In this document: positions 1-64,000 of the stretch, in pieces
How positions within the stretch are numbered: the stretch's first letter is position 1
Layout: the number at the start of each line of letters is the position of its first letter
Assembly: GCA_036924085.1 (NCBI GenBank)
Contig: JAVGWX010000011.1
Location: 25,768,476-25,832,475, forward strand
DNA: 64,000 nucleotides
Source of the DNA: Ariolimax columbianus
Taxonomy: Eukaryota > Mollusca > Gastropoda > Stylommatophora > Arionidae
Reading direction: 5' to 3'
Translations under genes and position numbers: made by a program
The notes under the pieces: generated by a model
What the model was told of the DNA's origin: nothing
Database searches by the model: none
Seen by the model: only the letters and a program-made list of their open reading frames with translations

Positions 1-390
1 CATCATCATCATGTCCTTCATAGAACGTCGCTCCGATCACAGTTTGAAAGAAACTCGTTCCCTTGCCAAAACTTCAGCCTCCGCCACAGTCATACCCAGG
101 CATTCCTGGATATATTGGTGCCATCGTCTTCTTGGTCTACCCCTTCCTCTTTTGCCTGGCACCATACCTTCCATCACTGTTCTCTCGAGACCGTTGTGTC
201 TCTTGATGTGACCAAAGTATTTGCATTTTCTAGCCAAAACGAAATTGATAAACCAGTTCTCCTCTATGCTCAACTCTTGCCGAATGTCTACAGTTGTCTT
301 TTTCTCTGTCCAGAGTACTTTGAGGATCTTTCTGTAACATTTTGACTCGAAGGATTCGATTCTTTGTCTGAAATTTTTGGTAATCATCCA
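1..390 (-). pseudogene. LINE-M 3' fragment: C-terminal part of a non-LTR reverse transcriptase
   Basis: On the minus strand 37-387 is open for 116 codons and matches the region after the polymerase palm of non-LTR retrotransposon reverse transcriptases: a basic stretch (ESKCYRKILKVLW), then FGHIKRH and the arginine-rich GKRGRGRPRRRW box. In the family this part lies between the thumb and the end of the ORF and probably helps bind template RNA. The coding region runs into a short 3' UTR and a tail of (ATG)n on the minus strand at the window edge. The endonuclease and palm are absent, so this is a 5'-truncated copy. A second copy of the same family lies at 53965-54850 and shares the last bases before the tail. 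Family is clear; exact clade is not. Confidence 0.75.
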
Positions 391-831
391 TGATTAGCAG
401 TCATAAGTTGACCAGTTCTTATAAATCTGACTCATTCTGCGCTATCAATATAGAGTCAGCGTAATACAAGTCGCTACTGTTCTGTCCACCAATTGCTATT
501 CAAGCCATTGGCTCTCGATATCGCTATTTAAATTCGCTATTCAGAGAAAACAGATCATTCGTGGAACAATTGCTCAGAATTACTGCCACCATATAGTTTT
601 GGGTTACACAGTAAGCGTTACCAGCTAGGTGGGAGAGGACACATTCCCGTTGAAGTGAACCGGCTGAGAGGCTTTGCGTTGCACTACAGCGAGGATGACC
701 TACATATACATTTAGGAATTCCTTGATGTACAAGCAACACAACAATTAAAACCCTATAAAACTTAAAATTTGACAAGAGCGAAGAGCTCAGAACTAACTT
801 CTGGAACAATAGATATTGTTTTAGTTTTATG
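391..831. other. No recognisable gene or repeat
   Basis: Only short, unconvincing open frames are present (for example minus 524-745, 73 codons, no motif). No tandem structure or similarity to other parts of the window was seen. Confidence 0.5.
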
Positions 832-1038
832 CCAAGTTGATAGATATTTGGTATTCTTGTTCTATGTCAAGTTGGGGGATATTTGGTATTCTTGTTCTAT
901 GTCAAGTTGGGGGATATTTGGTATTCTTGTTCTATGTCAAGTTGGTGGACATTTGGTATTCTTGTTCTATGTCAAGTTGCTGGATATTTGGTATTCTTCT
1001 AGTGCTTTGCGAAGTTGGTTGATATTTTGTATTCCTCT
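832..1038. repeat. 35-bp tandem repeat, about 5.5 copies
   Basis: The motif GTATTCTTGTTCTATGTCAA recurs at 851, 886, 921, 956 and 991, giving an exact 35-bp period, with a diverged last copy near 1029. The origin of the unit was not found in this window. Confidence 0.9.
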
Positions 1039-1089
1039 ATTCTTGATTCTTGATAACAGCATCATCACACAGGGGACATTCTCATAAGT

Positions 1090-1554
1090 CCCCCGTTCTC
1101 CGTCCAAACAACCATCCAAGCGTGTATATACAGTCAGATGTTGATTTTGTGTTCTTCTGATCATTCCAGACAGAACACACATTCTCTTTTCTCCCTCATA
1201 CTCCGCACATACGCATTTTTGTGACCCTCTTTCTCTTCATCATTCTGTAGACTGTCCTTGACTGCCCTTATCAACTCAACCCTGTCTCTCGTCATCACCG
1301 AATCGTTCACAACAGCTCATCCCGCCACTGCATCAGCTCTTTCGTTGCCGCATAGTCCTGCATGTTCCGGGCAGTAGGCCCATGTGACACCTTGTATACC
1401 AGAGTCGTTCAGAAGCAACGCCCACTTCCTTCTTAGCATGCACCGTTCTATCTTACGGAGCATGCCCTGCGAGTCAGTATCTCTGCGTGTGTCACCGGTT
1501 GCGTCACCAACCAAGTCAGGGCCGCTATTACCGCCTCAAACTCCATTCTCATAC
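1090..1554 (-). pseudogene. RNase H domain and following segment of a non-LTR retrotransposon, frameshifted
   Basis: The minus strand encodes an RNase H domain of the kind found in I/Jockey-type LINEs, which removes RNA from RNA-DNA hybrids. From 1554 downwards: MRMEFEAVIAALTWL (catalytic Glu region), then TDSQGMLRKIE (second Asp), then CPEHAGLCGNERADA (His, Asn and last Asp region). A one-base shift near 1458-1470 places the first block in a different frame from the other two. A further shift after the GNERAD block leads into RDRVELIRAVKDSLQNDEE and an RRTQNQHLT segment, consistent with the ORF continuing past RNase H. The 5' side stops abruptly at the 10-bp array at 1555. Polymerase and endonuclease parts are missing. 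Calling this a LINE rather than a host RNase H rests on the HAG..GNERAD pattern. Confidence 0.7.
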
Positions 1555-1690
1555 TCGATGTGACTCGATGTGGCTCGATGTGACTCGATGTGGCTCGATG
1601 TGACTCGATGTGACTCGACGTAACTCGATGTGACTCGATGTGACTCGATGTGACTCGATGTGACTCGATGTAACTCGATGTGACTCGATG
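1552..1690. repeat. 10-bp minisatellite (TGACTCGATG), about 14 copies
   Basis: The unit TGACTCGATG with minor variants (TGGCTCGATG, TAACTCGATG) repeats head to tail. It abuts the RNase H fragment. The minus-strand unit TCACATCGAG overlaps the codons just upstream of MRMEFEAV, so the array may have grown from RNase H coding sequence. Confidence 0.9.
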
Positions 1691-1743
1691 GAACCAACCT
1701 CATTGCGCCAACATATATGGTCAGCTCGTTTCATTACTGTATG

Positions 1744-1975
1744 GGGGGACGGCGTGGCCTAGTGGTTAAGTGGCACGGCTCATAAACCGAAGGTGCTGGT
1801 TTCGATCCCCATCACGGTACCAGCCATCACCATGGGGAAGCAAACCCTTAGAAAATGCCGGAGGAAGCAGATCCTTACATAAAATGTATGCCGAAGTCGG
1901 ATGCACTGGGCCAACAGGCGCAAAAATAAAAACTGGCGGAAGAGATAAATATGGCAAACGCAAAAAAAAAAAAAA
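1744..1975 (+). mobile_element. SINE-1, nearly full-length tRNA-derived short element
   Basis: The head has a tRNA-like pol III promoter: A-box TGGCCTAGTGG at 1755-1765 and B-box-like GGTTTCGATCC at 1799-1809. A body follows (GAAAATGCCGGAGGAAGCAG, then GCATGCACTGGGCC-type sequence), ending in a poly(A)-rich tail (CAAAAAAAAAAAAATATA). The same head and body recur at 23025-23178, 43203-43456 and 48000-48250, and the body alone at 38960-39080, all on the other strand, which confirms a dispersed family. SINEs do not encode proteins and depend on LINE enzymes. Confidence 0.88.
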
Positions 1976-2034
1976 TATACTGAAAGTGCCGCCCGCCCAC
2001 AGAGCACGAACTCTGTGGCTCCAGCGACTGCTCC

Positions 2035-2110
2035 AAAATTACTCACTTCACCTGGTCAGGTACCCATTTACAGTAGGGTCGACTGTCAAACTGATTTGAA
2101 CCTGGTACGT
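2035..2110 (-). mobile_element. SINE-4 family fragment (body only)
   Basis: The plus-strand sequence GGTCAGGTACCCATTTACAG followed by AGGGTCGACTG is the reverse complement of the body block GTCGACCC..GTAAATGGGTACC found at 3060-3115, 21995-22025 and 59370-59400. A GGTTCAAATC B-box-like stretch sits at its head side. Confidence 0.55.
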
Positions 2111-2149
2111 TTGTATTGCAAGTCAAGCAGACAATCGCCATGGACTGTT

Positions 2150-2303
2150 TGGACACCCCCACTTCACAGCCACACCTAACACATGTAGAAACATGCTGTG
2201 CTGCAGCAGCCTAGTCAACGAGGTGGGGGATCAAGACAGTGATTCCCAGTGGTGAGTCTAATGAGAAACCTAACATTGCACTATGACCAGGAGGGTCAGT
2301 CTT
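2150..2303 (+). repeat. Element P fragment (middle part)
   Basis: Contains the element P landmarks AAACATGCTGTG, CCTAGTCAACGAGGTGGGG and the following GATC-rich stretch, as in the fuller copies at 29620-29880, 34710-35015 and 39350-40060. Confidence 0.6.
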
Positions 2304-2305
2304 AA

Positions 2306-2935
2306 TTCATCATCATCAGGTACCTTGCCGGTTGGCGTTGGCGATCGTGGACCTCCATCCACTTCTAACACTTATGTCATTCACCAACTCTTTTGTTGAT
2401 TTTCGCCCGTGCCATTCTCTCAGGTTGTCCAACATCTTATCTCTCTGCCTTTCTCTGTCTCCCTTTCCAGCTATATTTTCCATTGGCACAACGTGCTCCG
2501 AATCGTCTCTCCTCATAACATGCCCGAGAAAGGATGATTTGCGTTGTTCTGATCTTTGCAATGAGTTGTCTTTGCGTTTGTGCCTCTTCGAGTACTGTAT
2601 CATTAGTCTTCGTTGGAGTCCAATATGATCCATATATTCTTCTGTAAAACGTTGCTCCAGGAGACCTATCCGCTTGATTGCTGATTGTCCATGATTTACT
2701 GCAATATGTCAGTACTGGTTCATCGTAGCATCCAATGACTTTCTTTCTCAGTTCCAGCGACAAGGTTTTGTTGCACAATATCCCCTTTATGGTATGGAAG
2801 ACCAATATTGCTTGGGCTATTCTGCATTTTATTTCGTGATTGCATTTTCCATCATAATTTATGTGCGGGTCCAGGTTTGTAAACGTATTAACTTCTTCAG
2901 TACCTCACGATATAAGAAATAATGCACTCGCTCCC
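2306..2935 (-). pseudogene. LINE-D 3' fragment, reverse transcriptase C-terminal region
   Basis: Minus-strand frames 2437-2805 and 2316-2633 together cover the end of a non-LTR reverse transcriptase. Order: GKCNHEIKCRIAQA, a thumb-region stretch (LSLELRKKVIGCY), TYCSKSWTISNQ (equivalent of YGSETWTL), FYRRIYG, NDTVLEEAQTQRQL, SSFLGHVMRR, then the terminal segment. The switch between frames at about 2560-2640 shows at least one frameshift. The coding end is followed by (ATG)n on the minus strand (CATCATCATC at 2309), the usual 3' tail. The upstream palm and endonuclease are lost. Related pieces are at 27130-27330 and 50095-50265; the NDxVLEEAQTQ segment is the unit of the 46-bp array at 27326-28685. 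Confidence 0.75.
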
Positions 2936-3014
2936 AGAGAACAATCGACAAGAGAAACGAATTCTGTGCTAGAAGCTTCTTAAAAATAGAAGTCCCATAT
3001 CTTAGCCAAAGCTT

Positions 3015-3205
3015 CTTTGGGATGAAGTGACCAGTTCCCTTCCTCTGTGCCTTTCCTTCCCTAACCGTCGGTCAGGTACCAATTTACAAATGATTCCCTT
3101 TATAGCGGGGTCGACTGGAACATGCTGGTAGCTGGAGTTGAACCATGTATCTTTGCAGCGAAAAGCGAGTGCTCTGTCACCTCCACTAATCATGGTTAGA
3201 TTATA
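3015..3205 (-). mobile_element. SINE-4 family copy
   Basis: Read on the minus strand it starts TTAGTGGAGGTGACAGAGCA (A-box region), has a B-box-like GGTTCAACTCC, and continues into the body block CAGTCGACCCCGC...AATTGGTACCTGAC shared with 21880-22130 and 59272-59537. Confidence 0.65.
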
Positions 3206-3212
3206 CAATTCG

Positions 3213-3915
3213 AGACAGGGTCAGGTGAATAATACCGGTCAAGGCCTCATCAAACAACAGGTGAAACACACTGATCGAGTCACCACCTCAGACCTGGTAA
3301 AAAAATACTAAGACTCCCATCTCACGACAGGTGAAACATACTGATTAAGACTCCATCTCACAACAGGTGAAACATACTGATTAAGACTCCATCTCACGAC
3401 AGGTGAAACATACTGATTAAGACTCCATCTTACGACAGGTCAAACATGCTGATTAAGACTCCCATCTTACGACAGGTGAAACATACTGATTAAGACTCCA
3501 TCTTACGACAGGTGAAACATGCTGATTAAGACTCCATCTTACGACAGGTGAAACATACTGATTAAGACTCCATCTTACGACAGGTGAAACATGCTGATTA
3601 AGACTCCATCTTACGACAGGTGAAACATACTGATTAAGACTCCATCTTACGACAGGTGAAACATGCTGATTAAGACTCCATCTTACGACAGGTGAAACAT
3701 ACTGATTAAGACTCCATCTTACGACAGGTGAAACATACTCATTAATACCCCCAGCTCATGTCAGGGGCAGGTTAAACATACTGATCAACACCTCGCCTCA
3801 TGGCAGGGTCAGGTGAAGTATACTGATTAAGACCTCGCCTCATATCAGGGGCAGGTTAAACATACTGATCAATACGTCGCCTCATATCAGGGGTAGGTTA
3901 AACATACTGACTAAG
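3213..3915. repeat. Element P 5' region expanded into a 36-bp array, about 13 regular copies plus degenerate ones
   Basis: From about 3300 to 3760 the unit GACAGGTGAAACATACTGAT plus TAAGACTCCATCTTAC repeats with a 36-bp period. The outer copies (3213-3300 and 3760-3915) are longer and more diverged. Each unit carries the AACATACTGA motif that opens element P elsewhere (29640, 34770, 39400, 63800). Confidence 0.9.
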
Positions 3916-4040
3916 ACCCCGTCTAACGTCCACGATCGTTCTCCCTGGAAACAGGCTAAGCCAATGCAGTCTGGTCAGCGAGGTGGGGCTCGATAATGTA
4001 ATTCCCATAGTAGCGGTCGTACAGCCCGGAGAATCTCGCG
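3915..4040 (+). repeat. Element P body fragment
   Basis: Directly after the array come CCCTGGAAACAGGCTAAGCC and GTCTGGTCAGCGAGGTGGGG, the same order as in the copies at 29690-29730 and 34800-34830. The 3' part of the element is missing and a different array starts at about 4070. Confidence 0.7.
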
Positions 4041-4069
4041 CCACCTCTTCACTTTCGCTTCGGAATAAA

Positions 4070-4757
4070 ACACTGTAACCTGCCGCTGGTGAGATACTGT
4101 AATATGTCGCTGGTGAAGCACTGTAACCTGCCGCTGGTGAGATACTGTAATATGTCGCTGGTGAAGCACTGTAACCTGCCGCTGGTGAGATACTGTAATA
4201 TCCCACTAGTGAAACACTGTAATATGCCGCTGGTGAAACACTGTAATATGCCGCTGGTGAAACACTAATATGCCGCTGGTGAAACACTAATATGCCGCTG
4301 GTGAAACACTAATATGCCGCGGTGAAACACTAATATGCCGCTGGTGAAACACTGTAATATGCCTCTGGTGAAACACTGTAATATGCCTCTGGTGAAACAC
4401 TGTAATATGCCTCTGGTGAAACACTAATATGCCTCTGGTGAAACACTAATATGCCTCTGGTGAAACACTGTAATATGCCTCTGGTGAAACACTGTAATAT
4501 GCCTCTGGTGAAACACTAATATGCCTCTGGTGAAACACTAATATGCCTCTGGTGAAACACTGTAATATGCCTCTGGTGAAACACTGTAATATGCCTCTGG
4601 TGAAACACTAATATGCCTCTGGTGAAATACTGTAATATTCCGCTGGTTAAGCATTGTAATATTCCGCTGGTGAAACACTAATATGCCTCTGGTGAAACAC
4701 TGTAATATGCCTCTGGTGAAACACTGTAATATGCCGCTGGTGAAACATTATCATGTG
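4070..4757. repeat. 22/24-bp minisatellite, about 30 copies
   Basis: The unit TGCCGCTGGTGAAACACTAATA (22 bp, seen in two halves) alternates with a 24-bp version containing an extra GT. A TGCCTCTGG variant dominates the right half and a TGCCGCTGG variant the left. The seed sequence was not found. Confidence 0.92.
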
Positions 4758-5680
4758 TTAAATAACTCAAATAGAGTGTCTTCCACCACAGCAGCAATGT
4801 AGCAATTCTATAACATGATGACGTTTGCTAGCCCTATGAAAAAAAAAACCCTCTGTAGTCACATCTTGTGTCAAGCTTAACAGGTTACAGTGACCATATT
4901 CCTTTCTACGTCATTATTGCTAATTTTAGATGAAGAATTGTCAGACCAGCTCTAATATTATTTGTTATCAATAAACTCCACCCTTTCTCGTCCCCGCGCG
5001 CCTATCCTTGCACTTTCATACCAGGCATTCAGAATATCCCTTTTCCAAATTGCAAAACATATGTCTTTTCGACCTTTACCACTGCTTTGTTTACAAACGA
5101 AAGCATTGTTTATTTACCACTTGTACCAAAGACAATGCAGCCATTCTGCCCCCATGTTAATTTATCTCTCCATTGTCTAAAATTGGTAATCACGGATACA
5201 GAATCGCTGTATCCAATTAGTAAAATGTCCCGTATCATTACCATCCATTATAAAGTCTGTTTTATTTTAAATCTAAACTGTGCAACCAGTAACGTTGGCT
5301 TCCCACTTGGCCCCGCAACGACATTCGCTCCAGGGTTTGGCAAACTAAAAGAGATTGATACTTGGGCTTTTTTTGCCCGCAACATTGACAAGGGCCTGGC
5401 ATAAGTCCGGCGCGTGGCCACTGCCTGTCTGCCAAGTTGCACTTTGCGTTTTGCCGAGTTTTTTGTTTAAAGGGCGTGGCGCTCGCTTTATTTGGTTTGA
5501 GAGTTGGGTGGATAGAGGGATCGGAGAGACAGGGCAAAGAATGACGGAGTTTTTGGGGTTTAGTTTGAGGTTTTCGGTGTCTTTCTTTGTGATGAGTCGT
5601 TACTCATTGGTTTACTAACTGGTTTGATGTGTGTGTGCGTGACTCTGATCGCCAAGTCGCTCGCTCGATCACTCGATCAC
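4758..5680. other. No recognisable gene
   Basis: A short A-run at 4839 and several unconvincing open frames (for example plus 5087-5404) without motifs. It is one of the few stretches here without obvious repeat structure. Confidence 0.5.
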
Positions 5681-5682
5681 CA

Positions 5683-6120
5683 GATCACTCACTCACTCAC
5701 TCACTCACTCACACCCACCTTACTCACTCACTCAAACCCACCCTCACTCACTTACTCACTCGTTCACCCACCCACCCACTCACTCACACCAACCCTCACT
5801 CACTCATTCATTCACTCACTCACTCATTCACTCACTCATTCACTCACTCAAACTCACTCATTCATTCACTCACTCACTTAAACCCTCACTCACTCACACA
5901 TTCACGCACTCACTCACTCAAGCACTCACTCACTCAAACAAATCATTACTCATTCACTCATTCAAGCACTCACTCACCCAAGCATTCACTCACTCAAACC
6001 CACCCTTACTCATTCACTTAAATCCAACCACACTCACACTCACTCACTTAATCATCCACTAAAATAATCAACTAATTCACATGCTCAAAATATGACTCAC
6101 TCATAATCCGTCCTTATCAC
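5683..6120. repeat. (CTCA)n microsatellite, degenerate
   Basis: Runs of CACTCACTCACT with interspersed CCCA and TTCA variants. The plus strand is nearly free of G. It grades into the 16-bp satellite that follows, suggesting that the satellite grew from this simple repeat. Confidence 0.93.
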
Positions 6121-9100
6121 ATACTCTTACTCACTAACCAACGGACACACCCACTCTCTCACCCACCCACTCCTTCACACACCCACTCCCGCACACACCA
6201 ACTCCATCACACACCCACTCCCTCACACACCCACTCCCTCACACACCCACTCCCTCACACACACACTCCCGCACACACCCACTCCCCCACACACCCACTC
6301 CCTCACACACACACTCTCGCACACACCCACTCCCCCACACACCCACTCCCTCACACACCCACTCCATCACGCACCCACTCCATCACACACCCACTCCCTC
6401 ACACACCCACTCCCTCACACACCCACTCCCTCACACACACACTCCCGCACACACCCACTCCCCAACACACCCACTCCCTCACACACACACTCCCGCATAC
6501 ACCCACTCCATCACACACCCACTCCCTCACACACTCACTCCCTCACACACCCACTCCCTCACACACTCACTCCCGCACACACACTCCCTCACACACACAC
6601 TCCCGCACACACCCACTCCATCACACACTCACTCCGTCACACACCCACTCTCGCACACAACCACTCCATTATACACCCACTCCCTCACACACCCACTCTC
6701 TCACACACTCACTCCGTCACACACCCACTCCATCACACAGTCACTCACGCACACACCCACTCCATCACACACTCACTCACGCACACACCCACTCCATCAC
6801 ACACCCACTCCCTCACACACTCATTCCGTCACACACCCACTCCATCACACACCCACTCCCTCACACACCCACTCCATCACACACCAACTCCATCACACAC
6901 CCACTCCCTCACACACACACTCCCGCACACACCCACTCCCCAACACACCCACTCCCTCACACACACACTCCCGCATACACCCACTCCATCACACACCCAC
7001 TCCCTCACACACTCACTCCCTCACACACCCACTCCCTCACACACTCACTCCCGCACACACACACTCCCTCACACACACACTCCCGCACACACCCACTCCA
7101 TCACACACTCACTCCGTCACACACCCACTCTCGCACACAACCACTCCATTATACACCCACTCCCTCACACACCCACTCTCTCACACACTCACTCCGTCAC
7201 ACACCCACTCCATCACACAGTCACTCACGCACACACCCACTCCATCACACACTCACTCACGCACACACCCACTCCATCACACACCCACTCCCTCACACAC
7301 TCATTCCGTCACACACCCACTCCATCACACACTCACTCCCTCACACACCCACTCCATCACACACCAACTCCATCACACACCCACTCCCTCATACACTTTC
7401 TCACTCCCTCACACACCTACTCCCACACACACCCACTCCCTCACATACCCACTCCCTCACACACACACACACCCACTCCCTCACACACTCACTCTCTCCC
7501 TCACACACCCCCTCCCTCACATACCCACTCCCTCACACACCCACTCCCTCACACACACACTCCCGCACACACCCACTCCCCAACACACCCACTCCCTCAC
7601 ACACCCACTCCCTCACACACACACTCCCGCACACACCCACTCCCCAACACACCCACTCCCTCACACACACACTCCCGCATACACCCACTCCATCACACAC
7701 CCACTCCCTCACACACTCACTCCCTCACACACCCACTCCCTCACACACTCACTCCCGCACACACACACTCCCTCACACACACACTCCCGCACACACCCAC
7801 TCCATCACACACTCACTCCGTCACACACCCACTCTCGCACACAACCACTCTATTACACACCCACTCCCTCACACACCCACTCTCTCACACACTCACTCCG
7901 TCACACACCCACTCCATCACACAGTCATTCACGCACACACCCACTCCATCACACACTCACTCACGCACACACCCACTCCATCACACACCCACTCCCTCAC
8001 ACACTCATTCCGTCACACACCCACTCCATCACACACCCACTCCATCACACATCCACTCCATCACACACCCACTCCCTCACACACCCACTCCATCACACAC
8101 CAACTCCATCACACACCCACTCCCTCATACACTTTCTCACTCCCTCACATACCTACTCCCTCACACACCCACTCCCTCACATACCCACTCCCTCACACAC
8201 ACACCCACTCCCTCACACACTCACTCACTACCTCACACACCCCCTCCCTCACATACCCACTCCCTCACACACCCACTCCCTCACACACCCACTCCCTCAC
8301 ACACCCACTCCCTCACACACCGTCTCCCTTATACACTCACTCCGTCCCTCACACACCCACTTCCTCACACACCCACTCCCTCACACACCCACTCTCTCAC
8401 ACACCCACTCCCTCACACACCCACTCCCGCACACACCCATTCCTTCACACCCACTCCCTCACACACCCACTCTCTCACACACCCACTCCCTCACACACCC
8501 ATTAACTCACATACCCACTCCCTCACACACACACCCACTCCCTCACACACTCACTCACTCCTTCACACACCCACTCCCTTACACACCCACTCCCTCACAC
8601 ACCCACTCCCTCACACACCCACTCCCTCACACACCCACTCTCTCACACACCCACTCCCTCACACACCCACTCCAGCACACACCCATTCCCTCACACACCC
8701 ACTCCCTCACACACCCACTCTCTCACACACCCACTCCCTCACACACCCATTAACTCACATACCCACTCCCTCACACACACACCCACTCCCTCACACACTC
8801 ACTCACTCCTTCACACACCCACTCCCTCACACACCCACTCCCTCACACACCCACTCCCTCACACACCCACTCCCTCACACACCTACTCCCTCACACACTC
8901 ACTCCCTCACACACCGACTCCCTCATACACTCACTCAGTCCCTCACACACCCACTCCCTCACACACCCACTCTCTCACACACCCACTCCCTCACACACCC
9001 ATTCCCTCACATACCCACTCCCTCACACACCCACTCCTTCACACATTCACTCACTCCCTCACACACCCACTCCCTCAACACCCATTACCTCACACACCCA

Positions 9101-12100
9101 ATCCCTCACACACCCACTCCCTCACACACCCACTCTCTCACACACCCACTCCCTCACACACCCACTCCCTCACACACCCACTCCCCCACACACCCACTCC
9201 CTCACACACCCACTCCCTCACACACCCACTCCCTCACACACCCACTCCCTCACACACCCACTCCCTCACACACCCACTCCCTCACACACCTACTCCCTCA
9301 CACACTCACTCCCTCACACACCGACTCCCTCATACACTCACTCAGTCCCTCACACACCCACTCCCTCACACACCCACTCTCTCACACACCCACTCCCTCA
9401 CACACCCATTCCCTCAGATACCCACTCCCTCACACACCCACTCCTTCACACATTCACTCACTCCCTCACACACCCACTCCCTCAACACCCATTACCTCAC
9501 ACACCCAATCCCTCACACACCCACTCCCTCACACACCCACTCTCTCACACACCCACTCCCTCACACACCCACTCCCTCACACACCCACTCCACCACACAC
9601 ACACCCACTCCCTCACACACCCACTCCCTCACACACACACTCCCGCACACACCCACTCCATCACACACTCACTCCGTCACACACCCACTCTCGCACACAA
9701 CCACTCCATTACACACCCACTCCCTCACACACCCACTCTCTCACACACTCACTCCGTCACACACCCACTCCATCACACAGTCACTCACGCACACACCCAC
9801 TCCATCACACACTCACTCACGCACACACCCACTCCATCACACACCCACTCCCTCACACACTCATTCCGTCACACACCCACTCCATCACACACCCACTCCA
9901 TCACACATCCACTCCATCACACACCCACTCCCTCACACACCCACTCCATCACACACCAACTCCATCACACACCCACTCCCTCATACACTTTCTCACTCCC
10001 TCACACAGCTACTCCCACACACACCCACTTCCTCACATACCCACTCCCTCACACACACACACACCCACTCCCTCACACACTCACTCTCTCCCTCACACAC
10101 CCCCTCCCTCACATACCCACTCCCTCACACACCCACTCCCTCACACACACACTCCCGCACACACCCACTCCCCCACACACCCACTCCCTCACACACCCAC
10201 TCCCTCACACACCCACTCCATCACACACCCACTCCCTCACACACCCACTCCCTCACACACCCACTCCCTCACACACACACTCCCGCACACACCCACTCCC
10301 CAACACACCCACTCCCTCACACACACACTCCCGCATACACCCACTCCATCACACACTCACTCCGTCACACACCCACTCTCGCACACAACCACTCCATTAC
10401 ACACCCACTCCCTCACACACCCACTCTCTCACACACTCACTCCGTCACACACCCACTCCATCACACAGTCACTCAAGCACACACCCACTCCATCACACAC
10501 TCACTCACGCACACACCCACTCCATCACACACCCACTCCCTCACACACTCATTCCGTCACACACCCACTCCATCACACACCCACTCCATCACACATCCAC
10601 TCCATCACACACCCACTCCCTCACACACCCACTCCATCACACACCAACTCCATCACACACCCACTCCCTCATACACTTTCTCACTCCCTCACATACCTAC
10701 TCCCTCACACACCCACTCCCTCACATACCCACTCCCTCACACACACACCCACTCCCTCACACACTCACTCACTACCTCACACACCCCCTCCCTCACATAC
10801 CCACTCCCTCACACACCCACTCCCTCACACACCCACTCCCTCACACACCCACTCCCTCACACACCGACTCCCTTATACACTCACTCCGTCCCTCACACAC
10901 CCACTCCCTCACACACCCACTCCCTCACACACCCACTCTCTCACACACCCACTCCCTCACACACCCACTCCCGCACACACCCATTCCCTCACACACCCAC
11001 TCCCTCACACACCCACTCTCTCACACACCGACTCCCTCACACACCCATTAACTCACATACCCACTCCCTCACACACACACCCACTCCCTCACACACTCAC
11101 TCACTCCTTCACACACCCACTCCCTCACACACCCACTCCCTCACACACCCACTCCCTCACACACCCACTCCCTCACACACCTACTCCCTCACACACTCAC
11201 TCCCTCACACACCGACTCCCTCATACACTCACTCAGTCCCTCACACACCCACTCCCTCACACACCCACTCTCTCACACACCCACTCCCCCACACACCCAT
11301 TCCCTCACATACCCACTCCCTCACACACCCACTCCATCACACATTCACTCACTCCCTCACACACCCACTCCCTCAACACCCATTACCTCACACACCCAAT
11401 CCCTCACACACCCACTCCCTCACACACCCACTCCCTCACACACCCACTCCCCCACACACCCACTCCCTCACACACCCACTCCCTCACACACCCACTCCCT
11501 CACACACCCACTCCCTCACACACCCACTCCCTCACACACCTACTCCCTCACACACTCACTCCCTCACACACCGACTCCCTCATACACTCACTCAGTCCCT
11601 CACACACCCACTCCCTCACACACCCACTCTCTCACACACCCACTCCCTCACACACCCATTCCCTCACATACCCACTCCCTCACACACCCACTCCATCACA
11701 CATTCACTCACTCCCTCACACACCCACTCCCTCAACACCCATTACCTCACACACCCAATCCCTCACACACCCACTCCCTCACACACCCACTCTCTCACAC
11801 ACCCACTCCTTCACACACCCACTCTCCCACACACCCACTCTCACACACCCACTCCCTCACACACCCACTCCTTCACACACCCACTCTCCCACACACCCAC
11901 TCTCACACACCCACTCCCTCACACACCCACTCCTTCACACACCTACTCCCTCACACACTCACTCCCTCACACACCCACTCCCTCACACACCCACTCCCTC
12001 ACACACCCACTCCCTCACACACCCACTCCTTCACACACCTACTCCCTCACACACTCACTCCCTCACACACCCACTCCCTCACACACCCACTCCTTCACAC

Positions 12101-12225
12101 ACCCACTCCCTCACACACCCACTCCCTCACACACCCACTCCCTCACACACCCACTCCTTCACACACCCACTCCCCCACACACCCACTCCCACACACCCAC
12201 TCTCTCACCCATTCAACCATTCAGT
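6121..12225. repeat. Giant 16-bp satellite (CACACACCCACTCCCT), about 6.1 kb with higher-order repeats
   Basis: The unit CACACACCCACTCCCT and variants (CCATC, CCGTC, CCCGC, CTCTC) fill about 6 kb. Longer blocks recur: 6661-6840 is repeated base for base at 7141-7320, a 480-bp offset equal to 30 units, and related blocks recur near 7784, 9641 and 10331. Other markers (ATTAACTCACATACC near 8501, 8749 and 11047) show further segmental duplication. The plus strand is almost only C, A and T. No gene is contained in it. Confidence 0.95.
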
Positions 12226-12639
12226 CCTAATACTCACTCCTACAACAATGCTCCTATCTGCATCACTTTGTATATCATGATGATGTTGCTAACATGGACG
12301 TTCTATAGTCCAGGGGGTCTCAAACTTGAACCGCTACAAAATCCGATAGAAGTTTACAAAATGATCCAGACACCGCATGTCAACACTTTCGTTGGTCTAA
12401 ATGGTTACGCCAGTCAGACTACCAAGCTCTTCTTCAATGGCCATACTGCCCTTGTCTATCGACGTCGCTGAGATGAGGTATGCGAAAACTTCTGGTTTGC
12501 GCTAGATGCGAGGCTTGTGCTAACCAGCATGTTGAACTTTTGGGATATTTCTTTGATTCCCTCTATTCATCGTCGCCGGGGTCGACGTCTTGCTCGAGGC
12601 CCTGAAACCTGCATGTAGAACGATTTCTTTGGGCGCCCT
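12226..12639. other. No recognisable gene; junction between satellite and LINE-A
   Basis: A 67-codon plus frame at 12268-12471 shows no motif. The LINE-A similarity on the minus strand fades at about 12640, so the LINE-A 3' end is lost here. Confidence 0.4.
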
Positions 12640-13080
12640 TTTCTCGCGCCATCTCTCTCTCTCAGCTCGCCGTATAGAAGCTTCTTTCGGAGCCGTTCGT
12701 CTGACACACAGACGAGGCCAATCCTAGCTGTGCTTTTTCTAGAAGTGCATGGATTCTGGACATGTCAGCCTTCAAGAGAACCTCGATGTCAGTGACACGA
12801 TTTAGCCATCGAATGGGGAATATACGTCGCAGGCACACTGTGAAAGTGGTTTAACCTCCTTGTATGTCCAGAGTATACAGTCCAGCTTTCGCAGGCGTAG
12901 AGTAGAGTTGGAATGATGGTGGCACGGTAGACTTCTAGTTTGGTCTTGGCGCTGATTCCACGACGTCCCCACACTATCGAGCGCATTCTACCAAAGACTA
13001 TGCTGGTCTTTGCTATTCTGCTTGCCACCTCATGATCGAGGCTGACAGATCTCGACAGCGTGCTATCCAAATACATGAGA
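12640..13080 (-). pseudogene. LINE-A thumb and C-terminal region, truncated
   Basis: Minus frame 13181-12789 reads LMYLDSTLSR, RIAKTSIVFGRMR, VYRATIIPTLLYACESWTVY and RRLNHFHS, the region after the palm. Farther down, RANMSRIHALLEKA-like and ELRERWREKGAQ-like stretches match the copy at 40497-41185 but in shifted frames. Similarity ends near 12640 before the zinc finger. Confidence 0.75.
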
Positions 13081-13636
13081 TTATCTACGACATTCAGCGT
13101 CTGCCCTGCAGACTGTAGTCTTTGGTTTTGTGTACGGCATGCCTGGTGCTGGTTGGTACATGACCTCTGTTTTCTTGGCATTTATGGTCAGGCCAATATG
13201 TTCGCATGCGGCAGAGAACCGGTCCATTCCCACCTGCATGTTCAGTTCTGAGTTGATGTTCAGAGCGCAGCCATCAGCAAATACAAGTTCTCTGAATATG
13301 TCACCAGTCACTTTGGTTTTGGCCTTCATTCTTCTGGAAATGGGTAGCTTGTCCTCCGTGATTGGACTTAATGGGTATGCCAAGCTCCAATGATCCGAAG
13401 GCGTCTGTCATCGTGGCCGCGAACATCATGCTGAACAGGGTCGGGGCGAGTACACATCCTTGTTTTACTCCGTTCGTTACTTGGAAAGTTTTAGAGGTTT
13501 CTCCACTGTCCATTACACAAGCACACCTGCCTTCGTGTAGCTGTTTCACCATAGTTATGAACTTGTTGTGGCATCTAAAATTGGACATACTCATCCACAG
13601 CCATCCTCTGTTTGCTGTATCAAATGCCTTTGTCAA
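13081..13636 (-). pseudogene. LINE-A reverse transcriptase palm, catalytic motif mutated
   Basis: Minus 13636-13301 contains the first catalytic motif region (MTKAFDTANRGWLW), the KFITMVKQLHEG stretch and the NGVKQGCVLAPTLFSMMF motif. After a frame change, 13383-13081 holds ELVFADGCALN, the counterpart of the F/YADD active site, with the second aspartate changed to glycine (codons at about 13271-13281), then GLTINAKKTEVMYQ. The altered active site and frameshift make it inactive. Confidence 0.82.
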
Positions 13637-13639
13637 ATT

Positions 13640-14252
13640 AATAAATGTGGTGTATAGGGCCTGGTTTTGTTCACGATACTTTTCTTGTAATTGGCGAGCG
13701 CAAATATCTGAATATCTGAATTCTCATTGGAGTTGTGGGAGGTGGTGGCTATGTTCAAGGTGTTTGTTGAGCCGGTTGAGCAGTAAACGTGCTAGGATCT
13801 TCTCTGCTACGGAAAGTAGTGACATTCTACGATGATAGTCTCGCATTCCTGCCGGTTGCCTTTTCTCTTGTAAATGTGAACTATTGAGGCATCGTTCAGA
13901 TCCTGCGGAATTACTCCTTCAGCCCACATGTTGCAGAAGATTTCAGTGATCTTTCTGGTGAGGGATGGACCAGCTGACTTGTAAACCTCTGCTGGTATTA
14001 CATCAGCTCCTGTGGCTTTTCCTATAGATAGTGCAATGATTAGCTAAATATTTTGCAGAAGTGGTCTGCCAATCTGTCTATGGTCTGAGCCTTATCTGTT
14101 AGCAGAGCCTCATCCGCACTGCGAACTGGGGTGTTACCAGAGGGATGCGAGCCGTAGAGAGCTTTCAGTGCCTCGTAAAACCGTTTGGTGTCATAACGCT
14201 CGGCTAACATCCCAATTTCGTCAGTCATTTTGCTGAGCCAGGTGTCTTGCAT
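13640..14252 (-). pseudogene. LINE-A linker and reverse transcriptase fingers
   Basis: Minus 14252-14040 gives MQDTWLSKMTDEIGMLAERY and a YEALKALYGSHPSG segment typical of the linker between endonuclease and polymerase. A stop follows, and further downstream the frames read GKATGADVIPAEVYKSAG, WAEGVIPQDLNDASIVHIYK and GNRQECE, which correspond to the fingers (the KAPGPDGI- and IPLYKKGDR-type motifs). The part between 13850 and 13640 is badly scrambled. Confidence 0.7.
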
Positions 14253-14255
14253 CTC

Positions 14256-14995
14256 TCAAAGCCTGGTCTGGTGGCGCATCTTGGGCTGGGTCTTGAAGTT
14301 TAGCTTGGCAATGACAAGTCGATGGTCGGTCCAGTATTCTGCACCACACAAGCTCTTCGTTATCATAGCATCCGCTCGATCCCTACGTCTGATGATAATG
14401 TAGTCAATGAGGTGCCAGTGGCGGGACCTTGGGTGCATCCACGTGGTTCTATTTCGGATCGGAAGTTGGACTACTGTGTTTGTAACCAGTAGTTCATCTG
14501 CGGCACATGCCCTCAGAAGGAGCAGTCCGTTACTGTTGCATTTTCCGATAACATGTCTGCCAATGGCCCCCTCCCAGGCTGTATGGCCTGTGCCAACCCT
14601 AGCGTTAAAATCTCCGAGGATAACCAATTTGTCAGATTTGGGGCCTGTAGCGATGAGCGCCTCAAGGTTCTCATAAAACTTATCTTTGGTCTTGTCGGGG
14701 TTTGTCATTGTGGGTGCGTATGCACTGAACGTGGCATGGCGTCCTCCTATTAGAGGGAGACAGTGTAATGAGACGGCCATTGATTCCTTTGCGCATGCTT
14801 GTAAGCTTGTCGACCTTGTTGGTCTTGATGGCAAAGCCAACTCCAGCTTCACGGCGTTCTTCATCACTGCGGCCGCTCCAGAAGAAATTATACCCGGCAC
14901 CTTCCTCTGTGATCTGCCCTTCCTCTTCCAGTCGTGTCTCGCTCCGGGCGGCTATGCAGATGATGTTTCTAACCAGTTCCCTGACGATCATTTAA
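14256..14995 (-). pseudogene. LINE-A endonuclease domain, frameshifted
   Basis: This domain nicks the target DNA to prime reverse transcription. Two overlapping minus frames carry it: 14991-14680 with SETRLEEEGQ and RREAGVGFAIK, then 14900-14256 with RHATFSAYAPTM, LVILGDFNARVG (catalytic Asp and Asn), WMHPRSRHWHLIDYIIIRRR and YWTDHRLVIAKL (Asp-His pair). The join needs a frameshift near 14760. All core motifs of the exonuclease-endonuclease-phosphatase fold after the first strand are visible, so this is the best preserved part of the copy. The start is arbitrary because the 5' end is truncated near 14995. Confidence 0.85.
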
Positions 14996-14999
14996 TCCA

Positions 15000-15234
15000 G
15001 CATGTATTCACATATATTTCCTTCATAAACTATTGAATCTATCTTACGTGTCTCTCGTCACAATTAATCCAGTATCTATTCACATCTATTTCCCTCATAA
15101 ACAAAGCCATCTGTCGTATGTTCCTATAAGGGCCATACTATTTATCGCTGAAATAATACACATATTTACCCCATAAACAATTTGTTGGTTTAAATGTTTG
15201 CCTTTCTGGATTTTACTGACTAAGGCTCGTCTCT
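15000..15234. other. No recognisable gene
   Basis: A short internal duplication is visible: a block of the TCCAGCATGTATTCACATAT type near 14997 resembles that near 15068. Nothing else is supported. Confidence 0.35.
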
Positions 15235-15362
15235 TTCCATTCAGCCCGTAATCCTTTTGGCGATATCAGGACGTATTTGATCCTGCATATAAGCGTGTGT
15301 GTATCTGTTTGTAAATTGGACATATTGACCAGTCTATGGATGCGTGTTTATGTATGTTTGTA
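15235..15362 (+). repeat. Element Z fragment, two-unit (unexpanded) version
   Basis: CTTTTGGCGATATCAGGACG followed by GTGTGTGTATCTGTTTGTA and CAGTCTATGGATGCGTGT matches the left end and first units of the large array at 25150-26120. Here the unit occurs only about twice. Confidence 0.65.
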
Positions 15363-15364
15363 AT

Positions 15365-15494
15365 GTGTTACATTATGACAGTTTGGCAGTACAGCAGATT
15401 TACCAATCCCTTCTGTACGTGAAGAAGCGGTCTTACCAAGAAAAATCCCCGACAGGCACTGTCAAACTGGACACGAAGTGATCTCGATCCCAGT
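15365..15494 (-). mobile_element. SINE-2 fragment
   Basis: TTCTGTACGTGAAGAAGCGG, then CTGTCAAACTGGACACGAAG and a degenerate GATCTCGATCCC B-box match the minus-strand SINE-2 at 24350-24616. It is truncated on its 3' side and abuts LINE-B. Confidence 0.55.
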
Positions 15495-15495
15495 G

Positions 15496-15822
15496 TATTG
15501 CAAAAAACGATGCCTATTACCAGTTGAACAGAAGAGAGCAGGTCGTGGTCATCAGACTTCGCACTGGCCACAATAGACTGAGGTACCACCTATTCAATAC
15601 ATTGAAGATAGGTGGCACTGACGAATGCTCGTGCGGTACTGGGAAAATGACCGCTGAACATCTGCTGCAAAACTGCTCGACATACGAGGACCAGAGAAAG
15701 CAGATGTGGCCATCACCAGTGCCAACACAGGACAAGCTCTATGGGAGTGTCGACAGCCTCAGGATGACAGCTGCTTTCTTCGAACAAATTCAAGTTGACG
15801 TCTGACAGCATACGAAGAAGAA
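15496..15822 (+). pseudogene. LINE-B 3' fragment: C-terminal zinc-binding segment
   Basis: The plus frame 15524-15805 encodes the end of an RNase H-bearing LINE ORF: NRREQVVVIRLRTGHNRLRY, then ECSCGTGKMTAEHLLQNCS (C-x-C-x8-H-x4-C, a probable zinc-binding knuckle) and LYGSVDSLRMTAAFFEQ. It is nearly the same as 36505-36843. The ORF stop is followed by (GAA)n at about 15815, the LINE-B tail. The 5' truncation point is about 15496, directly against SINE-2. Confidence 0.82.
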
Positions 15823-15829
15823 GAAGATA

Positions 15830-16535
15830 TTCATATATATATCAGTGTGCAGTAAATGTCGCCTTTTACATAAATAAATACAGACCTCACCGTTTTCGAA
15901 CCCATACCTTCGATTACAGCACTGGGAACTCAAAACTCTTGGCCACTCGTTCTTCCTTTGTGAAGCTCTTAGCAGTTTCAAAAATGAAATAAAATGCCCA
16001 GATCGTCACTGCTAAATTGATTCACGCAACCCTCATAGCGAGTGCTGGTTTTTGTCCGTGTTCCTTCAGGTTGGGCATAACCCCATCACTCACGGGCATT
16101 TTGTCGGGGACGGCTTGGTTCAGTGTACGCGGTCTTTCGCGGCACAGTAGCTCGAGCTAGCACGTTCCGGCACGTGTATTGTGATGTCATACCTGTTCAT
16201 GGAATCGTCAGTAAGGGTAATCCAATAGCCGCTGGGGATGAAGTAATGGAGATGAGCTCTTCTTTCGTCTTCAGTTTGACTTCAGTCACTCTAACATAAG
16301 CAATAGTCAGTTCGAGTATTTGTGAGCTGGTCGTACCCACGTGTTCGCGTACTTTATCTTAGAATAGAGTAATAGTAGTCCCACAACTGTTACTTGCTCG
16401 TGTTCTTCGTGGCCCGACAGAGGAGTAAAGGCTAGCAACTGTAACCTGCTAAGTATGCCGTATAATGTGACTCAGGTGGATTTGGCATAGGGCTGACGGT
16501 CGGATCCTATATAAATTTTAGTAACAAAAATGCCA
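15830..16535. other. No recognisable gene
   Basis: A short TATATATC run follows the LINE-B tail. No motif, tandem structure or match to other parts of the window was seen. Confidence 0.4.
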
Positions 16536-16539
16536 ACTT

Positions 16540-16845
16540 CCTTCTCTTCGTCGTTTGTTCTCAAACTCCCACTTCCAAGACCTGAACGTTCTTAAACTCC
16601 CGCTACCAAACCCTGAACATTCTCAAACTCCCACTTCCAAGCCCTGAACGTCCACAAACCACCAATACCAAGCCCTGAACGTCTGCAAATTCCCGCTACC
16701 AAGTCTTGAACGTCCCCAAACTCCCGCTACCAAGCCCTGAACGTTCTCAAACTCCCGCTATCAAGCCCTGAACGTTCTCTCACTCCCACTACCAAGCCCA
16801 GAACATTCTCAAACTCCCGCTTCCAAGCCCTGAAAAGGGCTTTGG
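16540..16845 (-). repeat. Element X, 31-bp array (B-type unit), about 9 copies
   Basis: The unit AAGCCCTGAACGTTCTCAAA plus CTCCCGCTACC repeats every 31 bp. It is the reverse complement of the unit at 22215-22935. A single unexpanded unit is seen at 20410-20440. Confidence 0.9.
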
Positions 16846-16978
16846 AGGGAGCAGAATGTAGTCCGGAGAACGGGTTGCGTTGTGTCGTAGTTTACAGCTT
16901 GACTGCGATATTTGCGCTGTTCGGTCCGACAGATCCGATTTCAACCAAACACTTTAGGTACTGGGTTAGCCTTCCCTC
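16845..16978 (-). repeat. Element X core
   Basis: Carries GTAGTCCGGAGAACGG, GTCGTAGTTTACAGCTTGAC and TACTGGGTTAGCCTTCCCTC. The same sequence in the other orientation lies at 59750-59890, and in part at 20345-20400. It links the two arrays on its sides. Confidence 0.8.
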
Positions 16979-17770
16979 TTCGACCCCTTCTCCTTAGCCA
17001 GTCTGCTCTCTTTGACCCCTTATCCTTAGCCAGTCTGCCCTCTTCGACCCCTTCTCCTTAGCCAGTCTGCCCTCTTCGACCCCTTAGCCAGTCTGCCCTA
17101 TTCGACCCCTTCTTCTTAGCCAGTCTGCCCTCTTCGACCCCTTCCCCTTAGCCAGTCTGCCCTCTTCGATCCCTTCTCCTTAGCCAGTCTGCCCTACTCG
17201 ACCTCTTCTCCTTAGCCAGTCTGCCCTCTTCGACACCTTCTCCTTAGCCAGTCTGCCCTCTTCGACCCCTTCCCCTTAGCCAGTCTGCCCTATTCGACCC
17301 CTTCTCCTTAGCCAGTCTGCCCTCTTCGACCCCTTCTCCTTAGCCAGTCTGCCCTCTTCGACCCCTTCTCCTTAGCCAGTCTGCCCTCTTCGACCCCTTA
17401 GCCAGTCTGCCCTATTCGACCCCTTCTTCTTAGCCAGTCTGCCCTCTTCGACCCCTTCCCCTTAGCCAGTCTGCCCTCTTCGACCCCTTCTCCTTAGCCA
17501 GTCTGCCCTCTTTGACCCCTTCTCCTTAGCCAGTCTGCCCTCTACGGCCCCTTCTCCTTAGCCAGTCTGCCCTCTTTGACCCCTTCTCCTTAGCCAGTCT
17601 GCCCTCTTCGACCCCTTCCCCTTAGCCAGTCTGCCCTCTTCGACCCCTTCCCCTTAGCCAGTCTGCCCTCTTTGACCCCTTCTCCTTAGCCAGTCTGCCC
17701 TCTACGGCCCCTTCTCCTTAGCCAGTCTGCCCTCTTCGACCCGTTCTCCTTAGCCAGTCTGCCCTGTTGC
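16978..17770 (-). repeat. Element X, 32-bp array (A-type unit), about 25 copies
   Basis: The unit CTTCGACCCCTTCTCCTTAG plus CCAGTCTGCCCT repeats every 32 bp, with some 22-bp short versions lacking CTTCTCCTTA. The same sequence is present once, unexpanded, at 59728-59765 (GGCAGACTGGCTAAGGAAGA). Confidence 0.93.
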
Positions 17771-17885
17771 AGCCTATTATCTAGGTTCGCCACGTGGATA
17801 TGTAGAAGGGTCTTGTCAGTCAGCTTTGGATTCCTGGCCTGACGCCAGCAATCAGCTTTCGGTCGCTGACCGTTGTAGCTCATTT
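17771..17885 (-). repeat. Element X outer flank
   Basis: Read on the minus strand, GATAATAGGCTGCAACAGGG leads into the array just as GATAACAAGCTGCAAAATGG does at 59710-59730, so this is the element boundary side. A minus open frame across it (17883-17686) has no recognised domain. Confidence 0.55.
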
Positions 17886-17898
17886 ACTGCTAAACATC

Positions 17899-17945
17899 GC
17901 CCCCCCCTCCCCCGCCCACCCCACCCCTCCCGCAAAAAAAAAAAC
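17899..17945. repeat. C-rich tract followed by A-run
   Basis: Runs of C broken by single T, G or A, then ten or more A. The minus strand could form a G-quadruplex. Confidence 0.8.
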
Positions 17946-18104
17946 ATAAAAAAGAAATCATTAAATTAAAAAAAGCAATGAAAGAAAACAAATGACAAAA
18001 TCTCAAAAATCAAACAAATATTGACAAATAAATCAGAAGTAAAACACAAATGAGCCACCAAAGACAGATGCCGTAAATAAAGCTGGTTATCTGGATTGGA
18101 TGGT

Positions 18105-18425
18105 TCTAGATACTTCTTCTGCGTACACAGTATGACAGTAACCATTATTTTTTCGAAAAAAGCGGCGGTCATCCTGAGACTCTCGCCACTACCATAGAGC
18201 TTGTCTTGCAGTTCCACTGGTAATGGCCACATCTGCTCTCTCTGATCCTCGTATGTCGGGCAGTTCTGCAGCAGATGTTCAGTGGTCATTTTACCAGTAC
18301 CGCACTGGCATTCGTCGGTACACCCTATCTTCAATTTGTTGAATAGGTGGTACCTCAGTCTGTTGTGGCCAGTGCGGAGTCTGAAGACAGCGACCTGCTC
18401 TCTTCGGTGGATGGTTCTAGATACA
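18105..18425 (-). pseudogene. LINE-B 3' fragment: C-terminal zinc-binding segment
   Basis: Within minus frame 18607-17966 the residues HRREQVAVFRLRTGHNRLRY, CTDECQCGTGKMTTEHLLQNC and LYGSGESLRMTAAFFEKIMV match LINE-B at 36505-36843. The C-x-C-x8-H-x4-C pattern is intact. The minus-strand sequence after the stop reads GTGTACGCAGAAGAAG, the start of the GAA tail. The upstream part of the open frame (18607-18425) is unrelated repeat sequence read through by chance. Confidence 0.82.
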
Positions 18426-18504
18426 AAGATGGCTTGTATTAGTTGAAGACCTGCTTCACTGGGAGCTGTACAATGTCTTGACTGATTAATAGCAGTACCC
18501 GTCC

Positions 18505-18830
18505 TGAGGGGGTCCTGCATGGTCTTTGTGTTTAACAAGGACAAGCATTGCACTACTGCACCACGTAGAGCGTGTCGTAGGAGGCGACTAACTGTGCGAC
18601 ATGGCATAAGACCGGTTATGGTTAGGTGGTTTGTTTAGAGCAGCATAAATGGCGCCGATAAGGCTGTCGGTCTTCTTCGCTCTAGTGTTTGAGTCTATTC
18701 AGATGGACTCAACATCGGTTAACCATCCTCCGCGACACTTGTCCCAACGCAGCGGAGTAATTGCGGAGTAATAAGCTTCTCGAGCCTAACCCGCAAAGCA
18801 GGAAATCCTCATCCCGGCGATAATCATGGT
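18505..18830 (-). repeat. Element Q copy
   Basis: The reverse complement matches 30530-30840 along its length: GATTTCCTGCTTTGCGG, GTTGGGACAAGTG, GGTTAACCGATGTTGAGTCC, GACTCAAACACTAGAGC, TGCTGCTCTAAACAAACCAC, TATGCCATGTCGCACAGTTA. A shorter copy is at 53685-53795. No coding capacity or terminal repeats were recognised. Confidence 0.75.
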
Positions 18831-19566
18831 ATAGTGGGGAGAGAGAGATAAGAGATAGGAGTGAAATGGTGAGAGAGGTAGTGATAGAGAGGGGAGAGAT
18901 ACTGGTGATATAGTGGGAAGAGTGGAGAGAGAAGTGATAGGAGTGAAATGTTGAGAGACGTAGTAATGAGAGGGAGAAGAGGAGAGAGGGAGAATGACGG
19001 GAGGTAGTGAGGAGAGAAGAAGGAGTGAGACGAGATAATGATGAAATGGACGAGTGGAGAAAGAGAGGAAAGAGGAGAGGGAAGAGATATGAGGAAGAGT
19101 GAGAATGGCAGAAGTTGTGATGAGAGAGGGGGAGGAGATATACTGATGATATGGAGGGATTAGAGGAGATAAAGAGAACGATGAGGGTGAGGGGATAGGG
19201 AGAAGAGCAATGGATGAAAAATAGAATGAGCGAAGAAAGATGAGGAGAAGGAATGACGAGAAATTGAATGAGTAAAGAGAGAGAGGAAGGGGAGAGGAAT
19301 GAGAGAGAATAATGGAGAGAGGGAATAGGGAGGAAAGGGAATATGGAATTAGAGAGCTAATAATGAGAGATGGATTGAGAAAGATGGTAATAGAAGGAGA
19401 GTAAATGACGAGGGATGGCATGAGTTAAGAGAGCGGGGAAATAGGGAGGGAATGGAATAATGGGAGAGATGGAAAAGGAAGAAGAGAAAGTGATGACGGC
19501 TGAGAGCGATACGGGAGATACATAATTATTGAACAGAGAGTGAGGAGGAGAGTGAATAATCAGAAA
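18830..19566. repeat. Long purine-rich tract (GA-rich), about 730 bp
   Basis: The plus strand is dominated by A and G (GAGAGAGG, GGGAGAAGAG). The resulting minus open frame (19421-18786) is serine- and leucine-rich noise. The tract resumes at 20222-20330 beyond LINE-C, so LINE-C interrupts it. Confidence 0.85.
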
Positions 19567-19569
19567 GAG

Positions 19570-20222
19570 TGTTGGTTGGTTGGTTGGTTTTGATCCAGGA
19601 GCGTCGGCTCATGCCTTTTGCCCAATGCCATATAGTGGTATCTGTAAGTGTTTGTGAGCTGGTGTTTAATTCCGTACAAAGTGTTCCATTTGTCTGTCCT
19701 CGGAGGAAGAAGCACTTTCCTAACACTGGCAAGCGCCGGACATTCAAAAAGATGATGTTCAACATTTTCACAGGGATGTGTGCACAGCCAGCACTCTGGA
19801 GTATGTTCTGGTTGGATTCTGTTCAAGTGGCTGTTAAGTTGTATGTGTTGAGTGGGAAGTCGGAAAATGGTGCTTTGGCCTTTCCTTTTCAGGAGGTTGA
19901 TGTTGTCTTTGGGTTTTGGGATGACCATTTGTTTGTAGATTTCTTTCCCAGTATTTCCCATCTATTCAGCCAGACCTCTTTGTTCGTCCGCAGTCTTCAG
20001 TAGTTCTTTGGCTGTCTTTAGGGTGGTTGGTGCGTATTGTTGTTCTTGATTTGATTCCTTCTTAGCCAGTCTGTCTACCTTTTCATTGCCAGGTGTATTT
20101 GAGTCACCAGGAATCCATTGTATAGCTATTCTGACTTCACGGGATGTGAGCAGTTAGTTGGCATCTAGAGATATTTGGGCAAGTTCAGGCTTACAATGAC
20201 CACCGTCTTCCAGAGTTTGAAG
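19570..20222 (-). pseudogene. LINE-C 3' fragment: RNase H end and zinc-binding C-terminus
   Basis: Minus strand from 20210: a partial RNase H (REVRIAIQWIPGDSNTPGN, then EKVDRLAKK with the last catalytic Asp; the usual His before SN is Asp here). Next comes a linker and minus frame 19961-19560 with STIFRLPTQHIQLNSHLNRI, CWLCTHPCENVEHHLFEC (zinc-binding CxxC..H..C type) and the terminal region. A stop lies between RNase H and the linker near 19960. The ORF ends in (CCAA)n on the minus strand. The TQHIQLNSHLNR segment is present once here; in the second LINE-C copy (48665-49760) it is amplified about 20-fold. Lies inside the purine-rich tract. Confidence 0.82.
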
Positions 20223-20330
20223 AGAAAGAGCAGAGAAGAGGGAGAGGGAACCATTAGTGACAGATAAAGAGAGATAGAGAGGGAACAGAATGGAGAGCGA
20301 ATGATGATTAACATAATGAATTAATATAAT
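20222..20330. repeat. Purine-rich tract, resumed
   Basis: AGAGAAAGAGCAGAGAAGAG and similar sequence. It continues the composition of 18830-19566 on the far side of LINE-C. Confidence 0.65.
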
Positions 20331-20331
20331 A

Positions 20332-20450
20332 TATGCACTGTCACGCTGTAAACAACGACACTACGCATTCCGTTCTCTGGACTACATCCTGCTACCTGCA
20401 AAGCCATTTTAAGGGCTTGATAGCGGGAGATTAAGAATGAACAAAGAAGT
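20332..20450 (+). repeat. Element X copy with a single B-type unit
   Basis: ACGCTGTAAACAACGACAC, CATTCCGTTCTCTGGACTAC and ATCCTGCTACCTGCAAAGCC lead into one unit, GGGCTTGATAGCGGGAGATT. This is the unexpanded state of the 31-bp arrays at 16540 and 22215. Confidence 0.75.
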
Positions 20451-21590
20451 TGCAGAATAGAGGAAAGACAGAGTACAGCATAAATAGTAACATCACTATC
20501 TGGATATCCTAGCGACGAGCCGGGAAAGTGTAAACGAAAGACGCTAACTGACTTTCACAGCAACCAAACAACCGACGCCGTTTTCCGGATACAGATACAC
20601 CATGCCTTTGTTACAGCCATTACCGGAACAAACATGTCAGCGTTTGCCAGTGTGAGATAAGCGTATTCGCCAAATAAAAACATTGTCGCGAGAAGACCGG
20701 TTTGTATGTTTGTCACCTTATGTAACGCCAGGGAGCAAAACCAACTGGCTAATTTGGTGCGGCATTGTTCGGAAACCCATTGAAACGAACGGCTTCAGGT
20801 CTTTCTGGCGGACGAGAACCCTATCGCTCGACGCGCTTCCATACCTTGCTGTAATCACAGCTCAACGACGCGTACTCATTGTCTGCAAGCGTCCGTACTT
20901 ACGCCTGGTAACACCAGCAGCAGAGCCACACTTACAGAAGTACGCGCACGCGGATCCTAACTCCAACACACCTCATTGAATACCAGGTCCCTGGAACAAA
21001 CACGCCTTTGACTTTCAGTCAATACACTTTAAACGCGAGCTATAGAAACGGTTCCAAAGCAACGACGTGACATGAAAAACATTGAAACATTGACTTTTCG
21101 ATACGTACTCTCTGCCTTCGACTGCATGTATCCGCCCCCTCCCTCCCCCACCCCCTGCTTCGCACCCGGCCTCTCCAGACCAACAATGCATCGGCTTCAT
21201 CATTCATGAGTCGTCCCAGCTTTGTGAAGTTCACAGTCCCAGGCAGACATTGTCATGGGTAACAGGACCTTTGTTTCTGGGCTCGCCCTCAAATTAGCAA
21301 TCATTTTTCCGGACCGCCTCCCGGGGCCATGACAACCTGCTATTGCGGGTGACCGGAGGCTGGGGTGACGAACGTGCAATGTGATTGTACATTTCCCCTC
21401 ATCAAATGCGAGGGCTAATTGCCGTTTTCATCAGTTGCTCAATCGAATTACGGCCCCTGTCACGTTAATTTCGTGCCCTGTCTGTTGCCCCCTCCATCAC
21501 TTTCATTCCTTCAAATCCCAGCCAACCTACATACGATCAATATTGATTTACAGTATCGTAGTTAGTTGCAGACCAAATGACACGTCGACT
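20451..21590. other. No recognisable gene
   Basis: Open frames at plus 20683-20979 (98 codons) and minus 21015-21203 lack motifs. The composition is balanced and no repeat structure was seen. If the window holds single-copy host DNA, this and 30845-31855 are the likeliest places. Confidence 0.4.
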
Positions 21591-21660
21591 GGGTGGCCGA
21601 GTGATTTGGACTTATGCCCACAGAGGAAGGAGACACGGGATCAGAACATCTGAAGTCATT
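21586..21660 (+). other. Possible degenerate tRNA-like head
   Basis: GGGTGGCCGAGTGATTTGGA resembles an A-box region, and ACGGGATCAGAACATC about 40 bases later could be a decayed B-box. No recognised SINE body follows. Confidence 0.25.
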
Positions 21661-21879
21661 GTCTTTTTGGGGGGTTTTACAAACGTTGTCCGTTTGTGTG
21701 GACTTCTATTTCTCCTACTTTAGCCAACTTCCCAGTAATCTAGAGAGCTGAAATTGTGTACACGGACTCTACTAGTGCGATCTGGTAATCTATCAAATTC
21801 TGACGGATTTTGGATAGGTCATTCAAAAACTTGTACTGAAGAACGTCACCACAAAAACGTTGCGTTGAGAGTGTAGCCT

Positions 21880-22130
21880 AGTCTACAGCGAGCTGGCCTG
21901 CTAGACTGGGATAACAAGTTGCCAGAGTTCGTATTCACGGATGGAGAGAACAAATCCGATCCGGGGTTCGTACTTTGTACGACTGCTTTTCCAGTCGACC
22001 CAGCTGTGAATGGTACCTGACGTATGAGTTAACGAAGGTAAACCATCAAGGAAGGGAAGTAGCCGTCACCCACCTCACATAGGCTGCGGCTTAGTGCATG
22101 AAAAGTTATTTTTATCCCTGACGGCAGTTG
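21880..22130 (+). mobile_element. SINE-4 family copy, degenerate
   Basis: A GGGTTCGTACTT B-box-like stretch near 21964 precedes the body block CCAGTCGACCCAGCTGTGAA and TGGTACCTGACG, shared with 3015-3205 and 59272-59537. Confidence 0.5.
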
Positions 22131-22184
22131 TTACCAAGGAACTGACTTATATTTTTTACCGAAAAAAAATGAAGTTAATCCCCA

Positions 22185-22935
22185 GACAACATCCTGCCAC
22201 TTGCAAAGCCCTTTTCAGGGCTTGGCAGCGGGAGATTGAGAACGATCAGGGTTTGGTCGCGGGAGATTGAGAACGTTCAGGGTTTGGTAGCGGGAGATTG
22301 AGAACGATCAGGGTTTGGTCGCGGAAGATTGAGAACGTTCAGGGCTTGGCAGCGGGAGATTGAGAACGATCAGGGTTTGGTCGCGGGAGATTGAGAACGT
22401 TCAGGGTTTGGTAGCGGGAGATTGAGAACGTTCAGGGCTTGGTAGCGGGAGATTGAGAACGTTCAGGGCTTGGCAGCGGGAGATTGAGAACGGTCAGGGT
22501 TTGGTCGCGGGAGATTGAGAACGTTCAGGGTTTGGTAGCGAGAGATTGAGAACGTTCAGGGCTTGGTAGCGGGAGATTGAGAACGTTCAGGGCTTGGTAG
22601 TGGGAGATGTAGAACGTTCAGGGCTTTGTAGCGGGAGATTAAGGACGTTTAGGGTTTGGTAGCGGGAGATTGAGAACGTTCAGGGCTTGGTAGCGGGAGA
22701 TTGAGAACGTTCAGGGCTTGGTAGCGGGAGATTGAGAACGTTCAGGGCTTGGTAGCGGGAGATTGAGAACGTTCAGGGTTTGGTAGCGGGAGATTGAGAA
22801 CGTTCTGGGCTTGGTAGCGGGAGATTGAGAACGTTGAGGGCTTGGTAGCGGGAGATTGAGAACGTTCAGGGCTTGGTAGCGGGAGATTGAGAACGTTGAG
22901 GGCTTGGTAGCGGGAGATTGAGAACGAACGCAGAA
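22185..22935 (+). repeat. Element X with 31-bp array (B-type unit), about 23 copies
   Basis: The element X edge (ACATCCTGCCACTTGCAAAG at 22189) is followed by tandem units of TTGAGAACGTTCAGGGCTTG plus GTAGCGGGAGA with a 31-bp period. Sub-variants (GGTTTGGTCGC, GGCTTGGCAGC) alternate in the left third, which suggests a later two-unit amplification. Confidence 0.93.
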
Positions 22936-23024
22936 GACGAAGAACAAGAATAACAACACTTATTTTCTTATTTCTTTCTAGATACAATAAAAACACTAGT
23001 CTGTGTACTGCGTGACGACTGTGG

Positions 23025-23178
23025 GACTTATGCATGCATTTAAAGTAAGGGTCTGCTTCCTCCTGCATTTTCTAAGGATTTGCTTCCCCGGTGTAACGGC
23101 CGGTGATGTGATGGGGGTCGAACCCAACACCTTCGGGTTGTGAGCCGTGTCACTTAACCACTAGCCCTCGCCGTCCCC
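23025..23178 (-). mobile_element. SINE-1, 3'-truncated copy
   Basis: On the minus strand it begins GGGGACGGCGAGGGCTAGTG and has the B-box-like GGGTTCGACCCCC, followed by the GCATTTT..GAGGAAGCAGACC body. It lacks the tail half present at 43203-43456. Confidence 0.8.
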
Positions 23179-23179
23179 G

Positions 23180-23880
23180 CTCAAAAATGGAGTATGTTGG
23201 TGCATGTACAAATAGATAGACCGTTTCCTCCAAAATAGATACGCCAATGTGAAAGTACAGGGCCACATACGCCATAGAATGAAATTGGAACAAAAAGTGC
23301 CGCAGGACAATGTCCAAAAAACTGACACTGTTCATGACTTTCATCAAGACAAGAGTGGATAAAATACCACAGATTGTCCACACCTTGCTGAACGCTGATG
23401 ATCTAGCTTTGAGGGTATCGGTAAGATGGCGATCAAGCAATAGCTTGCGATTTTCGTGTGGTTTGTTCGTTCCATTTAATGTATGGAGCGCCGTGTTGCG
23501 TGGCCATCATTTTCTAGCACGCCCTAGGCTATTGACAGGAAGCCTGTGTGTGTAATTTTCCTCGGAATTTTTAGAAAACACGATCTGTTCTTCATATGTT
23601 ATAGAATACACGTTGTTGGATAGGACGTCACTACAGATTGCGGACCGTCCTTGGTGGGTTGTGCACGACCTACTTATAAATTGCGTACATTTTCATTGCA
23701 TGCCACGATCGGAATCTCCCCTCAGCCATGGGTTAATTGTCCCTCACCTTGACCTACATATGTGGGTGCTGGTCAGCAGCAGCGTCTTCTAGTCTACGCG
23801 TGGGGGCTGCTGCTGTCAAGAGGCACGACATTCGCCTCTCAAATCGTCAAGGAAACGGCGGACGATCGACTGCCACAAGT
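23180..23880. other. No recognisable gene
   Basis: Overlapping short frames on both strands without motifs. Confidence 0.35.
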
Positions 23881-24345
23881 TTCAAGCGACCCCTGGTCTC
23901 ACGGACTGTACGACCTGAATGTCTGCATCTTGAGCTACTTCTAGTCGTCTTGATTGTATGTCTTGCCACTGGTTCCCGGTAACTCAGGACGAGAGAGTGG
24001 GATTGTGACCCCTGGTCTCACGGATTGTACGACCTGAATGTCTACATCTTGAGCTACTTCCAGTCGTCTTGATTGTATCTCTTGCCACTGGTTCCCGGTA
24101 ACTCAGGACGAGAGAGTGGGATTGTGACCCCTGGTCTCACGGATTGTACGACCTGAATGTCTGCATCTTGAGCTACTTCCAGTCGTCTTGATTGTATCTC
24201 TTGCCACTGGTTCCCGGTAACTCAGGACGAGAGAGTGGGATTGAGGTCAAGCGCAGCTTCTTTCTTAATATAATCAACATTCATCGCAAGTTACATCTTC
24301 AGGACGAGGACAGTCTGATGATGTCGCCATCTTCGATTGCGATGG
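23880..24345 (+). repeat. Element Y with a three-copy 119-bp tandem repeat
   Basis: GACCCCTGGTCTCACGGA-type starts lie at 23888, 24006 and 24125, a period of 118-119 bp. The last copy runs into AAGCGCAGCTTCTTTCTTAA and a tail region. The unit end and the following sequence recur once at 29395-29620, showing a dispersed element with an internal triplication here. Confidence 0.8.
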
Positions 24346-24349
24346 ACAA

Positions 24350-24616
24350 CTTACTTACTTACCTTTGAGGGTAACAAATAAGACGCATGTCCTTTTACAG
24401 AACGTAGCTTCTTACAACCGCCGCCAATTTGGCTGTTATAAGTTTCTTGGAAAGTGTGCAGTACGGTAGGTTCCATTACTTTCCGTACGTGGTGGAGCAT
24501 TCGCCCGAGAAAAAAACCCAGTGTCTGCCAAACTGGACACAAGTGGGAATCGAACCCGGAACGTTGGGATCGTGAAAACCGAGCGAGTTTCAATCCTAGG
24601 CCACGCAACCTCCCCA
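24350..24616 (-). mobile_element. SINE-2, full-length copy
   Basis: On the minus strand: head GGGGAGGTTGCGTGGCCTAG (A-box region), B-box GGTTCGATTCC (plus strand 24546-24556), a body with CACGTACGGAAAGTAATGG, then GTTGTAAGAAGCTACGTTCT, and a tail of (GTAA)n. Partial copies lie at 15365-15494, 30415-30470 and 44816-44945. The last bases before the tail resemble the 3' end of LINE-M. Confidence 0.85.
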
Positions 24617-24639
24617 CCCTAAAAACTATCAACGCAGCA

Positions 24640-25115
24640 GATTACATGAAGCGGGAAGTCCTACAAATATTAGATCAGTGAACTCAGAAATGGCATCTGA
24701 GCATCACTGAAAAGAAAACAACACACTTTTTACACTTTGAAATAAGCAATACTCTCACTGAAACCTAATAGGACGATCTTGCCGAAGAACATTATACCAC
24801 TTATCTAAAAATAACAAATCTTGCAATAAGGCAAATCAGGTCATTGGGCAATTAATACCAATACTTAATTGCGAGTACGTAACAATAACTACCAAAAGAG
24901 CTTTATTCAACACGATATTCGCCCCTACACTATGACACCAATGTCAAAACGGGACACTAACGTCAATTGACAAACGACAAATCGTAGCATATTGGGTGCA
25001 ACAAGGAGATGCGTGATCAGAATCAATGGCATCAGGAGACTAGTGGGAACAACACCAGTATTAGACTACATCGAAAGCCAGCAAGTAAAATGGTTTGGCC
25101 ACGTATTATCCAAAC
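24640..25115 (+). pseudogene. LINE-R fragment: reverse transcriptase thumb and C-terminal region
   Basis: Plus-strand frames read SITEKKTTHFLHFEISNTLT, LAEEHYTTYLKITNLAIRQI, then TTKRALFNTIFAPTLCHQCQ (counterpart of the TLLYGSETWT region) and, after frame changes, RINGIRRLVGTTPVLDYIES with QQVKWFGHVLS. These are in the order expected after the palm of a non-LTR polymerase. Stops and shifts are frequent and no single frame exceeds about 60 codons. The NTIFAPTL..QCQ signature also occurs in decayed form in LINE-E. Confidence 0.62.
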
Positions 25116-25144
25116 CGTATCCCTCAATATCCGCTACAGTATAT

Positions 25145-25312
25145 TGTTTTTTAAATTAACAAAAATAGAAAAATTAATGTGAATGCGACGTTTTCCGTTG
25201 TTTTTTTTTTATTAGCCTGTCTGGATTCTTTTGGCGAAGGCACGGCTCTGTCCACCCCAGGCAATAGTCCTTTGTGCGATATCAGGACGCATTGGCCAGT
25301 GTATGAATGTGC

Positions 25313-25352
<40 letters not shown>

Positions 25353-26120
25353 CTGTTTGTAGTGCAGATGGATTGGCCAGTGTGTGGAAGTGTGGAAGGG
25401 CGCGTGTATCCGTTTGTAGTGCGGACGTTGTGACCAATGTATGGACACGTTTGTGTATCTGTTTGTAGTGTAGACGTATTGGACAGTGTAAGGACGCGTC
25501 TATGTATCTGTTTGTAGTGTAGACGTATGTGCCAGTGTATGGATGGGTGTGTGTATCTGTTTGCAGTGCGGACGTTGTGACCAATGTACAGACGCATCTA
25601 TGAATCTGTTTGTAGTGTGGACGGATTGGCCAGTGTATGGACACGTCTGTGTACCTGTTTGTAGTGTGGACGTATTGGCCAGTGTATGGACGTGTGTGTG
25701 TGTGTGTTTGTACCTGTTTGTAGTGTGGACGTATTGGCCAGTATATGGACACGTCTGTGTACCTGTTTGTAGTGTGGACGTTTTGGCCAGTGTATGGACG
25801 TGTGTGTGTGTTTGTACCTGTTTGTAGTGTGGACGTATTTGCCAGTGTATGGACACGTCTCTGTACCTGTTTGTAGTGTGGACGTATTGGCCAGTGTATG
25901 GACGTGTGTGTGTTTGTACCTGTTTGTAGTGTGGACGTATTGCCCAGTGTATGGACGTGTGTGTGTGTTTGTACCTGTTTGTAGTGTGGACGTATTGGCC
26001 AGTGTATGGACGTGTGTGTGTGTGTTTGTACGTGTGTGTGTTTGTACCTGTTTGTAGTGTGGACGTATTGGACAGTGTATGGACGTGTGTGTGTGTATCT
26101 GCTTGTAGTGTGGACGTCTA
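25145..26120 (+). repeat. Element Z array, about 55-62-bp units, about 16 copies
   Basis: The left end (TCTTTTGGCGAAGGCACGG, then GCGATATCAGGACG) matches 15235-15362. Units contain GTACCTGTTTGTAGTGTGGA, CGTATTGGCCAGTGTATGGA and a variable (GT)n stretch that changes the unit length. The long minus open frame across it (26358-25282) is repeat translation, rich in H, T and Y. Confidence 0.9.
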
Positions 26121-26284
26121 CGCAGAGTTCATTTCGGTCATCCTCTTTTCCTGTTGCCAGATGGTGACCATATAAACGCTTGCAGAGGGAGTTTGTTGCT
26201 GTACGTTCTAAGAACATGTCATATGAATGACCACTGTTCTTTTTACTTTCGCGTAAGGAAACATAATGTTGACTGGTGACTTCT

Positions 26285-26600
26285 CTAATTGTTTTGTTTG
26301 TTGTGAATTTCTCCAAGCCAATGTTCAGGATCTCTTTGACGTTTATTCTCAGTTTCATTTAGTCTTGTTTCCAATGCCTTTGTTATTTTCCAGCTTTCAC
26401 ATCTATTGGTGAGTATTGGTAATTCGTTGGAGCTAAACAACATTAGCTTGGTGTACTCGCTCTGTGATTTGATTTCCAGATGTTCCGTTAATTTGGCAAA
26501 GGAACCTGCATCAAGTGTAATTCGAATGAAGGAGAATAGTACATGTGTTTGAATACAGCTGCCGTGCAGTGTGCCTGCTAGCCATTTTAATGTTAACCTC
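26285..26600 (-). pseudogene. LINE fragment, reverse transcriptase thumb region, strongly decayed
   Basis: In minus frame 26653-26285 the segment LPILTNRCESWKITKALETR with LNETENKRQRDPEHWLGE resembles the LLYGCESWTLTKALE-RLEAFEMKCLRKIL stretch of non-LTR polymerases. An upstream SQSEYTKLMLFSS segment is weaker. No other domain remains. Confidence 0.5.
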
Positions 26601-27125
26601 AAAATAAAAACGTAAGCCTTATCCAGGTTCAAACCCACGTGACTCTCCATCATGTATCATTTATCCCCACATCAATTCTCCAAACTTAAGAGCCTGTGCC
26701 CTGATCTGCTACCGTCATCCATCATTTCCACACGGCCGACACTCCACTAATCCTCTTCAGGCCTTGTTTAATTTCAGTTGTAATTCACCCCAACCGTTGC
26801 TCTGCACAAATTTGCAGCCGTGCGTGTTCTGTGTCATTGGTCAGGTTAATTCCGTAGAATTTGACAAATGCTGCCCGCCAACCCGTTTTAGAATAAATTA
26901 TGGGTTAGAGATATAGTTTTGGGCAAAAATTAACCCTGGTTGTAAGGTGGGGGCGTAGTGTCACAACGATTGATCATTGCAGCTGGGGAAATGGGCAACA
27001 TAACTTGGACCAGTTTCTGAGCGAGTGTATTTTAAGGGTCCGAGTTGTGAGGAGTTATTGCAGTCTTGCTTTTAGAGGGAATAGAGTGGAGCAACTTGCA
27101 GGCAAAGGGGGTTAAAGCTATTCTA
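26601..27125. other. No recognisable gene
   Basis: No tandem structure. A minus-strand reading WRAAFVKFYGINLTN could be coding debris but matches nothing I can name. Confidence 0.35.
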
Positions 27126-27129
27126 AATC

Positions 27130-27330
27130 TGTTTATGTTATCAGCAAAGGAGGACATAGGTCACTAGAGGCAACGGAGATGTGGTTTAACAGAAGACTGT
27201 TAAGAATATTGTGGATGCTATGTGGAACCAATACTGATTTACGGAAGTGAATCATGGACAAGCACGAAGATCACTAGATGAGACGGGGATGTGGTTTTAA
27301 AGAAGAATGAAAAGATATTCATGGACTGCA
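27130..27330 (+). pseudogene. LINE-D fragment next to the array it seeded
   Basis: Plus-strand readings: SLEATEMWFNRRLLRILW, then (other frame) LIYGSESWTSTKI, a repeated ETGMWF*RR..SWTAKR block and TNDAVLEEAQTQ. The order matches LINE-D at 2306-2935 (YCSKSWTIS, FYRRIYG, TNDTVLEEAQTQ). The fragment seems to hold two partial, overlapping copies of the thumb segment. It runs directly into the 46-bp array. Confidence 0.65.
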
Positions 27331-28685
27331 AAGAGGACTAACGATGCGGTACTTGAAGAAGCCCAGACACAGAACAGAGCAGACTAACGATGCGGTACTT
27401 GAAGAAGCCCAGACACAGAACAGAGCAGACTAACGATGCGGTACTTGAAGAAGCCCAGACACAGAACAGAGCAGACTAACGATGCGGTACTTGAAGAAGC
27501 CCAGACACAGAACAGAGCAGACTAACGATGCAGTACTTGAAGAAGCCCAGACACAGAGCAGACTAACGATGCAGTACTTGAAGAAGCCCAGACACAGAAC
27601 AGAGCAGACTAACGATGCGGTACTTGAAGAAGCCCAGACACAGAACAGAGCAGACTAACGATGCGGTACTTAAAGAAGCCCAGACACAGAACAGAGCAGA
27701 CTAACGATGCAGTACTTGAAGAAGCCCAGACACAGAGCAGACTAACGATACAGTACTTGAAGAAGCCCAGACACAGAACAGAGCAGACTAACGATGCGGT
27801 ACTTGAAGAAGCCCAGACACAGAACAGAGCAGACTAACGATGCAGTACTTGAAGAAGCCCAGACACAGAACAGAGCAGACTAACGATGCGGTACTTGAAG
27901 AAGCCTAGACACAGCACAGAGCAGACTAACGATGCAGTACTTGAAGAAGCCCAGACACAGAACAGAGCAGACTAACGATGCGGTACTTGAAGAAGCCCAG
28001 ACACAGAACAGAGCAGACTAACGATGCGGTACTTGAAGAAGCCCAGACACAGCACAGAGCAGACTAACGTAGCGGTACTTGAAGAAGCCCAGACACAGAA
28101 CAGAGCAGACTAACGATGCGGTACTTGAAGAAGCCCAGACACAGAACAGAGCAGACTAACGATGCGGTACTTGAAGATCCCAGACACAGAACAGAGCAGA
28201 CTAACGATGCGGTACTTGAAGAAGCCCAGACACAGAACAGAGCAGACTAACGATGCGGTACTTGAAGAAGCCCAGACACAGAACAGAGCAGACTAACGAT
28301 GCGGTACTTGAAGAAGCCCAGACACAGAACAGAGCAGACTAACGATGCGGTACTTGAAGAAGCCCAGACACAGAACAGAGCAGACTAACGATGCGGTACT
28401 TGAAGAAGCCCAGACACAGAACAGAGCAGACTAACGATGCGGTACTTGAAGAAGCCCAGACACAGCACAGAGCAGACTAACGATGCGGTACTTGAAGAAG
28501 CCCAGACACAGAACAGAGCAGACTAACGATGCGGTACTTGAAGAAGCCCAGACACAGCACAGAGCAGACTAACGATGCGGTACTTGAAGATGCCCAGACA
28601 CAGAGCAGACTAACGATGCGGTACTTGAAGAAGCCCAGACACAGCACAGAGCAAACTAACGATGCGGTACTTGAAGAAGCCTAGA
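27326..28685 (+). repeat. 46-bp minisatellite derived from LINE-D coding sequence, about 30 copies
   Basis: The unit GCAGACTAACGATGCGGTAC plus TTGAAGAAGCCCAGACACAG plus AACAGA is 46 bp. It reads TNDAVLEEAQTQNRAD in one frame, the same peptide segment as TNDTVLEEAQTQRQL in LINE-D at 2306-2935. Because 46 is not a multiple of three, successive units change frame, so no long ORF forms. Copies are over 95 percent alike by eye, with short 37-38-bp versions. Confidence 0.93.
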
Positions 28686-28792
28686 CACAAAGAAGTACAG
28701 ACACAAAGAACCACAGACACAAGGAAGCACAGGCACAAAGAAGTGCAGACACAAAGAAGCACAGACACAAAGAAGCACAGACACATCGCGTG
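28686..28792. repeat. 16-bp minisatellite (CACAGACACAAAGAAG), about 7 copies
   Basis: A second-level array made of a sub-piece of the 46-bp unit (GAAG..CAGACACA). It sits at the right edge of that array. Confidence 0.85.
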
Positions 28793-29390
28793 TGAATCCA
28801 TTCTTTTTCTTTGTTTATTGTCTCCACTATATCAAGGTGGGGAGAGGAGACTAACGTCTGGTCAAGCACAACATACTAATCAAACGATTAACAACAAAGA
28901 TGGCGCCGTAACTGACTGCGGGTCTACATTGCTCTGCTGTTTTGGTTCATTATGGATGCCGTCAGACCACGGATTTCCCTGGAATTCACACTAGTCGACG
29001 ACTTACACTTGTGTTCACGGAAACGTGGTGTTGTTTTCCGTTTGGACTGGTTAATTCGTTCGTTTATTGTGATTTCTTCCGTCCATTATCCTGGCCTGGA
29101 CATCGGCTTTATGAATGTCACTACGCTTAAACCTGTGTCGTATTTCACGGCCTAGTTCTCACGGCTGAACTTCACGAAATTGGCGGGTGAGAAATTTAAA
29201 CACTACTATAATGAACTGAACACAGCCTGGAAGAGATGCCAGACTCACTCACATGATGAGTGATGTCCCTACGACCTCTTGTGGTTTTGGAAAAGGCACG
29301 ACACACAACGTTAGATGCCATCTCCCCTCCGCTGCCATGCGAGATACCTGTTTACGGGAAAGGCTTCGAGAATAAACCCTAAGGAAAAAT
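28793..29390. other. No recognisable gene
   Basis: One AACATACTAATCAAACG stretch near 28870 resembles the element P opening motif; the rest shows nothing. Confidence 0.35.
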
Positions 29391-29394
29391 CTGC

Positions 29395-29620
29395 ATCCTA
29401 TGCTATCTCCAGTCCTCTCGATAAATATCTTGCCACTGGCCAAATGTAGCTCAGGACCAGAGAGTTAGGTTGACAAAAGGCGCAGTTTCTTCGTCATTTT
29501 AATCCAAATCACCGCGTAGGTCAACCATTTCAGCGGACAAAAGCAAGAGAAAAGACTGTCAACACGGCTGAACAAAGAGAGTGGTCTTCATCACTTGTGA
29601 TGGACGAATATCACTTATCA
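29395..29620 (+). repeat. Element Y fragment, unexpanded
   Basis: CTATCTCCAGTCCTCTCGAT, ATCTTGCCACTGGCC, AGCTCAGGACCAGAGAGTTA and GGCGCAGTTTCTTC follow the same order as 24045-24345, but with a single copy of the 119-bp segment end. Confidence 0.6.
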
Positions 29621-29882
29621 AACATTGTTAATCAGGATCAGGTAAAATATACTGACCAAAACCTCCACTTCACTGCCACGCAGGTGTGCCTGGAAACAGG
29701 ATGTCTGGTTAACGAGGTGGGGTATCGGCATGAAGTGAGCGACACTCAGATCAAGCCAAGCGTAGATCAACCGCCCAGAGAACCTCCGATCAACCTTCAA
29801 CAGCACGCTCGGGATGTGAGGAGAGCTACTGCAACCCGCCTCAAAACGCTGTTTTAATGGCGTACAAAAGAGCATTAGTTTG
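29620..29882 (+). repeat. Element P, near full-length, single-unit version
   Basis: Order: ATCAGGTAAAATATACTGAC (opening motif, one copy), GGAAACAGGATGTCTGG, AACGAGGTGGGG, CAGCACGCTCGGGATGTGAG, GAGAGCTACTGCAACCCGCC and TACAAAAGAGCATTAGTTTG. It is the unexpanded counterpart of the arrays at 3213, 39350 and 63780. Confidence 0.75.
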
Positions 29883-29884
29883 GC

Positions 29885-30345
29885 AACATAGCAACAGCTG
29901 ATAAACAGTATATTTATGCCGATTGTCTGCTACCAGTGCCAAACATGGCCTCTGTCAAGGGCGTACGAGAGCAGAATTTCGGCTTGTGAAATGAAGTGTT
30001 TGAGGAAAGTCATCGGTGTTACCAAAAGAGACAACGTGGAATGACGACATTCGAAGTATGGTCGGCACTACGTTTTGTGTCGAATACATTTCCAGGCAGA
30101 AAATAAGTTGGTTTGGTCATGTCATGAGAATGCACCCTCATCATCTTCCACTGATGGCTGACAATGCTGGTAGATCTGGCTACAGGGCAAGGGGGCGGCC
30201 GCGAGGTAGGTGGATGGATGACATTAGAGTGATTGTGCAACGACAAGAGCTTACATTGACCGACTCAACGCACTTGGCGCAGGATAGACGAGTCGAGCTC
30301 CCCACGACGCTAAACGGCACAAGTGGAAAGAAAACTAAACTAACC
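29885..30345 (+). pseudogene. LINE-E 3' fragment: reverse transcriptase C-terminal region
   Basis: Plus-strand readings: CYQCQTWPLSRAYESRISAC, EMKCLRKVIGVTKRDNV, then frame 30016-30348 with ISWFGHVMRMHPHHLPLMAD, RARGRPRGRWMDDIRVIVQR and THLAQDRR. These are the thumb-to-end motifs of a non-LTR polymerase ORF. At least one frameshift separates the two parts near 30040. The 5' truncation is near 29885, directly against element P. A second copy on the other strand is at 36880-37560. Confidence 0.75.
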
Positions 30346-30414
30346 TAACAAAAGAGTAAACTTACTATATATATCAGTGGCATTTTGTGTACATGGGTGT
30401 TAAACAATAACCAA

Positions 30415-30472
30415 CAGTAAGTAACGTGTCCTTTGCAGAACGTCGCTTCTTACAACCGTCAACCTATTCTTA
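30415..30472 (-). mobile_element. SINE-2 3' end fragment
   Basis: AGTAAGTAACGTGTCCTTTG and AGAACGTCGCTTCTTACAAC match the tail end of SINE-2 at 24350-24420. Confidence 0.6.
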
Positions 30473-30529
30473 GTCGACCTGTATTTCTACAAGGGCAGAT
30501 GTCCCTATGGATGTCCCAGTTCTGTTATG

Positions 30530-30842
30530 AGCTGGATGTAGCCGGAGGAAAGATTTCCTGCTTAGCGAGCTAGGCTCGAGCAGCTTAATACTCCGCTGTG
30601 TTGGGACAAGCGCTTACGGAGGGTGGTTAACCGATGTGTGAGTCCATCTCAATAGACTCAAACACTAGAGCAAAGTAGATCCGAAGCATGTTAGACGCCG
30701 TCTATGCTGCTCTAAACAAACCACTTAACCATGGCTGGTGTTATGCCATGTCACACAGTTAGTCACCTCTTGCGACATGTTCTCTGCGGGACAGTTGTGC
30801 TATTCTTGTCATACACAAAGACCCCGGCGGACCACTTGGCCA
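30530..30842 (+). repeat. Element Q copy
   Basis: The opposite-orientation counterpart of 18505-18830 with the same ordered landmarks (GGTTAACCGATGTGTGAGTC, CTGCTCTAAACAAACCACTT, TTATGCCATGTCACACAGTT). Confidence 0.75.
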
Positions 30843-30844
30843 AC

Positions 30845-31855
30845 CTATTTGGCTATTAAATTGTAAATTCTGTCAGGTTTTGAGAATGGGTAGGTACAAA
30901 TGTTCAATGGCCTGTTTTTATTGAGATTTTTATACTTTAAATACTTTTGAAATATATTTGACTCCTTGTAGGCTCTATAAAATGTATATTATATTATTAG
31001 TACACGATTAAAAGGCTAAATTGCAGGACAAATTAAGCTATGGACATTAATTTTTGCTCCATAAATTTTGCCATTCTTGGAGCAGGCACCCAACAAATTA
31101 TTTTACATTTCATTTATTCAAATGACACATGGATTAGGATATTACTACAGTCAAATATATCTTTTGAAATTAATCAAATACATCTTTTAAAACATTCCTT
31201 TACTTGAAGGTCAAATCTAGACTCCGCTCATTCCTCACAAATTCATCAATTGCCTAGTCATAGAAAATCCCTATGGATCACTATGCATTACGCAGTTGTC
31301 TGTCTATCACAGATTATACCAGGCCAGTTTGTCGTTTTTCATGCTATTGCATTTATAATTTTGTATTCTTCCTAAAGCTGAAAAATTACATTCGAATGCT
31401 TACTGTTGCGATTGACAACACGAGAATGAATGCACTGAACGGTATATACATTTTATAATATATTTGGTACAACTGACAATACGCGTTAATTTATCATTTA
31501 TTAATAGTTTATCCAAGATCATGTAGCAAAAATACTAGTCGTTCATTTGCAAAGAGCAAATTCATTCTTTATTCTCTAATGTTCCGTCTCCTTCACTCCA
31601 CACTGACATAATTCCGTCATAAGACTTATGACAGAAATGTTTTTTGTGCTTGCCTTGTATAATAGCGTCTTTCATTTGGCAGTGACGTTTTAAAGGCACG
31701 GTCGAGTCATATTGCAAGAAATAAGGACTTCTATATACATTCTATTGTACATTAGAGATAACATTAAACTCAACTAAATCAGCCAAGTGTGCTTTTATAC
31801 GATTTCAAAAATATTTATGAACTAAATAAAGGACTAATGTTAGATTAATGCGTTC
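30845..31855. other. AT-rich region, no recognisable gene
   Basis: AT-rich sequence, few repeats; the best frame is 61 codons (31273-31458) without a motif. A candidate for single-copy intergenic or intronic DNA. Confidence 0.45.
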
Positions 31856-31857
31856 TT

Positions 31858-32335
31858 TGTTTATCTCAATATTTCTGTATGCCTGTGAGACCTGGACCAT
31901 TACAGCAGATATCCAGGGCAAAATAAATGCAATGTAAATGAGGTGCTATAGAAAACTCCTAAATGTTAAAAAAAAAGATTGTGTCATGAACGTAGAAATA
32001 CGACAGAGAGTTGAAAACGCTATTGGTCCTTTTGAAGATCTGTTCACAACAATCAAAAGACGGAAGATGGCCTGGTACGGGCACGTCGCGAGGTCCAACG
32101 GAATTACCAACTCGATACTCTTTGGTTCCGTACCGGGACAGAGAGGGCGAGGACGTCTAAGGAAGAGGCGGGTGGACAACATCACTGAGTGGTCAAGCCT
32201 TCGTCCCGATGAGATAAGACAGGCGGCGGCAGACATAGAAAAATGGCGTGGGATTTTGGGAGTGTCTTCAAGTGTGCCCCAACGACCTGATGGATGAACT
32301 GAATTGAAATAAAGGAATACAAGGTATTCATTCGT
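31858..32335 (+). pseudogene. LINE-F 3' fragment: reverse transcriptase C-terminal region
   Basis: Plus strand: ISIFLYACETWTITADIQGK, then frame 31938-32297 with MRCYRKLLNVKKKD, NAIGPFEDLFTTIKRRKMAW, YGHVARSNGITNSILFGSVP, GRGRLRKRRVDNITEW and KWRGILGVSSSVPQRPDG before the stop. The last motif is characteristic of a common aquatic-invertebrate LINE family. One stop near 31935 separates the two frames; otherwise the 119-codon frame is clean, so the copy is fairly young. The 5' truncation is near 31858. Confidence 0.82.
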
Positions 32336-32339
32336 TTGA

Positions 32340-32429
32340 TAGGGAATAGCAAACACTGCTTCTACTGCGTATATGGGCTCACCGACCTCGCCTGATATAA
32401 ATATCACCATTAGCTCTTTCCGTCTTGTC
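32340..32429. other. Junction without recognised content
   Basis: Short stretch between LINE-F (plus) and LINE-G (minus). Confidence 0.3.
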
Positions 32430-32953
32430 AGACGATAGTAATTGTGCTTTGAAAAGGTATGCAACTACAGTCCATGGCGGTAACGAATGTGACTCGTAAG
32501 ACCAGTCCGGGCAGGGAATGATCTTCCACGTGTGTGCAAGAAAAATCAGGACCGTTTGCGGCATCGCATGGTGTGGCGTGCCTTCTCAAGCGCCGAGTCT
32601 TTAGCCTATCACTAATCAGTATCTCCTTTGTCTGCATTCCATGCTTAATCCTGCCCCTCCATGTAACACGATCCATGGCGTCCTGTTCCCATGATTCCAA
32701 ATCGATGCCTGCGTCATTCATATCCCGCTTGCATACGTCCTTGTACCGAAGTAGTGACCGGCCCCGAGACCTTTTCCCCAACTATAATTCTCCATAGATA
32801 AGACAGTTTGGTATTCTGCCATCATCCATCCTCCGAATGTGTCCCAGCCAGCGGAGCCTTCGATGACTAAGCATAGAAAAGATTGTGACAGTGCCTGTTC
32901 TCACCAACTCCTCTGGGTTTGTGATCTTGTCTTGCCATCGAACGCCCAGGATT
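32430..32953 (-). pseudogene. LINE-G 3' fragment: reverse transcriptase C-terminal region, cut by the mariner pair
   Basis: Minus strand from 32953: ILGVRWQDKITNPEELVRTG, FSMLSHRRLRWLGHIRRMDD, then (frame 32781-32428) GRSLLRYKDVCKRDMNDAGI, DLESWEQDAMDRVTWRGRIK and a Cys-rich end where related elements carry a C2H2-like finger; here it is degenerate. A frame change lies near 32782. The left edge at about 32953 coincides with the start of the mariner structure, so either LINE-G was truncated there or the transposon inserted into it. No matching upstream LINE-G part was found beyond 34195. Confidence 0.78.
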
Positions 32954-32971
32954 ATATATACATATACACAC

Positions 32972-33218
32972 ACGAGGTGTTCAAAAAGTATCCGAATCTC
33001 AGCGGGGTCGTCGCATCCCGAATAGGGTTTTCTCCTGGCTCAAATTAAGTCCCGTTCAGCTTCATTTTCAGCTTAGGGAAGAGTAAAAAAATCACAAAGG
33101 AGCCATGTCAGAAGAATAGGAAGCCTGGCGAACTGGAGAAATGTTGTGTTTAGCCAAGAAAGTCTGAATCAGATGCGAAGAATGGGCGTGTGCGTTGTCA
33201 TGATGGAGATACAAAGTT
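32972..33218 (-). pseudogene. Mariner transposase 3' half, left arm
   Basis: Read on the minus strand from 33218: HHDNAHAHSSHLIQTFLAKH (second catalytic Asp in the HHDN motif), NISPVRQASYSSDMAPCDFF (third catalytic Asp region, needing a one-base shift), then KLKMKLNGT, a stop, and FEPGENPIRDATT. The transposase cuts and pastes DNA through a DDD triad; the first Asp and the DNA-binding domain are absent. The terminal repeat follows at 32972-32999. Confidence 0.78.
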
Positions 33219-33622
33219 CCCGTTGTCGTGATGGAGATACAAAGTTCCCGTTGTCGTGTTGGAGATGCCAAGTTCCCATTGTCATGATGGAGATGCCAAG
33301 TTCCCGTTGTCGTGATGGAGATTCCAAGTTGCTGTTGTCATGATGGAGATACAAAGTTCCTGTTTTCGTGTTGGATATGCCAAGTTCCCGTTGTCATGAT
33401 GGAGATGCCAAGTTTCCGTTGTCATGATGGAGATGCCAAGTTCCCGTTGTCATGATGGAGATGCCAAGTTTCCGTTGTCATGATGGAGATGCGAAGTTCC
33501 CGTTGTCATGATGGAGATGCGAAGTTCCCATTGTCATGATGGAGATGCCAAGTTCCCGTTGTCATGATGGAGATGCCATGTTCCCGTTGTCGTGATGGGG
33601 ATGCCAAGTTCCCGTTGTCCAT
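33200..33622. repeat. 28-bp minisatellite derived from the mariner HHDN segment, about 15 copies
   Basis: The unit CATGATGGAGATGCCAAGTT plus CCCGTTGT repeats every 28 bp with GTCGTG and CGAAG variants. On the minus strand each unit encodes HHDN in one frame, and the leftmost unit is continuous with the HHDNAHAH motif of the left arm. Confidence 0.9.
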
Positions 33623-33629
33623 AGGTCCG

Positions 33630-34165
33630 TTAGTTTGTATCGCACAGCCTTACGGTGGCCAAATACAACATTTATCTGGTTCGTAAGGCCGCCTACACCA
33701 ACGATATAGCTCCTTGTGAGTTTGTACTGTCCCCAAGCTGGAAGTGCAGCTGAAAGGGACCACATTTGAGCCACGAGAAGACATTATCCGGAAGGCGACG
33801 ACCAAGCTTAACTCCATTCCTAAAGAGGCCTATCTGAAATGGTTCCAATAATGGTGGGCCCGCTGGGAGAAGTGTGTGGAGTCCCAAGACTCGCTGGGAG
33901 AAGTGTTTGGAGTCCCAAGGCCCGCTGGGAGAAGTGTATGGAGTCCCAAGGCCCGCTGGGAGAAGTGTGGAGTCCCAAGGCCTGCTGGGAGACATGTGGA
34001 GTTCCAAGGCCCGCTGGGAGAAGTGTGTAGAATCCCAAGGCCCGTTGGGAGAAGTGTGTGGAGTTCCAAGGCCCACTGGGAGAAGTGTGTGGAGTCCCAA
34101 GGAGAGTACTTTGAAGGGGATTATTGTTTCAAACCTCCTAGTGAATAATTGTATTTTTCCAGCTC
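33630..34165 (+). pseudogene. Mariner transposase 3' half, right arm
   Basis: Plus-strand readings: HSLTVAKYNIYLVRKAAYTN, then DIAPCEF (third catalytic Asp region), then after a shift PKLEVQLKGTTFEPREDIIR, KATTKLNSIPKEAYLKWFQ, a stop, WWARWEKCVESQ, the 31-bp array, and CVESQGEYFEGDYCF, the typical mariner C-terminus. Several stops and shifts prevent function. The same segment order occurs in the left arm on the other strand. Confidence 0.8.
33856..34102 (+). repeat. 31-bp minisatellite inside the mariner C-terminal codons, about 8 copies
   Basis: The unit GCCCGCTGGGAGAAGTGTGT plus GGAGTCCCAAG encodes RWEKCVESQ in one frame, the last conserved block of mariner transposases. One flanking copy on each side joins the surrounding transposase sequence. 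Confidence 0.92.
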
Positions 34166-34195
34166 AAAGGTCGGATATATTTTGAACACACGTTG

Positions 34196-34709
34196 TATGT
34201 GTATACATATTTCTCTGTAGCATTGGCTGCTTTCTTCTAGTCCATACTGTATAACTTGTAAAGATATTACTCTGTTTGACTGCTTTGATTGGACATGTTA
34301 TTTAAATCCTCTCTCCTGACAAGTTAAATAAACAGCGTCCAACATTTGATAGGATCGAAGGGCGTAACCCCAGTTCCAGGAAAATAGTTTACAACGGTTT
34401 GATCATAATTCCAAGAACACCAAACGAGTACAGCGCAAATATAGCAAGGCAAGGTTTGACCGTCTGTCCGGTTTTATTGTCGTATTGATAGTCCGCCCCC
34501 CTTGGCTAATGAAAATTGTCGGTCTGAGTGGTGGCTGGCGTTCTAATTCCTCCTTCAGCGGGAGTCACCACTTCGTCATCTCCATGGAAGAGAATGAGGA
34601 TGATACATCTTTTTTTAAAATTTTTTTTTTAGCTGCATCTACAAAATAGATATACATCCAAAGAAATAACGCATATATTGTAACGGAGAGAGGGGGAGAA
34701 AAGCTTATC
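34196..34709. other. No recognisable gene
   Basis: AT-rich stretch with a T-run near 34610-34630. Confidence 0.35.
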
Positions 34710-35015
34710 ATAGGTCTGGCAAAACATACTTACCCGAGGAAGTTAATTAGGGTCAGATAAACATACTGACCAGACCCCTCCCTACCTCACTTCCACGAAG
34801 TTCTTCATGGAAACATGCTGTTGTGTGGCAGACTGGCTAGTGCACTAGCTATGAACGTGATCCATAAAGAAGGATGCGTCACACATATGAGGCCAACATA
34901 GCACAACAGCATGGAGGACCCACCTTTATCAGTACTCTCATGATGTGAGGAAAGCTACTGCAACCCGCCACTTAACGCCAGTTTCAGGACGCACAAAAGA
35001 GTAAAGTTACTCATT
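34710..35015 (+). repeat. Element P, near full-length
   Basis: Has two opening units (GGCAAAACATACTTACC, GATAAACATACTGACCAGAC), GGAAACATGCTGTTGTGTGG, CAGACTGGCTAGTGC, ATGATGTGAGGAAAGCTACT, GCAACCCGCCACTTAACGCC and GCACAAAAGAGTAAAGTTAC, then a (CAA)n-rich stretch. The best copy for deriving a consensus. Confidence 0.8.
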
Positions 35016-35029
35016 GGGTCTATTCATCA

Positions 35030-35075
35030 ACAACAACAACAATAACAGCAAAAACAACAAAAAGAAGGGAAATAA
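35030..35075. repeat. (CAA)n-rich microsatellite
   Basis: TCATCAACAACAACAACAAT and similar sequence; it may be the element P tail. Confidence 0.7.
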
Positions 35076-35259
35076 AACGTTATCTCAACCTATCATTACT
35101 GAGGCCTACGAACGTGGCAAATGAAACAGTTGGAAAAGAAAATTGATGCCTTTAAAATGTGAAAATATAGTATAATGGAGCAAATGTCGAAATAATATAA
35201 GAAAACAAATCCTTAATAAATTAGGGGCGCTAAAATATTAATTAGCTTTCATTCCACTT

Positions 35260-36480
35260 ATGTTATTAAGGAGCTTAAGTGGTCTATCCACCACATGTAC
35301 AATATTCTCGCTTTCAATCAAACCCCAAAACACCAAATTAAGTCTAAATGGCAAATTCCTGCAGCCAAACGACAACCCAGACTATCTGGGAGTCACATTT
35401 GATCGGCGCATGACATGGAAAAGTCAGATCGAGAGAAACCGAATGAGAGCCAGAGAAAGAATGGCAATCATGAGGAAACGTGCTGGCACAAGCTGGGGAG
35501 CAGACGAAAGTATACTAAAGAAACTGTACACTGGAAGAGTGAGACCAGTTTTCGAGTATGGCATTGCGGCATGGACAACAGCAGCAAAGGCGAACTTCGA
35601 TAAAGTTAGCAAACTTCAAAACCAAGCCATGAGAGTTATAACAGGAGGCATGAAGTCAACGCCAATTGTAGAACTTGAAAAGATTACAAAACTGCAATCC
35701 ATGACCGATAGAAGAGACTGCAGAGCCCAGCTGCAGTCAGAGAAACTCCGAAGACTGACTGACCATCAAATGCACCAGAGACTAAACAATTTGGGAAATG
35801 GCAAACTAAAGCGGAGAAACTTTGCAGAAATAGCCAAAGCAAAGATGCACGAAGATCCCATAAACGCACTAACAACACCAAAGCCCATCACTACTGTACG
35901 AAAACCTACCTGGAGGCAGGATATATTTCCAGAGGTGGTAGAAAATATACCAGGTATTGGAAACAAGAACAGCCAGACTGAAAGAGAAAGGAGAGATTCT
36001 ACCCTAAGCTTTATATCGAAAAACTACCCAAGTATGGACTGGACCCATGCATACACCGACGGTTCTGTAACAAACACTACACAGAACGGAGGGGCAGGAG
36101 CATTCCTGAACCTACCAAATGGCAGAAAAATAACACTGTCATTCGCTACTGGTAAGTACACAAGCAATTTCAGAGCGGAGGCAGAGGCACTGAGGGCGGC
36201 AGTGGAAGAAATGGTGACACATAACAAAAATGAAAGCCATATGGTCCTGCTTACAGATGCTCTGGCCGTAGTCACAGCGCTAGAAAGCCAGAAAAACACT
36301 GAGCTTAATGACTTAAGAGCAGTACTCTGTCAACTATGCCAGCAGTCCGCACCAAAAAGGGTAGTGGTACAGTGGGTCCCATCACACTGCAACATCCAAG
36401 ACAACGAGGAGGCTGACAGACTGGCAAAAGAAGGTGCAAGACTACCACAAACAGATACTAGTATGACATACGAAGAGTGA
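35260..36480 (+). pseudogene. LINE-B polymerase thumb and RNase H domain
   Basis: A 406-codon open frame. Residues 42-57 hold YLGVTFDRRMTWKSQI, the block after the polymerase active site; 97-105 and 115-130 hold FEYGIAAW and SKLQNQAMRVITG, typical of the thumb. RNase H occupies about 258-390: AYTDGSV (Asp267), FRAEAEAL (Glu307), LLTDALAVV (Asp333), WVPSHCNI (His376) and NEEADRLAKEG (Asp386), so all four acidic catalytic positions and the histidine are present. The frame ends at TGA 36478-36480, but the same frame continues as KRLIKARYMTKWETEHTGYT into the zinc-binding part, so this stop is a mutation, not the natural end. The Met at 35260 is internal; the true start lies upstream in lost sequence. 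Confidence 0.88.
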
Positions 36481-36843
36481 AAACGGCTTATTAAAGCCAG
36501 ATACATGACCAAATGGGAAACCGAACATACTGGTTACACCAAAAACGATGCCTATTACCAGTTGAACAGAAGAGAGCAGGTTGTTGTCTTCAGACTTCGC
36601 ACTGGCCACAATAGACTGAGGTACCACCTATCCAACAAATTGAAGATAGGTGGTACCGACGAATGCCCGTGCGGTACCGGTAAAATGACCGCTGAGCATC
36701 TGCTGCAGAACTGCCCGACATACGAGGATCAGAGAGAGCAGATGTGGCCATCACCAGTGGAACCACAAGACAAGCTTTATGGCAGTGTCGACAGCCTCAG
36801 GATGACCGCCGCTTTTTTCAAAAAAATAATGGTCACTGTCTGA
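36481..36843 (+). pseudogene. LINE-B C-terminal zinc-binding segment
   Basis: In frame with the preceding RNase H ORF after one stop. It carries NRREQVVVFRLRTGHNRLRY, DECPCGTGKMTAEHLLQNCP (C-x-C-x8-H-x4-C) and LYGSVDSLRMTAAFF before the TGA at 36841. The function of this module is probably nucleic-acid binding; that is an inference from the family. Confidence 0.85.
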
Positions 36844-36879
36844 CTGCGTACGATGAAGAAGAAGAAGAAGAAGAAGTGG

Positions 36880-37560
36880 TCTATCCTGCGCCAAGTGCAT
36901 TGCGTCGGTCAATGTGAGCCCGTGTCGTTGCACAATCACTTTAATGTCATCTATCCACCTGCCTCGCGACCGCCCTTTTGTCATATGGCCATATCTGCTA
37001 GCGTTGTAAGCCATCAGTGGAAGATGATGAGGGTGCATTCTCATGAGATGACCAAACCAACGCAAATGTACTGTTAACGCGACGTAGTGCCGACCATACT
37101 GCAAATCTCGTAGTTTCGCATTTAGTCTTTCCAGGTAACACCGATGATCTTCCTCAGACACTTCATTTCACACGTCACAATTTTTCTCTCACTCGCTATG
37201 GACAGAGGCCATGATTGGCACTGGTAGCACAGAGTCAGCATAAATATACTGTTTATCAGCTGTTGCTTTGTTGCCAAACTAATGCTCGGGTGTCAAAGCA
37301 GTGGTGACAGCTGATCAGTCACAGCAAATGCTTTCTGACACATAGTCTCGTTCCGTTGTCGATCCTACTGTCCGCGGAAAAAATGCTGCTCAAATACTTA
37401 AACTCATGGTTCTGTTAAAGAGCAATATCATTTAGACTTATCTTGAGTGGCCCAGGTGTTCTACTGATCATCATAGCCTCCGTTTTCATCTCGTTAATTC
37501 ACACACTATTTTTAGCAGAGGTAGTTGCAAGTGCTAACAGATTTGATGAAATAGAAATCA
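36880..37560 (-). pseudogene. LINE-E fragment: reverse transcriptase after the active site to near the end
   Basis: Minus strand from 37540: EMKTEAMMISRTPGPLKISL, HEFKYLSSIFSADSRIDNGT (counterpart of the YLG motif), then CYQCQSWPLSIASERKIVTC, EMKCLRKIIGVTWK, and in frame 37161-36751 LRWFGHLMRMHPHHLPLMAY, KGRSRGRWIDDIKVIVQRHG and THLAQDRP-like residues. It covers more of the polymerase than the plus-strand copy at 29885-30345 but has stops near 37250 and 37410. The 3' end meets the LINE-B tail at 36878. Confidence 0.75.
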
Positions 37561-37627
37561 ATAAGACATTAAATGATATACCATCTTGCTGGAAACAATC
37601 ATCGAACAATCATCGTCATCATCATCT

Positions 37628-38870
37628 GGCTGATCAGTTCTAAGACTGGTTGTAAGGTTGTATGAGCGTGCCTCTATTTGACCCTATCCTCTGGTTGATC
37701 AGTTCTAAGACTGGCTGTGAAGTTTTCTGAGCGTGCCTCTATTTGACCCTATCCTCTGGTTGATCAGTTCTAAGACTGTCTGTAAAGTTCTCTGAGCGTG
37801 CCTCTATTTAACCCTATCCTCTGGTTGATCAGTTCTAAGACTGGCTGTAAAGTTCTCTGAGCGTGCCTCTATTTAACCCTATCCTCTGGTTGATCAGTTC
37901 TAAGACTGGCTGTAAAGTTGTCTGAGCGTGCCTCTATTTAACCCTATCCTCTGGTTGATCAAATTCTAAGACTGGCTGTAAAGTTGTCTGAGCGTGCCTC
38001 TATTTAATCCTATCCTCTGGATGATCAGTTCTAAGACTTTTTGTAAGGTTGTATGAGCGTGGCTCTATTTGACACTATCCTCTGGTTGATCAGTTCTAAC
38101 ACTGGCTGTGAAGTTCTCTGAGCGTGCCTCTATTTGACCCTATCCTCTGGTTGATCAGTTCTAAGACTGGCTGTAAAGTTGTATGAGCGTGCCTCTATTT
38201 AACCCTATCCTCTGGTTGATCAATTCTAAGACTGGCTGTAAAGTTGTCTGAGCGTGGCTCTATTTAACTCTATCCTCTGGTTGATCAGTTCTAAGACTTT
38301 TTGTAAGGTTGTATGAGCGTGGCTCTATTTGACACTATCCTCTGGTTGATCAGTTCTAAGACTGGCTGTGAAGTTCTCTGAGCGTGCCTCTATTTGACCC
38401 TATCCTCTGGTTGATCAGTTCTAAGACTGGCTGTAAAGTTGTATGAGCGTGCCTCTATTTAACCCTATCCTCTGGTTGATCAATTCTAAGACTGGCTGTA
38501 AAGTTGTCTGAGTGTGGCTCTATTTAACCCTATCCTCTGGTTGATCAGTTCTAAGACTGGCCTTAAAGTTCTCTGAGCGTGCCTCTATTTAACCCTATCC
38601 TCTGGTTGATCAATTCTAAGACTGGCTGTAAAGTTCTCTGAGCGTGCCTCTATTTAACCATATCCTCTGGTTGATCAGTTCTAAGACTGGTTGTAAGGTT
38701 GTCTGATCGTGTCTTTATTTAGCATCTTTCCTCTGGTTGATCAGTTCTAAGACTGGTTGTAAGATTGTCTGAGCGTGTCTTCATTTACCTATATCCTCAA
38801 GTTGATTATATCTCAGACTGGTTGTTATTTATGTCTGATCGTCTCTCTATTTAACCTCATTTCTGGATAG
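37628..38870 (-). repeat. 65-bp minisatellite derived from the LINE-H 3' terminus, about 19 copies
   Basis: The unit contains GGTTGATCAGTTCTAAGACT, GGCTGTAAAGTTCTCTGAGC and GTGCCTCTATTTAACCCTAT; starts at 37693 and 37758 show the 65-bp period. The reverse complement encodes a diverged DRVKWRD-type stretch and matches the array at 41875-42345. Groups of variants (GGCTCTATTTGACAC near 38060 and 38320) recur, suggesting block duplication of about 260 bp. Confidence 0.92.
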
Positions 38871-38959
38871 TTTCGTTTTTTAATGTCTTTGCATGCGTGA
38901 GATGTGAAGGTGAATATCTCCCTCCTCCCCACCCTTTCGTTTCCGCCCCCATTCCTGTT

Positions 38960-39082
38960 TACCATTTTTGTTTGCGTTTGCCGTTATTTTCTCTAATCCC
39001 CAAGGCGGTGTGTGTTGCACTGTGGTTTTTATTTTGCGCCTATCGGCCCAGTGCATCCGATTTCAGCATTCTCTTTACCATT
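38960..39082 (-). mobile_element. SINE-1 body fragment
   Basis: CCAAGGCGGTGTGTGTTGCA, GTTTTTATTTTGCGCC, TATCGGCCCAGTGCATCCGA match the 3' half of SINE-1 at 43240-43310. The tRNA-like head is missing. Confidence 0.75.
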
Positions 39083-39084
39083 GA

Positions 39085-39345
39085 TCTTGCCCTCTAGTAT
39101 CTATTGTAGAAGACTTTCCTGCCGCATATTATGTTCCAGCCAGCTCAATCTTCGTTTTTGCATCACTTAAATGTGTGTCTGAGTACGCCTACCTCACTGT
39201 CCAACTCATTCTTTCTATTCTACCAATTCAGCACATTTCAAACGCTCCTAATATTATTTTATCGTTCTTAGCTAGTGTCCATTTTTCAGCTCGATATATT
39301 AGTAGGGACTATTGTTTTACTCAGTTCTATCCTCATATGTGGCGA
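39085..39345 (-). pseudogene. LINE-H thumb region
   Basis: Minus-strand readings: RAEKWTLAKNDKIILGAFEM, RIERMSWTV, RLSWLEHNMRQESLLQ, stop, ILEGKINGKEN. These correspond to ETWTLTK..EKRLEAFEM, LGHNMRHEVLQKILEGRIQG and so on in LINE-H at 41560-41800. Stops are frequent. Confidence 0.6.
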
Positions 39346-39349
39346 ACTG

Positions 39350-39790
39350 AGTCGCTAGTCAGGTCAGGCACAACATACAGACCAGAACGTATCGTCAGGG
39401 TCAGGCACAACATACTGACCAGAACGTATCGTCAGGGTCAGGCACAACATACTGACCAGAACGTAGAGTCAGGGTCAGGCACAACATACTGACCAGAACG
39501 TAGAGTCAGGGTCAGGCACAACATACTGACCAGAACGTAGCGTCACTGTCAGGAGTAACATACTGACCAGAACGTAGAGTCAGGGTCAGACAAAACATGC
39601 TGACCAGAACGTAGCGTCATGGTCAGGAGTAACATACTGACCAGAACGTAGAGTCAGGGTCAGACACAACATACTGACCAGAACGTAGAGTCAGGGTCAG
39701 ACACAACATACTGACCAGAACGTAGAGTCAGGGTCAGACACAACATACTGACCAGAACGTAGAGTCAGGGTCAGACACAATATGCTGACC
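39350..39790 (+). repeat. Element P 5' region expanded into a 37-bp array, about 12 copies
   Basis: The unit GTCAGGGTCAGACACAACAT plus ACTGACCAGAACGTAGA repeats every 37 bp and leads directly into the element P body. Confidence 0.92.
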
Positions 39791-40060
39791 AAGACCACTA
39801 TCTCTTTTCCATTTAGCGTTCAATGGAAACAGGCTGTTTTCAAGGCTGTGTGGCGGAAAGTCGTGGATCGACATGATCCCCGTAGTAATGAACCTATAGC
39901 AGATGAAGCCAAGCATAGCACAACCGACTGGAGGACTGTTCCCACCTTCATCAGCACGCTCACAATGTCTGGGAAGCTACTACAACCAGCCACTTAACTG
40001 CCTTTTCAGGGCGCACACAAGAGTAAATATACTCATTGTGGGCATTAAAAACACAAAAAA
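39790..40060 (+). repeat. Element P body
   Basis: CAATGGAAACAGGCTGTTTT, GAAGCCAAGCATAGCACAAC, GACTGGAGGACTG, CAGCACGCTCACAATGT, GGGAAGCTACTACAACCAGC, CACTTAACTGCC and GCACACAAGAGTAAATATAC in the order seen at 34800-35010. Confidence 0.78.
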
Positions 40061-40330
40061 ACATAGACATGGTTGCAGTCTGTTTCCAGAACCGCCATTT
40101 AGAGGCGGAATGGTGTCTTGGTCAGTTATGGGTCACTGACCCTGATGCATGCAACCAGCTATGAGTCGCTGGCTGGTGTCAGCTCAAAAAATTCTCCATC
40201 GTCGGCACCGATGTGTTTATTTTAGAGTGGACAAAGAAGAAGCAGCGGCATACATTCACACACAACTTTCTCTAACATCGACATACAACAGCATTTTCAA
40301 ATTATTTGATATCTGCACACAGAGCTCATG
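40061..40330. other. No recognisable gene
   Basis: Contains a short imperfect palindrome (CAGTTATGGGTCACTGACCC). It may include decayed LINE-H fingers, but no motif is clear. Confidence 0.35.
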
Positions 40331-40334
40331 GATC

Positions 40335-40496
40335 CCTTTTCAATAATACAAGGGGTACGACATGACTGCTTGCTTTCCCCGACTATCTATAACACATATT
40401 CTGAGATGATGTACAAGATTATGCGGAGTTGTAATAGGGAGGTCAAAGTTAATGCTGGGAACGTTGATGCCATCAAATTTGCCGATGACCAAGATA
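40335..40496 (+). pseudogene. LINE-H reverse transcriptase palm, left part
   Basis: One frame (within 40328-40594) holds IIQGVRHDCLLSPTIYNTYS (the GVRQGCxLSP motif with His for Gln and Asp for Gly), EMMYKIM and IKFADDQD with both active-site aspartates. The insertion falls three codons into this active-site motif. Confidence 0.8.
40484..40496 (+). other. Target-site duplication, left copy (GATGACCAAGATA)
   Basis: The 13-base sequence GATGACCAAGATA is repeated exactly at 41186-41198, at the other side of the inserted LINE-A. Three further bases (GCC/GCT) match with one difference. Confidence 0.88.
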
Positions 40497-41185
40497 ATAA
40501 TAATAATAATAACTGTCCATCGTTGTTGATGAGGATCGCCGACATCATCCTTGTCACAGATGTCCCTGTTGGGTGTGGGTGCGCATGTGGCTGAACAGGC
40601 CAATGCGAGCACAAAAACATCTGCTACATATCGGGCACACGAGGTTTGTAGAAGGGATGGTGTTCCCGCGGCTCGGGATTTCCGCGTCTCGCGTCTGTTC
40701 TGAGCTTTCACAACACGGTCATCTTCACCGGCAGCTACACCCGATTTGACTGCGCTTCTCCAGTCAGATCTGTTTTGCGCAAGACATTCCCAGTTGTCGA
40801 TGTCTATCTGGCAACTTTTTAGTGAGTCCTTCAGACCGTCTTTAAAACGTTTCTTTGGGCGCCCTCTCTCGCGCCATCCCTCTCTCAGCTCGCCGTAGAG
40901 AAGCTTCTTTGGGAGCCGATCGTCTGACATACGGACGAGGTGTCCGGCCCATCCTAGTCGTGCTTTTTCTAGCAGTGCATGGATGCTGGGCATGTTAGCC
41001 CTCGAGAGAACCTCGATGTCAGTGACACGATCGTGCCATCGGATGTGGGATATTCGCCTCAGGCAACCTGTGTGGAAGTGGTTTAACCTCCTTGCATGTC
41101 CAGAGTATACAGTCCAGCTTTCGCAAGCGTATAGTAGGGTTGGAATGATGGTTGCACGGTAGACTTTGAGTTTGGTCTTGACGCT
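40497..41185 (-). mobile_element. LINE-A, 5'-truncated recent insertion inside LINE-H
   Basis: On the minus strand this 689-bp copy starts inside KLKVYRATIIPTLLYACESW at 41185 and runs through HFHTGCLRRISHIRWHDRVT, LEKARLGWAGHLVRMSDDRL, PKKLLYGELREGWRERGRPK and LAQNRSDWRSAVKSG. It ends with a C2H2 finger (CPICSRC...GLFSHMRTH), a short 3' UTR and a tail of (TTA)n at 40497-40515 next to the left target-site duplication. Most of it is one open frame (41194-40340 spans it); one frameshift lies before the finger. Family and orientation are as in 12640-14995. Confidence 0.9.
40565..40640 (-). pseudogene. LINE-A C-terminal C2H2 zinc finger
   Basis: The minus strand reads VCPICSRCFCARIGLFSHMR followed by THTQQGHL and a stop: C-x2-C-x12-H-x3-H. 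It is out of frame with the preceding polymerase ORF by one shift near 40660-40700. Such fingers end several RTE/CR1-type LINE proteins and probably bind nucleic acid. Confidence 0.78.
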
Positions 41186-41198
41186 GATGACCAAGATA
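41186..41198 (+). other. Target-site duplication, right copy (GATGACCAAGATA)
   Basis: The exact partner of 40484-40496. Confidence 0.88.
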
Positions 41199-41920
41199 CA
41201 GTGGGAAGATCAGTAGCAACGTTGTTAATGCTCATTGAACACTTTAATAGCACAGCCAAAGAGTTTGGCATGAAAGTAAACACATCGAAGACAGAGATTT
41301 TGATAATACCCAAGGAACATAGGCATATGAATATGATCATCAATGGAGAAATTATCAAACAAGTACATCTTTACGTATCTGGGGCAAACTATCAAAGAAG
41401 ATGCCCGCAATGAGATAAACATTAAGACAAGGATTGCAAAGACAAAAAAGCTTCAGAACATACATTGTTAACCTCAAAGAATATCAGGATAGAACTGAGG
41501 GAAAGAATAATCGCCAATTTCCACTGTATCAGGCTGAAACAAGGACGCAAAAAAAAAAAAAAAAAAAAAAACAACCAATGAAAAAAGATTGGAAGCGTTT
41601 GAAATGACGTGCTACCGTAGAAATGGTAAGAGGAAGTTGGACAGAAATAAGATCTAATGTATTCACTGATACGGGCTCACAAAGGCGAATATTGCACAGG
41701 ATATGGAAACGTCGATTAAGTTGACTGGATCACAATATGAGACATGAAGTTCTACAGAAGATACTAGAGGGCAGGATTCAAGGGAAGAGAGGACCGGGTG
41801 GACCAAGGCTCACCTTTACATCTCACTCATGTACGAACATTAAAGTACTTTTGCTCAAATGAAAAGAACTGGAGATGATTGCATTAAGTGGACAGACATG
41901 CTCAGGCAACCTTACAACCA
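41199..41920 (+). pseudogene. LINE-H reverse transcriptase, right part
   Basis: Frame 41201-41413 reads VGRSVATLLMLIEHFNSTAK, EFGMKVNTSKTEILIIPKEH and RHMNMIINGEIIKQV; after one shift, YLGQTIKEDARNEINIKTRI (the YLG motif) continues. Farther on are the A-run at 41549-41571, EKRLEAFEMTCYRRNGKRK, MRHEVLQKILEGRIQGKRGP, and the final KRTGDDCIKWTDMLRQPYNQ. Stops at 41412, 41473 and 41655 show decay. Confidence 0.8.
41549..41571 (+). repeat. Poly(A) run of 23 inside LINE-H coding sequence
   Basis: It lies between the ETRT-type block and the EKRLEAFEM block of the polymerase, where related LINEs have only one or two lysine codons. See the homologous run at 42654-42692. Confidence 0.9.
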
Positions 41921-42345
41921 GTCTTAGGACTGATCAACTAAAGGATAGGGTCTAATGGAGGGACATTCTCAAACAACCTTGCAACCAGTCTCAGGACTGA
42001 TCAACCAGAGGATAGGGTTAAGTGGACATACATTCTCAGACAACCTTTCAACCAGTCTTTGGACTGATCAACCAGAGGATAGGGTCAAATGGAGAGACAT
42101 ACTCAGTCAACCTTACAACCAGTATTAGGACTGATCAACCAGAGGATAGGGTCAAATGGAGAGACATGCCCAAACAACCTTACAACCAGTCTCAGGACTG
42201 ATCAACCAGAGGATAGGGTCAAATGGAGAGACATGCCCAAACAACCTTACAACCAGTCTCAGGACTGATCAACCAGAGGATAGGGTCAAATGGAGAGACA
42301 TGCCCAAACAACCTTACAACCAGTCTCAGGACTGGTCAATCAGAT
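41875..42345 (+). repeat. 67-bp minisatellite derived from the LINE-H 3' terminus, 7 copies
   Basis: The unit contains GTCAAATGGAGAGACATGCC, CAAACAACCTTACAACCAGT and CTCAGGACTGATCAACCAGA; starts at 42151, 42218 and 42285 show the 67-bp period. The first copy is the natural end of the LINE-H ORF (KWTDMLRQPYNQS, stop). The (ATG)n tail follows the last copy at 42346-42362. Confidence 0.93.
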
Positions 42346-42589
42346 TATGATGATGATGATGCATAGCTCTTGTTCTGTTTCACAATTCTTGTATTATCTT
42401 TTACCTTGTTATCTTGTTTGTAGCTATAGTTCTATTGCTTGTCGGCAAATTGTACCGATCTCATCCGTTGCTTGATATTATATTCTGCTGGAGTTTCAGT
42501 TTAATACATTTAACAATGTATTTCAAAAACACATTGAATAGCATTTGAGGTTCACTTCTGTGAAAGCCGATATCTCAGATTTTGAAAAT

Positions 42590-42652
42590 GAGAATCATTA
42601 ATTGCTACGTGTTTTCGGTTTTGTTGTATGGGGTAGAAACCGGGACCCTGAC

Positions 42653-42693
<41 letters not shown>

Positions 42694-43075
42694 AACGGAG
42701 AAGCGTATTGAGGCCTTTGAAATGTGGGTATTCATAAGACGGATGGGGTTTCTTGGAAAGATAGGAAAACCAATATGGAGGTTCTGGTGCAGACACTTCT
42801 GAAGGGGATAAATATAAGAATAATAACATATTTGGGCCATGTCAAGCGCCATGGCAGTCTGCTAAAGGTGGAGGGCAGAGTGAAGGTCAAGAGAGCCATA
42901 GAGCGACAGAGGTACAGATGGACAGACAGCATCAGGATGTGGTCGGGACACAGTTTAACTGCGTGTACCAGCGTGGCGCGAGACAGATGGAGATCCATTA
43001 CCGTCAACCTCCGTTGCGGAGACGGGACGATGATGAGCGGTTTAATGCGATTGAAGCAGAGCTATTCAGCGTGAG
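42590..43075 (+). pseudogene. LINE-J fragment: reverse transcriptase C-terminal region with internal poly(A)
   Basis: The plus strand reads VFGFVVWGRNRDPDQ (decayed LLYGVETWTLT), then a 39-base A-run, TTEKRIEAFEMWVFIRRMGF, and in frame 42724-43074 VSWKDRKTNMEVLVQTLLKG, YLGHVKRHGSLLKVEGRVKV, RYRWTDSIRMWSGHSLTACT and RDRWRSITVNLRCGDGT. This is the thumb-to-end region of a non-LTR polymerase. A frame change lies near 42730. The GATGATGAG after the stop is probably the remains of the tail. Confidence 0.8.
42654..42692 (+). repeat. Poly(A) run of 39 inside LINE-J coding sequence
   Basis: Preceded by GGGACCCTGACC and followed by CAACGGAGAAGCG, so it lies between LTK-type and EKRIEAFEM codons, the same position as the run at 41549-41571. 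Confidence 0.92.
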
Positions 43076-43600
43076 ATCTCCATGTCAATTGTGTGGTTGT
43101 TGTTGATTTCCTGGCCTAGGTAGACATTCGCATTGCCGTTTTCGATGGACGTATTTGACAGTTGTGGTGCCCCCGGAGGGCTGATTGTGTTCAGGGGCAA
43201 TTTCTTTTTTTGTTTGTTTTTGCGCTCGTCTTATTTCTCGAATCCACAAAGCGATGTGCGTTGCAGTGTGGTTTTTATTTTTCGCCTGTCGGCCCAGTGC
43301 ATCCGACCTCAGCATTCATTTTATGTAACGGTCTGCATCCTCCTGCATTTTCTAAAGGTTTGCTTCCCGGGGTAACGGTCGGTGCTATGATGGGGATCAA
43401 ACCCAGCACCTTCGGGTTGTAAGCCGTTCCACTTAACCTCTAGGCCACGCCGTCCCCTAATGGCAATTGAATCTTCTTACTATTTATGATTAAACCAACC
43501 GCCCTGCCTGCTGCATTCACCCCTTTTAGGTTTTGTTTCTGTACTGCAATTCCGTTACTCATAATGGGAATGTCCTCAGCAGAACAGGTTGACGCCTTGA
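43076..43600 (-). pseudogene. LINE-P fragment: reverse transcriptase around the active site, interrupted by SINE-1
   Basis: Minus strand from 43600: EDIPIMSNGIAVQKQNLKG (remnant of the ADDI active-site block, with AED in place of ADD), GVNAAGRAVGLIINSKKIQL, then the SINE-1 insertion, then PPGAPQLSNTSIENGNANVY and LGQEINNNHTIDMEI (the YLG motif region). Removing SINE-1 and one target-site copy joins the two parts in one frame. The rest of the LINE is missing. Confidence 0.75.
43203..43456 (-). mobile_element. SINE-1, full-length copy inserted in LINE-P
   Basis: Minus strand: head GGGGACGGCGTGGCCTAGAG, B-box-like GGTTTGATCCCC, the GCACTGGGCCGACAGGCGAA body, and an A-rich tail (T-rich on the plus strand at 43203-43225). 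Flanked by GGCAATT at 43196-43202 and 43462-43468. Confidence 0.88.
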
Positions 43601-44085
43601 TCCTACCAGTTTAGGGACCTTAAAACTCCCTCAATGGCAGCGGCGATATCATCTCCGCAAAACTATACACATCTTTACCTTTTGCCTGTAAATAATTTAT
43701 ACTATTAGCACACTTTGTCGATCCCGAAAGGCCATGCATCCTTTATTGACGCCCCGAGATTGTTTTACGCCACTCCCCACTAACTCTTTTGTTGGGGCTG
43801 AATCCACACGTTAATCTACACTGTTGTAGGAGTTTGATCTCCGTGAGACGTGCAAGTGATCGATGTCCGGGGGGCGACTCCCAGGTCGTGGTTTGTTTAG
43901 TGAAGCCTGCCGACACGGTCCTGACGAGCCCTCCTAACGAGTGAATTCGATCAGGAGCAAGCGTTTTTCTAGCCCAGGATGTATGCTGCGACATATCAAC
44001 TGTCATATTGTAGAACCGGTCTGCCATTGATTATCTCGCCATGGACCAAAAAGCACTGCAGGAGCATTTTATTCTTGTATATAAA
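43601..44085. other. No recognisable gene
   Basis: A 94-codon minus frame at 44027-43743 has no motif I recognise. Confidence 0.35.
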
Positions 44086-44090
44086 GGGGG

Positions 44091-44118
44091 ACCCCCCCCC
44101 CCCCCCCCCCGCCCCCCA
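44091..44118. repeat. C-homopolymer tract, about 20 bases
   Basis: An uninterrupted run of C after GGGGA, then GCCCCCC. Its length is likely to vary and to be error-prone in sequencing. Confidence 0.85.
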
Positions 44119-44119
44119 C

Positions 44120-44338
44120 CTCAACAAAAAAAGGGTAACGGAAATCAATATCTTAGGTTTGAAATAGCGATCAGTGTAAGCTGAGCCTCAGTATTCACGC
44201 ATTGACAATTATTCCGCCACGGACGAGTTTTTATGTGCCGCGCACAAGTTTTTGTATGCCGCGCATACATTCTTAGGTATACATATCATATTATTAATAT
44301 TACTCCAACCCTGGGTAAGGACTAGCTTTTTTTTTTTT
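44120..44338. other. No recognisable gene
   Basis: A local near-repeat (TGCCGCGCACAAGTTTTTG and ATGCCGCGCATACATTC) and a T-run at 44328. Confidence 0.3.
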
Positions 44339-44339
44339 T

Positions 44340-44945
44340 TGGTCTGTAGGGAGGGATATTAAACCCCAGCTTAGTTATGAGAGGCAGCGTAACCTAGGGG
44401 TGACACGTCCAGTTCACAACCCCAACCTACCCGGTTCGAATTCCACCGTGTACAGTTTCAAGTTTCTGGGGATTGATATTAAACCCCAGCTTAGTATGAG
44501 AGACAGCGTAACCTAGGGGTGACACGTCCAGTTCACAACCCCAACCTACCCGGTTCGAATTCCACCGTGTACAGTTTCAAGTTTCTGGGGATTGATATTA
44601 AACCCCAGCTTAGTATGAGAGACAGCGTAACCTAGGGGTGACACGTCCAGTTCACAACCCCAACCTACCCGGTTCGAATTCCACCGTGTACAGTTTCAAG
44701 TTTCTGGGGATTGATATTAAACCCCAGCTTAGTATGAGAGACAGCGTAACCTAGGGGTGACACGTCCAGTTCACAACCCCAACCTACCCGGTTCGAATTC
44801 CACCGTGTACAGTTTAATTTTTCTCTGTGCGATCGCTCCTTCCGGTATGGAAAGTACCGTATTGCACACGTACCAAGAAACATATAACAGCCACATAGGC
44901 TGGCGGTTGTGAGAAGCGAGGTTCTGTCAAGGACATGCTACCTAC
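44340..44945 (+). mobile_element. SINE-2 with four tandem tRNA-like heads
   Basis: A 119-bp unit is repeated four times; each holds an A-box-like GTAACCTAGGGGTGAC and a perfect B-box GGTTCGAATTCC (starts 44433, 44552, 44671, 44790). The unit aligns with the head of SINE-2 at 24616-24520 (GCGTGGCCTAGG, GGTTCGATTCC, GTGTCCAGTTT). After the fourth head the normal SINE-2 body follows once (CCGGTATGGAAAGTACCGTA, GCGGTTGTGAGAAGCGAGGT, CTGTCAAGGACATGCTACC). Confidence 0.82.
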
Positions 44946-45083
44946 TTAGTATACGCACTGCAAGGCATCTACTCAGCAACTCTTTCTTGATATCCCAAAT
45001 CGAATATCATCGAAGCATAGAACTGTCCATTCTGAGAAGTCTAATATTTTGATATTAATTATTACCCGCCTGGATTTAGGGAA
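44946..45083. other. No recognisable content
   Basis: Short spacer before the pyrimidine-rich array. Confidence 0.3.
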
Positions 45084-45124
45084 GTGAAGGATAGAACCAA
45101 TATAGACCTTCTTTCCATCAATTT

Positions 45125-45995
45125 CCACTATGTCCACTTTTCACCAAGTCCCATTTTCCACCAAGTACACTTTCTACGAAGTCCACTTTCCTCCAAGTCC
45201 ACCTTATACTATTTCCACTTTCTACCGTCCACTTTCTACTATGTCCACTTTCCATGGTCTATTTTCCACCAAGTCTACTTTCTACTGTTTCCACTTTCCA
45301 TCAATTTCACTTTCTACTATTTCCACTTTCCATCTTGTCCACTTTCCACCAATTCCACTTTCTACCAAGTCCGTTTTCCACCACGTTCATTATCTACTAT
45401 GACCACTTTCCACGAAGTCTATTTTCCACCAAGACCACTTTCTACTATTTCCACTTTCCATCATGTCGTCTTTCCACCATATCTTCTTTCCATTAAGTCC
45501 ACTTTCAAGTATGTCCACTTTCGACTATGTCCAATTTCCACCGTCTAATTTTTACTATTTCCACTTTCCATCAAATCCACATTCTACTATGTCTACTTTC
45601 CACGAAGTCTATTTTTCATCAAGACCACTTTCTACTATTTTTCACTTTCCATCAAGTCCACCTTTTACTATGTCCACTTTCCACCAAGTCCACTTTCTAC
45701 TATGTTCACTTTCCATGAAGTCTATTTTCCACCAAGACCACTTTCGACTATTTCCACTTTCCATCATGTCGTCTTTCCACCATATCTTCTTTCCATTGTC
45801 CACTTTCAAGTATGTCCACTTTCGACTATGTCCAATTTCCACCGTCTAATTTTTACTGTTTCCACTTTCCATCAAATCCACATTCTACTATGTCTACTTT
45901 CCACGAAGTCTATTTTTCACCAAGACCACTTTCTATTATTTTCACTTTCCACCAAGTCCACTTTCTATTATGTCCACTTTCCACCAAGTCCACTA
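45125..45995. repeat. 16-bp pyrimidine-rich minisatellite (CACTTTCCACCAAGTC), about 55 copies
   Basis: Alternating CACTTTCCACCAAGTC and CACTTTCTACTATGTC units. A block beginning CATGTCGTCTTTCCACCATA at 45462 recurs at 45765, a higher-order repeat of about 303 bp. The two plus open frames over it are repeat translations. Confidence 0.92.
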
Positions 45996-46044
45996 ACATT
46001 TCGTGTTCCTCTTTTAGTTGGTTCCCTATTCCGTAGTCTTTAAC

Positions 46045-46430
46045 AATATTGAGGCCATAATCCATGATATCTAAACATAACCCATGATATTAATTCGTAA
46101 TTCATATCAGTCAGTAGTCCATTGATATAAATTCGTAATCCATGATCTCAGTTCATAATCCATGATATTAGTTCGTAATTCATAATATCATCCGTAATCC
46201 ATTAATATCAGTCCATAATCCTTTGATATATGTGCATTTTCAATTGATATCAGTCTGAAATCCATTGATATCGGTTCGTACTACCTATGCCATCAGTGTA
46301 TAATCCATTTTATAATTGCGTAATCTATTGATATTTGTCCATAATCCTTTTATATCAATCCATAATCCATTGATATGTGTCCCTATTCCTTTGATATCAG
46401 TCCGTAATGCATTGATATCCATTAATTTAA
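46045..46430. repeat. Degenerate minisatellite of about 21 bp (ATTGATATCAGTCCATAATCC)
   Basis: GATATCAGTCCATAATCC with TTCGTAATCC variants repeated head to tail; about 18 diverged copies. Confidence 0.85.
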
Positions 46431-46434
46431 GGTC

Positions 46435-46720
46435 ATTTAGTGGTTTCGTAACAGAAGTAGTACCCTGCTTGTAGGCATGCTAGACCAGCCACATTTCAGG
46501 GAAAAGGCCTTTTCCGGCGAGTTTCCACCTCTTTCTTCGTAGGCTGGTTTGTAGAATAAAGAGGGTTGTGTATGGGTCAACCAGCCTCATCATATAAATC
46601 AAGTGACTACAGAAATCACTGCTGCAACAACACATACGATGCTTTGGCGCAGACGGCTAGTACAGAGCTAACGGCAATGTTGGCTTTATGCTTTGTTTGG
46701 AGCAAAAACGGGGCAGGAAA
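46435..46720. other. No recognisable gene
   Basis: No motif or repeat seen. Confidence 0.35.
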
Positions 46721-46721
46721 G

Positions 46722-46965
46722 AATAATAATAAAAGAACAAGTATACGTCCAAGAAAGAGAAGAAAAAGAACAAGAAGAAGAGGGGTAGGAAGAAGAAGAA
46801 AAGATAAGAAAGAAGAAGGATGCGAGGAAGAAGAAAAATGAGAAGAAGAAGAAAATGAAGACGACGAGGAAGAAGAATAATAGAGGAAGAAGAAAAAGGA
46901 GGAGAAGAAGAAGAGTAATAGGAATAAGAACAAGGAAAAGAAGAAGAAGTTGAGGAAGAAGATTT
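46722..46965. repeat. (GAA)n-type purine-rich array
   Basis: AAGAAGAAGAAAA with GAGG interruptions. As (GAA)n is the LINE-B and LINE-O tail, it could be an expanded tail, but no LINE end was recognised upstream. Confidence 0.85.
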
Positions 46966-47104
46966 ATTTTAAAGATAAGTCTATTTAGTTTTATAAAGTT
47001 ATGCTTTAAAGAAAACTGTTTTCTTCAGTAACGCCTCACAAAAATCATTAGACATGTTTGTTGACGGCTTGACCATGTAGTAGCCGGATGATAAACCTGT
47101 AGAT

Positions 47105-47765
47105 CAGATAAGTATCGAGCCCATAGAGCAACTAGATCGTAAGAGGAGCCAGATCTCAAATCGATAGAGCAGACATGTCTTCATTCGATAGAGCAGACTG
47201 GTCTGAAATCGATAAAGACGACAGTTCTTCTCAAATTTATAGAACAGACAGATCTCAGCGAAAGAGCAGATAGGTCTCAAATCGAGTGGCCAGACATGTG
47301 TCACATCAATGACGCAGATATGCAAAATATCCATAGAGCAGACAAGTCTCAGATTTATAGAGCAGACTCTATAGGACAGAGAGGCCGACAAAAATATAGA
47401 GCAGACATGAATTTTATCTATACAGCGTACAGGTCTCAGATTTATAGAGCAGAGAGGTCTTAATAGAGCAGACAGGTTTCAAATATATAGAGCGGACATG
47501 CCTCATACCTATAGAGCAGACATCTCTCATCTATAGTGCAGACATCTCGTATCCATAGAGCAGACATCTCGTTTCTATAGAGCAGACATCTGACATATAT
47601 AGAGTAGACATCTCACATCTATAGAGCATACATCTCCTATCAATAGAGCAGACATCTCGTATCTATAGAGCAGACATCTCGTATCTATAGAATAGACATC
47701 TCGTATCTATAGAACAGACATCTCGTATATATAAAGCAGGCATCTCACATCTATGGAGCAGAAGC
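47105..47765. repeat. 22-bp minisatellite (CATCTCGTATCTATAGAGCAGA), about 28 copies
   Basis: ATAGAGCAGACATCTCGTAT units are regular on the right and diverged on the left. Seed not found. Confidence 0.9.
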
Positions 47766-47995
47766 GAAAGAAAAAGAAAGTTTGCTTGCGGTTGTCAGCA
47801 GAAACTAATCAGCCCTGATCTTCGACAAGTCATGAATATATATGTGTATTTTTGCTGTTGTGACATATAACTGTTAACAAGTTTACAATCCTCCATTCAC
47901 AATACAATCTTATCTTGGATTTGCAGTTAAATCAATCATAATATGATCGATAATGAATATTATAATGTTATTCGGACAACTGCAGTGCCTCGATT
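47766..47995. other. No recognisable gene
   Basis: AT-rich spacer. Confidence 0.3.
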
Positions 47996-47997
47996 TG

Positions 47998-48250
47998 TAG
48001 TTTTTTTTTGTTGCTTTCGCCTTATTTGCCTATACCCCAAGGCGGCGTGCGCTGCACTATGTTTTTTATTTTGTGCCTGTCGGTCCAGTGCATCCGACTT
48101 CAGCATGCATTTTATGCAAGGGTCAACTTCCTCCTGCATTTTCTAAGAGTTTACTTCTCTGGAGTAACGGCCGATGCTAAGATTTAGGAGCGAACCCAGC
48201 ACCTTCGGATTGTTAGCCGTGTTACTTAACCACCAGCGCACGCCGTCCAC
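47998..48250 (-). mobile_element. SINE-1, full-length copy
   Basis: Minus-strand head GTGGACGGCGTGCGCTGGTG, decayed B-box (GGGTTCGCTCC), the GCATGCTGAAGTCGGATGCA body and an A-rich tail (T-run at 48001-48009). More diverged than 43203-43456. Confidence 0.85.
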
Positions 48251-48295
48251 GATTTGCAGGCATGATACATTCTATGCAGGAGTCCCGTGAGTCAC

Positions 48296-48297
<2 letters not shown>

Positions 48298-48330
<33 letters not shown>

Positions 48331-48612
48331 GCTAAGTTTAGTCTGAGAATCGCCATTACACTCAGTATAACCTATAAGTGATGTGTTCTCCATATTTGTT
48401 GGAAAATCTCCAGCAACCCTACTGTTCTCGATTTCCAACTGTCGATGCACGACAGTTTTAACGTGCGCGGCACTGAACACGAGCGTCCGATCTCTACTAT
48501 TCAGAGATCCGGGGGATAACAAGAAAGTCCACGTGAAAAAATTCAAGTCTTTACCTTGATTTGAACCCGGGAACTCCATCGCCCGAGGTTGATGTGTTAC
48601 TTCGAGACCACT
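48298..48612 (-). mobile_element. SINE-3 copy with (TTGA)n tail
   Basis: Minus strand: GAGGACTGAGTGGTCTCGAA (A-box region), B-box CGGGTTCAAATC, TTTTTTCACGTGGACTTTCT, GATCTCTGAATAG, GCCGCGCACGTTAAAACTG, CAGTTGGAAATCG, then a tail of (TTGA)n at 48303-48330. Relatives are at 52020-52230 and 53450-53670. Confidence 0.82.
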
Positions 48613-48664
48613 CAGTCCTCATAAAAATCAGCCAATCAGTAAATAAATCAATCAATCAGCTCCA

Positions 48665-49760
48665 TGTTGTTGTTATTGTTGTTACGGATCAAGCAGCATC
48701 CAGGCTTTCGTCCTTCGGCCCAATGCCATGTAATGGTATCTGCACGTGTATAATAGCTGTTGTATAGTTACATACAAAGTGTTCCATGTATCTGACCACG
48801 GAGGAAGAAGCATTTTCCTAAAATCATCTTAAAGAGATGATGATCAACCGTCTCATAAGGGTGTGTACACAGCTGGCACTCAGGAGTATGTTGTGGTTGG
48901 ATTCTGTTCAGGTGTTTGTTTAGTGGGATGTGTTGGGTTCTGTTCAGGTGTTTGTTTAGTGGGATGTGTTGGGTTCTGTTCAGGTGTTTGTTTAGTGGGA
49001 TGTGTTGGGTTCTGTTCAGGTGTTTGTTTAGTGGGATGTTTTGAGTTCTGTTCAGGTGTTTGTTTAGTGGGATGTGTTGGGTTCTGTTCAGGTGTTTGTT
49101 TAGTGGGATGTGTTGGGTTCTGTTCAGGTGTTTGTTTAGTGGGATGTGTTGGGTTCTGTTCAGGTGTTTGTTTAGTGGGATGTGTTGGGTTCTGTTCAGG
49201 TGTTTGTTTAGTGGGATCTGTTGGGTTCTGTTCAGGTGTTTGTTTAGTGGGATGTGTTGGATTCTGTTCAGGTGTTTGTTTAGTGGGATGTGTTGGGTTC
49301 TGTTCAGGTGTTTGTTTAGTGGGATGTGTTGGGTTCTGTTCAGGTGTTTGTTTAGTGGGATGTGTTGGGTTCTGTTCAGGTGTTTGTTTAGTGGGATGTG
49401 TTGGGTTCTGTTCAGGTGTTTGTTTAGTGGGATGTTTTGAGTTCTGTTCAGGTGTTTGTTTAGTGGGATGTGTTGGGTTCTGTTCAGGTGTTTGTTTAGT
49501 GGGATGTTTTGGGTTCTGTTCAGGTGTTTGTTTAGTGGGATGTGTTGGGTTCTGTTCAGGTGTTTGTTTAGTGGGATGTGTTGGGTTCTGTTCAGGTGTT
49601 TGTTTAGTGGGATGTGTTGGGTTCTCAGTCGGAAAATGATGCTCTGATCCTTCCTTGTGAGTTGATTTACCCTGTCATTTGGACTGGGGCTTGCCATATG
49701 TTTATAGACCTTCCTTCCCGTTTTCCCCATTGCCCATCTGTTCAGCTGTTTCTTTGTTTG
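48665..49760 (-). pseudogene. LINE-C C-terminal region with an in-frame 12-codon array
   Basis: Minus frame 49823-48768 (351 codons): a linker with GKTGRKVYKHMASPSPNDRV and QSIIFRLR, then TQHIPLNKHLNR repeated about 20 times, then IQPQHTPECQLCTHPYETVD and HHLFK, where the zinc-binding C-terminus is cut short. In LINE-C at 19570-20222 the same linker and zinc motif flank one TQHIQLNSHLNR. The expansion keeps the frame because the unit is 36 bp. The 3' end carries an (AAC)n-type tail near 48665. The RNase H domain is absent; the upstream neighbour is LINE-N. Confidence 0.85.
48894..49625 (-). repeat. 36-bp minisatellite inside LINE-C, about 20 copies
   Basis: GTTCTGTTCAGGTGTTTGTT plus TAGTGGGATGTGTTGG repeats every 36 bp (for example 48901, 48937) with rare single-base variants (GATGTTTTGA, GATCTGTTGG). 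The homogeneity implies recent growth or conversion. Confidence 0.95.
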
Positions 49761-49764
49761 CTCC

Positions 49765-50035
49765 ATGTAGGAACCCATGTCTTTAACTAATACTCGCCAT
49801 CTCCTCACGCCCTGCGCCATCAATTGCGCTTTGTTCGCATCGTGCCTATTTCCTTTATGCTTGTCTCGAACTCAGTTATCAACGAGTGTTCCAGTCTGCC
49901 TCTACTTCTCTTGCCTAGGGGATTCCAGAACAGAGAATGTCTTGTAATGCTGTCATCCGGTTTCCTCAAGGTTTGTTCTATCCAACGTCAGCCGCTTCTA
50001 CTCAATCCACGTTCCACCGATGTCTGAGTCTGGCT
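49765..50035 (-). pseudogene. LINE-N 3' fragment: end of a reverse transcriptase ORF
   Basis: Minus-strand readings: DDSITRHSLFWNPLGKRSRG, RLEHSLITEFETSIKEIGTM, and after a shift LMAQGVRRWRVLVKDMG. They resemble the WNPQGKRKRGRPKNTWRRDL..DRRRWRxLV ending common in invertebrate LINEs. Two frameshifts are needed. Confidence 0.6.
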
Positions 50036-50094
50036 ACGTACGTGTAATAAGATCATTCCAGAAGGGATGGAATTGCCAACCCTTTGTCCCACTT

Positions 50095-50270
50095 CTCTGC
50101 TATTCAGTCTATTGGCACTCTGTGTTCTAACTCGCCTTTATTCATGACGTGCCAGAAAAGGATGACAGCCTTGTCCTGATTCGTGCCATTAGCTGTCTTT
50201 GTGTATGTACCTCTTCAAGCACAATGTTATTACTCTTCTTTCCTGTCCATGGAATTCTCAACATACGGCC
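50095..50270 (-). pseudogene. LINE-D fragment
   Basis: The minus strand reads MLRIPWTGKKSNNIVLEEVH, TQRQLMARIRTRLSSFSG, matching RRIYGSYWTPTKTNDTVLEE and following residues at 2306-2935. Confidence 0.65.
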
Positions 50271-50434
50271 CAACTCTCCCACACCCTAACCGCCGATCCT
50301 TCCACCACAGGAAAATATTTTCATTCCGAGATTTACCGTGAAATAACAAATTATTTGATACATACATTTGTTAGTATGATTGTTGTAAAATATGGTAAAT
50401 GGTTATGTCGGTACCAAAAATAAAAGAGTCGTAC
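50271..50434. other. No recognisable content
   Basis: AT-rich spacer. Confidence 0.3.
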
Positions 50435-50515
50435 ATCAGGGGATTCGATCCCCTGCCTTCCATGTATACAGGCAAACATAGAGACCATTCAACCTTGAGT
50501 AACTATCCCATGGTG
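50430..50515 (-). other. Isolated tRNA-like sequence
   Basis: On the minus strand GAATGGTCTCTATGTTTGCC is followed by GGCAGGGGATCGAATCCCCT, which can form a T-arm-like stem with a B-box-like loop. No intact cloverleaf was built and no SINE body recognised. Either a decayed SINE head or chance. Confidence 0.3.
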
Positions 50516-50634
50516 TCCGTACAATATAATTGAACAGCAACATTTGACCACATGATCATTTGATCAAGAAAATTGGGTCATGCGGCCAGCATCGTTGAAT
50601 TTGCCGGTAAACAATGTACTCAATAACTCGTAAA

Positions 50635-51900
50635 GGAAATAATATATCGTTGTAAAATAAGTTGGACTGATCTACAAGAGAGAATAAGAGGTAAAATAGA
50701 GAGGGACGTTTCAGAAGAACAATTTGATTTTCGAAACTTTAATGGAGCAAGGAAAGCAATTTTTTGTTTGAGAACTTTGAAATAAAAATATATAGAAATA
50801 CATAATGACGTTTATATTTGCTTTGTAGACTACTAGAAGGCTTTTGACAGAGTCCAACATGACAAATTAATTAAATGTCTCCAAGAAATAAGTGTAGATG
50901 TAAACACATACGACTGCTCCGTAATCTGTACTGGGAACAAACTGCTACAGTAAAATCAGGAAAGTTATGCTCTCCAAGTATAGATGTAAACAGAGGAGTG
51001 AGACAGGGATGTGTATTATCCCCTTGTCTTTTTAATATCTACACAGAACACATATTCAAACAGATAGAGGCGATGCCAGGGTTTGTCATTGGAGGAGTGG
51101 CAATGCACAATCTATGATATGCGGATGATACAGTTTCGATAGCAAAAGGTGAACAAGAATTACAAAAGCTTGCGACAACAATATACACAATATGTCAAGA
51201 GTTTGGATTAGACATACACATAAATAAAACAAAGACTATGATAATTGGGAAACGTGACAGGAAACCATGTATCCAGATAATAATAAAAGATAAACTACTG
51301 GAACAGGTACAGAGTTTCTCCTATCTAGGTCACATATAAACGGAAAAAGGCAGCTGTGAAAAAGAAATCAGAAAGAGAATAGGTATGGCCAAGATGGTAT
51401 TCAGCAACATGCGACACATACTGACATCCAAACAGATAATCAGAATTTGAAAATGAGAATTGTCAGGTGTTATGTATACTTGTCACTACTTTATGGCTCA
51501 GAAACATGGACAATGAAATAACAAGTTGGAAAAGATTATTGAAGCCTTCGAAATGTGGGTATATAGAAGATTGTGTTGCAATTCTTGGAAATAGAAGAAA
51601 ACATATTGGGAGTATTGGAAAAGTTAGGAGTGAAAAAAGAATTAATGACCGAAATCAGGGTTAGACAGTTACGTTATTTTGGTCATATAACAAGACATAC
51701 CTCCTTGTTGAAGATCATACTGCAGGGTAGGGAGGAAGGCAGTCGTTCAAGAGGCAGACAACGTTTTAAGTGGGTGGATAACATCAGGAGATGGACTGGA
51801 AAAAGCCTCTCAGATTGCACCATTACGGCAAGAGATAAGAGTACACTGGAGATCCATTGCAGCTGACCTTCGATGCAGAAATGGCACCTGAATTAAACTG
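50635..51900 (+). pseudogene. LINE-K: reverse transcriptase domain, most complete palm in the window
   Basis: Plus strand in order: RIRGKIERDVSEEQFDFRNF (fingers), NDVYICFVDY then a stop and KAFDRVQHDKLIKCLQE (motif with the first catalytic Asp), VNRGVRQGCVLSPCLFNIYT (50996-51050), and YADDTVSIAKGEQELQKLAT with the active site at 51118-51129, directly after an in-frame TGA. Then follow FGLDIHINKTKTMIIGKRDR, SFSYLGHI, YLSLLYGSETWTM, and in frame 51573-51866 RQLRYFGHITRHTSLLKIIL, GRQRFKWVDNIRRWTGKSLS and the end. About 1.27 kb without endonuclease. All key aspartates remain, but there are at least three stops and two shifts. Confidence 0.88.
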
Positions 51901-51989
51901 AACTGATCTACAAATCTGCCATAGAATGTGCAATGGAGATTTCAGCTAGATATATCTTCCCGTTCACGAGTTATAACGTATTCTAACAT

Positions 51990-52020
51990 ATATATGGTGG
52001 GGGGGGGGGGGGGGGAGGGA
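51990..52020. repeat. G-homopolymer tract
   Basis: TGGTGGGGGGGGGGGGGGGG, followed by AGGGAG. G-quadruplex-prone; the length is probably unreliable. Confidence 0.85.
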
Positions 52021-52235
52021 GATAACCCAGTGGTCTCGAGGTAAGGTGTGGAGACACCGGGATTTTTTCACGTGGATTGTCAGGTAAATATTTCCCCTGA
52101 TCTCTGAGTAGTTAGATCATACACCCGTGTCCAGTGGCGCGCACGTTAAAAATTCATTAGCAGTTGGAAATCGATAAAAGTAAGCCTAACGGCCGCTGCT
52201 CGGGCACACATTCCAGTTAAAAATCTACTCAAATA
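52020..52235 (+). mobile_element. SINE-3 copy
   Basis: ACCCAGTGGTCTCGAGGTAA, TTTTTTCACGTGGATTGTCA, CCCCTGATCTCTGAGTAG, GCGCGCACGTTAAAAATTC, GCAGTTGGAAATCG and GGCCGCTGCTCGGGC follow the SINE-3 order. The head B-box is decayed. Confidence 0.78.
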
Positions 52236-52748
52236 ATTCTAGGGATTCTCGCCTCACAGAGAATATGTCGCAAAACAAGGGGGACTTTGTGGTTATAGCA
52301 CCAGGTCTTGGTTATGTGGTTAGCGGAGCGACTAAAATAGTACTTGACAGGCTGCGGGTATACCTTGCTCTAATTTACGCTTCCATCTCCATCAGTCTCA
52401 GAGATATCCGATTGTATGTTCGAGGGGTTAACAGATGCTGGGATTGACCTGGCAAGTCACCAGTGGATTTTCACCTGCCAAAAAATATGAAACAAAGGAG
52501 GTCGCACCTCCCCACGACGTTTAACGACAGAAGTGGGCATGAAAGTCTACTTTGTAACGTTGTTTTTATTTTGTTCTCCGTGTTCCAGAGCCATTTCAAT
52601 GGAACAGAATTTACACCAAAGTGTACGTTTTTTGTTTGTGTTGACTAACTGTCTGTTGATTTCCACAACTTCCACAGGCAATGAAAGCTTGCCTTGCCAT
52701 CTGTATCCTTATCCTAATTTTAACATATTATCTATGCTTCAAACTTCT
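52236..52748. other. No intact gene; possible LINE-E 3' end at 52495-52550
   Basis: A reading RRSHLPTTFNDRSGHES at 52497-52550 resembles VELPTTLNGTSGKK at the LINE-E end (30290-30330). The rest is unrecognised. Confidence 0.35.
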
Positions 52749-52751
52749 TCT

Positions 52752-52832
52752 ATATTATTTTAACTTTTCTTCTTGTTATTGGTATAGAAGGCTATGCATA
52801 GTGTGTATACAACCAATAATGTATGCTACTAA
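52752..52832 (-). repeat. LINE-L 3' UTR fragment
   Basis: The reverse complement (ACATTATTGGTTGTATACAC, ACTATGCATAGCCTTCTATA) matches the sequence after the LINE-L stop at 58280-58345. Confidence 0.5.
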
Positions 52833-53445
52833 GATCTATAACCGAACATGGACATTATTTCAATAGTTCATCCATGATGACACATTTTGGAAAAGCTACC
52901 CCAACACGTGATCCCAGCCGACATTATCTGCAATGAGACTTGCTTTACAGTTTTGACCAGACGGGATCTGGTGCAGTCACACTTACAACAGATCATGTCA
53001 AGCCCAACCAGCTGGCGTGTACGTTGGTAGGCAGCTGCAATGACGCCAGTGGTATGCCTGCGAACCTATAATGACAAATAAACGCTCCAGACCCAGTGTC
53101 TAATACCACTCTTGACACTTCTAGGTGTGGGTGTAAATTTATGAAGTTATTGATTGAGAATTTGTGTATCCTGGGGTCATTCGAAAACAAGGACGCCTAG
53201 TGGTTGTGGCGGGCGGCAGGGCGGATCGTTTGTGTGGGGGGCGGCAGGGCGGATCGTTTGTGTGGCGTAGCGGTTATAGGTTGTTCATTTAGTCGTTGTC
53301 TGCTAACATTTCGCTCTGTTGGTCTGCTACAATTCGTGTTTCTTTACAACTAATTGTATCCTTTTAAAAAAAATAAAGATACAAAGACGTACACCGCATT
53401 TTGTAAACTCGATCATCCGTACACAACCCCATTGAGCCCATTACG
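52833..53445. other. No recognisable gene; short 39-bp duplication at 53205-53285
   Basis: GGGCGGCAGGGCGGATCGTT plus TGTGTGG occurs twice in tandem. Otherwise nothing is supported. Confidence 0.4.
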
Positions 53446-53449
53446 GGGA

Positions 53450-53670
53450 CTCAGTGGTTTCGAGGTAAGGTGTTCGCCCGAAATACCGTAGGTCGCGTGT
53501 TCAAATCACGTGGATCTTCTGGTAGAAATTCCTCTGATCTCTGGGTAGTGAGATCGGACCCCCGTGTACGGTGTCGAGCACGTTAAAAACCCCTTGGCAG
53601 TTGGAGATCGAAAAGAGTAGGCTTAACGGCTGCTGCCCGGACAAAATTCACATAAAACCCTTGTTATTTG
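53450..53670 (+). mobile_element. SINE-3 copy, best head
   Basis: GGGACTCAGTGGTTTCGAGG (A-box region), GTCGCGTGTTCAAATCACGT (B-box GTTCAAATC), GATCTCTGGGTAGTGAGATC, GCACGTTAAAAACCCCTTGG, CAGTTGGAGATCG, CGGCTGCTGCCCGGAC. Confidence 0.82.
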
Positions 53671-53684
53671 TACCTTTCCTTAGG

Positions 53685-53795
53685 TGGTTTGTAAAGAGCA
53701 GCTATCTATGACGCCTAATTGGCTGCGGGTCCACTTAGCTCTAGTGTTCGAGTCTACTTAAATAGACTCGCACATCTGTAAAAACCACTCTCAAA
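53685..53795 (-). repeat. Element Q fragment
   Basis: GGTGGTTTGTAAAGAGCAGC, CTCTAGTGTTCGAGTCTACT and AAATAGACTCGCACATC match 18640-18720. Confidence 0.65.
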
Positions 53796-53865
53796 GAAAC
53801 TGGTTGTATTCATATTTTGTAGAGTCTTTTAAACCAGTATAAAGTTGTTAAGTTAAGTGTCGTTA
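53795..53865 (+). repeat. LINE-L 3' UTR fragment
   Basis: AAACTGGTTGTATTCATATT, TTTTAAACCAGTATAAAGTT and GTTAAGTTAAGT match 58290-58348 after the LINE-L ORF. Confidence 0.65.
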
Positions 53866-53964
53866 TTCCTCACGTACTATCTCTTGTGTTTTTATATGTC
53901 TCACTCTGTGTTTCAATGAATATTAAACTGTTTATAACTTGTATTTGACTGCTTTAATACCATC

Positions 53965-54850
53965 ATCATCATCATGTAGCACGTCCTTGACAGATCGTCG
54001 CTCAAATCACAGCCGTTCGATAGGAATATCGGTCAGAGGTCAGTATACCCGCCTGGTGCATGCTCATGTTTAGGGTGTCCTTGATATCTCGATCAGAGGT
54101 CAGTATACCCGCCTGGTGCATGCTCATGTTTAGGGTGTCCTTGATATCTCGATCAGAGGTCAGTATACCCGCCTGGTGCATGCTCATGTTTAGGGTGTCC
54201 TTGATATCTCGATCAGAGGTCAGTATACCCGCCTGGTGCATGCTCATGTTTAGGGTGTCCTTGATGTCTCGATCAGAGGTCAGTATACCCGCCTGGTGTA
54301 TGCTCAAGTTTAGGGTGTCCTTGATGTCTTGTGTCTGTCCACACCTTGGTCAGTCTCTTCCTTGTCTTCCTAGAACAATGCCGCCCAGAACTACTTTTTC
54401 CAGTCTGGCATGGCGCTTGATGTCGCCGAAAAACCCTAGTTTCCGAGACATTACGTGGTTTATAAGCCAGTTCTCTTTGCCACTTCGATTTTGCAGGATG
54501 GTTTTATGTGCTATTTTCTTTATCCAAGGTATTTTGAGAATTCTCTTGTGGCATTTTGTCAGGAAAGCCCTGATCCTCTTTCTCAATATTTGTGTGATGG
54601 TCCATGTCTTGCATCCGTACACTGCCACCTGGAATATGCATGTCCTTAGGATCTTCAATTGTAATTCTTTGTTAGTATTGTGTTACACATTTCGCATACT
54701 ATTCAGTTTCTGCATCGTTACGGGCACGCGTCCCCTTATTTCCCTTACACAGTCCCCATCGTATTGTTATTAAAGAGGCAAGGTATTCAAAGTAATCCAC
54801 GTGTTCAATTTCATCATTACCAATAGTGATTTCATATAATTTAAATGAAG
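53965..54850 (-). pseudogene. LINE-M 3' portion with an in-frame 20-codon array
   Basis: Minus strand from 54850: YMKSLLVMMKLNTWITLNTL (decayed EYLGS region), QYDGDCVREIRGRVPVTMQK, then frame 54658-54350 with KILRTCIFQVAVYGCKTWTI, RAFLTKCHKRILKIPWIKK, KENWLINHVMSRKLGFFGDI and KRHARLEKVVLGGIVLGRQG. Then frame 54307-54002 has DIKDTLNMSMHQAGILTSDR in tandem, about five times. This 20-residue block is where other LINEs carry the single W-DNIK-WTG..-DR segment. The ORF end and an (ATG)n tail (CATCATCATC at 53966) follow. Relative: 1-390. Confidence 0.82.
54045..54330 (-). repeat. 60-bp minisatellite inside LINE-M, about 4.7 copies
   Basis: TCAGAGGTCAGTATACCCGC, CTGGTGCATGCTCATGTTTA and GGGTGTCCTTGATATCTCGA repeat with an exact 60-bp period and almost no differences. 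Confidence 0.95.
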
Positions 54851-55535
54851 TACAAATAATTCAATAAAACCAAATTCAAGGACTTTTAGTGTCTGTATTG
54901 TATTTATTTTAGCAAATCATTGAACGCAAAATTAATCATATTCTCTGATTCGGGGCGTACTACAAGTAGGCCAGCCTTAGAGGTATTTGAAGTGTAGTGT
55001 AGAGTATTCTATTTTAAGGGTCCAGTGATTTCGATGTTTTTACGAGAAAACAGATGATAGTATTACAAGACAGTCGCTGTTCTGGAATGCTAAAGGCAAG
55101 AGAAGTAGAAGGTAGGAGGAGACCTAAACACTCGCGAAGAAGGAAACCGAAGCAAACTTGAAAACGGCGGAAAAGGCGCGGTAGTTGCTGGGAATGGCGG
55201 AAGGAAGACTTGGCAAGTCTTTGTTGAGGGCCTATACTCCACAGGGAGTTGAACGGTTCTGATTGATTGATTGGTTTCCATATTTTCTTTTTTCCTCGAA
55301 TAAGGTGGGTTATGTTTATCTTAGTGATAACTTTGTTATGTTCGTACTCTAGAACGAGTTGACGATTACAGTGCATTACATGTATACATATGTGACAATG
55401 GAGTTGTGATTCGCTTTACCTACATTCTCTCATTTCGTACATGCTCTATAGCCAAATTTTACTAGGAGGCGGTGGGAGGGGTTGAGAATAAAGAGAGAGA
55501 AAGAAAATAAGAAATAGATAGAGATAGATAGACAT
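54851..55535. other. No recognisable gene
   Basis: Minus frame 55376-55014 (120 codons) shows no motif. A GATTGATTGATTGG run at 55262 resembles the SINE-3 tail. Confidence 0.4.
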
Positions 55536-55539
55536 ATAA

Positions 55540-55592
<53 letters not shown>
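55540..55592. repeat. (GA)n microsatellite
   Basis: An uninterrupted GA dinucleotide run followed by TAGAGGGG. Confidence 0.95.
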
Positions 55593-55593
<1 letters not shown>

Positions 55594-55684
55594 GGGTTTA
55601 AAACGAGAGAAAAGTTATATCAAGGTAGAAAAAGAAGTGTTGACAAATACTGGAAGACATAACTTCCTAAAACTTGTTTGTGGG

Positions 55685-56392
55685 TGTAGTAGCAGTAGAA
55701 GTAGTAGTAGCAGTAGTAATAGTAGTAGTGATAGTAGTATTAGTAGGATTAATGGTAGAAGTAGTGGTACTAGTAGTAATAATATTAGTAGTAGTAGTAG
55801 TAATAATAGTTGTGACAGTAGTTGTAGCAGCAGTACCAGTTGCTGAAGTAGTAAGGTGTAGTATTAGTAGTAGTAGTAGTAGTAGTAATAGGAGTAGTAA
55901 TAGGATAAGTTGTAGTACTAGTGGTAATAGTAGTGTAGCAGTAGTTTTGTAGGAGCAGTAGTAGCAGTTGTAACAGCAGCAGCAGTTGTAGTAGTACTAG
56001 TAGCAGAATCAGCAAGGGTAGAAGTAGAAGTGATAGTAGGGGTAGTACCAGTAGTATTAGCAGTAGTAGTTGTAATAGTAGCAGTAACAAAAGTAGTAGC
56101 AGTTGCAGCAACAGCAGCAGTGGTAGTGGTAGTAGTAGCCGTAGTAGTGGTAGAAGCAGCATGAGCAGCAGTGGTAGTAGTATAAGTAATAGTGGTAGTA
56201 ACAGTAGTATTATCAATAGTAGTTGTAGTAGTAGTTGCAGCAGCAGTTACAGTAGAAGTAATAGTATTGGTAGTAGTAGTAACAGAAGTAGCAGTAGTAA
56301 TAGTATAGCAGTAGTAGCCTAAGTGGCAGTTGTAGTAGTAATAGAAGTAGTAGTACTAGTAGTAGTACTAGTAGTAGTAGGGATATAGAAAG
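55685..56392. repeat. (TAG/CAG)n triplet array, about 700 bp
   Basis: AGTAGTAGTAGCAGTAG with frequent AAT, GGT and CAG variants. It keeps the triplet phase over long stretches, giving valine-, serine- or leucine-rich frames with no gene-like features. Confidence 0.92.
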
Positions 56393-56394
56393 AT

Positions 56395-56482
56395 ATTATA
56401 TTAATAGAGGGAGGGGAGAGGTAGAAAGAGAGATAGATAGAGAGAGAGAGATCAAAAGAGAGAGAGAGAGGAATAAGGAAGG
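56395..56482. repeat. GA-rich stretch
   Basis: GAGGGAGGGGAGAGG and GAGAGAGAGAG runs. Confidence 0.8.
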
Positions 56483-56499
56483 ATGGGATGGAAGTACCG

Positions 56500-56680
56500 T
56501 GTGTCATAGCAGTCTGGCCAACAAGGTGGGGATGGACGCTGCTATCCCCTTGATGATGAGCTTCCTAAGGATCCCTGCATTTCACTATGGTCCGTTTTCT
56601 CAAGAGCGCCTTGTGATGTAAGAAGTAGCACTGTAACCCATCACCTCAATCAATCAATCAATCAATCAATCAACTCTAAG
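56500..56680 (+). repeat. Element P fragment with (TCAA)n tail
   Basis: AGCAGTCTGGCCAACAAGGT, GGGGATGG, AGCGCCTTGTGATGTAAGAA and GTAGCACTGTAACCCATCAC follow the element P order but diverged; (TCAA)n follows. Confidence 0.5.
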
Positions 56681-57194
56681 ATTCCGTGGAGCGTATGTCT
56701 TCAACAGATGCATCCAATTGTTGACCTGTTCATATCTCTTGAAATGATTACGTCACAATAGATGGAGTAGCCCGATCCATGCACGGCCTACCGTAGTCGC
56801 CACGTAGAATATGATTGGTAGGTTACATCGTTGCTCTTCTAAACTCCCCTTTCAAGCCGCGGTAACACTCACGAGTAAAATTAACGCGGTACTAGTGGTT
56901 TCCACAACAACGAAATGGAGTTTGCTAGTTTCATAAACAACCCTCGACAGTCGCTTTTTACTGCCATAAGATAAGCAGGTATTGTCCCATTTCTGGTGGA
57001 ATATAATATATACAGGCTGGGGGTAGCCATACCCATGCTCAACCCTCCTTAGTCACCTTATGCGGCATGCCTGACAGGTTTCAGTGAAACTATACCTTGC
57101 TCCCCATTCGGGCCACGGTAAAATTCAGCAATATTTGTGAGTAAGTTAGTAAAATGACACAAGACAATTATGTGGGTTAATTTGTTGTTCTGCT
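56681..57194. other. No recognisable gene
   Basis: A stretch near 57045 (TTAGTCACCTTATGCGGCAT) loosely resembles the 3' side of element Q. Otherwise nothing was seen. Confidence 0.35.
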
Positions 57195-57204
57195 TTAATA
57201 CAAC

Positions 57205-57482
57205 GGCTCTGTTCTCCTTCATCTTCTTCTTCTCTTCTTCTCTTCTTCTTCTTCTTCTTCCTCTTCTTCTCATTCTTCTTCTTTTTTCTTCTTCTATGTT
57301 CAGGTTTTTTTTCTTTTTCTTCTTCTTTTTTTCTCTTTCTTCTCCTTCTCCTCTTTCTCCTTCTCCATCTTCTCCTTCTTTCTCCTTCTTTTTCTCCTCA
57401 TCTATCGCCTTCTCATCTTTCTTCTTCTTCTTTTTCTTCTTCTTCTTCTTCGTCGTCTTCTTCTTCTTCTACTTTTACTTTC
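57205..57482. repeat. (CTT)n pyrimidine-rich array
   Basis: CTTCTTCTTCTTCTTC with T-runs and TCC variants. The plus frame of F, S and L codons is not a gene. Confidence 0.93.
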
Positions 57483-57954
57483 CGCCTTCTGCAATGAGTT
57501 CTATTATTTTCTTGCTTTTTATCTTATCCATTTTCTTATCCTTTCTTTTTATCAAGATCATCAAATTGATCATAAATCACCACCATGCTCTTCATAAACA
57601 ATCAACATTATCATCAGATCCCTATTATTCTCTATGTGCCATTCCGATCGTCTTTGGCGACCATACGCTTGTACAACACTTATGCTTACCTTTCTTGTAG
57701 GAAGACGGACACAAATCCATTGATAGTCTGCAGTTAAAAATATGCCATTGTCGTTATGTCCTGTTTAACGTCGAACAAAATCATTCCACCAAGAAAATAA
57801 ACATATCCAGAATGTAGCTGATGCCAGCATATTCCGGACATGATCCGAGGATTGTACCTGGAAGATTAAACAATGGACGTGACAAAAACTGAACGTCAAC
57901 ATGTAGAAGCAGCTACTAGAGGCAAAAAAAAACATACTCAATCTAGTTTCTACT
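57483..57954. other. No recognisable gene
   Basis: No motif. LINE-L coding similarity begins near 57965. Confidence 0.35.
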
Positions 57955-57959
57955 ACAGA

Positions 57960-58350
57960 GGAAAGTATGATTGAAAACGTTACCGTTGGGGAACTGTTCG
58001 GTTAGACCTAGATTGGAGTACTGTGTACAGATGTGGAGTCCTTGTCGTAGAGGAGATATAAAGATTCTGGAAAGGATACAAGGAAGAGCGACAAAGGTGA
58101 TTGTGGGATTACAGAATTACAATTATGAGGAAAGACTCCAGATTAGATATTAGGAAACATTTTTTTAGTCAGAGAGTGGTGAATGCTGGGAATGCATTGC
58201 CACAGGAGGTAGTGGAGGCAGGGACAATTAATGCATTTAATAATAGATTGGATGCGTATAGCTTTTATAGCAGGGAAATGTAAATGAAACTGGTTGAATA
58301 CAGACTCTGCATAGTCTTCTAAACCAGTTTAAAGACGTTAAGTTAAGTCG
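57960..58350 (+). pseudogene. LINE-L fragment: end of a reverse transcriptase ORF with internal deletion
   Basis: Frame 57971-58153 reads VRPRLEYCVQMWSPCRRGDI, KILERIQGRATKVIVGLQNY and NYEERLQ; frame 58101-58283 reads RLDIRKHFFSQRVVNAGNAL, PQEVVEAGTINAFNNRLDAY and the end. In the family these blocks are separated by about 60-90 residues that are missing here, so an internal deletion joined them near 58140. The RPxLEYCVQxWSP..VQRRATK signature is that of L2/CR1-like LINEs. The 3' UTR after the stop (ACTGGTTGAATACAGACTCT) recurs at 53795-53865 and 52752-52832. Confidence 0.8.
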
Positions 58351-58585
58351 ATAAACATGAACACACGTTCGGATCAGTTCATTGCAGTCACACATACATG
58401 AGACGCCTTCTTTGGCGTTCCTCATCATGACACGGACGTTTTCTTACGTCATGGTTAGCTATAAAGTTTTGATTATATGTATGTCACAACGGTCTGAGTT
58501 ATGGGACATACTGTTCATGACCGAGTCAGGCACAAAGAGGAGTGACCCTAAAATCCATTTTGAAGATTCATTCATATAGTCCATA
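58351..58585. other. No recognisable gene
   Basis: No motif seen. Confidence 0.3.
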
Positions 58586-58593
58586 TTTTAGTT

Positions 58594-58885
58594 CATGAAC
58601 AAGGTTTACATGCGTATAATGCGCATCTAAACCCCATAGAGCTTGTGGGAGCTAAAGTAAAAGGACAAGTTTCCGAACAGAACAAGACATTTAAATTGTG
58701 TTGAAGTACCGACACTTGAGTACCTTTCAAAAACAGACATTCCGTTCTGGAAGAAGTGTGTTGAACATGTGCTTCTGGAAGATAAATAGTACTGGTAACA
58801 AGATGGATTACAATTTGTCTATCCAGTAACAACTATCAACCTTTTTGAATCGACAGATTCGGAATCATTCATATAATCTTTTGTG
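58594..58885 (+). pseudogene. DDE transposase C-terminal remnant (IS630/Tc1-mariner superfamily type)
   Basis: Plus-strand readings: AYNAHLNPIELVGAKVKGQV (the NPIE motif with the last acidic catalytic residue), SEQNKTFKLC, a stop, VPTLEYLSKTD in another frame, then WKKCVEHVLLEDK, a stop, YW, a stop, QDGLQFVYPVTTINLF and ESTDSESFI. The order NPIEL-W-KVKGxV..TFKL..WxKCxEHV..YW is known from invertebrate DDE_3-type transposases that differ from the mariner at 32965-34195. No catalytic domain upstream and no terminal repeat were found. Confidence 0.6.
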
Positions 58886-59268
58886 GACATACTGATTAGC
58901 AAACTTGGATGACTTAGCGTATGCTTATCAAAACAATTAGGTGTACATACAATGACAGCAAATATATTTCAAAATTCAATCGCTTTAAGCAACATAAATT
59001 GATACAACCTTGGGGACTAATGGTGACCGAAGGGCTGTACTAACTGTTGTATATTGGTGCCATTTTTACAATTGTACGTAGAGGGTAACACAAACAATCA
59101 ATTTATCTATCAAGACATTAAGGAGATACGCACATGAACAAAATACGACGAGAAATTAAGCTGCGTACTGTAAAATTTAAATCTAATGCCATTTCTTAGG
59201 AATGGTTCTGAAAGATCAACAGAAATCGTCGATGTGCAAATTTCTTAACATCTATGGACTAATATTAA
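58886..59268. other. AT-rich region, no recognisable gene
   Basis: No motif or repeat seen. Confidence 0.35.
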
Positions 59269-59271
59269 TGT

Positions 59272-59537
59272 GGAGCCTCGTAGCGCAGTGGTTAGCGCGC
59301 TGGCTTCGCATCTGAGTGGTCCTGTGTTCATTCCCCAGTTGAGGCGGTTTTTTCAGACCGCAATTGCTCCCAGGTCGACCCAGCCTTAAATGGGTACCGG
59401 TTCAGTCCGGGAAGTAAAAGCGGCGAGGGAGAGGAGATGGCTACCGCCCTCATATAGCCGAGCCTTTGAAATGTGAGATCGCTAACACCTCACACCCCTA
59501 CGGCAGTAATGCTATGGGATACTTTACTTTACTTTAG
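59272..59537 (+). mobile_element. SINE-4, full-length copy
   Basis: Head TCGTAGCGCAGTGGTTAGCG (A-box TAGCGCAGTGG) and a degenerate B-box (GTGTTCATTCCC), then CAGGTCGACCCAGCCTTAAA, TGGGTACCGGTTC, the GGCGAGGGAGAGGAGATGG body and a (CTTTA)n-like tail (TACTTTACTTTACTTTAG). Confidence 0.85.
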
Positions 59538-59539
59538 CG

Positions 59540-59645
59540 TCATGGATATTCTAAGGCTGTATGCGAAAAATCATTTGGATCTGACATGGCATTTTATAGA
59601 AAATCTTCGGGTCTTATTTTTTGAATGAAAAGACGGTCTATAGTT
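59540..59645. other. No recognisable content
   Basis: Short spacer. Confidence 0.3.
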
Positions 59646-59649
59646 AGTA

Positions 59650-59925
59650 GGACGCTTAGCTTAACGACCCCGAGCTGACACGACCATTCTCTACCTCCAT
59701 GTGTCTATCCTTGATAACAAGCTGCAAAATGGCAGACTGGCTAAGGAAGAGGGATCGAAGAGGGTAGGCTAACCCGGTACCCAAAAATGCCATGCTCAAG
59801 TAGCATGTGTCGAACCGACAGGTACAAATATCGCAGTCAAGCTGTAAACTACGACAGGTCACATTCCGTTTTCCGGACTAGATCCTGCTACTTGCGAAAC
59901 CATTTTCACGGCTTTTTAGAAGAAG
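59650..59925 (+). repeat. Element X, unexpanded A-type unit
   Basis: GATAACAAGCTGCAAAATGG, one copy of GGCAGACTGGCTAAGGAAGA plus GGGATCGAAGAGGG, TAGGCTAACCCGGTACCC, TATCGCAGTCAAGCTGTAAA, CATTCCGTTTTCCGGACTAG and ATCCTGCTACTTGCGAAACC. It is the reverse of the 17890-16845 order with no arrays. Confidence 0.78.
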
Positions 59926-59929
59926 ACGC

Positions 59930-59930
<1 letters not shown>

Positions 59931-59979
<49 letters not shown>

Positions 59980-59985
59980 AGAGAG
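59931..59985. repeat. (GA)n microsatellite with G-run
   Basis: GAGAGAGAG run, then GGGGGGGGGA. Confidence 0.95.
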
Positions 59986-59989
59986 AAAG

Positions 59990-60370
59990 ATACAGCGAGA
60001 AGGGAGAAGAGAGACTTGCAAATAGATGTATAGACATATTAAACACACACCATTGATCATGACTGTTGTCGGGTAATTCCCATTTTTATCTGCTTTCGTG
60101 TGCTCTTCCCATGAAACCCCAGATGTCTTCGTTTCTTCTATTGTATCTCCCAAGTGATCATTGACGTCCACGTTATTCTCTTGTCCGGAAGGTACCAGTC
60201 CAGCAAATCTCTGGTTATGTTGTTAGTTTTCACTCATCTCAGTAACATTGATATCATTTCGTATGAGAGATTTGAAATTCACTAACAGCTTGTAAGGTCA
60301 GTCCGGGCTTCCTCCTATAGCTCTCTCTGGCAGCCTTTCAGGAGAACCCAGGATTACCATCATGTCAATA
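59990..60370. other. No recognisable gene
   Basis: Minus frame 60171-59878 has no motif. Confidence 0.35.
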
Positions 60371-60371
60371 T

Positions 60372-60660
60372 TCATCTTCTTCTTCTTCCTGTTCTTCTTC
60401 TTCTTCTTCTCCTTATCTTTCTCCTTCTCTTTCTCCTTCTTTTCCTTCGTTCTGCTACTCCTCCTTCTGTCCTCCTTCTTCTTCCTCTTCTTCTTCACCT
60501 TCTTCTCCTTTTCTTTCTCTTTCTCCTTCTTTTCCTTCTTCCTGCTACTCCTCCTTCTCCCCTCCTCCTTCTCCCCTCCTTCTTCTGCACTCCTTATTCT
60601 TCCTCTTCTTCTTCACCTTCTTCTTCTTCTTCTTCTTCTTCTTCTTCTTCTTCTTCTTCG
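60372..60660 (-). repeat. (CTT)n pyrimidine-rich array, probably an expanded LINE-O tail
   Basis: CTTCTTCTTCTTC is purest at its right end (60616-60659), next to the LINE-O 3' end, and more degenerate to the left. On the minus strand this is LINE-O followed by (GAA)n, as in LINE-B. Confidence 0.88.
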
Positions 60661-60663
60661 ATC

Positions 60664-61145
60664 AACATGTTATGCTTCTAGCCTGGTGATGTTCACCAAG
60701 GAGACTGTGAGTTTCAAGTCTTCGCCGGTCCTCCACCTCCACGGTTTTCCGAGCATGGTCGCTCCCTCACCTCCCCGGGACAGACTGCCTCTCTTTGGTC
60801 TGTATGAGTGGGGTAGTCTTGCAGGATATGTTCTGGCGTTTGCTTGGGTGCTCCGCAATCTCACATGACGATGTTTCTAAAAACCCACTCTGTGGAGGTG
60901 GGCTTTGAGTTTGCAATGTCCCGTTCTGAGTCTGAAGATCAGTGTCTGTCCTTCTCTGCCACATTTGCCTAAGCTGTCACTTTCTGGCTTGTATTCACTG
61001 TGACTGCTCATTTCCCTCAGTTATCCCTGGAACCCCCAAGCATATTTTGTACATGACCTGGCTCGCCGCTATCCAAGGATCTGTAGTGATTGCCTCGCAC
61101 TTTTCGATTTCGGCATCAAAGATGTCTGCATGTTTTCTGTCGATT
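60664..61145 (-). pseudogene. LINE-O 3' fragment: linker and zinc-binding C-terminus
   Basis: Minus-strand readings: DAEIEKCEAITTDPWIAASQ, VMYKICLGVPGITEGNEQSQ (weak), then GREGQTLIFRLRTGHCKLKA, HLHRVGF and, after a shift, DCGAPKQTPEHILQDYPTHT and DQREAVCPGEV. The FRLRTGHxxLxxHLHR..CxCG...EHILQxC order is the C-terminal module also seen in LINE-B and LINE-C. At least two shifts; RNase H was not recognised. Confidence 0.6.
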
Positions 61146-61179
61146 TCTCTCCAATGTCAGTCAAAACTAAATACATCTG

Positions 61180-61955
61180 AGGTAATATCATTAAAATCTA
61201 AATGCTTCTTATACGAATATCAGTAACACCTAAATACTTGTCAGGTAATAAAAGTAAAAATTAAATGCCTCATACACTAATATCAATACAAACTAAATGC
61301 CTCCTACATTAATATCAGCAAAAACTAAATGCCTCCTACACTAATATCAGTAAAAACTAAATGCCTCATACACTAATATCAATACAAACTAAATGCCTCC
61401 TACACTAATATCAGTAAAAGCTAAATACTTCTCAGGTAGTATCAGTATCAACTAAACAGTTCTCACGTAATATCAGTAAAAACTAAATACTTGTCAGGTA
61501 ATATCAGTAAAAACTAAATACCTGTCAGGTAATATCAGTAAAAACTAAATACTTCTGACACGTAATAGCAGTACAACCGAAATGCCTCTTACACTAATAG
61601 CAGTAACACCTAAATATTTCTCAGGTAATATCAGTAAAAACTAAATACTTCTGACTCGTAATAGCAGTACAACCGAAATGCCTCTTACACTAATAGCAGT
61701 AACACCTACATTCTTCTCAGGTAATATCAGTAAAAACTAAATGCTTCTTACACTAATATCAGTAAAAACTAAATACTTGTCAGGTAATATAAGTAAAAAC
61801 GAAATACTTCTGACACTAATATCAGTAAAAACTAAATACTTCTGATACTAATAGCAGTAAAAACTAAATACGTGTCAGTTAATATCAGTGAAGACTAAAT
61901 ATATCTTACACTAATAGCAGTAAAACCAAAATACTTCTCAGATAATATCAGTAAC
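61180..61955. repeat. 31-bp minisatellite, left block, about 25 copies
   Basis: GTAATATCAGTAAAAACTAA plus ATACTTCTCAG with variants (ACACTAATATCAG, GCAGTAAAACC). It continues at 62645-63150 beyond an insertion. Confidence 0.92.
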
Positions 61956-62644
61956 AAAATGAGTAAGATGGCCGCACCTTAGTGGCTGCGCTCTCGACTC
62001 TCTCCGGTGTTTGTGTCGAGTTATCCGATGTTTGGTGGTTCCTGTTCGGATTATATTTCACAACTCCTTCACGGGGTGGTAGCAAGGAGTTTATTCTGTT
62101 GAGTTGATGTGCTTTCGATCGGTTGTTCTGTTTGTTAGGCTGCATTTCGTTGCATATCATGCCTGACTCAAGCCGCGGGAAACCAGTTCATGATGGAGGT
62201 CAACGTTCCGCTTAACTGCACACCAGAAATTAGTCCAGATTATCACTACTCAAGGACATTTCTGCTCAGACAAGTCGATTTGCTCCTGTCCGCCCCTCCT
62301 TCCACCGGAGGTTACACGATACCTATCCCAACCTCGTATTTTCAGCACAGCAACGGTCACGATGACCAACAGATGGACACAATCAGAAGCCTCGGCGGCG
62401 GGACACGTAAAAAAAAAGGGAATTTGACACGGGCATACACGGAGAGCTTGACATACACATTGGTCTAACAAACTCCTCGTGGACCTCATCCCAAGGCTGC
62501 GGTGTACACTGCTCCACCTAGGGGAGTCTGTAGAGATTTCGGTGGACACGCTACGCATGAACACATCCTCAGTAATTGGTCATTGTAGTGGTCGATCGAC
62601 GCAACGGGCCTTTGACGCGAATATTATTATTATTATTATTACTA
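61956..62644 (+). mobile_element. Unclassified 690-bp retroposed insert with (ATT)n tail
   Basis: Non-repetitive sequence splitting the 31-bp array. It starts AAAATGAGTAAGATGGCCGC and ends GCGAATATTATTATTATTAT, a tail like that of LINE-A. An open frame at 62190-62468 (MMEVNVPLNCTPEISPDYHY, then TFLLRQVDLLLSAPPSTGGY and SLGGGTRKKKG) resembles the start of a LINE ORF by style only, so this may be a 5'-UTR/ORF-start plus tail derivative. Direct repeats cannot be defined because both flanks are the array. Confidence 0.5.
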
Positions 62645-63155
62645 TTAATATCAGTAAAAGCTGAACACTTCTCAGGTAATATCAGTATAAACTAAACACT
62701 TCTCAGGTAATATCAGCAAAAACTAAATGCTTCTCAGGTAATATCAATAAAAACTAAATGCCTCCAACACTAATAGCAGTAAAACTGAAATACTTCTCAG
62801 GTAATATTAGCATAAACTACACATTTCTCAGGTAATATCAGTATAAACTAAATACCTGTCAGGTAATATCAGTATAAACTAAATACCTCTCAGGTACTAT
62901 CAGTATAAATTAAATACCTATCAGGTAATATCAGTATAAACTAAATACCTCTCAAATAATATCAGTATAAATTAAATACCTATCAGGTAATATCAGTATA
63001 AACTAAATACCTCTCAAATAATATCAGTAGAAGTTAAACACTTCTTAGGTAATATCAGTATAAACTAAATATCTCTCAAATAATATCAGCAGAAGTTAAA
63101 CACTTCTGAGGTAATATAAGTATAAACTAAATACCTCTCAGGTAATATCAGTTTA
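62645..63155. repeat. 31-bp minisatellite, right block, about 16 copies
   Basis: Same unit as 61180-61955, with TATAAACTAAATACCTCTCA-type variants more common here. Confidence 0.92.
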
Positions 63156-63660
63156 AAAAAACCAAAAAAAAACAGGCTTTTCACTTGAAACTAAATAATA
63201 ACTCACAACACAATGTCAGTACAACTAAACAACACAGCTATAAAAAATACCTGCTAACCAGCTGGTTACACTGGAAATACTGCCACAAGACACGGGCCGG
63301 TCCCTTGGCTGTTAGAGGCAAGTACTCTACCCGTTCTACGGTTGGGAAACTGAATTAACTTCAGTAGTGAAGTAAACGTTTGGAATATGGGGATCGCAAC
63401 CTTACAGCCTTGACCTGGTCCACTTTAACATGTATGTTTACGTGATAGTTTCTAAGTATGTGGATTTTCCATTTGCACTTCATCCTGTCTGTTTGTGCCT
63501 TGCAGTTTTTGTGTTGATTGTTCTCGCCTTCCGCTTGTGTCTCTTGTCGATTCTATTCAGTTTTCTGAATAATTCCTGAGTGGTTTCTGGGATTTCTCTT
63601 CGCGTGACGGAAATCAGAATAGGACAGTTATTACACTGTGAGCATATAGCAGGGATCTAC
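63156..63660. other. No gene; possible decayed tRNA-like head at 63270-63350 (minus)
   Basis: On the minus strand CCGTAGAACGGGTAGAGTAC and TTGCCTCTAACAGCCAAGGG resemble the D-arm and anticodon parts of a tRNA; the B-box part is decayed. No body recognised. Confidence 0.3.
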
Positions 63661-63679
63661 CGTGACATCTACACTTCTT

Positions 63680-63775
63680 CAGTACAATCGGGATGTGAGG
63701 AAAGCTACTGCAACCAGCCACTTAACGCTTTTCTGAGAGCGCACTAAAGCGTAACCTTGCTCATTGGGGATGGGG
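63680..63775 (+). repeat. Element P 3' part
   Basis: CGGGATGTGAGGAAAGCTAC, TGCAACCAGCCACTTAACGC and GCGCACTAAAGCGTAACCTT match the 3' part of the copy at 34930-35005. Confidence 0.7.
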
Positions 63776-63794
63776 GTGGGGGATGAGTGGGTAA

Positions 63795-64000
63795 AGTATG
63801 GTCAGACAGAACATACTGATCCGGCATGGTAGTCAGGGTAAGACAGAACATACTGATCCGACATGGTAGTCAGGGTAACACAATATATACTAATTGGGCG
63901 TGTTGGTCAGGCAAAACATACTGATTGGTATGGTAGTCAGGCAAAAACAAACTGATTGGGCGTGTTAGTCAGGGTAAGACAAAACATACTTATCAAGCAT
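63795..64000 (+). repeat. Element P opening-unit array, about 37 bp, continuing past the window
   Basis: TAGTCAGGGTAAGACAGAAC plus ATACTGATCCGACATGG repeats about five times, with AACATACTGAT as in the other element P arrays. Confidence 0.82.

Follow-up and report, generated by a model that had tools for sequence, protein, structure and literature searches.

We analysed a window of 64,000 nt (the whole stretch of DNA under study) from the genome of the stylommatophoran slug Ariolimax columbianus, in which a first-pass annotation had named many minisatellites and read the units of at least ten as segments of transposons from the same window. The arrays themselves were borne out: TRF recovered them in the window, with starts no more than 16 bp from where they had been placed. 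Minisatellites make up 20.4% of the window and 16.5% of 190 kb of random genomic DNA (L014, a 173-bp satellite across its whole 10 kb, was excluded from every test and density figure), and a high minisatellite content is therefore a genome-wide trait, seen across the sampled DNA. COX1 of this genome has its closest match in Deroceras, at 92%. That related animal, the slug Deroceras laeve, is likewise rich in tandem repeats, a TRF run after masking having contributed an additional 28.39% (PMC12506671); the origin of arrays is not discussed in the tandem-repeat passages of that text, and the word 'minisatellite' is absent from its main text (PMC12506671). Neither Rfam nor a tRNA scan returned a match in the window. 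When seven window proteins were compared with Pfam, RNase H was matched above the curated cut-off at 35242–36480 and endonuclease families below it at 14256–14951, and four of the seven gave no match.

The LINE-C array consists of 20 copies of a 36-bp unit (48896–49625, minus strand; TRF) and lies within a coding frame, the repeat reading HIPLNKHLNRTQ; an unexpanded relative with a gap of 46 is found at 19740–19930 (minus strand). The LINE-D array holds 30 copies of a 46-bp unit (27336–28689, plus strand; TRF), part of which forms a nested 16-bp array (28674–28785, plus strand; TRF and inspection by eye), and has an unexpanded relative at 2573–2609 (minus strand). The SINE-2 array, 3.9 copies of a 119-bp unit (44355–44815, plus strand), has a 47-bp match at 24530–24576. 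The LINE-M and mariner assignments rest on translated frames read by eye. The LINE-M array, five copies of a 60-bp unit (54029–54329, minus strand; TRF), was read by eye as the C-terminal portion of a LINE reading frame, with a sub-threshold Pfam match in the array frame at 54024–54773. A 28-bp array (33193–33619, minus strand; TRF) has a flank that by eye resembles mariner transposase around HDNA, and a 31-bp array in the opposite orientation (33857–34102, plus strand; TRF) by eye resembles the mariner C-terminus (RWEKCVESQG). Neither the LINE-M unit nor the two mariner units had a nucleotide relative in the window and 190 kb of random genome at E ≤ 1e-3. Finally, a 10-bp array (1553–1690, minus strand; TRF) adjoins RNase H-like sequence on one flank, judged by eye, its unit being too short for seed assignment.

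Elements X and P are dispersed repeats and putative transposons. The 31-bp unit of X was found at four places. It forms an array at the element's end (16557–16834, plus strand; TRF) and another at a second locus (22214–22926, minus strand; TRF), and the 31-bp site is unexpanded in the copy at 20340–20446 (minus strand). A 32-bp array of X (16974–17765, plus strand; TRF) occupies the site of one unit, as judged from five spanning relatives in which the single-unit site gives gaps of 35–38; an unexpanded 32-bp site lies at 59669–59893 (minus strand). Element P is represented by a P-like array with a 36-bp unit (3309–3745), a 37-bp array (39357–39791), a degenerate 37-bp array (63800–63994), all three detected by TRF, and an unexpanded copy (29613–29655), all on the plus strand. 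Two LINE-H arrays were detected by TRF: 19 copies of a 65-bp unit that is the 3'-terminal segment of the element (37621–38856, minus strand), and 6.8 copies of a 67-bp unit followed by an (ATG)n tail (41889–42344, plus strand).

Array units and dispersed repeats

Dispersed relatives served as a proxy for transposons, no repeat library being used. With arrays masked, low-complexity filtering off and two to four joined consensus copies as queries, 10 of 27 array units matched another place in the window at E ≤ 0.01, a count that leaves out the match of the unit at 3309 to its own flank. One of the ten, the unit at 25341, is GT-rich. When the window and 190 kb of random genome were searched, 11 of the 19 window arrays with a period of at least 28 bp had, at E ≤ 1e-3, a relative lying outside any array. 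The units of these 11 correspond to pieces of dispersed elements, as in TE-derived minisatellites, already known as a class (PMC3389668), and for LINE-H, X32 and LINE-C the array lies inside an element copy with unexpanded copies elsewhere. The matches are not due to chance, since shuffled array segments gave them in 0/300 cases at E ≤ 1e-3 (4/300 at E ≤ 0.01). The reading of units as pieces of elements stands for several of the window arrays and is weaker for LINE-M, mariner and RNase H.

The idea that transposons are a preferred source of arrays found no support. With all arrays tested, a dispersed relative was found for 44/300 array segments versus 367/1200 random genomic segments, so that the excess of unit matches exists over shuffled sequence only and not over random genomic sequence; the window arrays alone showed a slight excess (34% versus 30% of random segments). 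Against random genomic sequence, the outcome over all arrays is thus the one that the first-pass annotation had named as refuting its proposal, namely unit matches no commoner than for random sequence of equal length. For array flanks, the share with a dispersed relative fell below that of random segments in random DNA (36/111 versus 802/1500) and equalled it in the window (21/39 versus 839/1500), an outcome unchanged for young arrays of at least 93% identity (10/37 in the sample, 6/10 in the window). In a small sample, a relative spanning the array site was found at 4 of 93 array loci, two of the four being self-similar within L027. None of three tests, on segments and on flanks, found a preference of arrays for dispersed repeats. 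What remains of the original proposal is that short pieces of dispersed elements, one of them a LINE, expanded in place repeatedly. Transposon copies are probably affected no more often than their share of the DNA predicts, and perhaps less often; arrays within them would be conspicuous because one family supplies many comparable copies of the same segment. Where a dispersed relative exists for about half of all random segments, seeds of this kind are to be expected in many arrays with no special link needed. A genomic control is therefore required before arrays are said to be seeded by transposons.

Ahmed and Liang (2012; PMC3389668) surveyed the TE-derived minisatellites of the human genome, which amount to 23% of its minisatellites and satellites. 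As in that survey, arrays here lie inside transposon copies and grow by local duplication, some families have hot segments (there AluS and LTR12) and flanking direct repeats accompany a minority (PMC3389668). The human TE-derived arrays occupy 0.32% of the genome, unlike the 16.5% of random DNA found here, a figure that covers minisatellites of any origin (PMC3389668). Also unlike the human survey (PMC3389668), one LINE end here shows a ladder from a single unit upward.

LINE-H arrays range from one unit to dozens

The best case, a progression from a single unit to dozens within one family, is LINE-H. Its 3' end is short with a trinucleotide tail, and an RT-like frame, read by eye, lies upstream; LINE-H is thus a candidate RTE-like LINE, a clade marked by its own type of reverse transcriptase, a short 3' UTR and a trinucleotide tail. 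A favoured segment for expansion is the terminal 67 bp at the 3' side, which begins after the last codons and reaches to the (ATG)n tail; CAGAGGAT and CAGATGAT, shared by its ends, probably set the register of the arrays. An array-free query taken upstream of the array (41550–41888, plus strand) gave 2888 first-look candidate places in the genome, 40 of which were scored, and the upstream sequence was matched in 40/40. Thirty-nine copies were selected by the flank on their 3' side. A single unit, complete or partial, is present in 22 of them, about two units in four, three units in three and at least five in six; one carries a 22-bp array and three have no unit. Arrays reach 47 homogeneous units.

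Units also group by locus. In 21 arrays the nearest neighbour of a unit lay in the same locus for 328/348 units, versus about 20 with shuffled labels, and private shared states occurred in 7 of 12 multi-unit loci, where 0.26 were expected. The ladder of unit numbers together with this clustering by locus indicates that LINE-H arrays were born and homogenised in place, repeatedly. Periods can be specific to a locus (65 bp at 37621 in the window, 59 at L066, 22 at L052), and a 67-bp register is common to 20 of 21 loci with arrays. Inheritance may account for some of the dimers, because 5 of the 12 multi-unit loci have no private shared state and identity at low-copy loci hardly differs within (0.883) and between loci (0.867).

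Short direct repeats at the seed

Unexpanded copies were examined for short direct repeats one period apart in two ways, at the junction and along the whole sequence. Junction similarity in LINE-H had a mean score of 5.08 versus 3.25 in controls, with 6/12 copies in the top 5%, and a direct repeat was present in 2/5 copies of X32; the junction test found none in X31 (0/5), LINE-C (0/1) or P (0/5). In the whole-sequence test P alone passed (3/5 copies), X32 (0/5) and the single LINE-H copy being negative; seed direct repeats were absent throughout from X31, LINE-C and LINE-D. Short direct repeats thus account for some array births only, with no clear support for a general role.

How the arrays arise

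The beginnings of minisatellites are poorly known, an established mechanism being assignable to only 6% of human TE-derived arrays (PMC3389668). Our data are best explained if minisatellites arise at a high rate in this genome and are duplicated, grown and homogenised in place with no preference for transposons, which we consider likely. A segment of about 20–120 bp would be duplicated in place, a step visible in LINE-H, where a single site of one family is seen with one, two, three or many units. The array would then grow, presumably by slippage or unequal exchange, and would be homogenised within its locus; clustering of units by locus is indeed observed, and whole arrays have been filled by units altered locally. 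A comparable case is the foldback element Tetris with its TIR-220 arrays, in which a short mobile-element piece likewise seeds tandem arrays (PMC4079207); Tetris, however, belongs to the DNA transposons, and its internal repeats gave rise to satellite arrays of kilobase size, whereas the arrays here are short and mostly local.

Arrays could instead be a built-in mobile part, carried by source copies and inherited by insertions, as in SVA and LAVA, VNTR composite retrotransposons that also join a retroelement to a variable tandem array (PMC4432496). The common register at 20/21 LINE-H array loci, the four occurrences of the 31-bp unit of X and the low-copy LINE-H loci without private states are in keeping with this. 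Unlike in SVA and LAVA, the array is no constant part of LINE-H, because 22 of the 39 flank-selected copies hold a single unit or part; LINE-H units moreover cluster by locus, and one copy carries a different, 22-bp array, so that we regard inheritance as unlikely. The first-pass annotation had offered slippage, template switching during reverse transcription and circles as mechanisms. Amplification by extrachromosomal or rolling circles followed by re-insertion would suit the homogeneity of arrays with as many as 47 units and the recurrence of one unit at several places; it fits poorly and is highly improbable, because on inspection by eye 20 of 21 LINE-H arrays run on their 5' side into their own element (L034 being unclear), about 12 of the 21 end in a clear tail, and the X32 array takes the place of a single unit. 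Among the mechanisms offered, the best fit is slippage in place, or unequal exchange.

The first duplication might also occur during target-primed reverse transcription, if a cDNA end at CAGAGGAT jumped back to the tail CAGATGAT and recopied the 3' segment, with growth following later. The array does lie at the 3' end, adjoining the tail, the near-match of CAGAGGAT and CAGATGAT stands at the ends of the 67-bp segment at the right distance, and a single insertion event could also yield private states. Such a jump is nonetheless distinctly unlikely as the source of first duplications: another process is required anyway for internal arrays (LINE-C, LINE-D, X32) and for those that lie outside dispersed repeats, and shared private states imply some duplication of already mutated units. 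That the LINE-H 3' end is a recurrent duplication site, at which cDNA jumps between CAGAGGAT and CAGATGAT, the first motif of the tail, and can re-roll the unit number with each insertion, is conceivable if doubtful; were it so, LINE-H itself would seed very many independent minisatellites in one register.

In keeping with growth in place, 31 of 49 arrays (p = 0.008) have ends whose units are more diverged than those of the core, a pattern that the remaining third lack. Because the 2888 first-look candidates for LINE-H lie in one genome and share the same ancestral sequence, and because the copies read hold anything from a single unit upward, the family makes the first duplication countable, along with its junctions and later growth.

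Minisatellites in the window and across the sampled genome

The arrays named in the first-pass annotation are present in the window, with TRF starts at most 16 bp off. Tandem arrays were sampled in the window, which lies on contig C11 of the source assembly (2.29 Gb, 401 contigs), and in 19 random 10-kb stretches, making 254 kb; a further random stretch was excluded as being one 173-bp satellite. With minisatellites defined by a period of at least 10 and at least 2.5 copies, and units of low entropy dropped, they cover 31,343 bases of the 190,000 in the random stretches (3.68 arrays per 10 kb) and 13,071 bases of the 64,000 in the window (4.06 per 10 kb). Minisatellite abundance is a genome-wide trait. 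Periods peak at 20-40 bp, and 27 of 96 are divisible by 3, which indicates no favouring of a reading frame. A 6-kb array at 6145-12208 (374 copies of the 16-bp unit ACACACCCACTCCCTC, one frame open for up to 2057 codons) appears, judging from the totals, to stand outside the density figure via the entropy filter. The excluded stretch (L014:1-10000; C2:85000001-85010000) consists entirely of its satellite, with 58 copies and a GC content of 27%, and is possibly centromeric.

Among the best 120 of 8000 matches, COX1 (contig C401) was closest to a Deroceras protein (92% identity across the full query length), with other land snails and slugs next, which makes the organism a stylommatophoran. In the related slug Deroceras laeve, TRF is reported to add tandem repeats amounting to 28.39% of the genome on top of the interspersed ones (PMC12506671), while the Arion vulgaris genome paper, in the parts consulted, mentions TRF and not minisatellites (PMC9392753). 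Minisatellites derived from transposable elements have already been described: a human survey attributes 23% of minisatellites and satellites to them, finds AluS and LTR12 to contain hot segments, and reports that a minority are flanked by direct repeats (PMC3389668); Tetris is a further case (PMC4079207), and reviews are available (PMC6947457, PMC9659126). Among the matches listed in the open-licence literature, none concerned arrays seeded by transposons in land slugs or snails, which is not proof of absence.

Dispersed repeats show no excess of arrays

Once arrays had been masked, a second matching place within the window was found for 10 of its 27 units. Sixty arrays with a period of at least 28 were then represented by five linear segments each (n = 300) and compared with the 254 kb. 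A relative outside arrays was found at E ≤ 1e-3 for 44/300 array segments versus 0/300 shuffled segments, so the matches are real and exceed chance. Random genomic segments of equal lengths, however, had such relatives more often (367/1200). Against random genomic sequence, the refuting comparison set out in the first-pass annotation thus does not support transposons as a preferred source of arrays; that short segments of dispersed elements have become arrays more than once is supported. At E ≤ 0.01 the counts were 57/300 for array segments, 408/1200 for random genomic segments and 4/300 for shuffled ones. Window arrays taken alone show no deficit (34% with a relative versus 30% of their controls).

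Because units that have drifted away from their source would escape the segment test, array flanks were tested as well. Dispersed relatives were found at 60/153 flanks versus 319/600 random positions; in the random sample the direction was towards fewer (36/111 versus 802/1500; Fisher p = 2e-5), and in the window the values were 21/39 versus 839/1500 (p = 0.87), all p values being rough since segments are non-independent. In these tests, which sampled 190 kb of 2.29 Gb and detect many-copy families only, dispersed repeats carry no excess of arrays, and array density in the sample is high.

One LINE-H segment has been expanded repeatedly

The window LINE-H arrays at 37621 (65-bp) and 41889 (67-bp) represent one segment on opposite strands. 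A genome search with a LINE-H array gave 110 matches on many chromosomes, with 40 of 2592 candidates scored. The resulting array-selected set of 21 loci (two in the window, three from the array search and 16 further fetched) has a period of 67 in 20 loci and 65 at 37621, with 6.8 to 47.1 copies. On the element strand the unit starts AGAGGATAGGG and ends ATCAACC. By eye, the 5' flank is element sequence in 20/21 loci (L034 being ambiguous), and an ATG-type tail ends about 12. One frame of single-unit copies reads YAAMKRTAEDRVKWRDxLRQPY, with a stop inside the unit in all three translated; the unit therefore spans the last codons and a short 3' end.

To avoid selecting for arrays, a second search used the 339 bases that precede the 41889 array on its 5' side. 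The best 40 of 2888 candidates were scored, one being the query itself, and 361 or 381 bases were fetched on the 3' side of the 39 others, so the following fractions apply to close relatives of the window copy only. One unit was present in 22/39 copies (several truncated or internally deleted), about two in four (the second partial in two), three in three, and at least five, continuing up to the limit of the retrieved sequence, in six; no unit was found in three. One of the six, L066, is irregular, its first unit being interrupted and the others shortened, giving a period of 59 bp. The remaining copy, L052, carries a twelve-copy array, 99% identical, whose 22-bp repeat is a fragment of the LINE-H unit. 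By eye, the single unit of L054 is interrupted by a SINE-like insertion, which has an A-rich tail and is accompanied by a short target duplication (AAATGGAGAGACA). In L062 most of the unit is deleted, leaving CTGCAGACTGATCAACC ahead of the tail, the reverse event.

Across the 21 array loci, 328/348 units have their nearest neighbour in their own locus (about 20, maximum 33, with shuffled labels). Among 12 multi-unit flank-selected loci (L052 and L066 omitted), seven have a state common to all their units and missing from 18 single-unit copies, compared with 0.26 (maximum 2) for pseudo-loci. The same segment has thus been expanded repeatedly, and homogenisation is local. No private shared state was found in the other five, and in seven low-copy loci identity was 0.883 within versus 0.867 between loci, so some of these loci likely hold older or inherited dimers. 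In 31/49 arrays the end units score lower than those of the core (p = 0.008), as expected if exchange homogenises the array middle.

Seeds and growth of arrays

The start of the LINE-H unit, CAGAGGAT, has a near-match in CAGATGAT at the tail; the similarity lies within the top 5% of local controls in 6/12 tested single-unit copies. In the junction test such a repeat occurred in 2/5 copies of the 32-bp element X array and in none of five copies of element P, and was not found for the 31-bp X array or LINE-C; three of five unexpanded P copies already contain an imperfect repeat with a spacing of 37 bp. Slippage or unequal exchange is inferred to drive array growth, and the register at LINE-H is probably set by a short repeat; at element ends, the first duplication may occur during reverse transcription.

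At the 32-bp X array (16974), five relatives bridge the site, each with roughly a single unit (35-38 bases) in place of the array. The 31-bp X array occurs at 16557, 22214 and two sampled loci (L009, L021); elsewhere the site is single-unit in seven copies, and L025 has part of one. The 36-bp LINE-C array has one spanning relative (gap 46). Overall, spanning relatives were found for 4/93 array loci, two of these self-similar within L027.

At 28674-28785, a 16-bp array built from part of the larger unit is nested at the end of the LINE-D 46-bp array, resembling the 22-bp array of L052. Two mariner-like fragments (33006-33156 and 33656-33803), inverted relative to each other and about 75% similar, each adjoin an array of their own. 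By eye, arrays in random DNA at L009:530-931, L013:2329-3498 and L013:5859-6443 have coding-like units, the 50- and 55-bp units reading like reverse transcriptase and the 37-bp unit like the CCHC zinc knuckle of a gag-like protein. Finally, a 412-codon open frame at 35242-36480 contains RNase H above the Pfam cut-off and is 40-62% like reverse transcriptases, many unnamed and some of them snail proteins.
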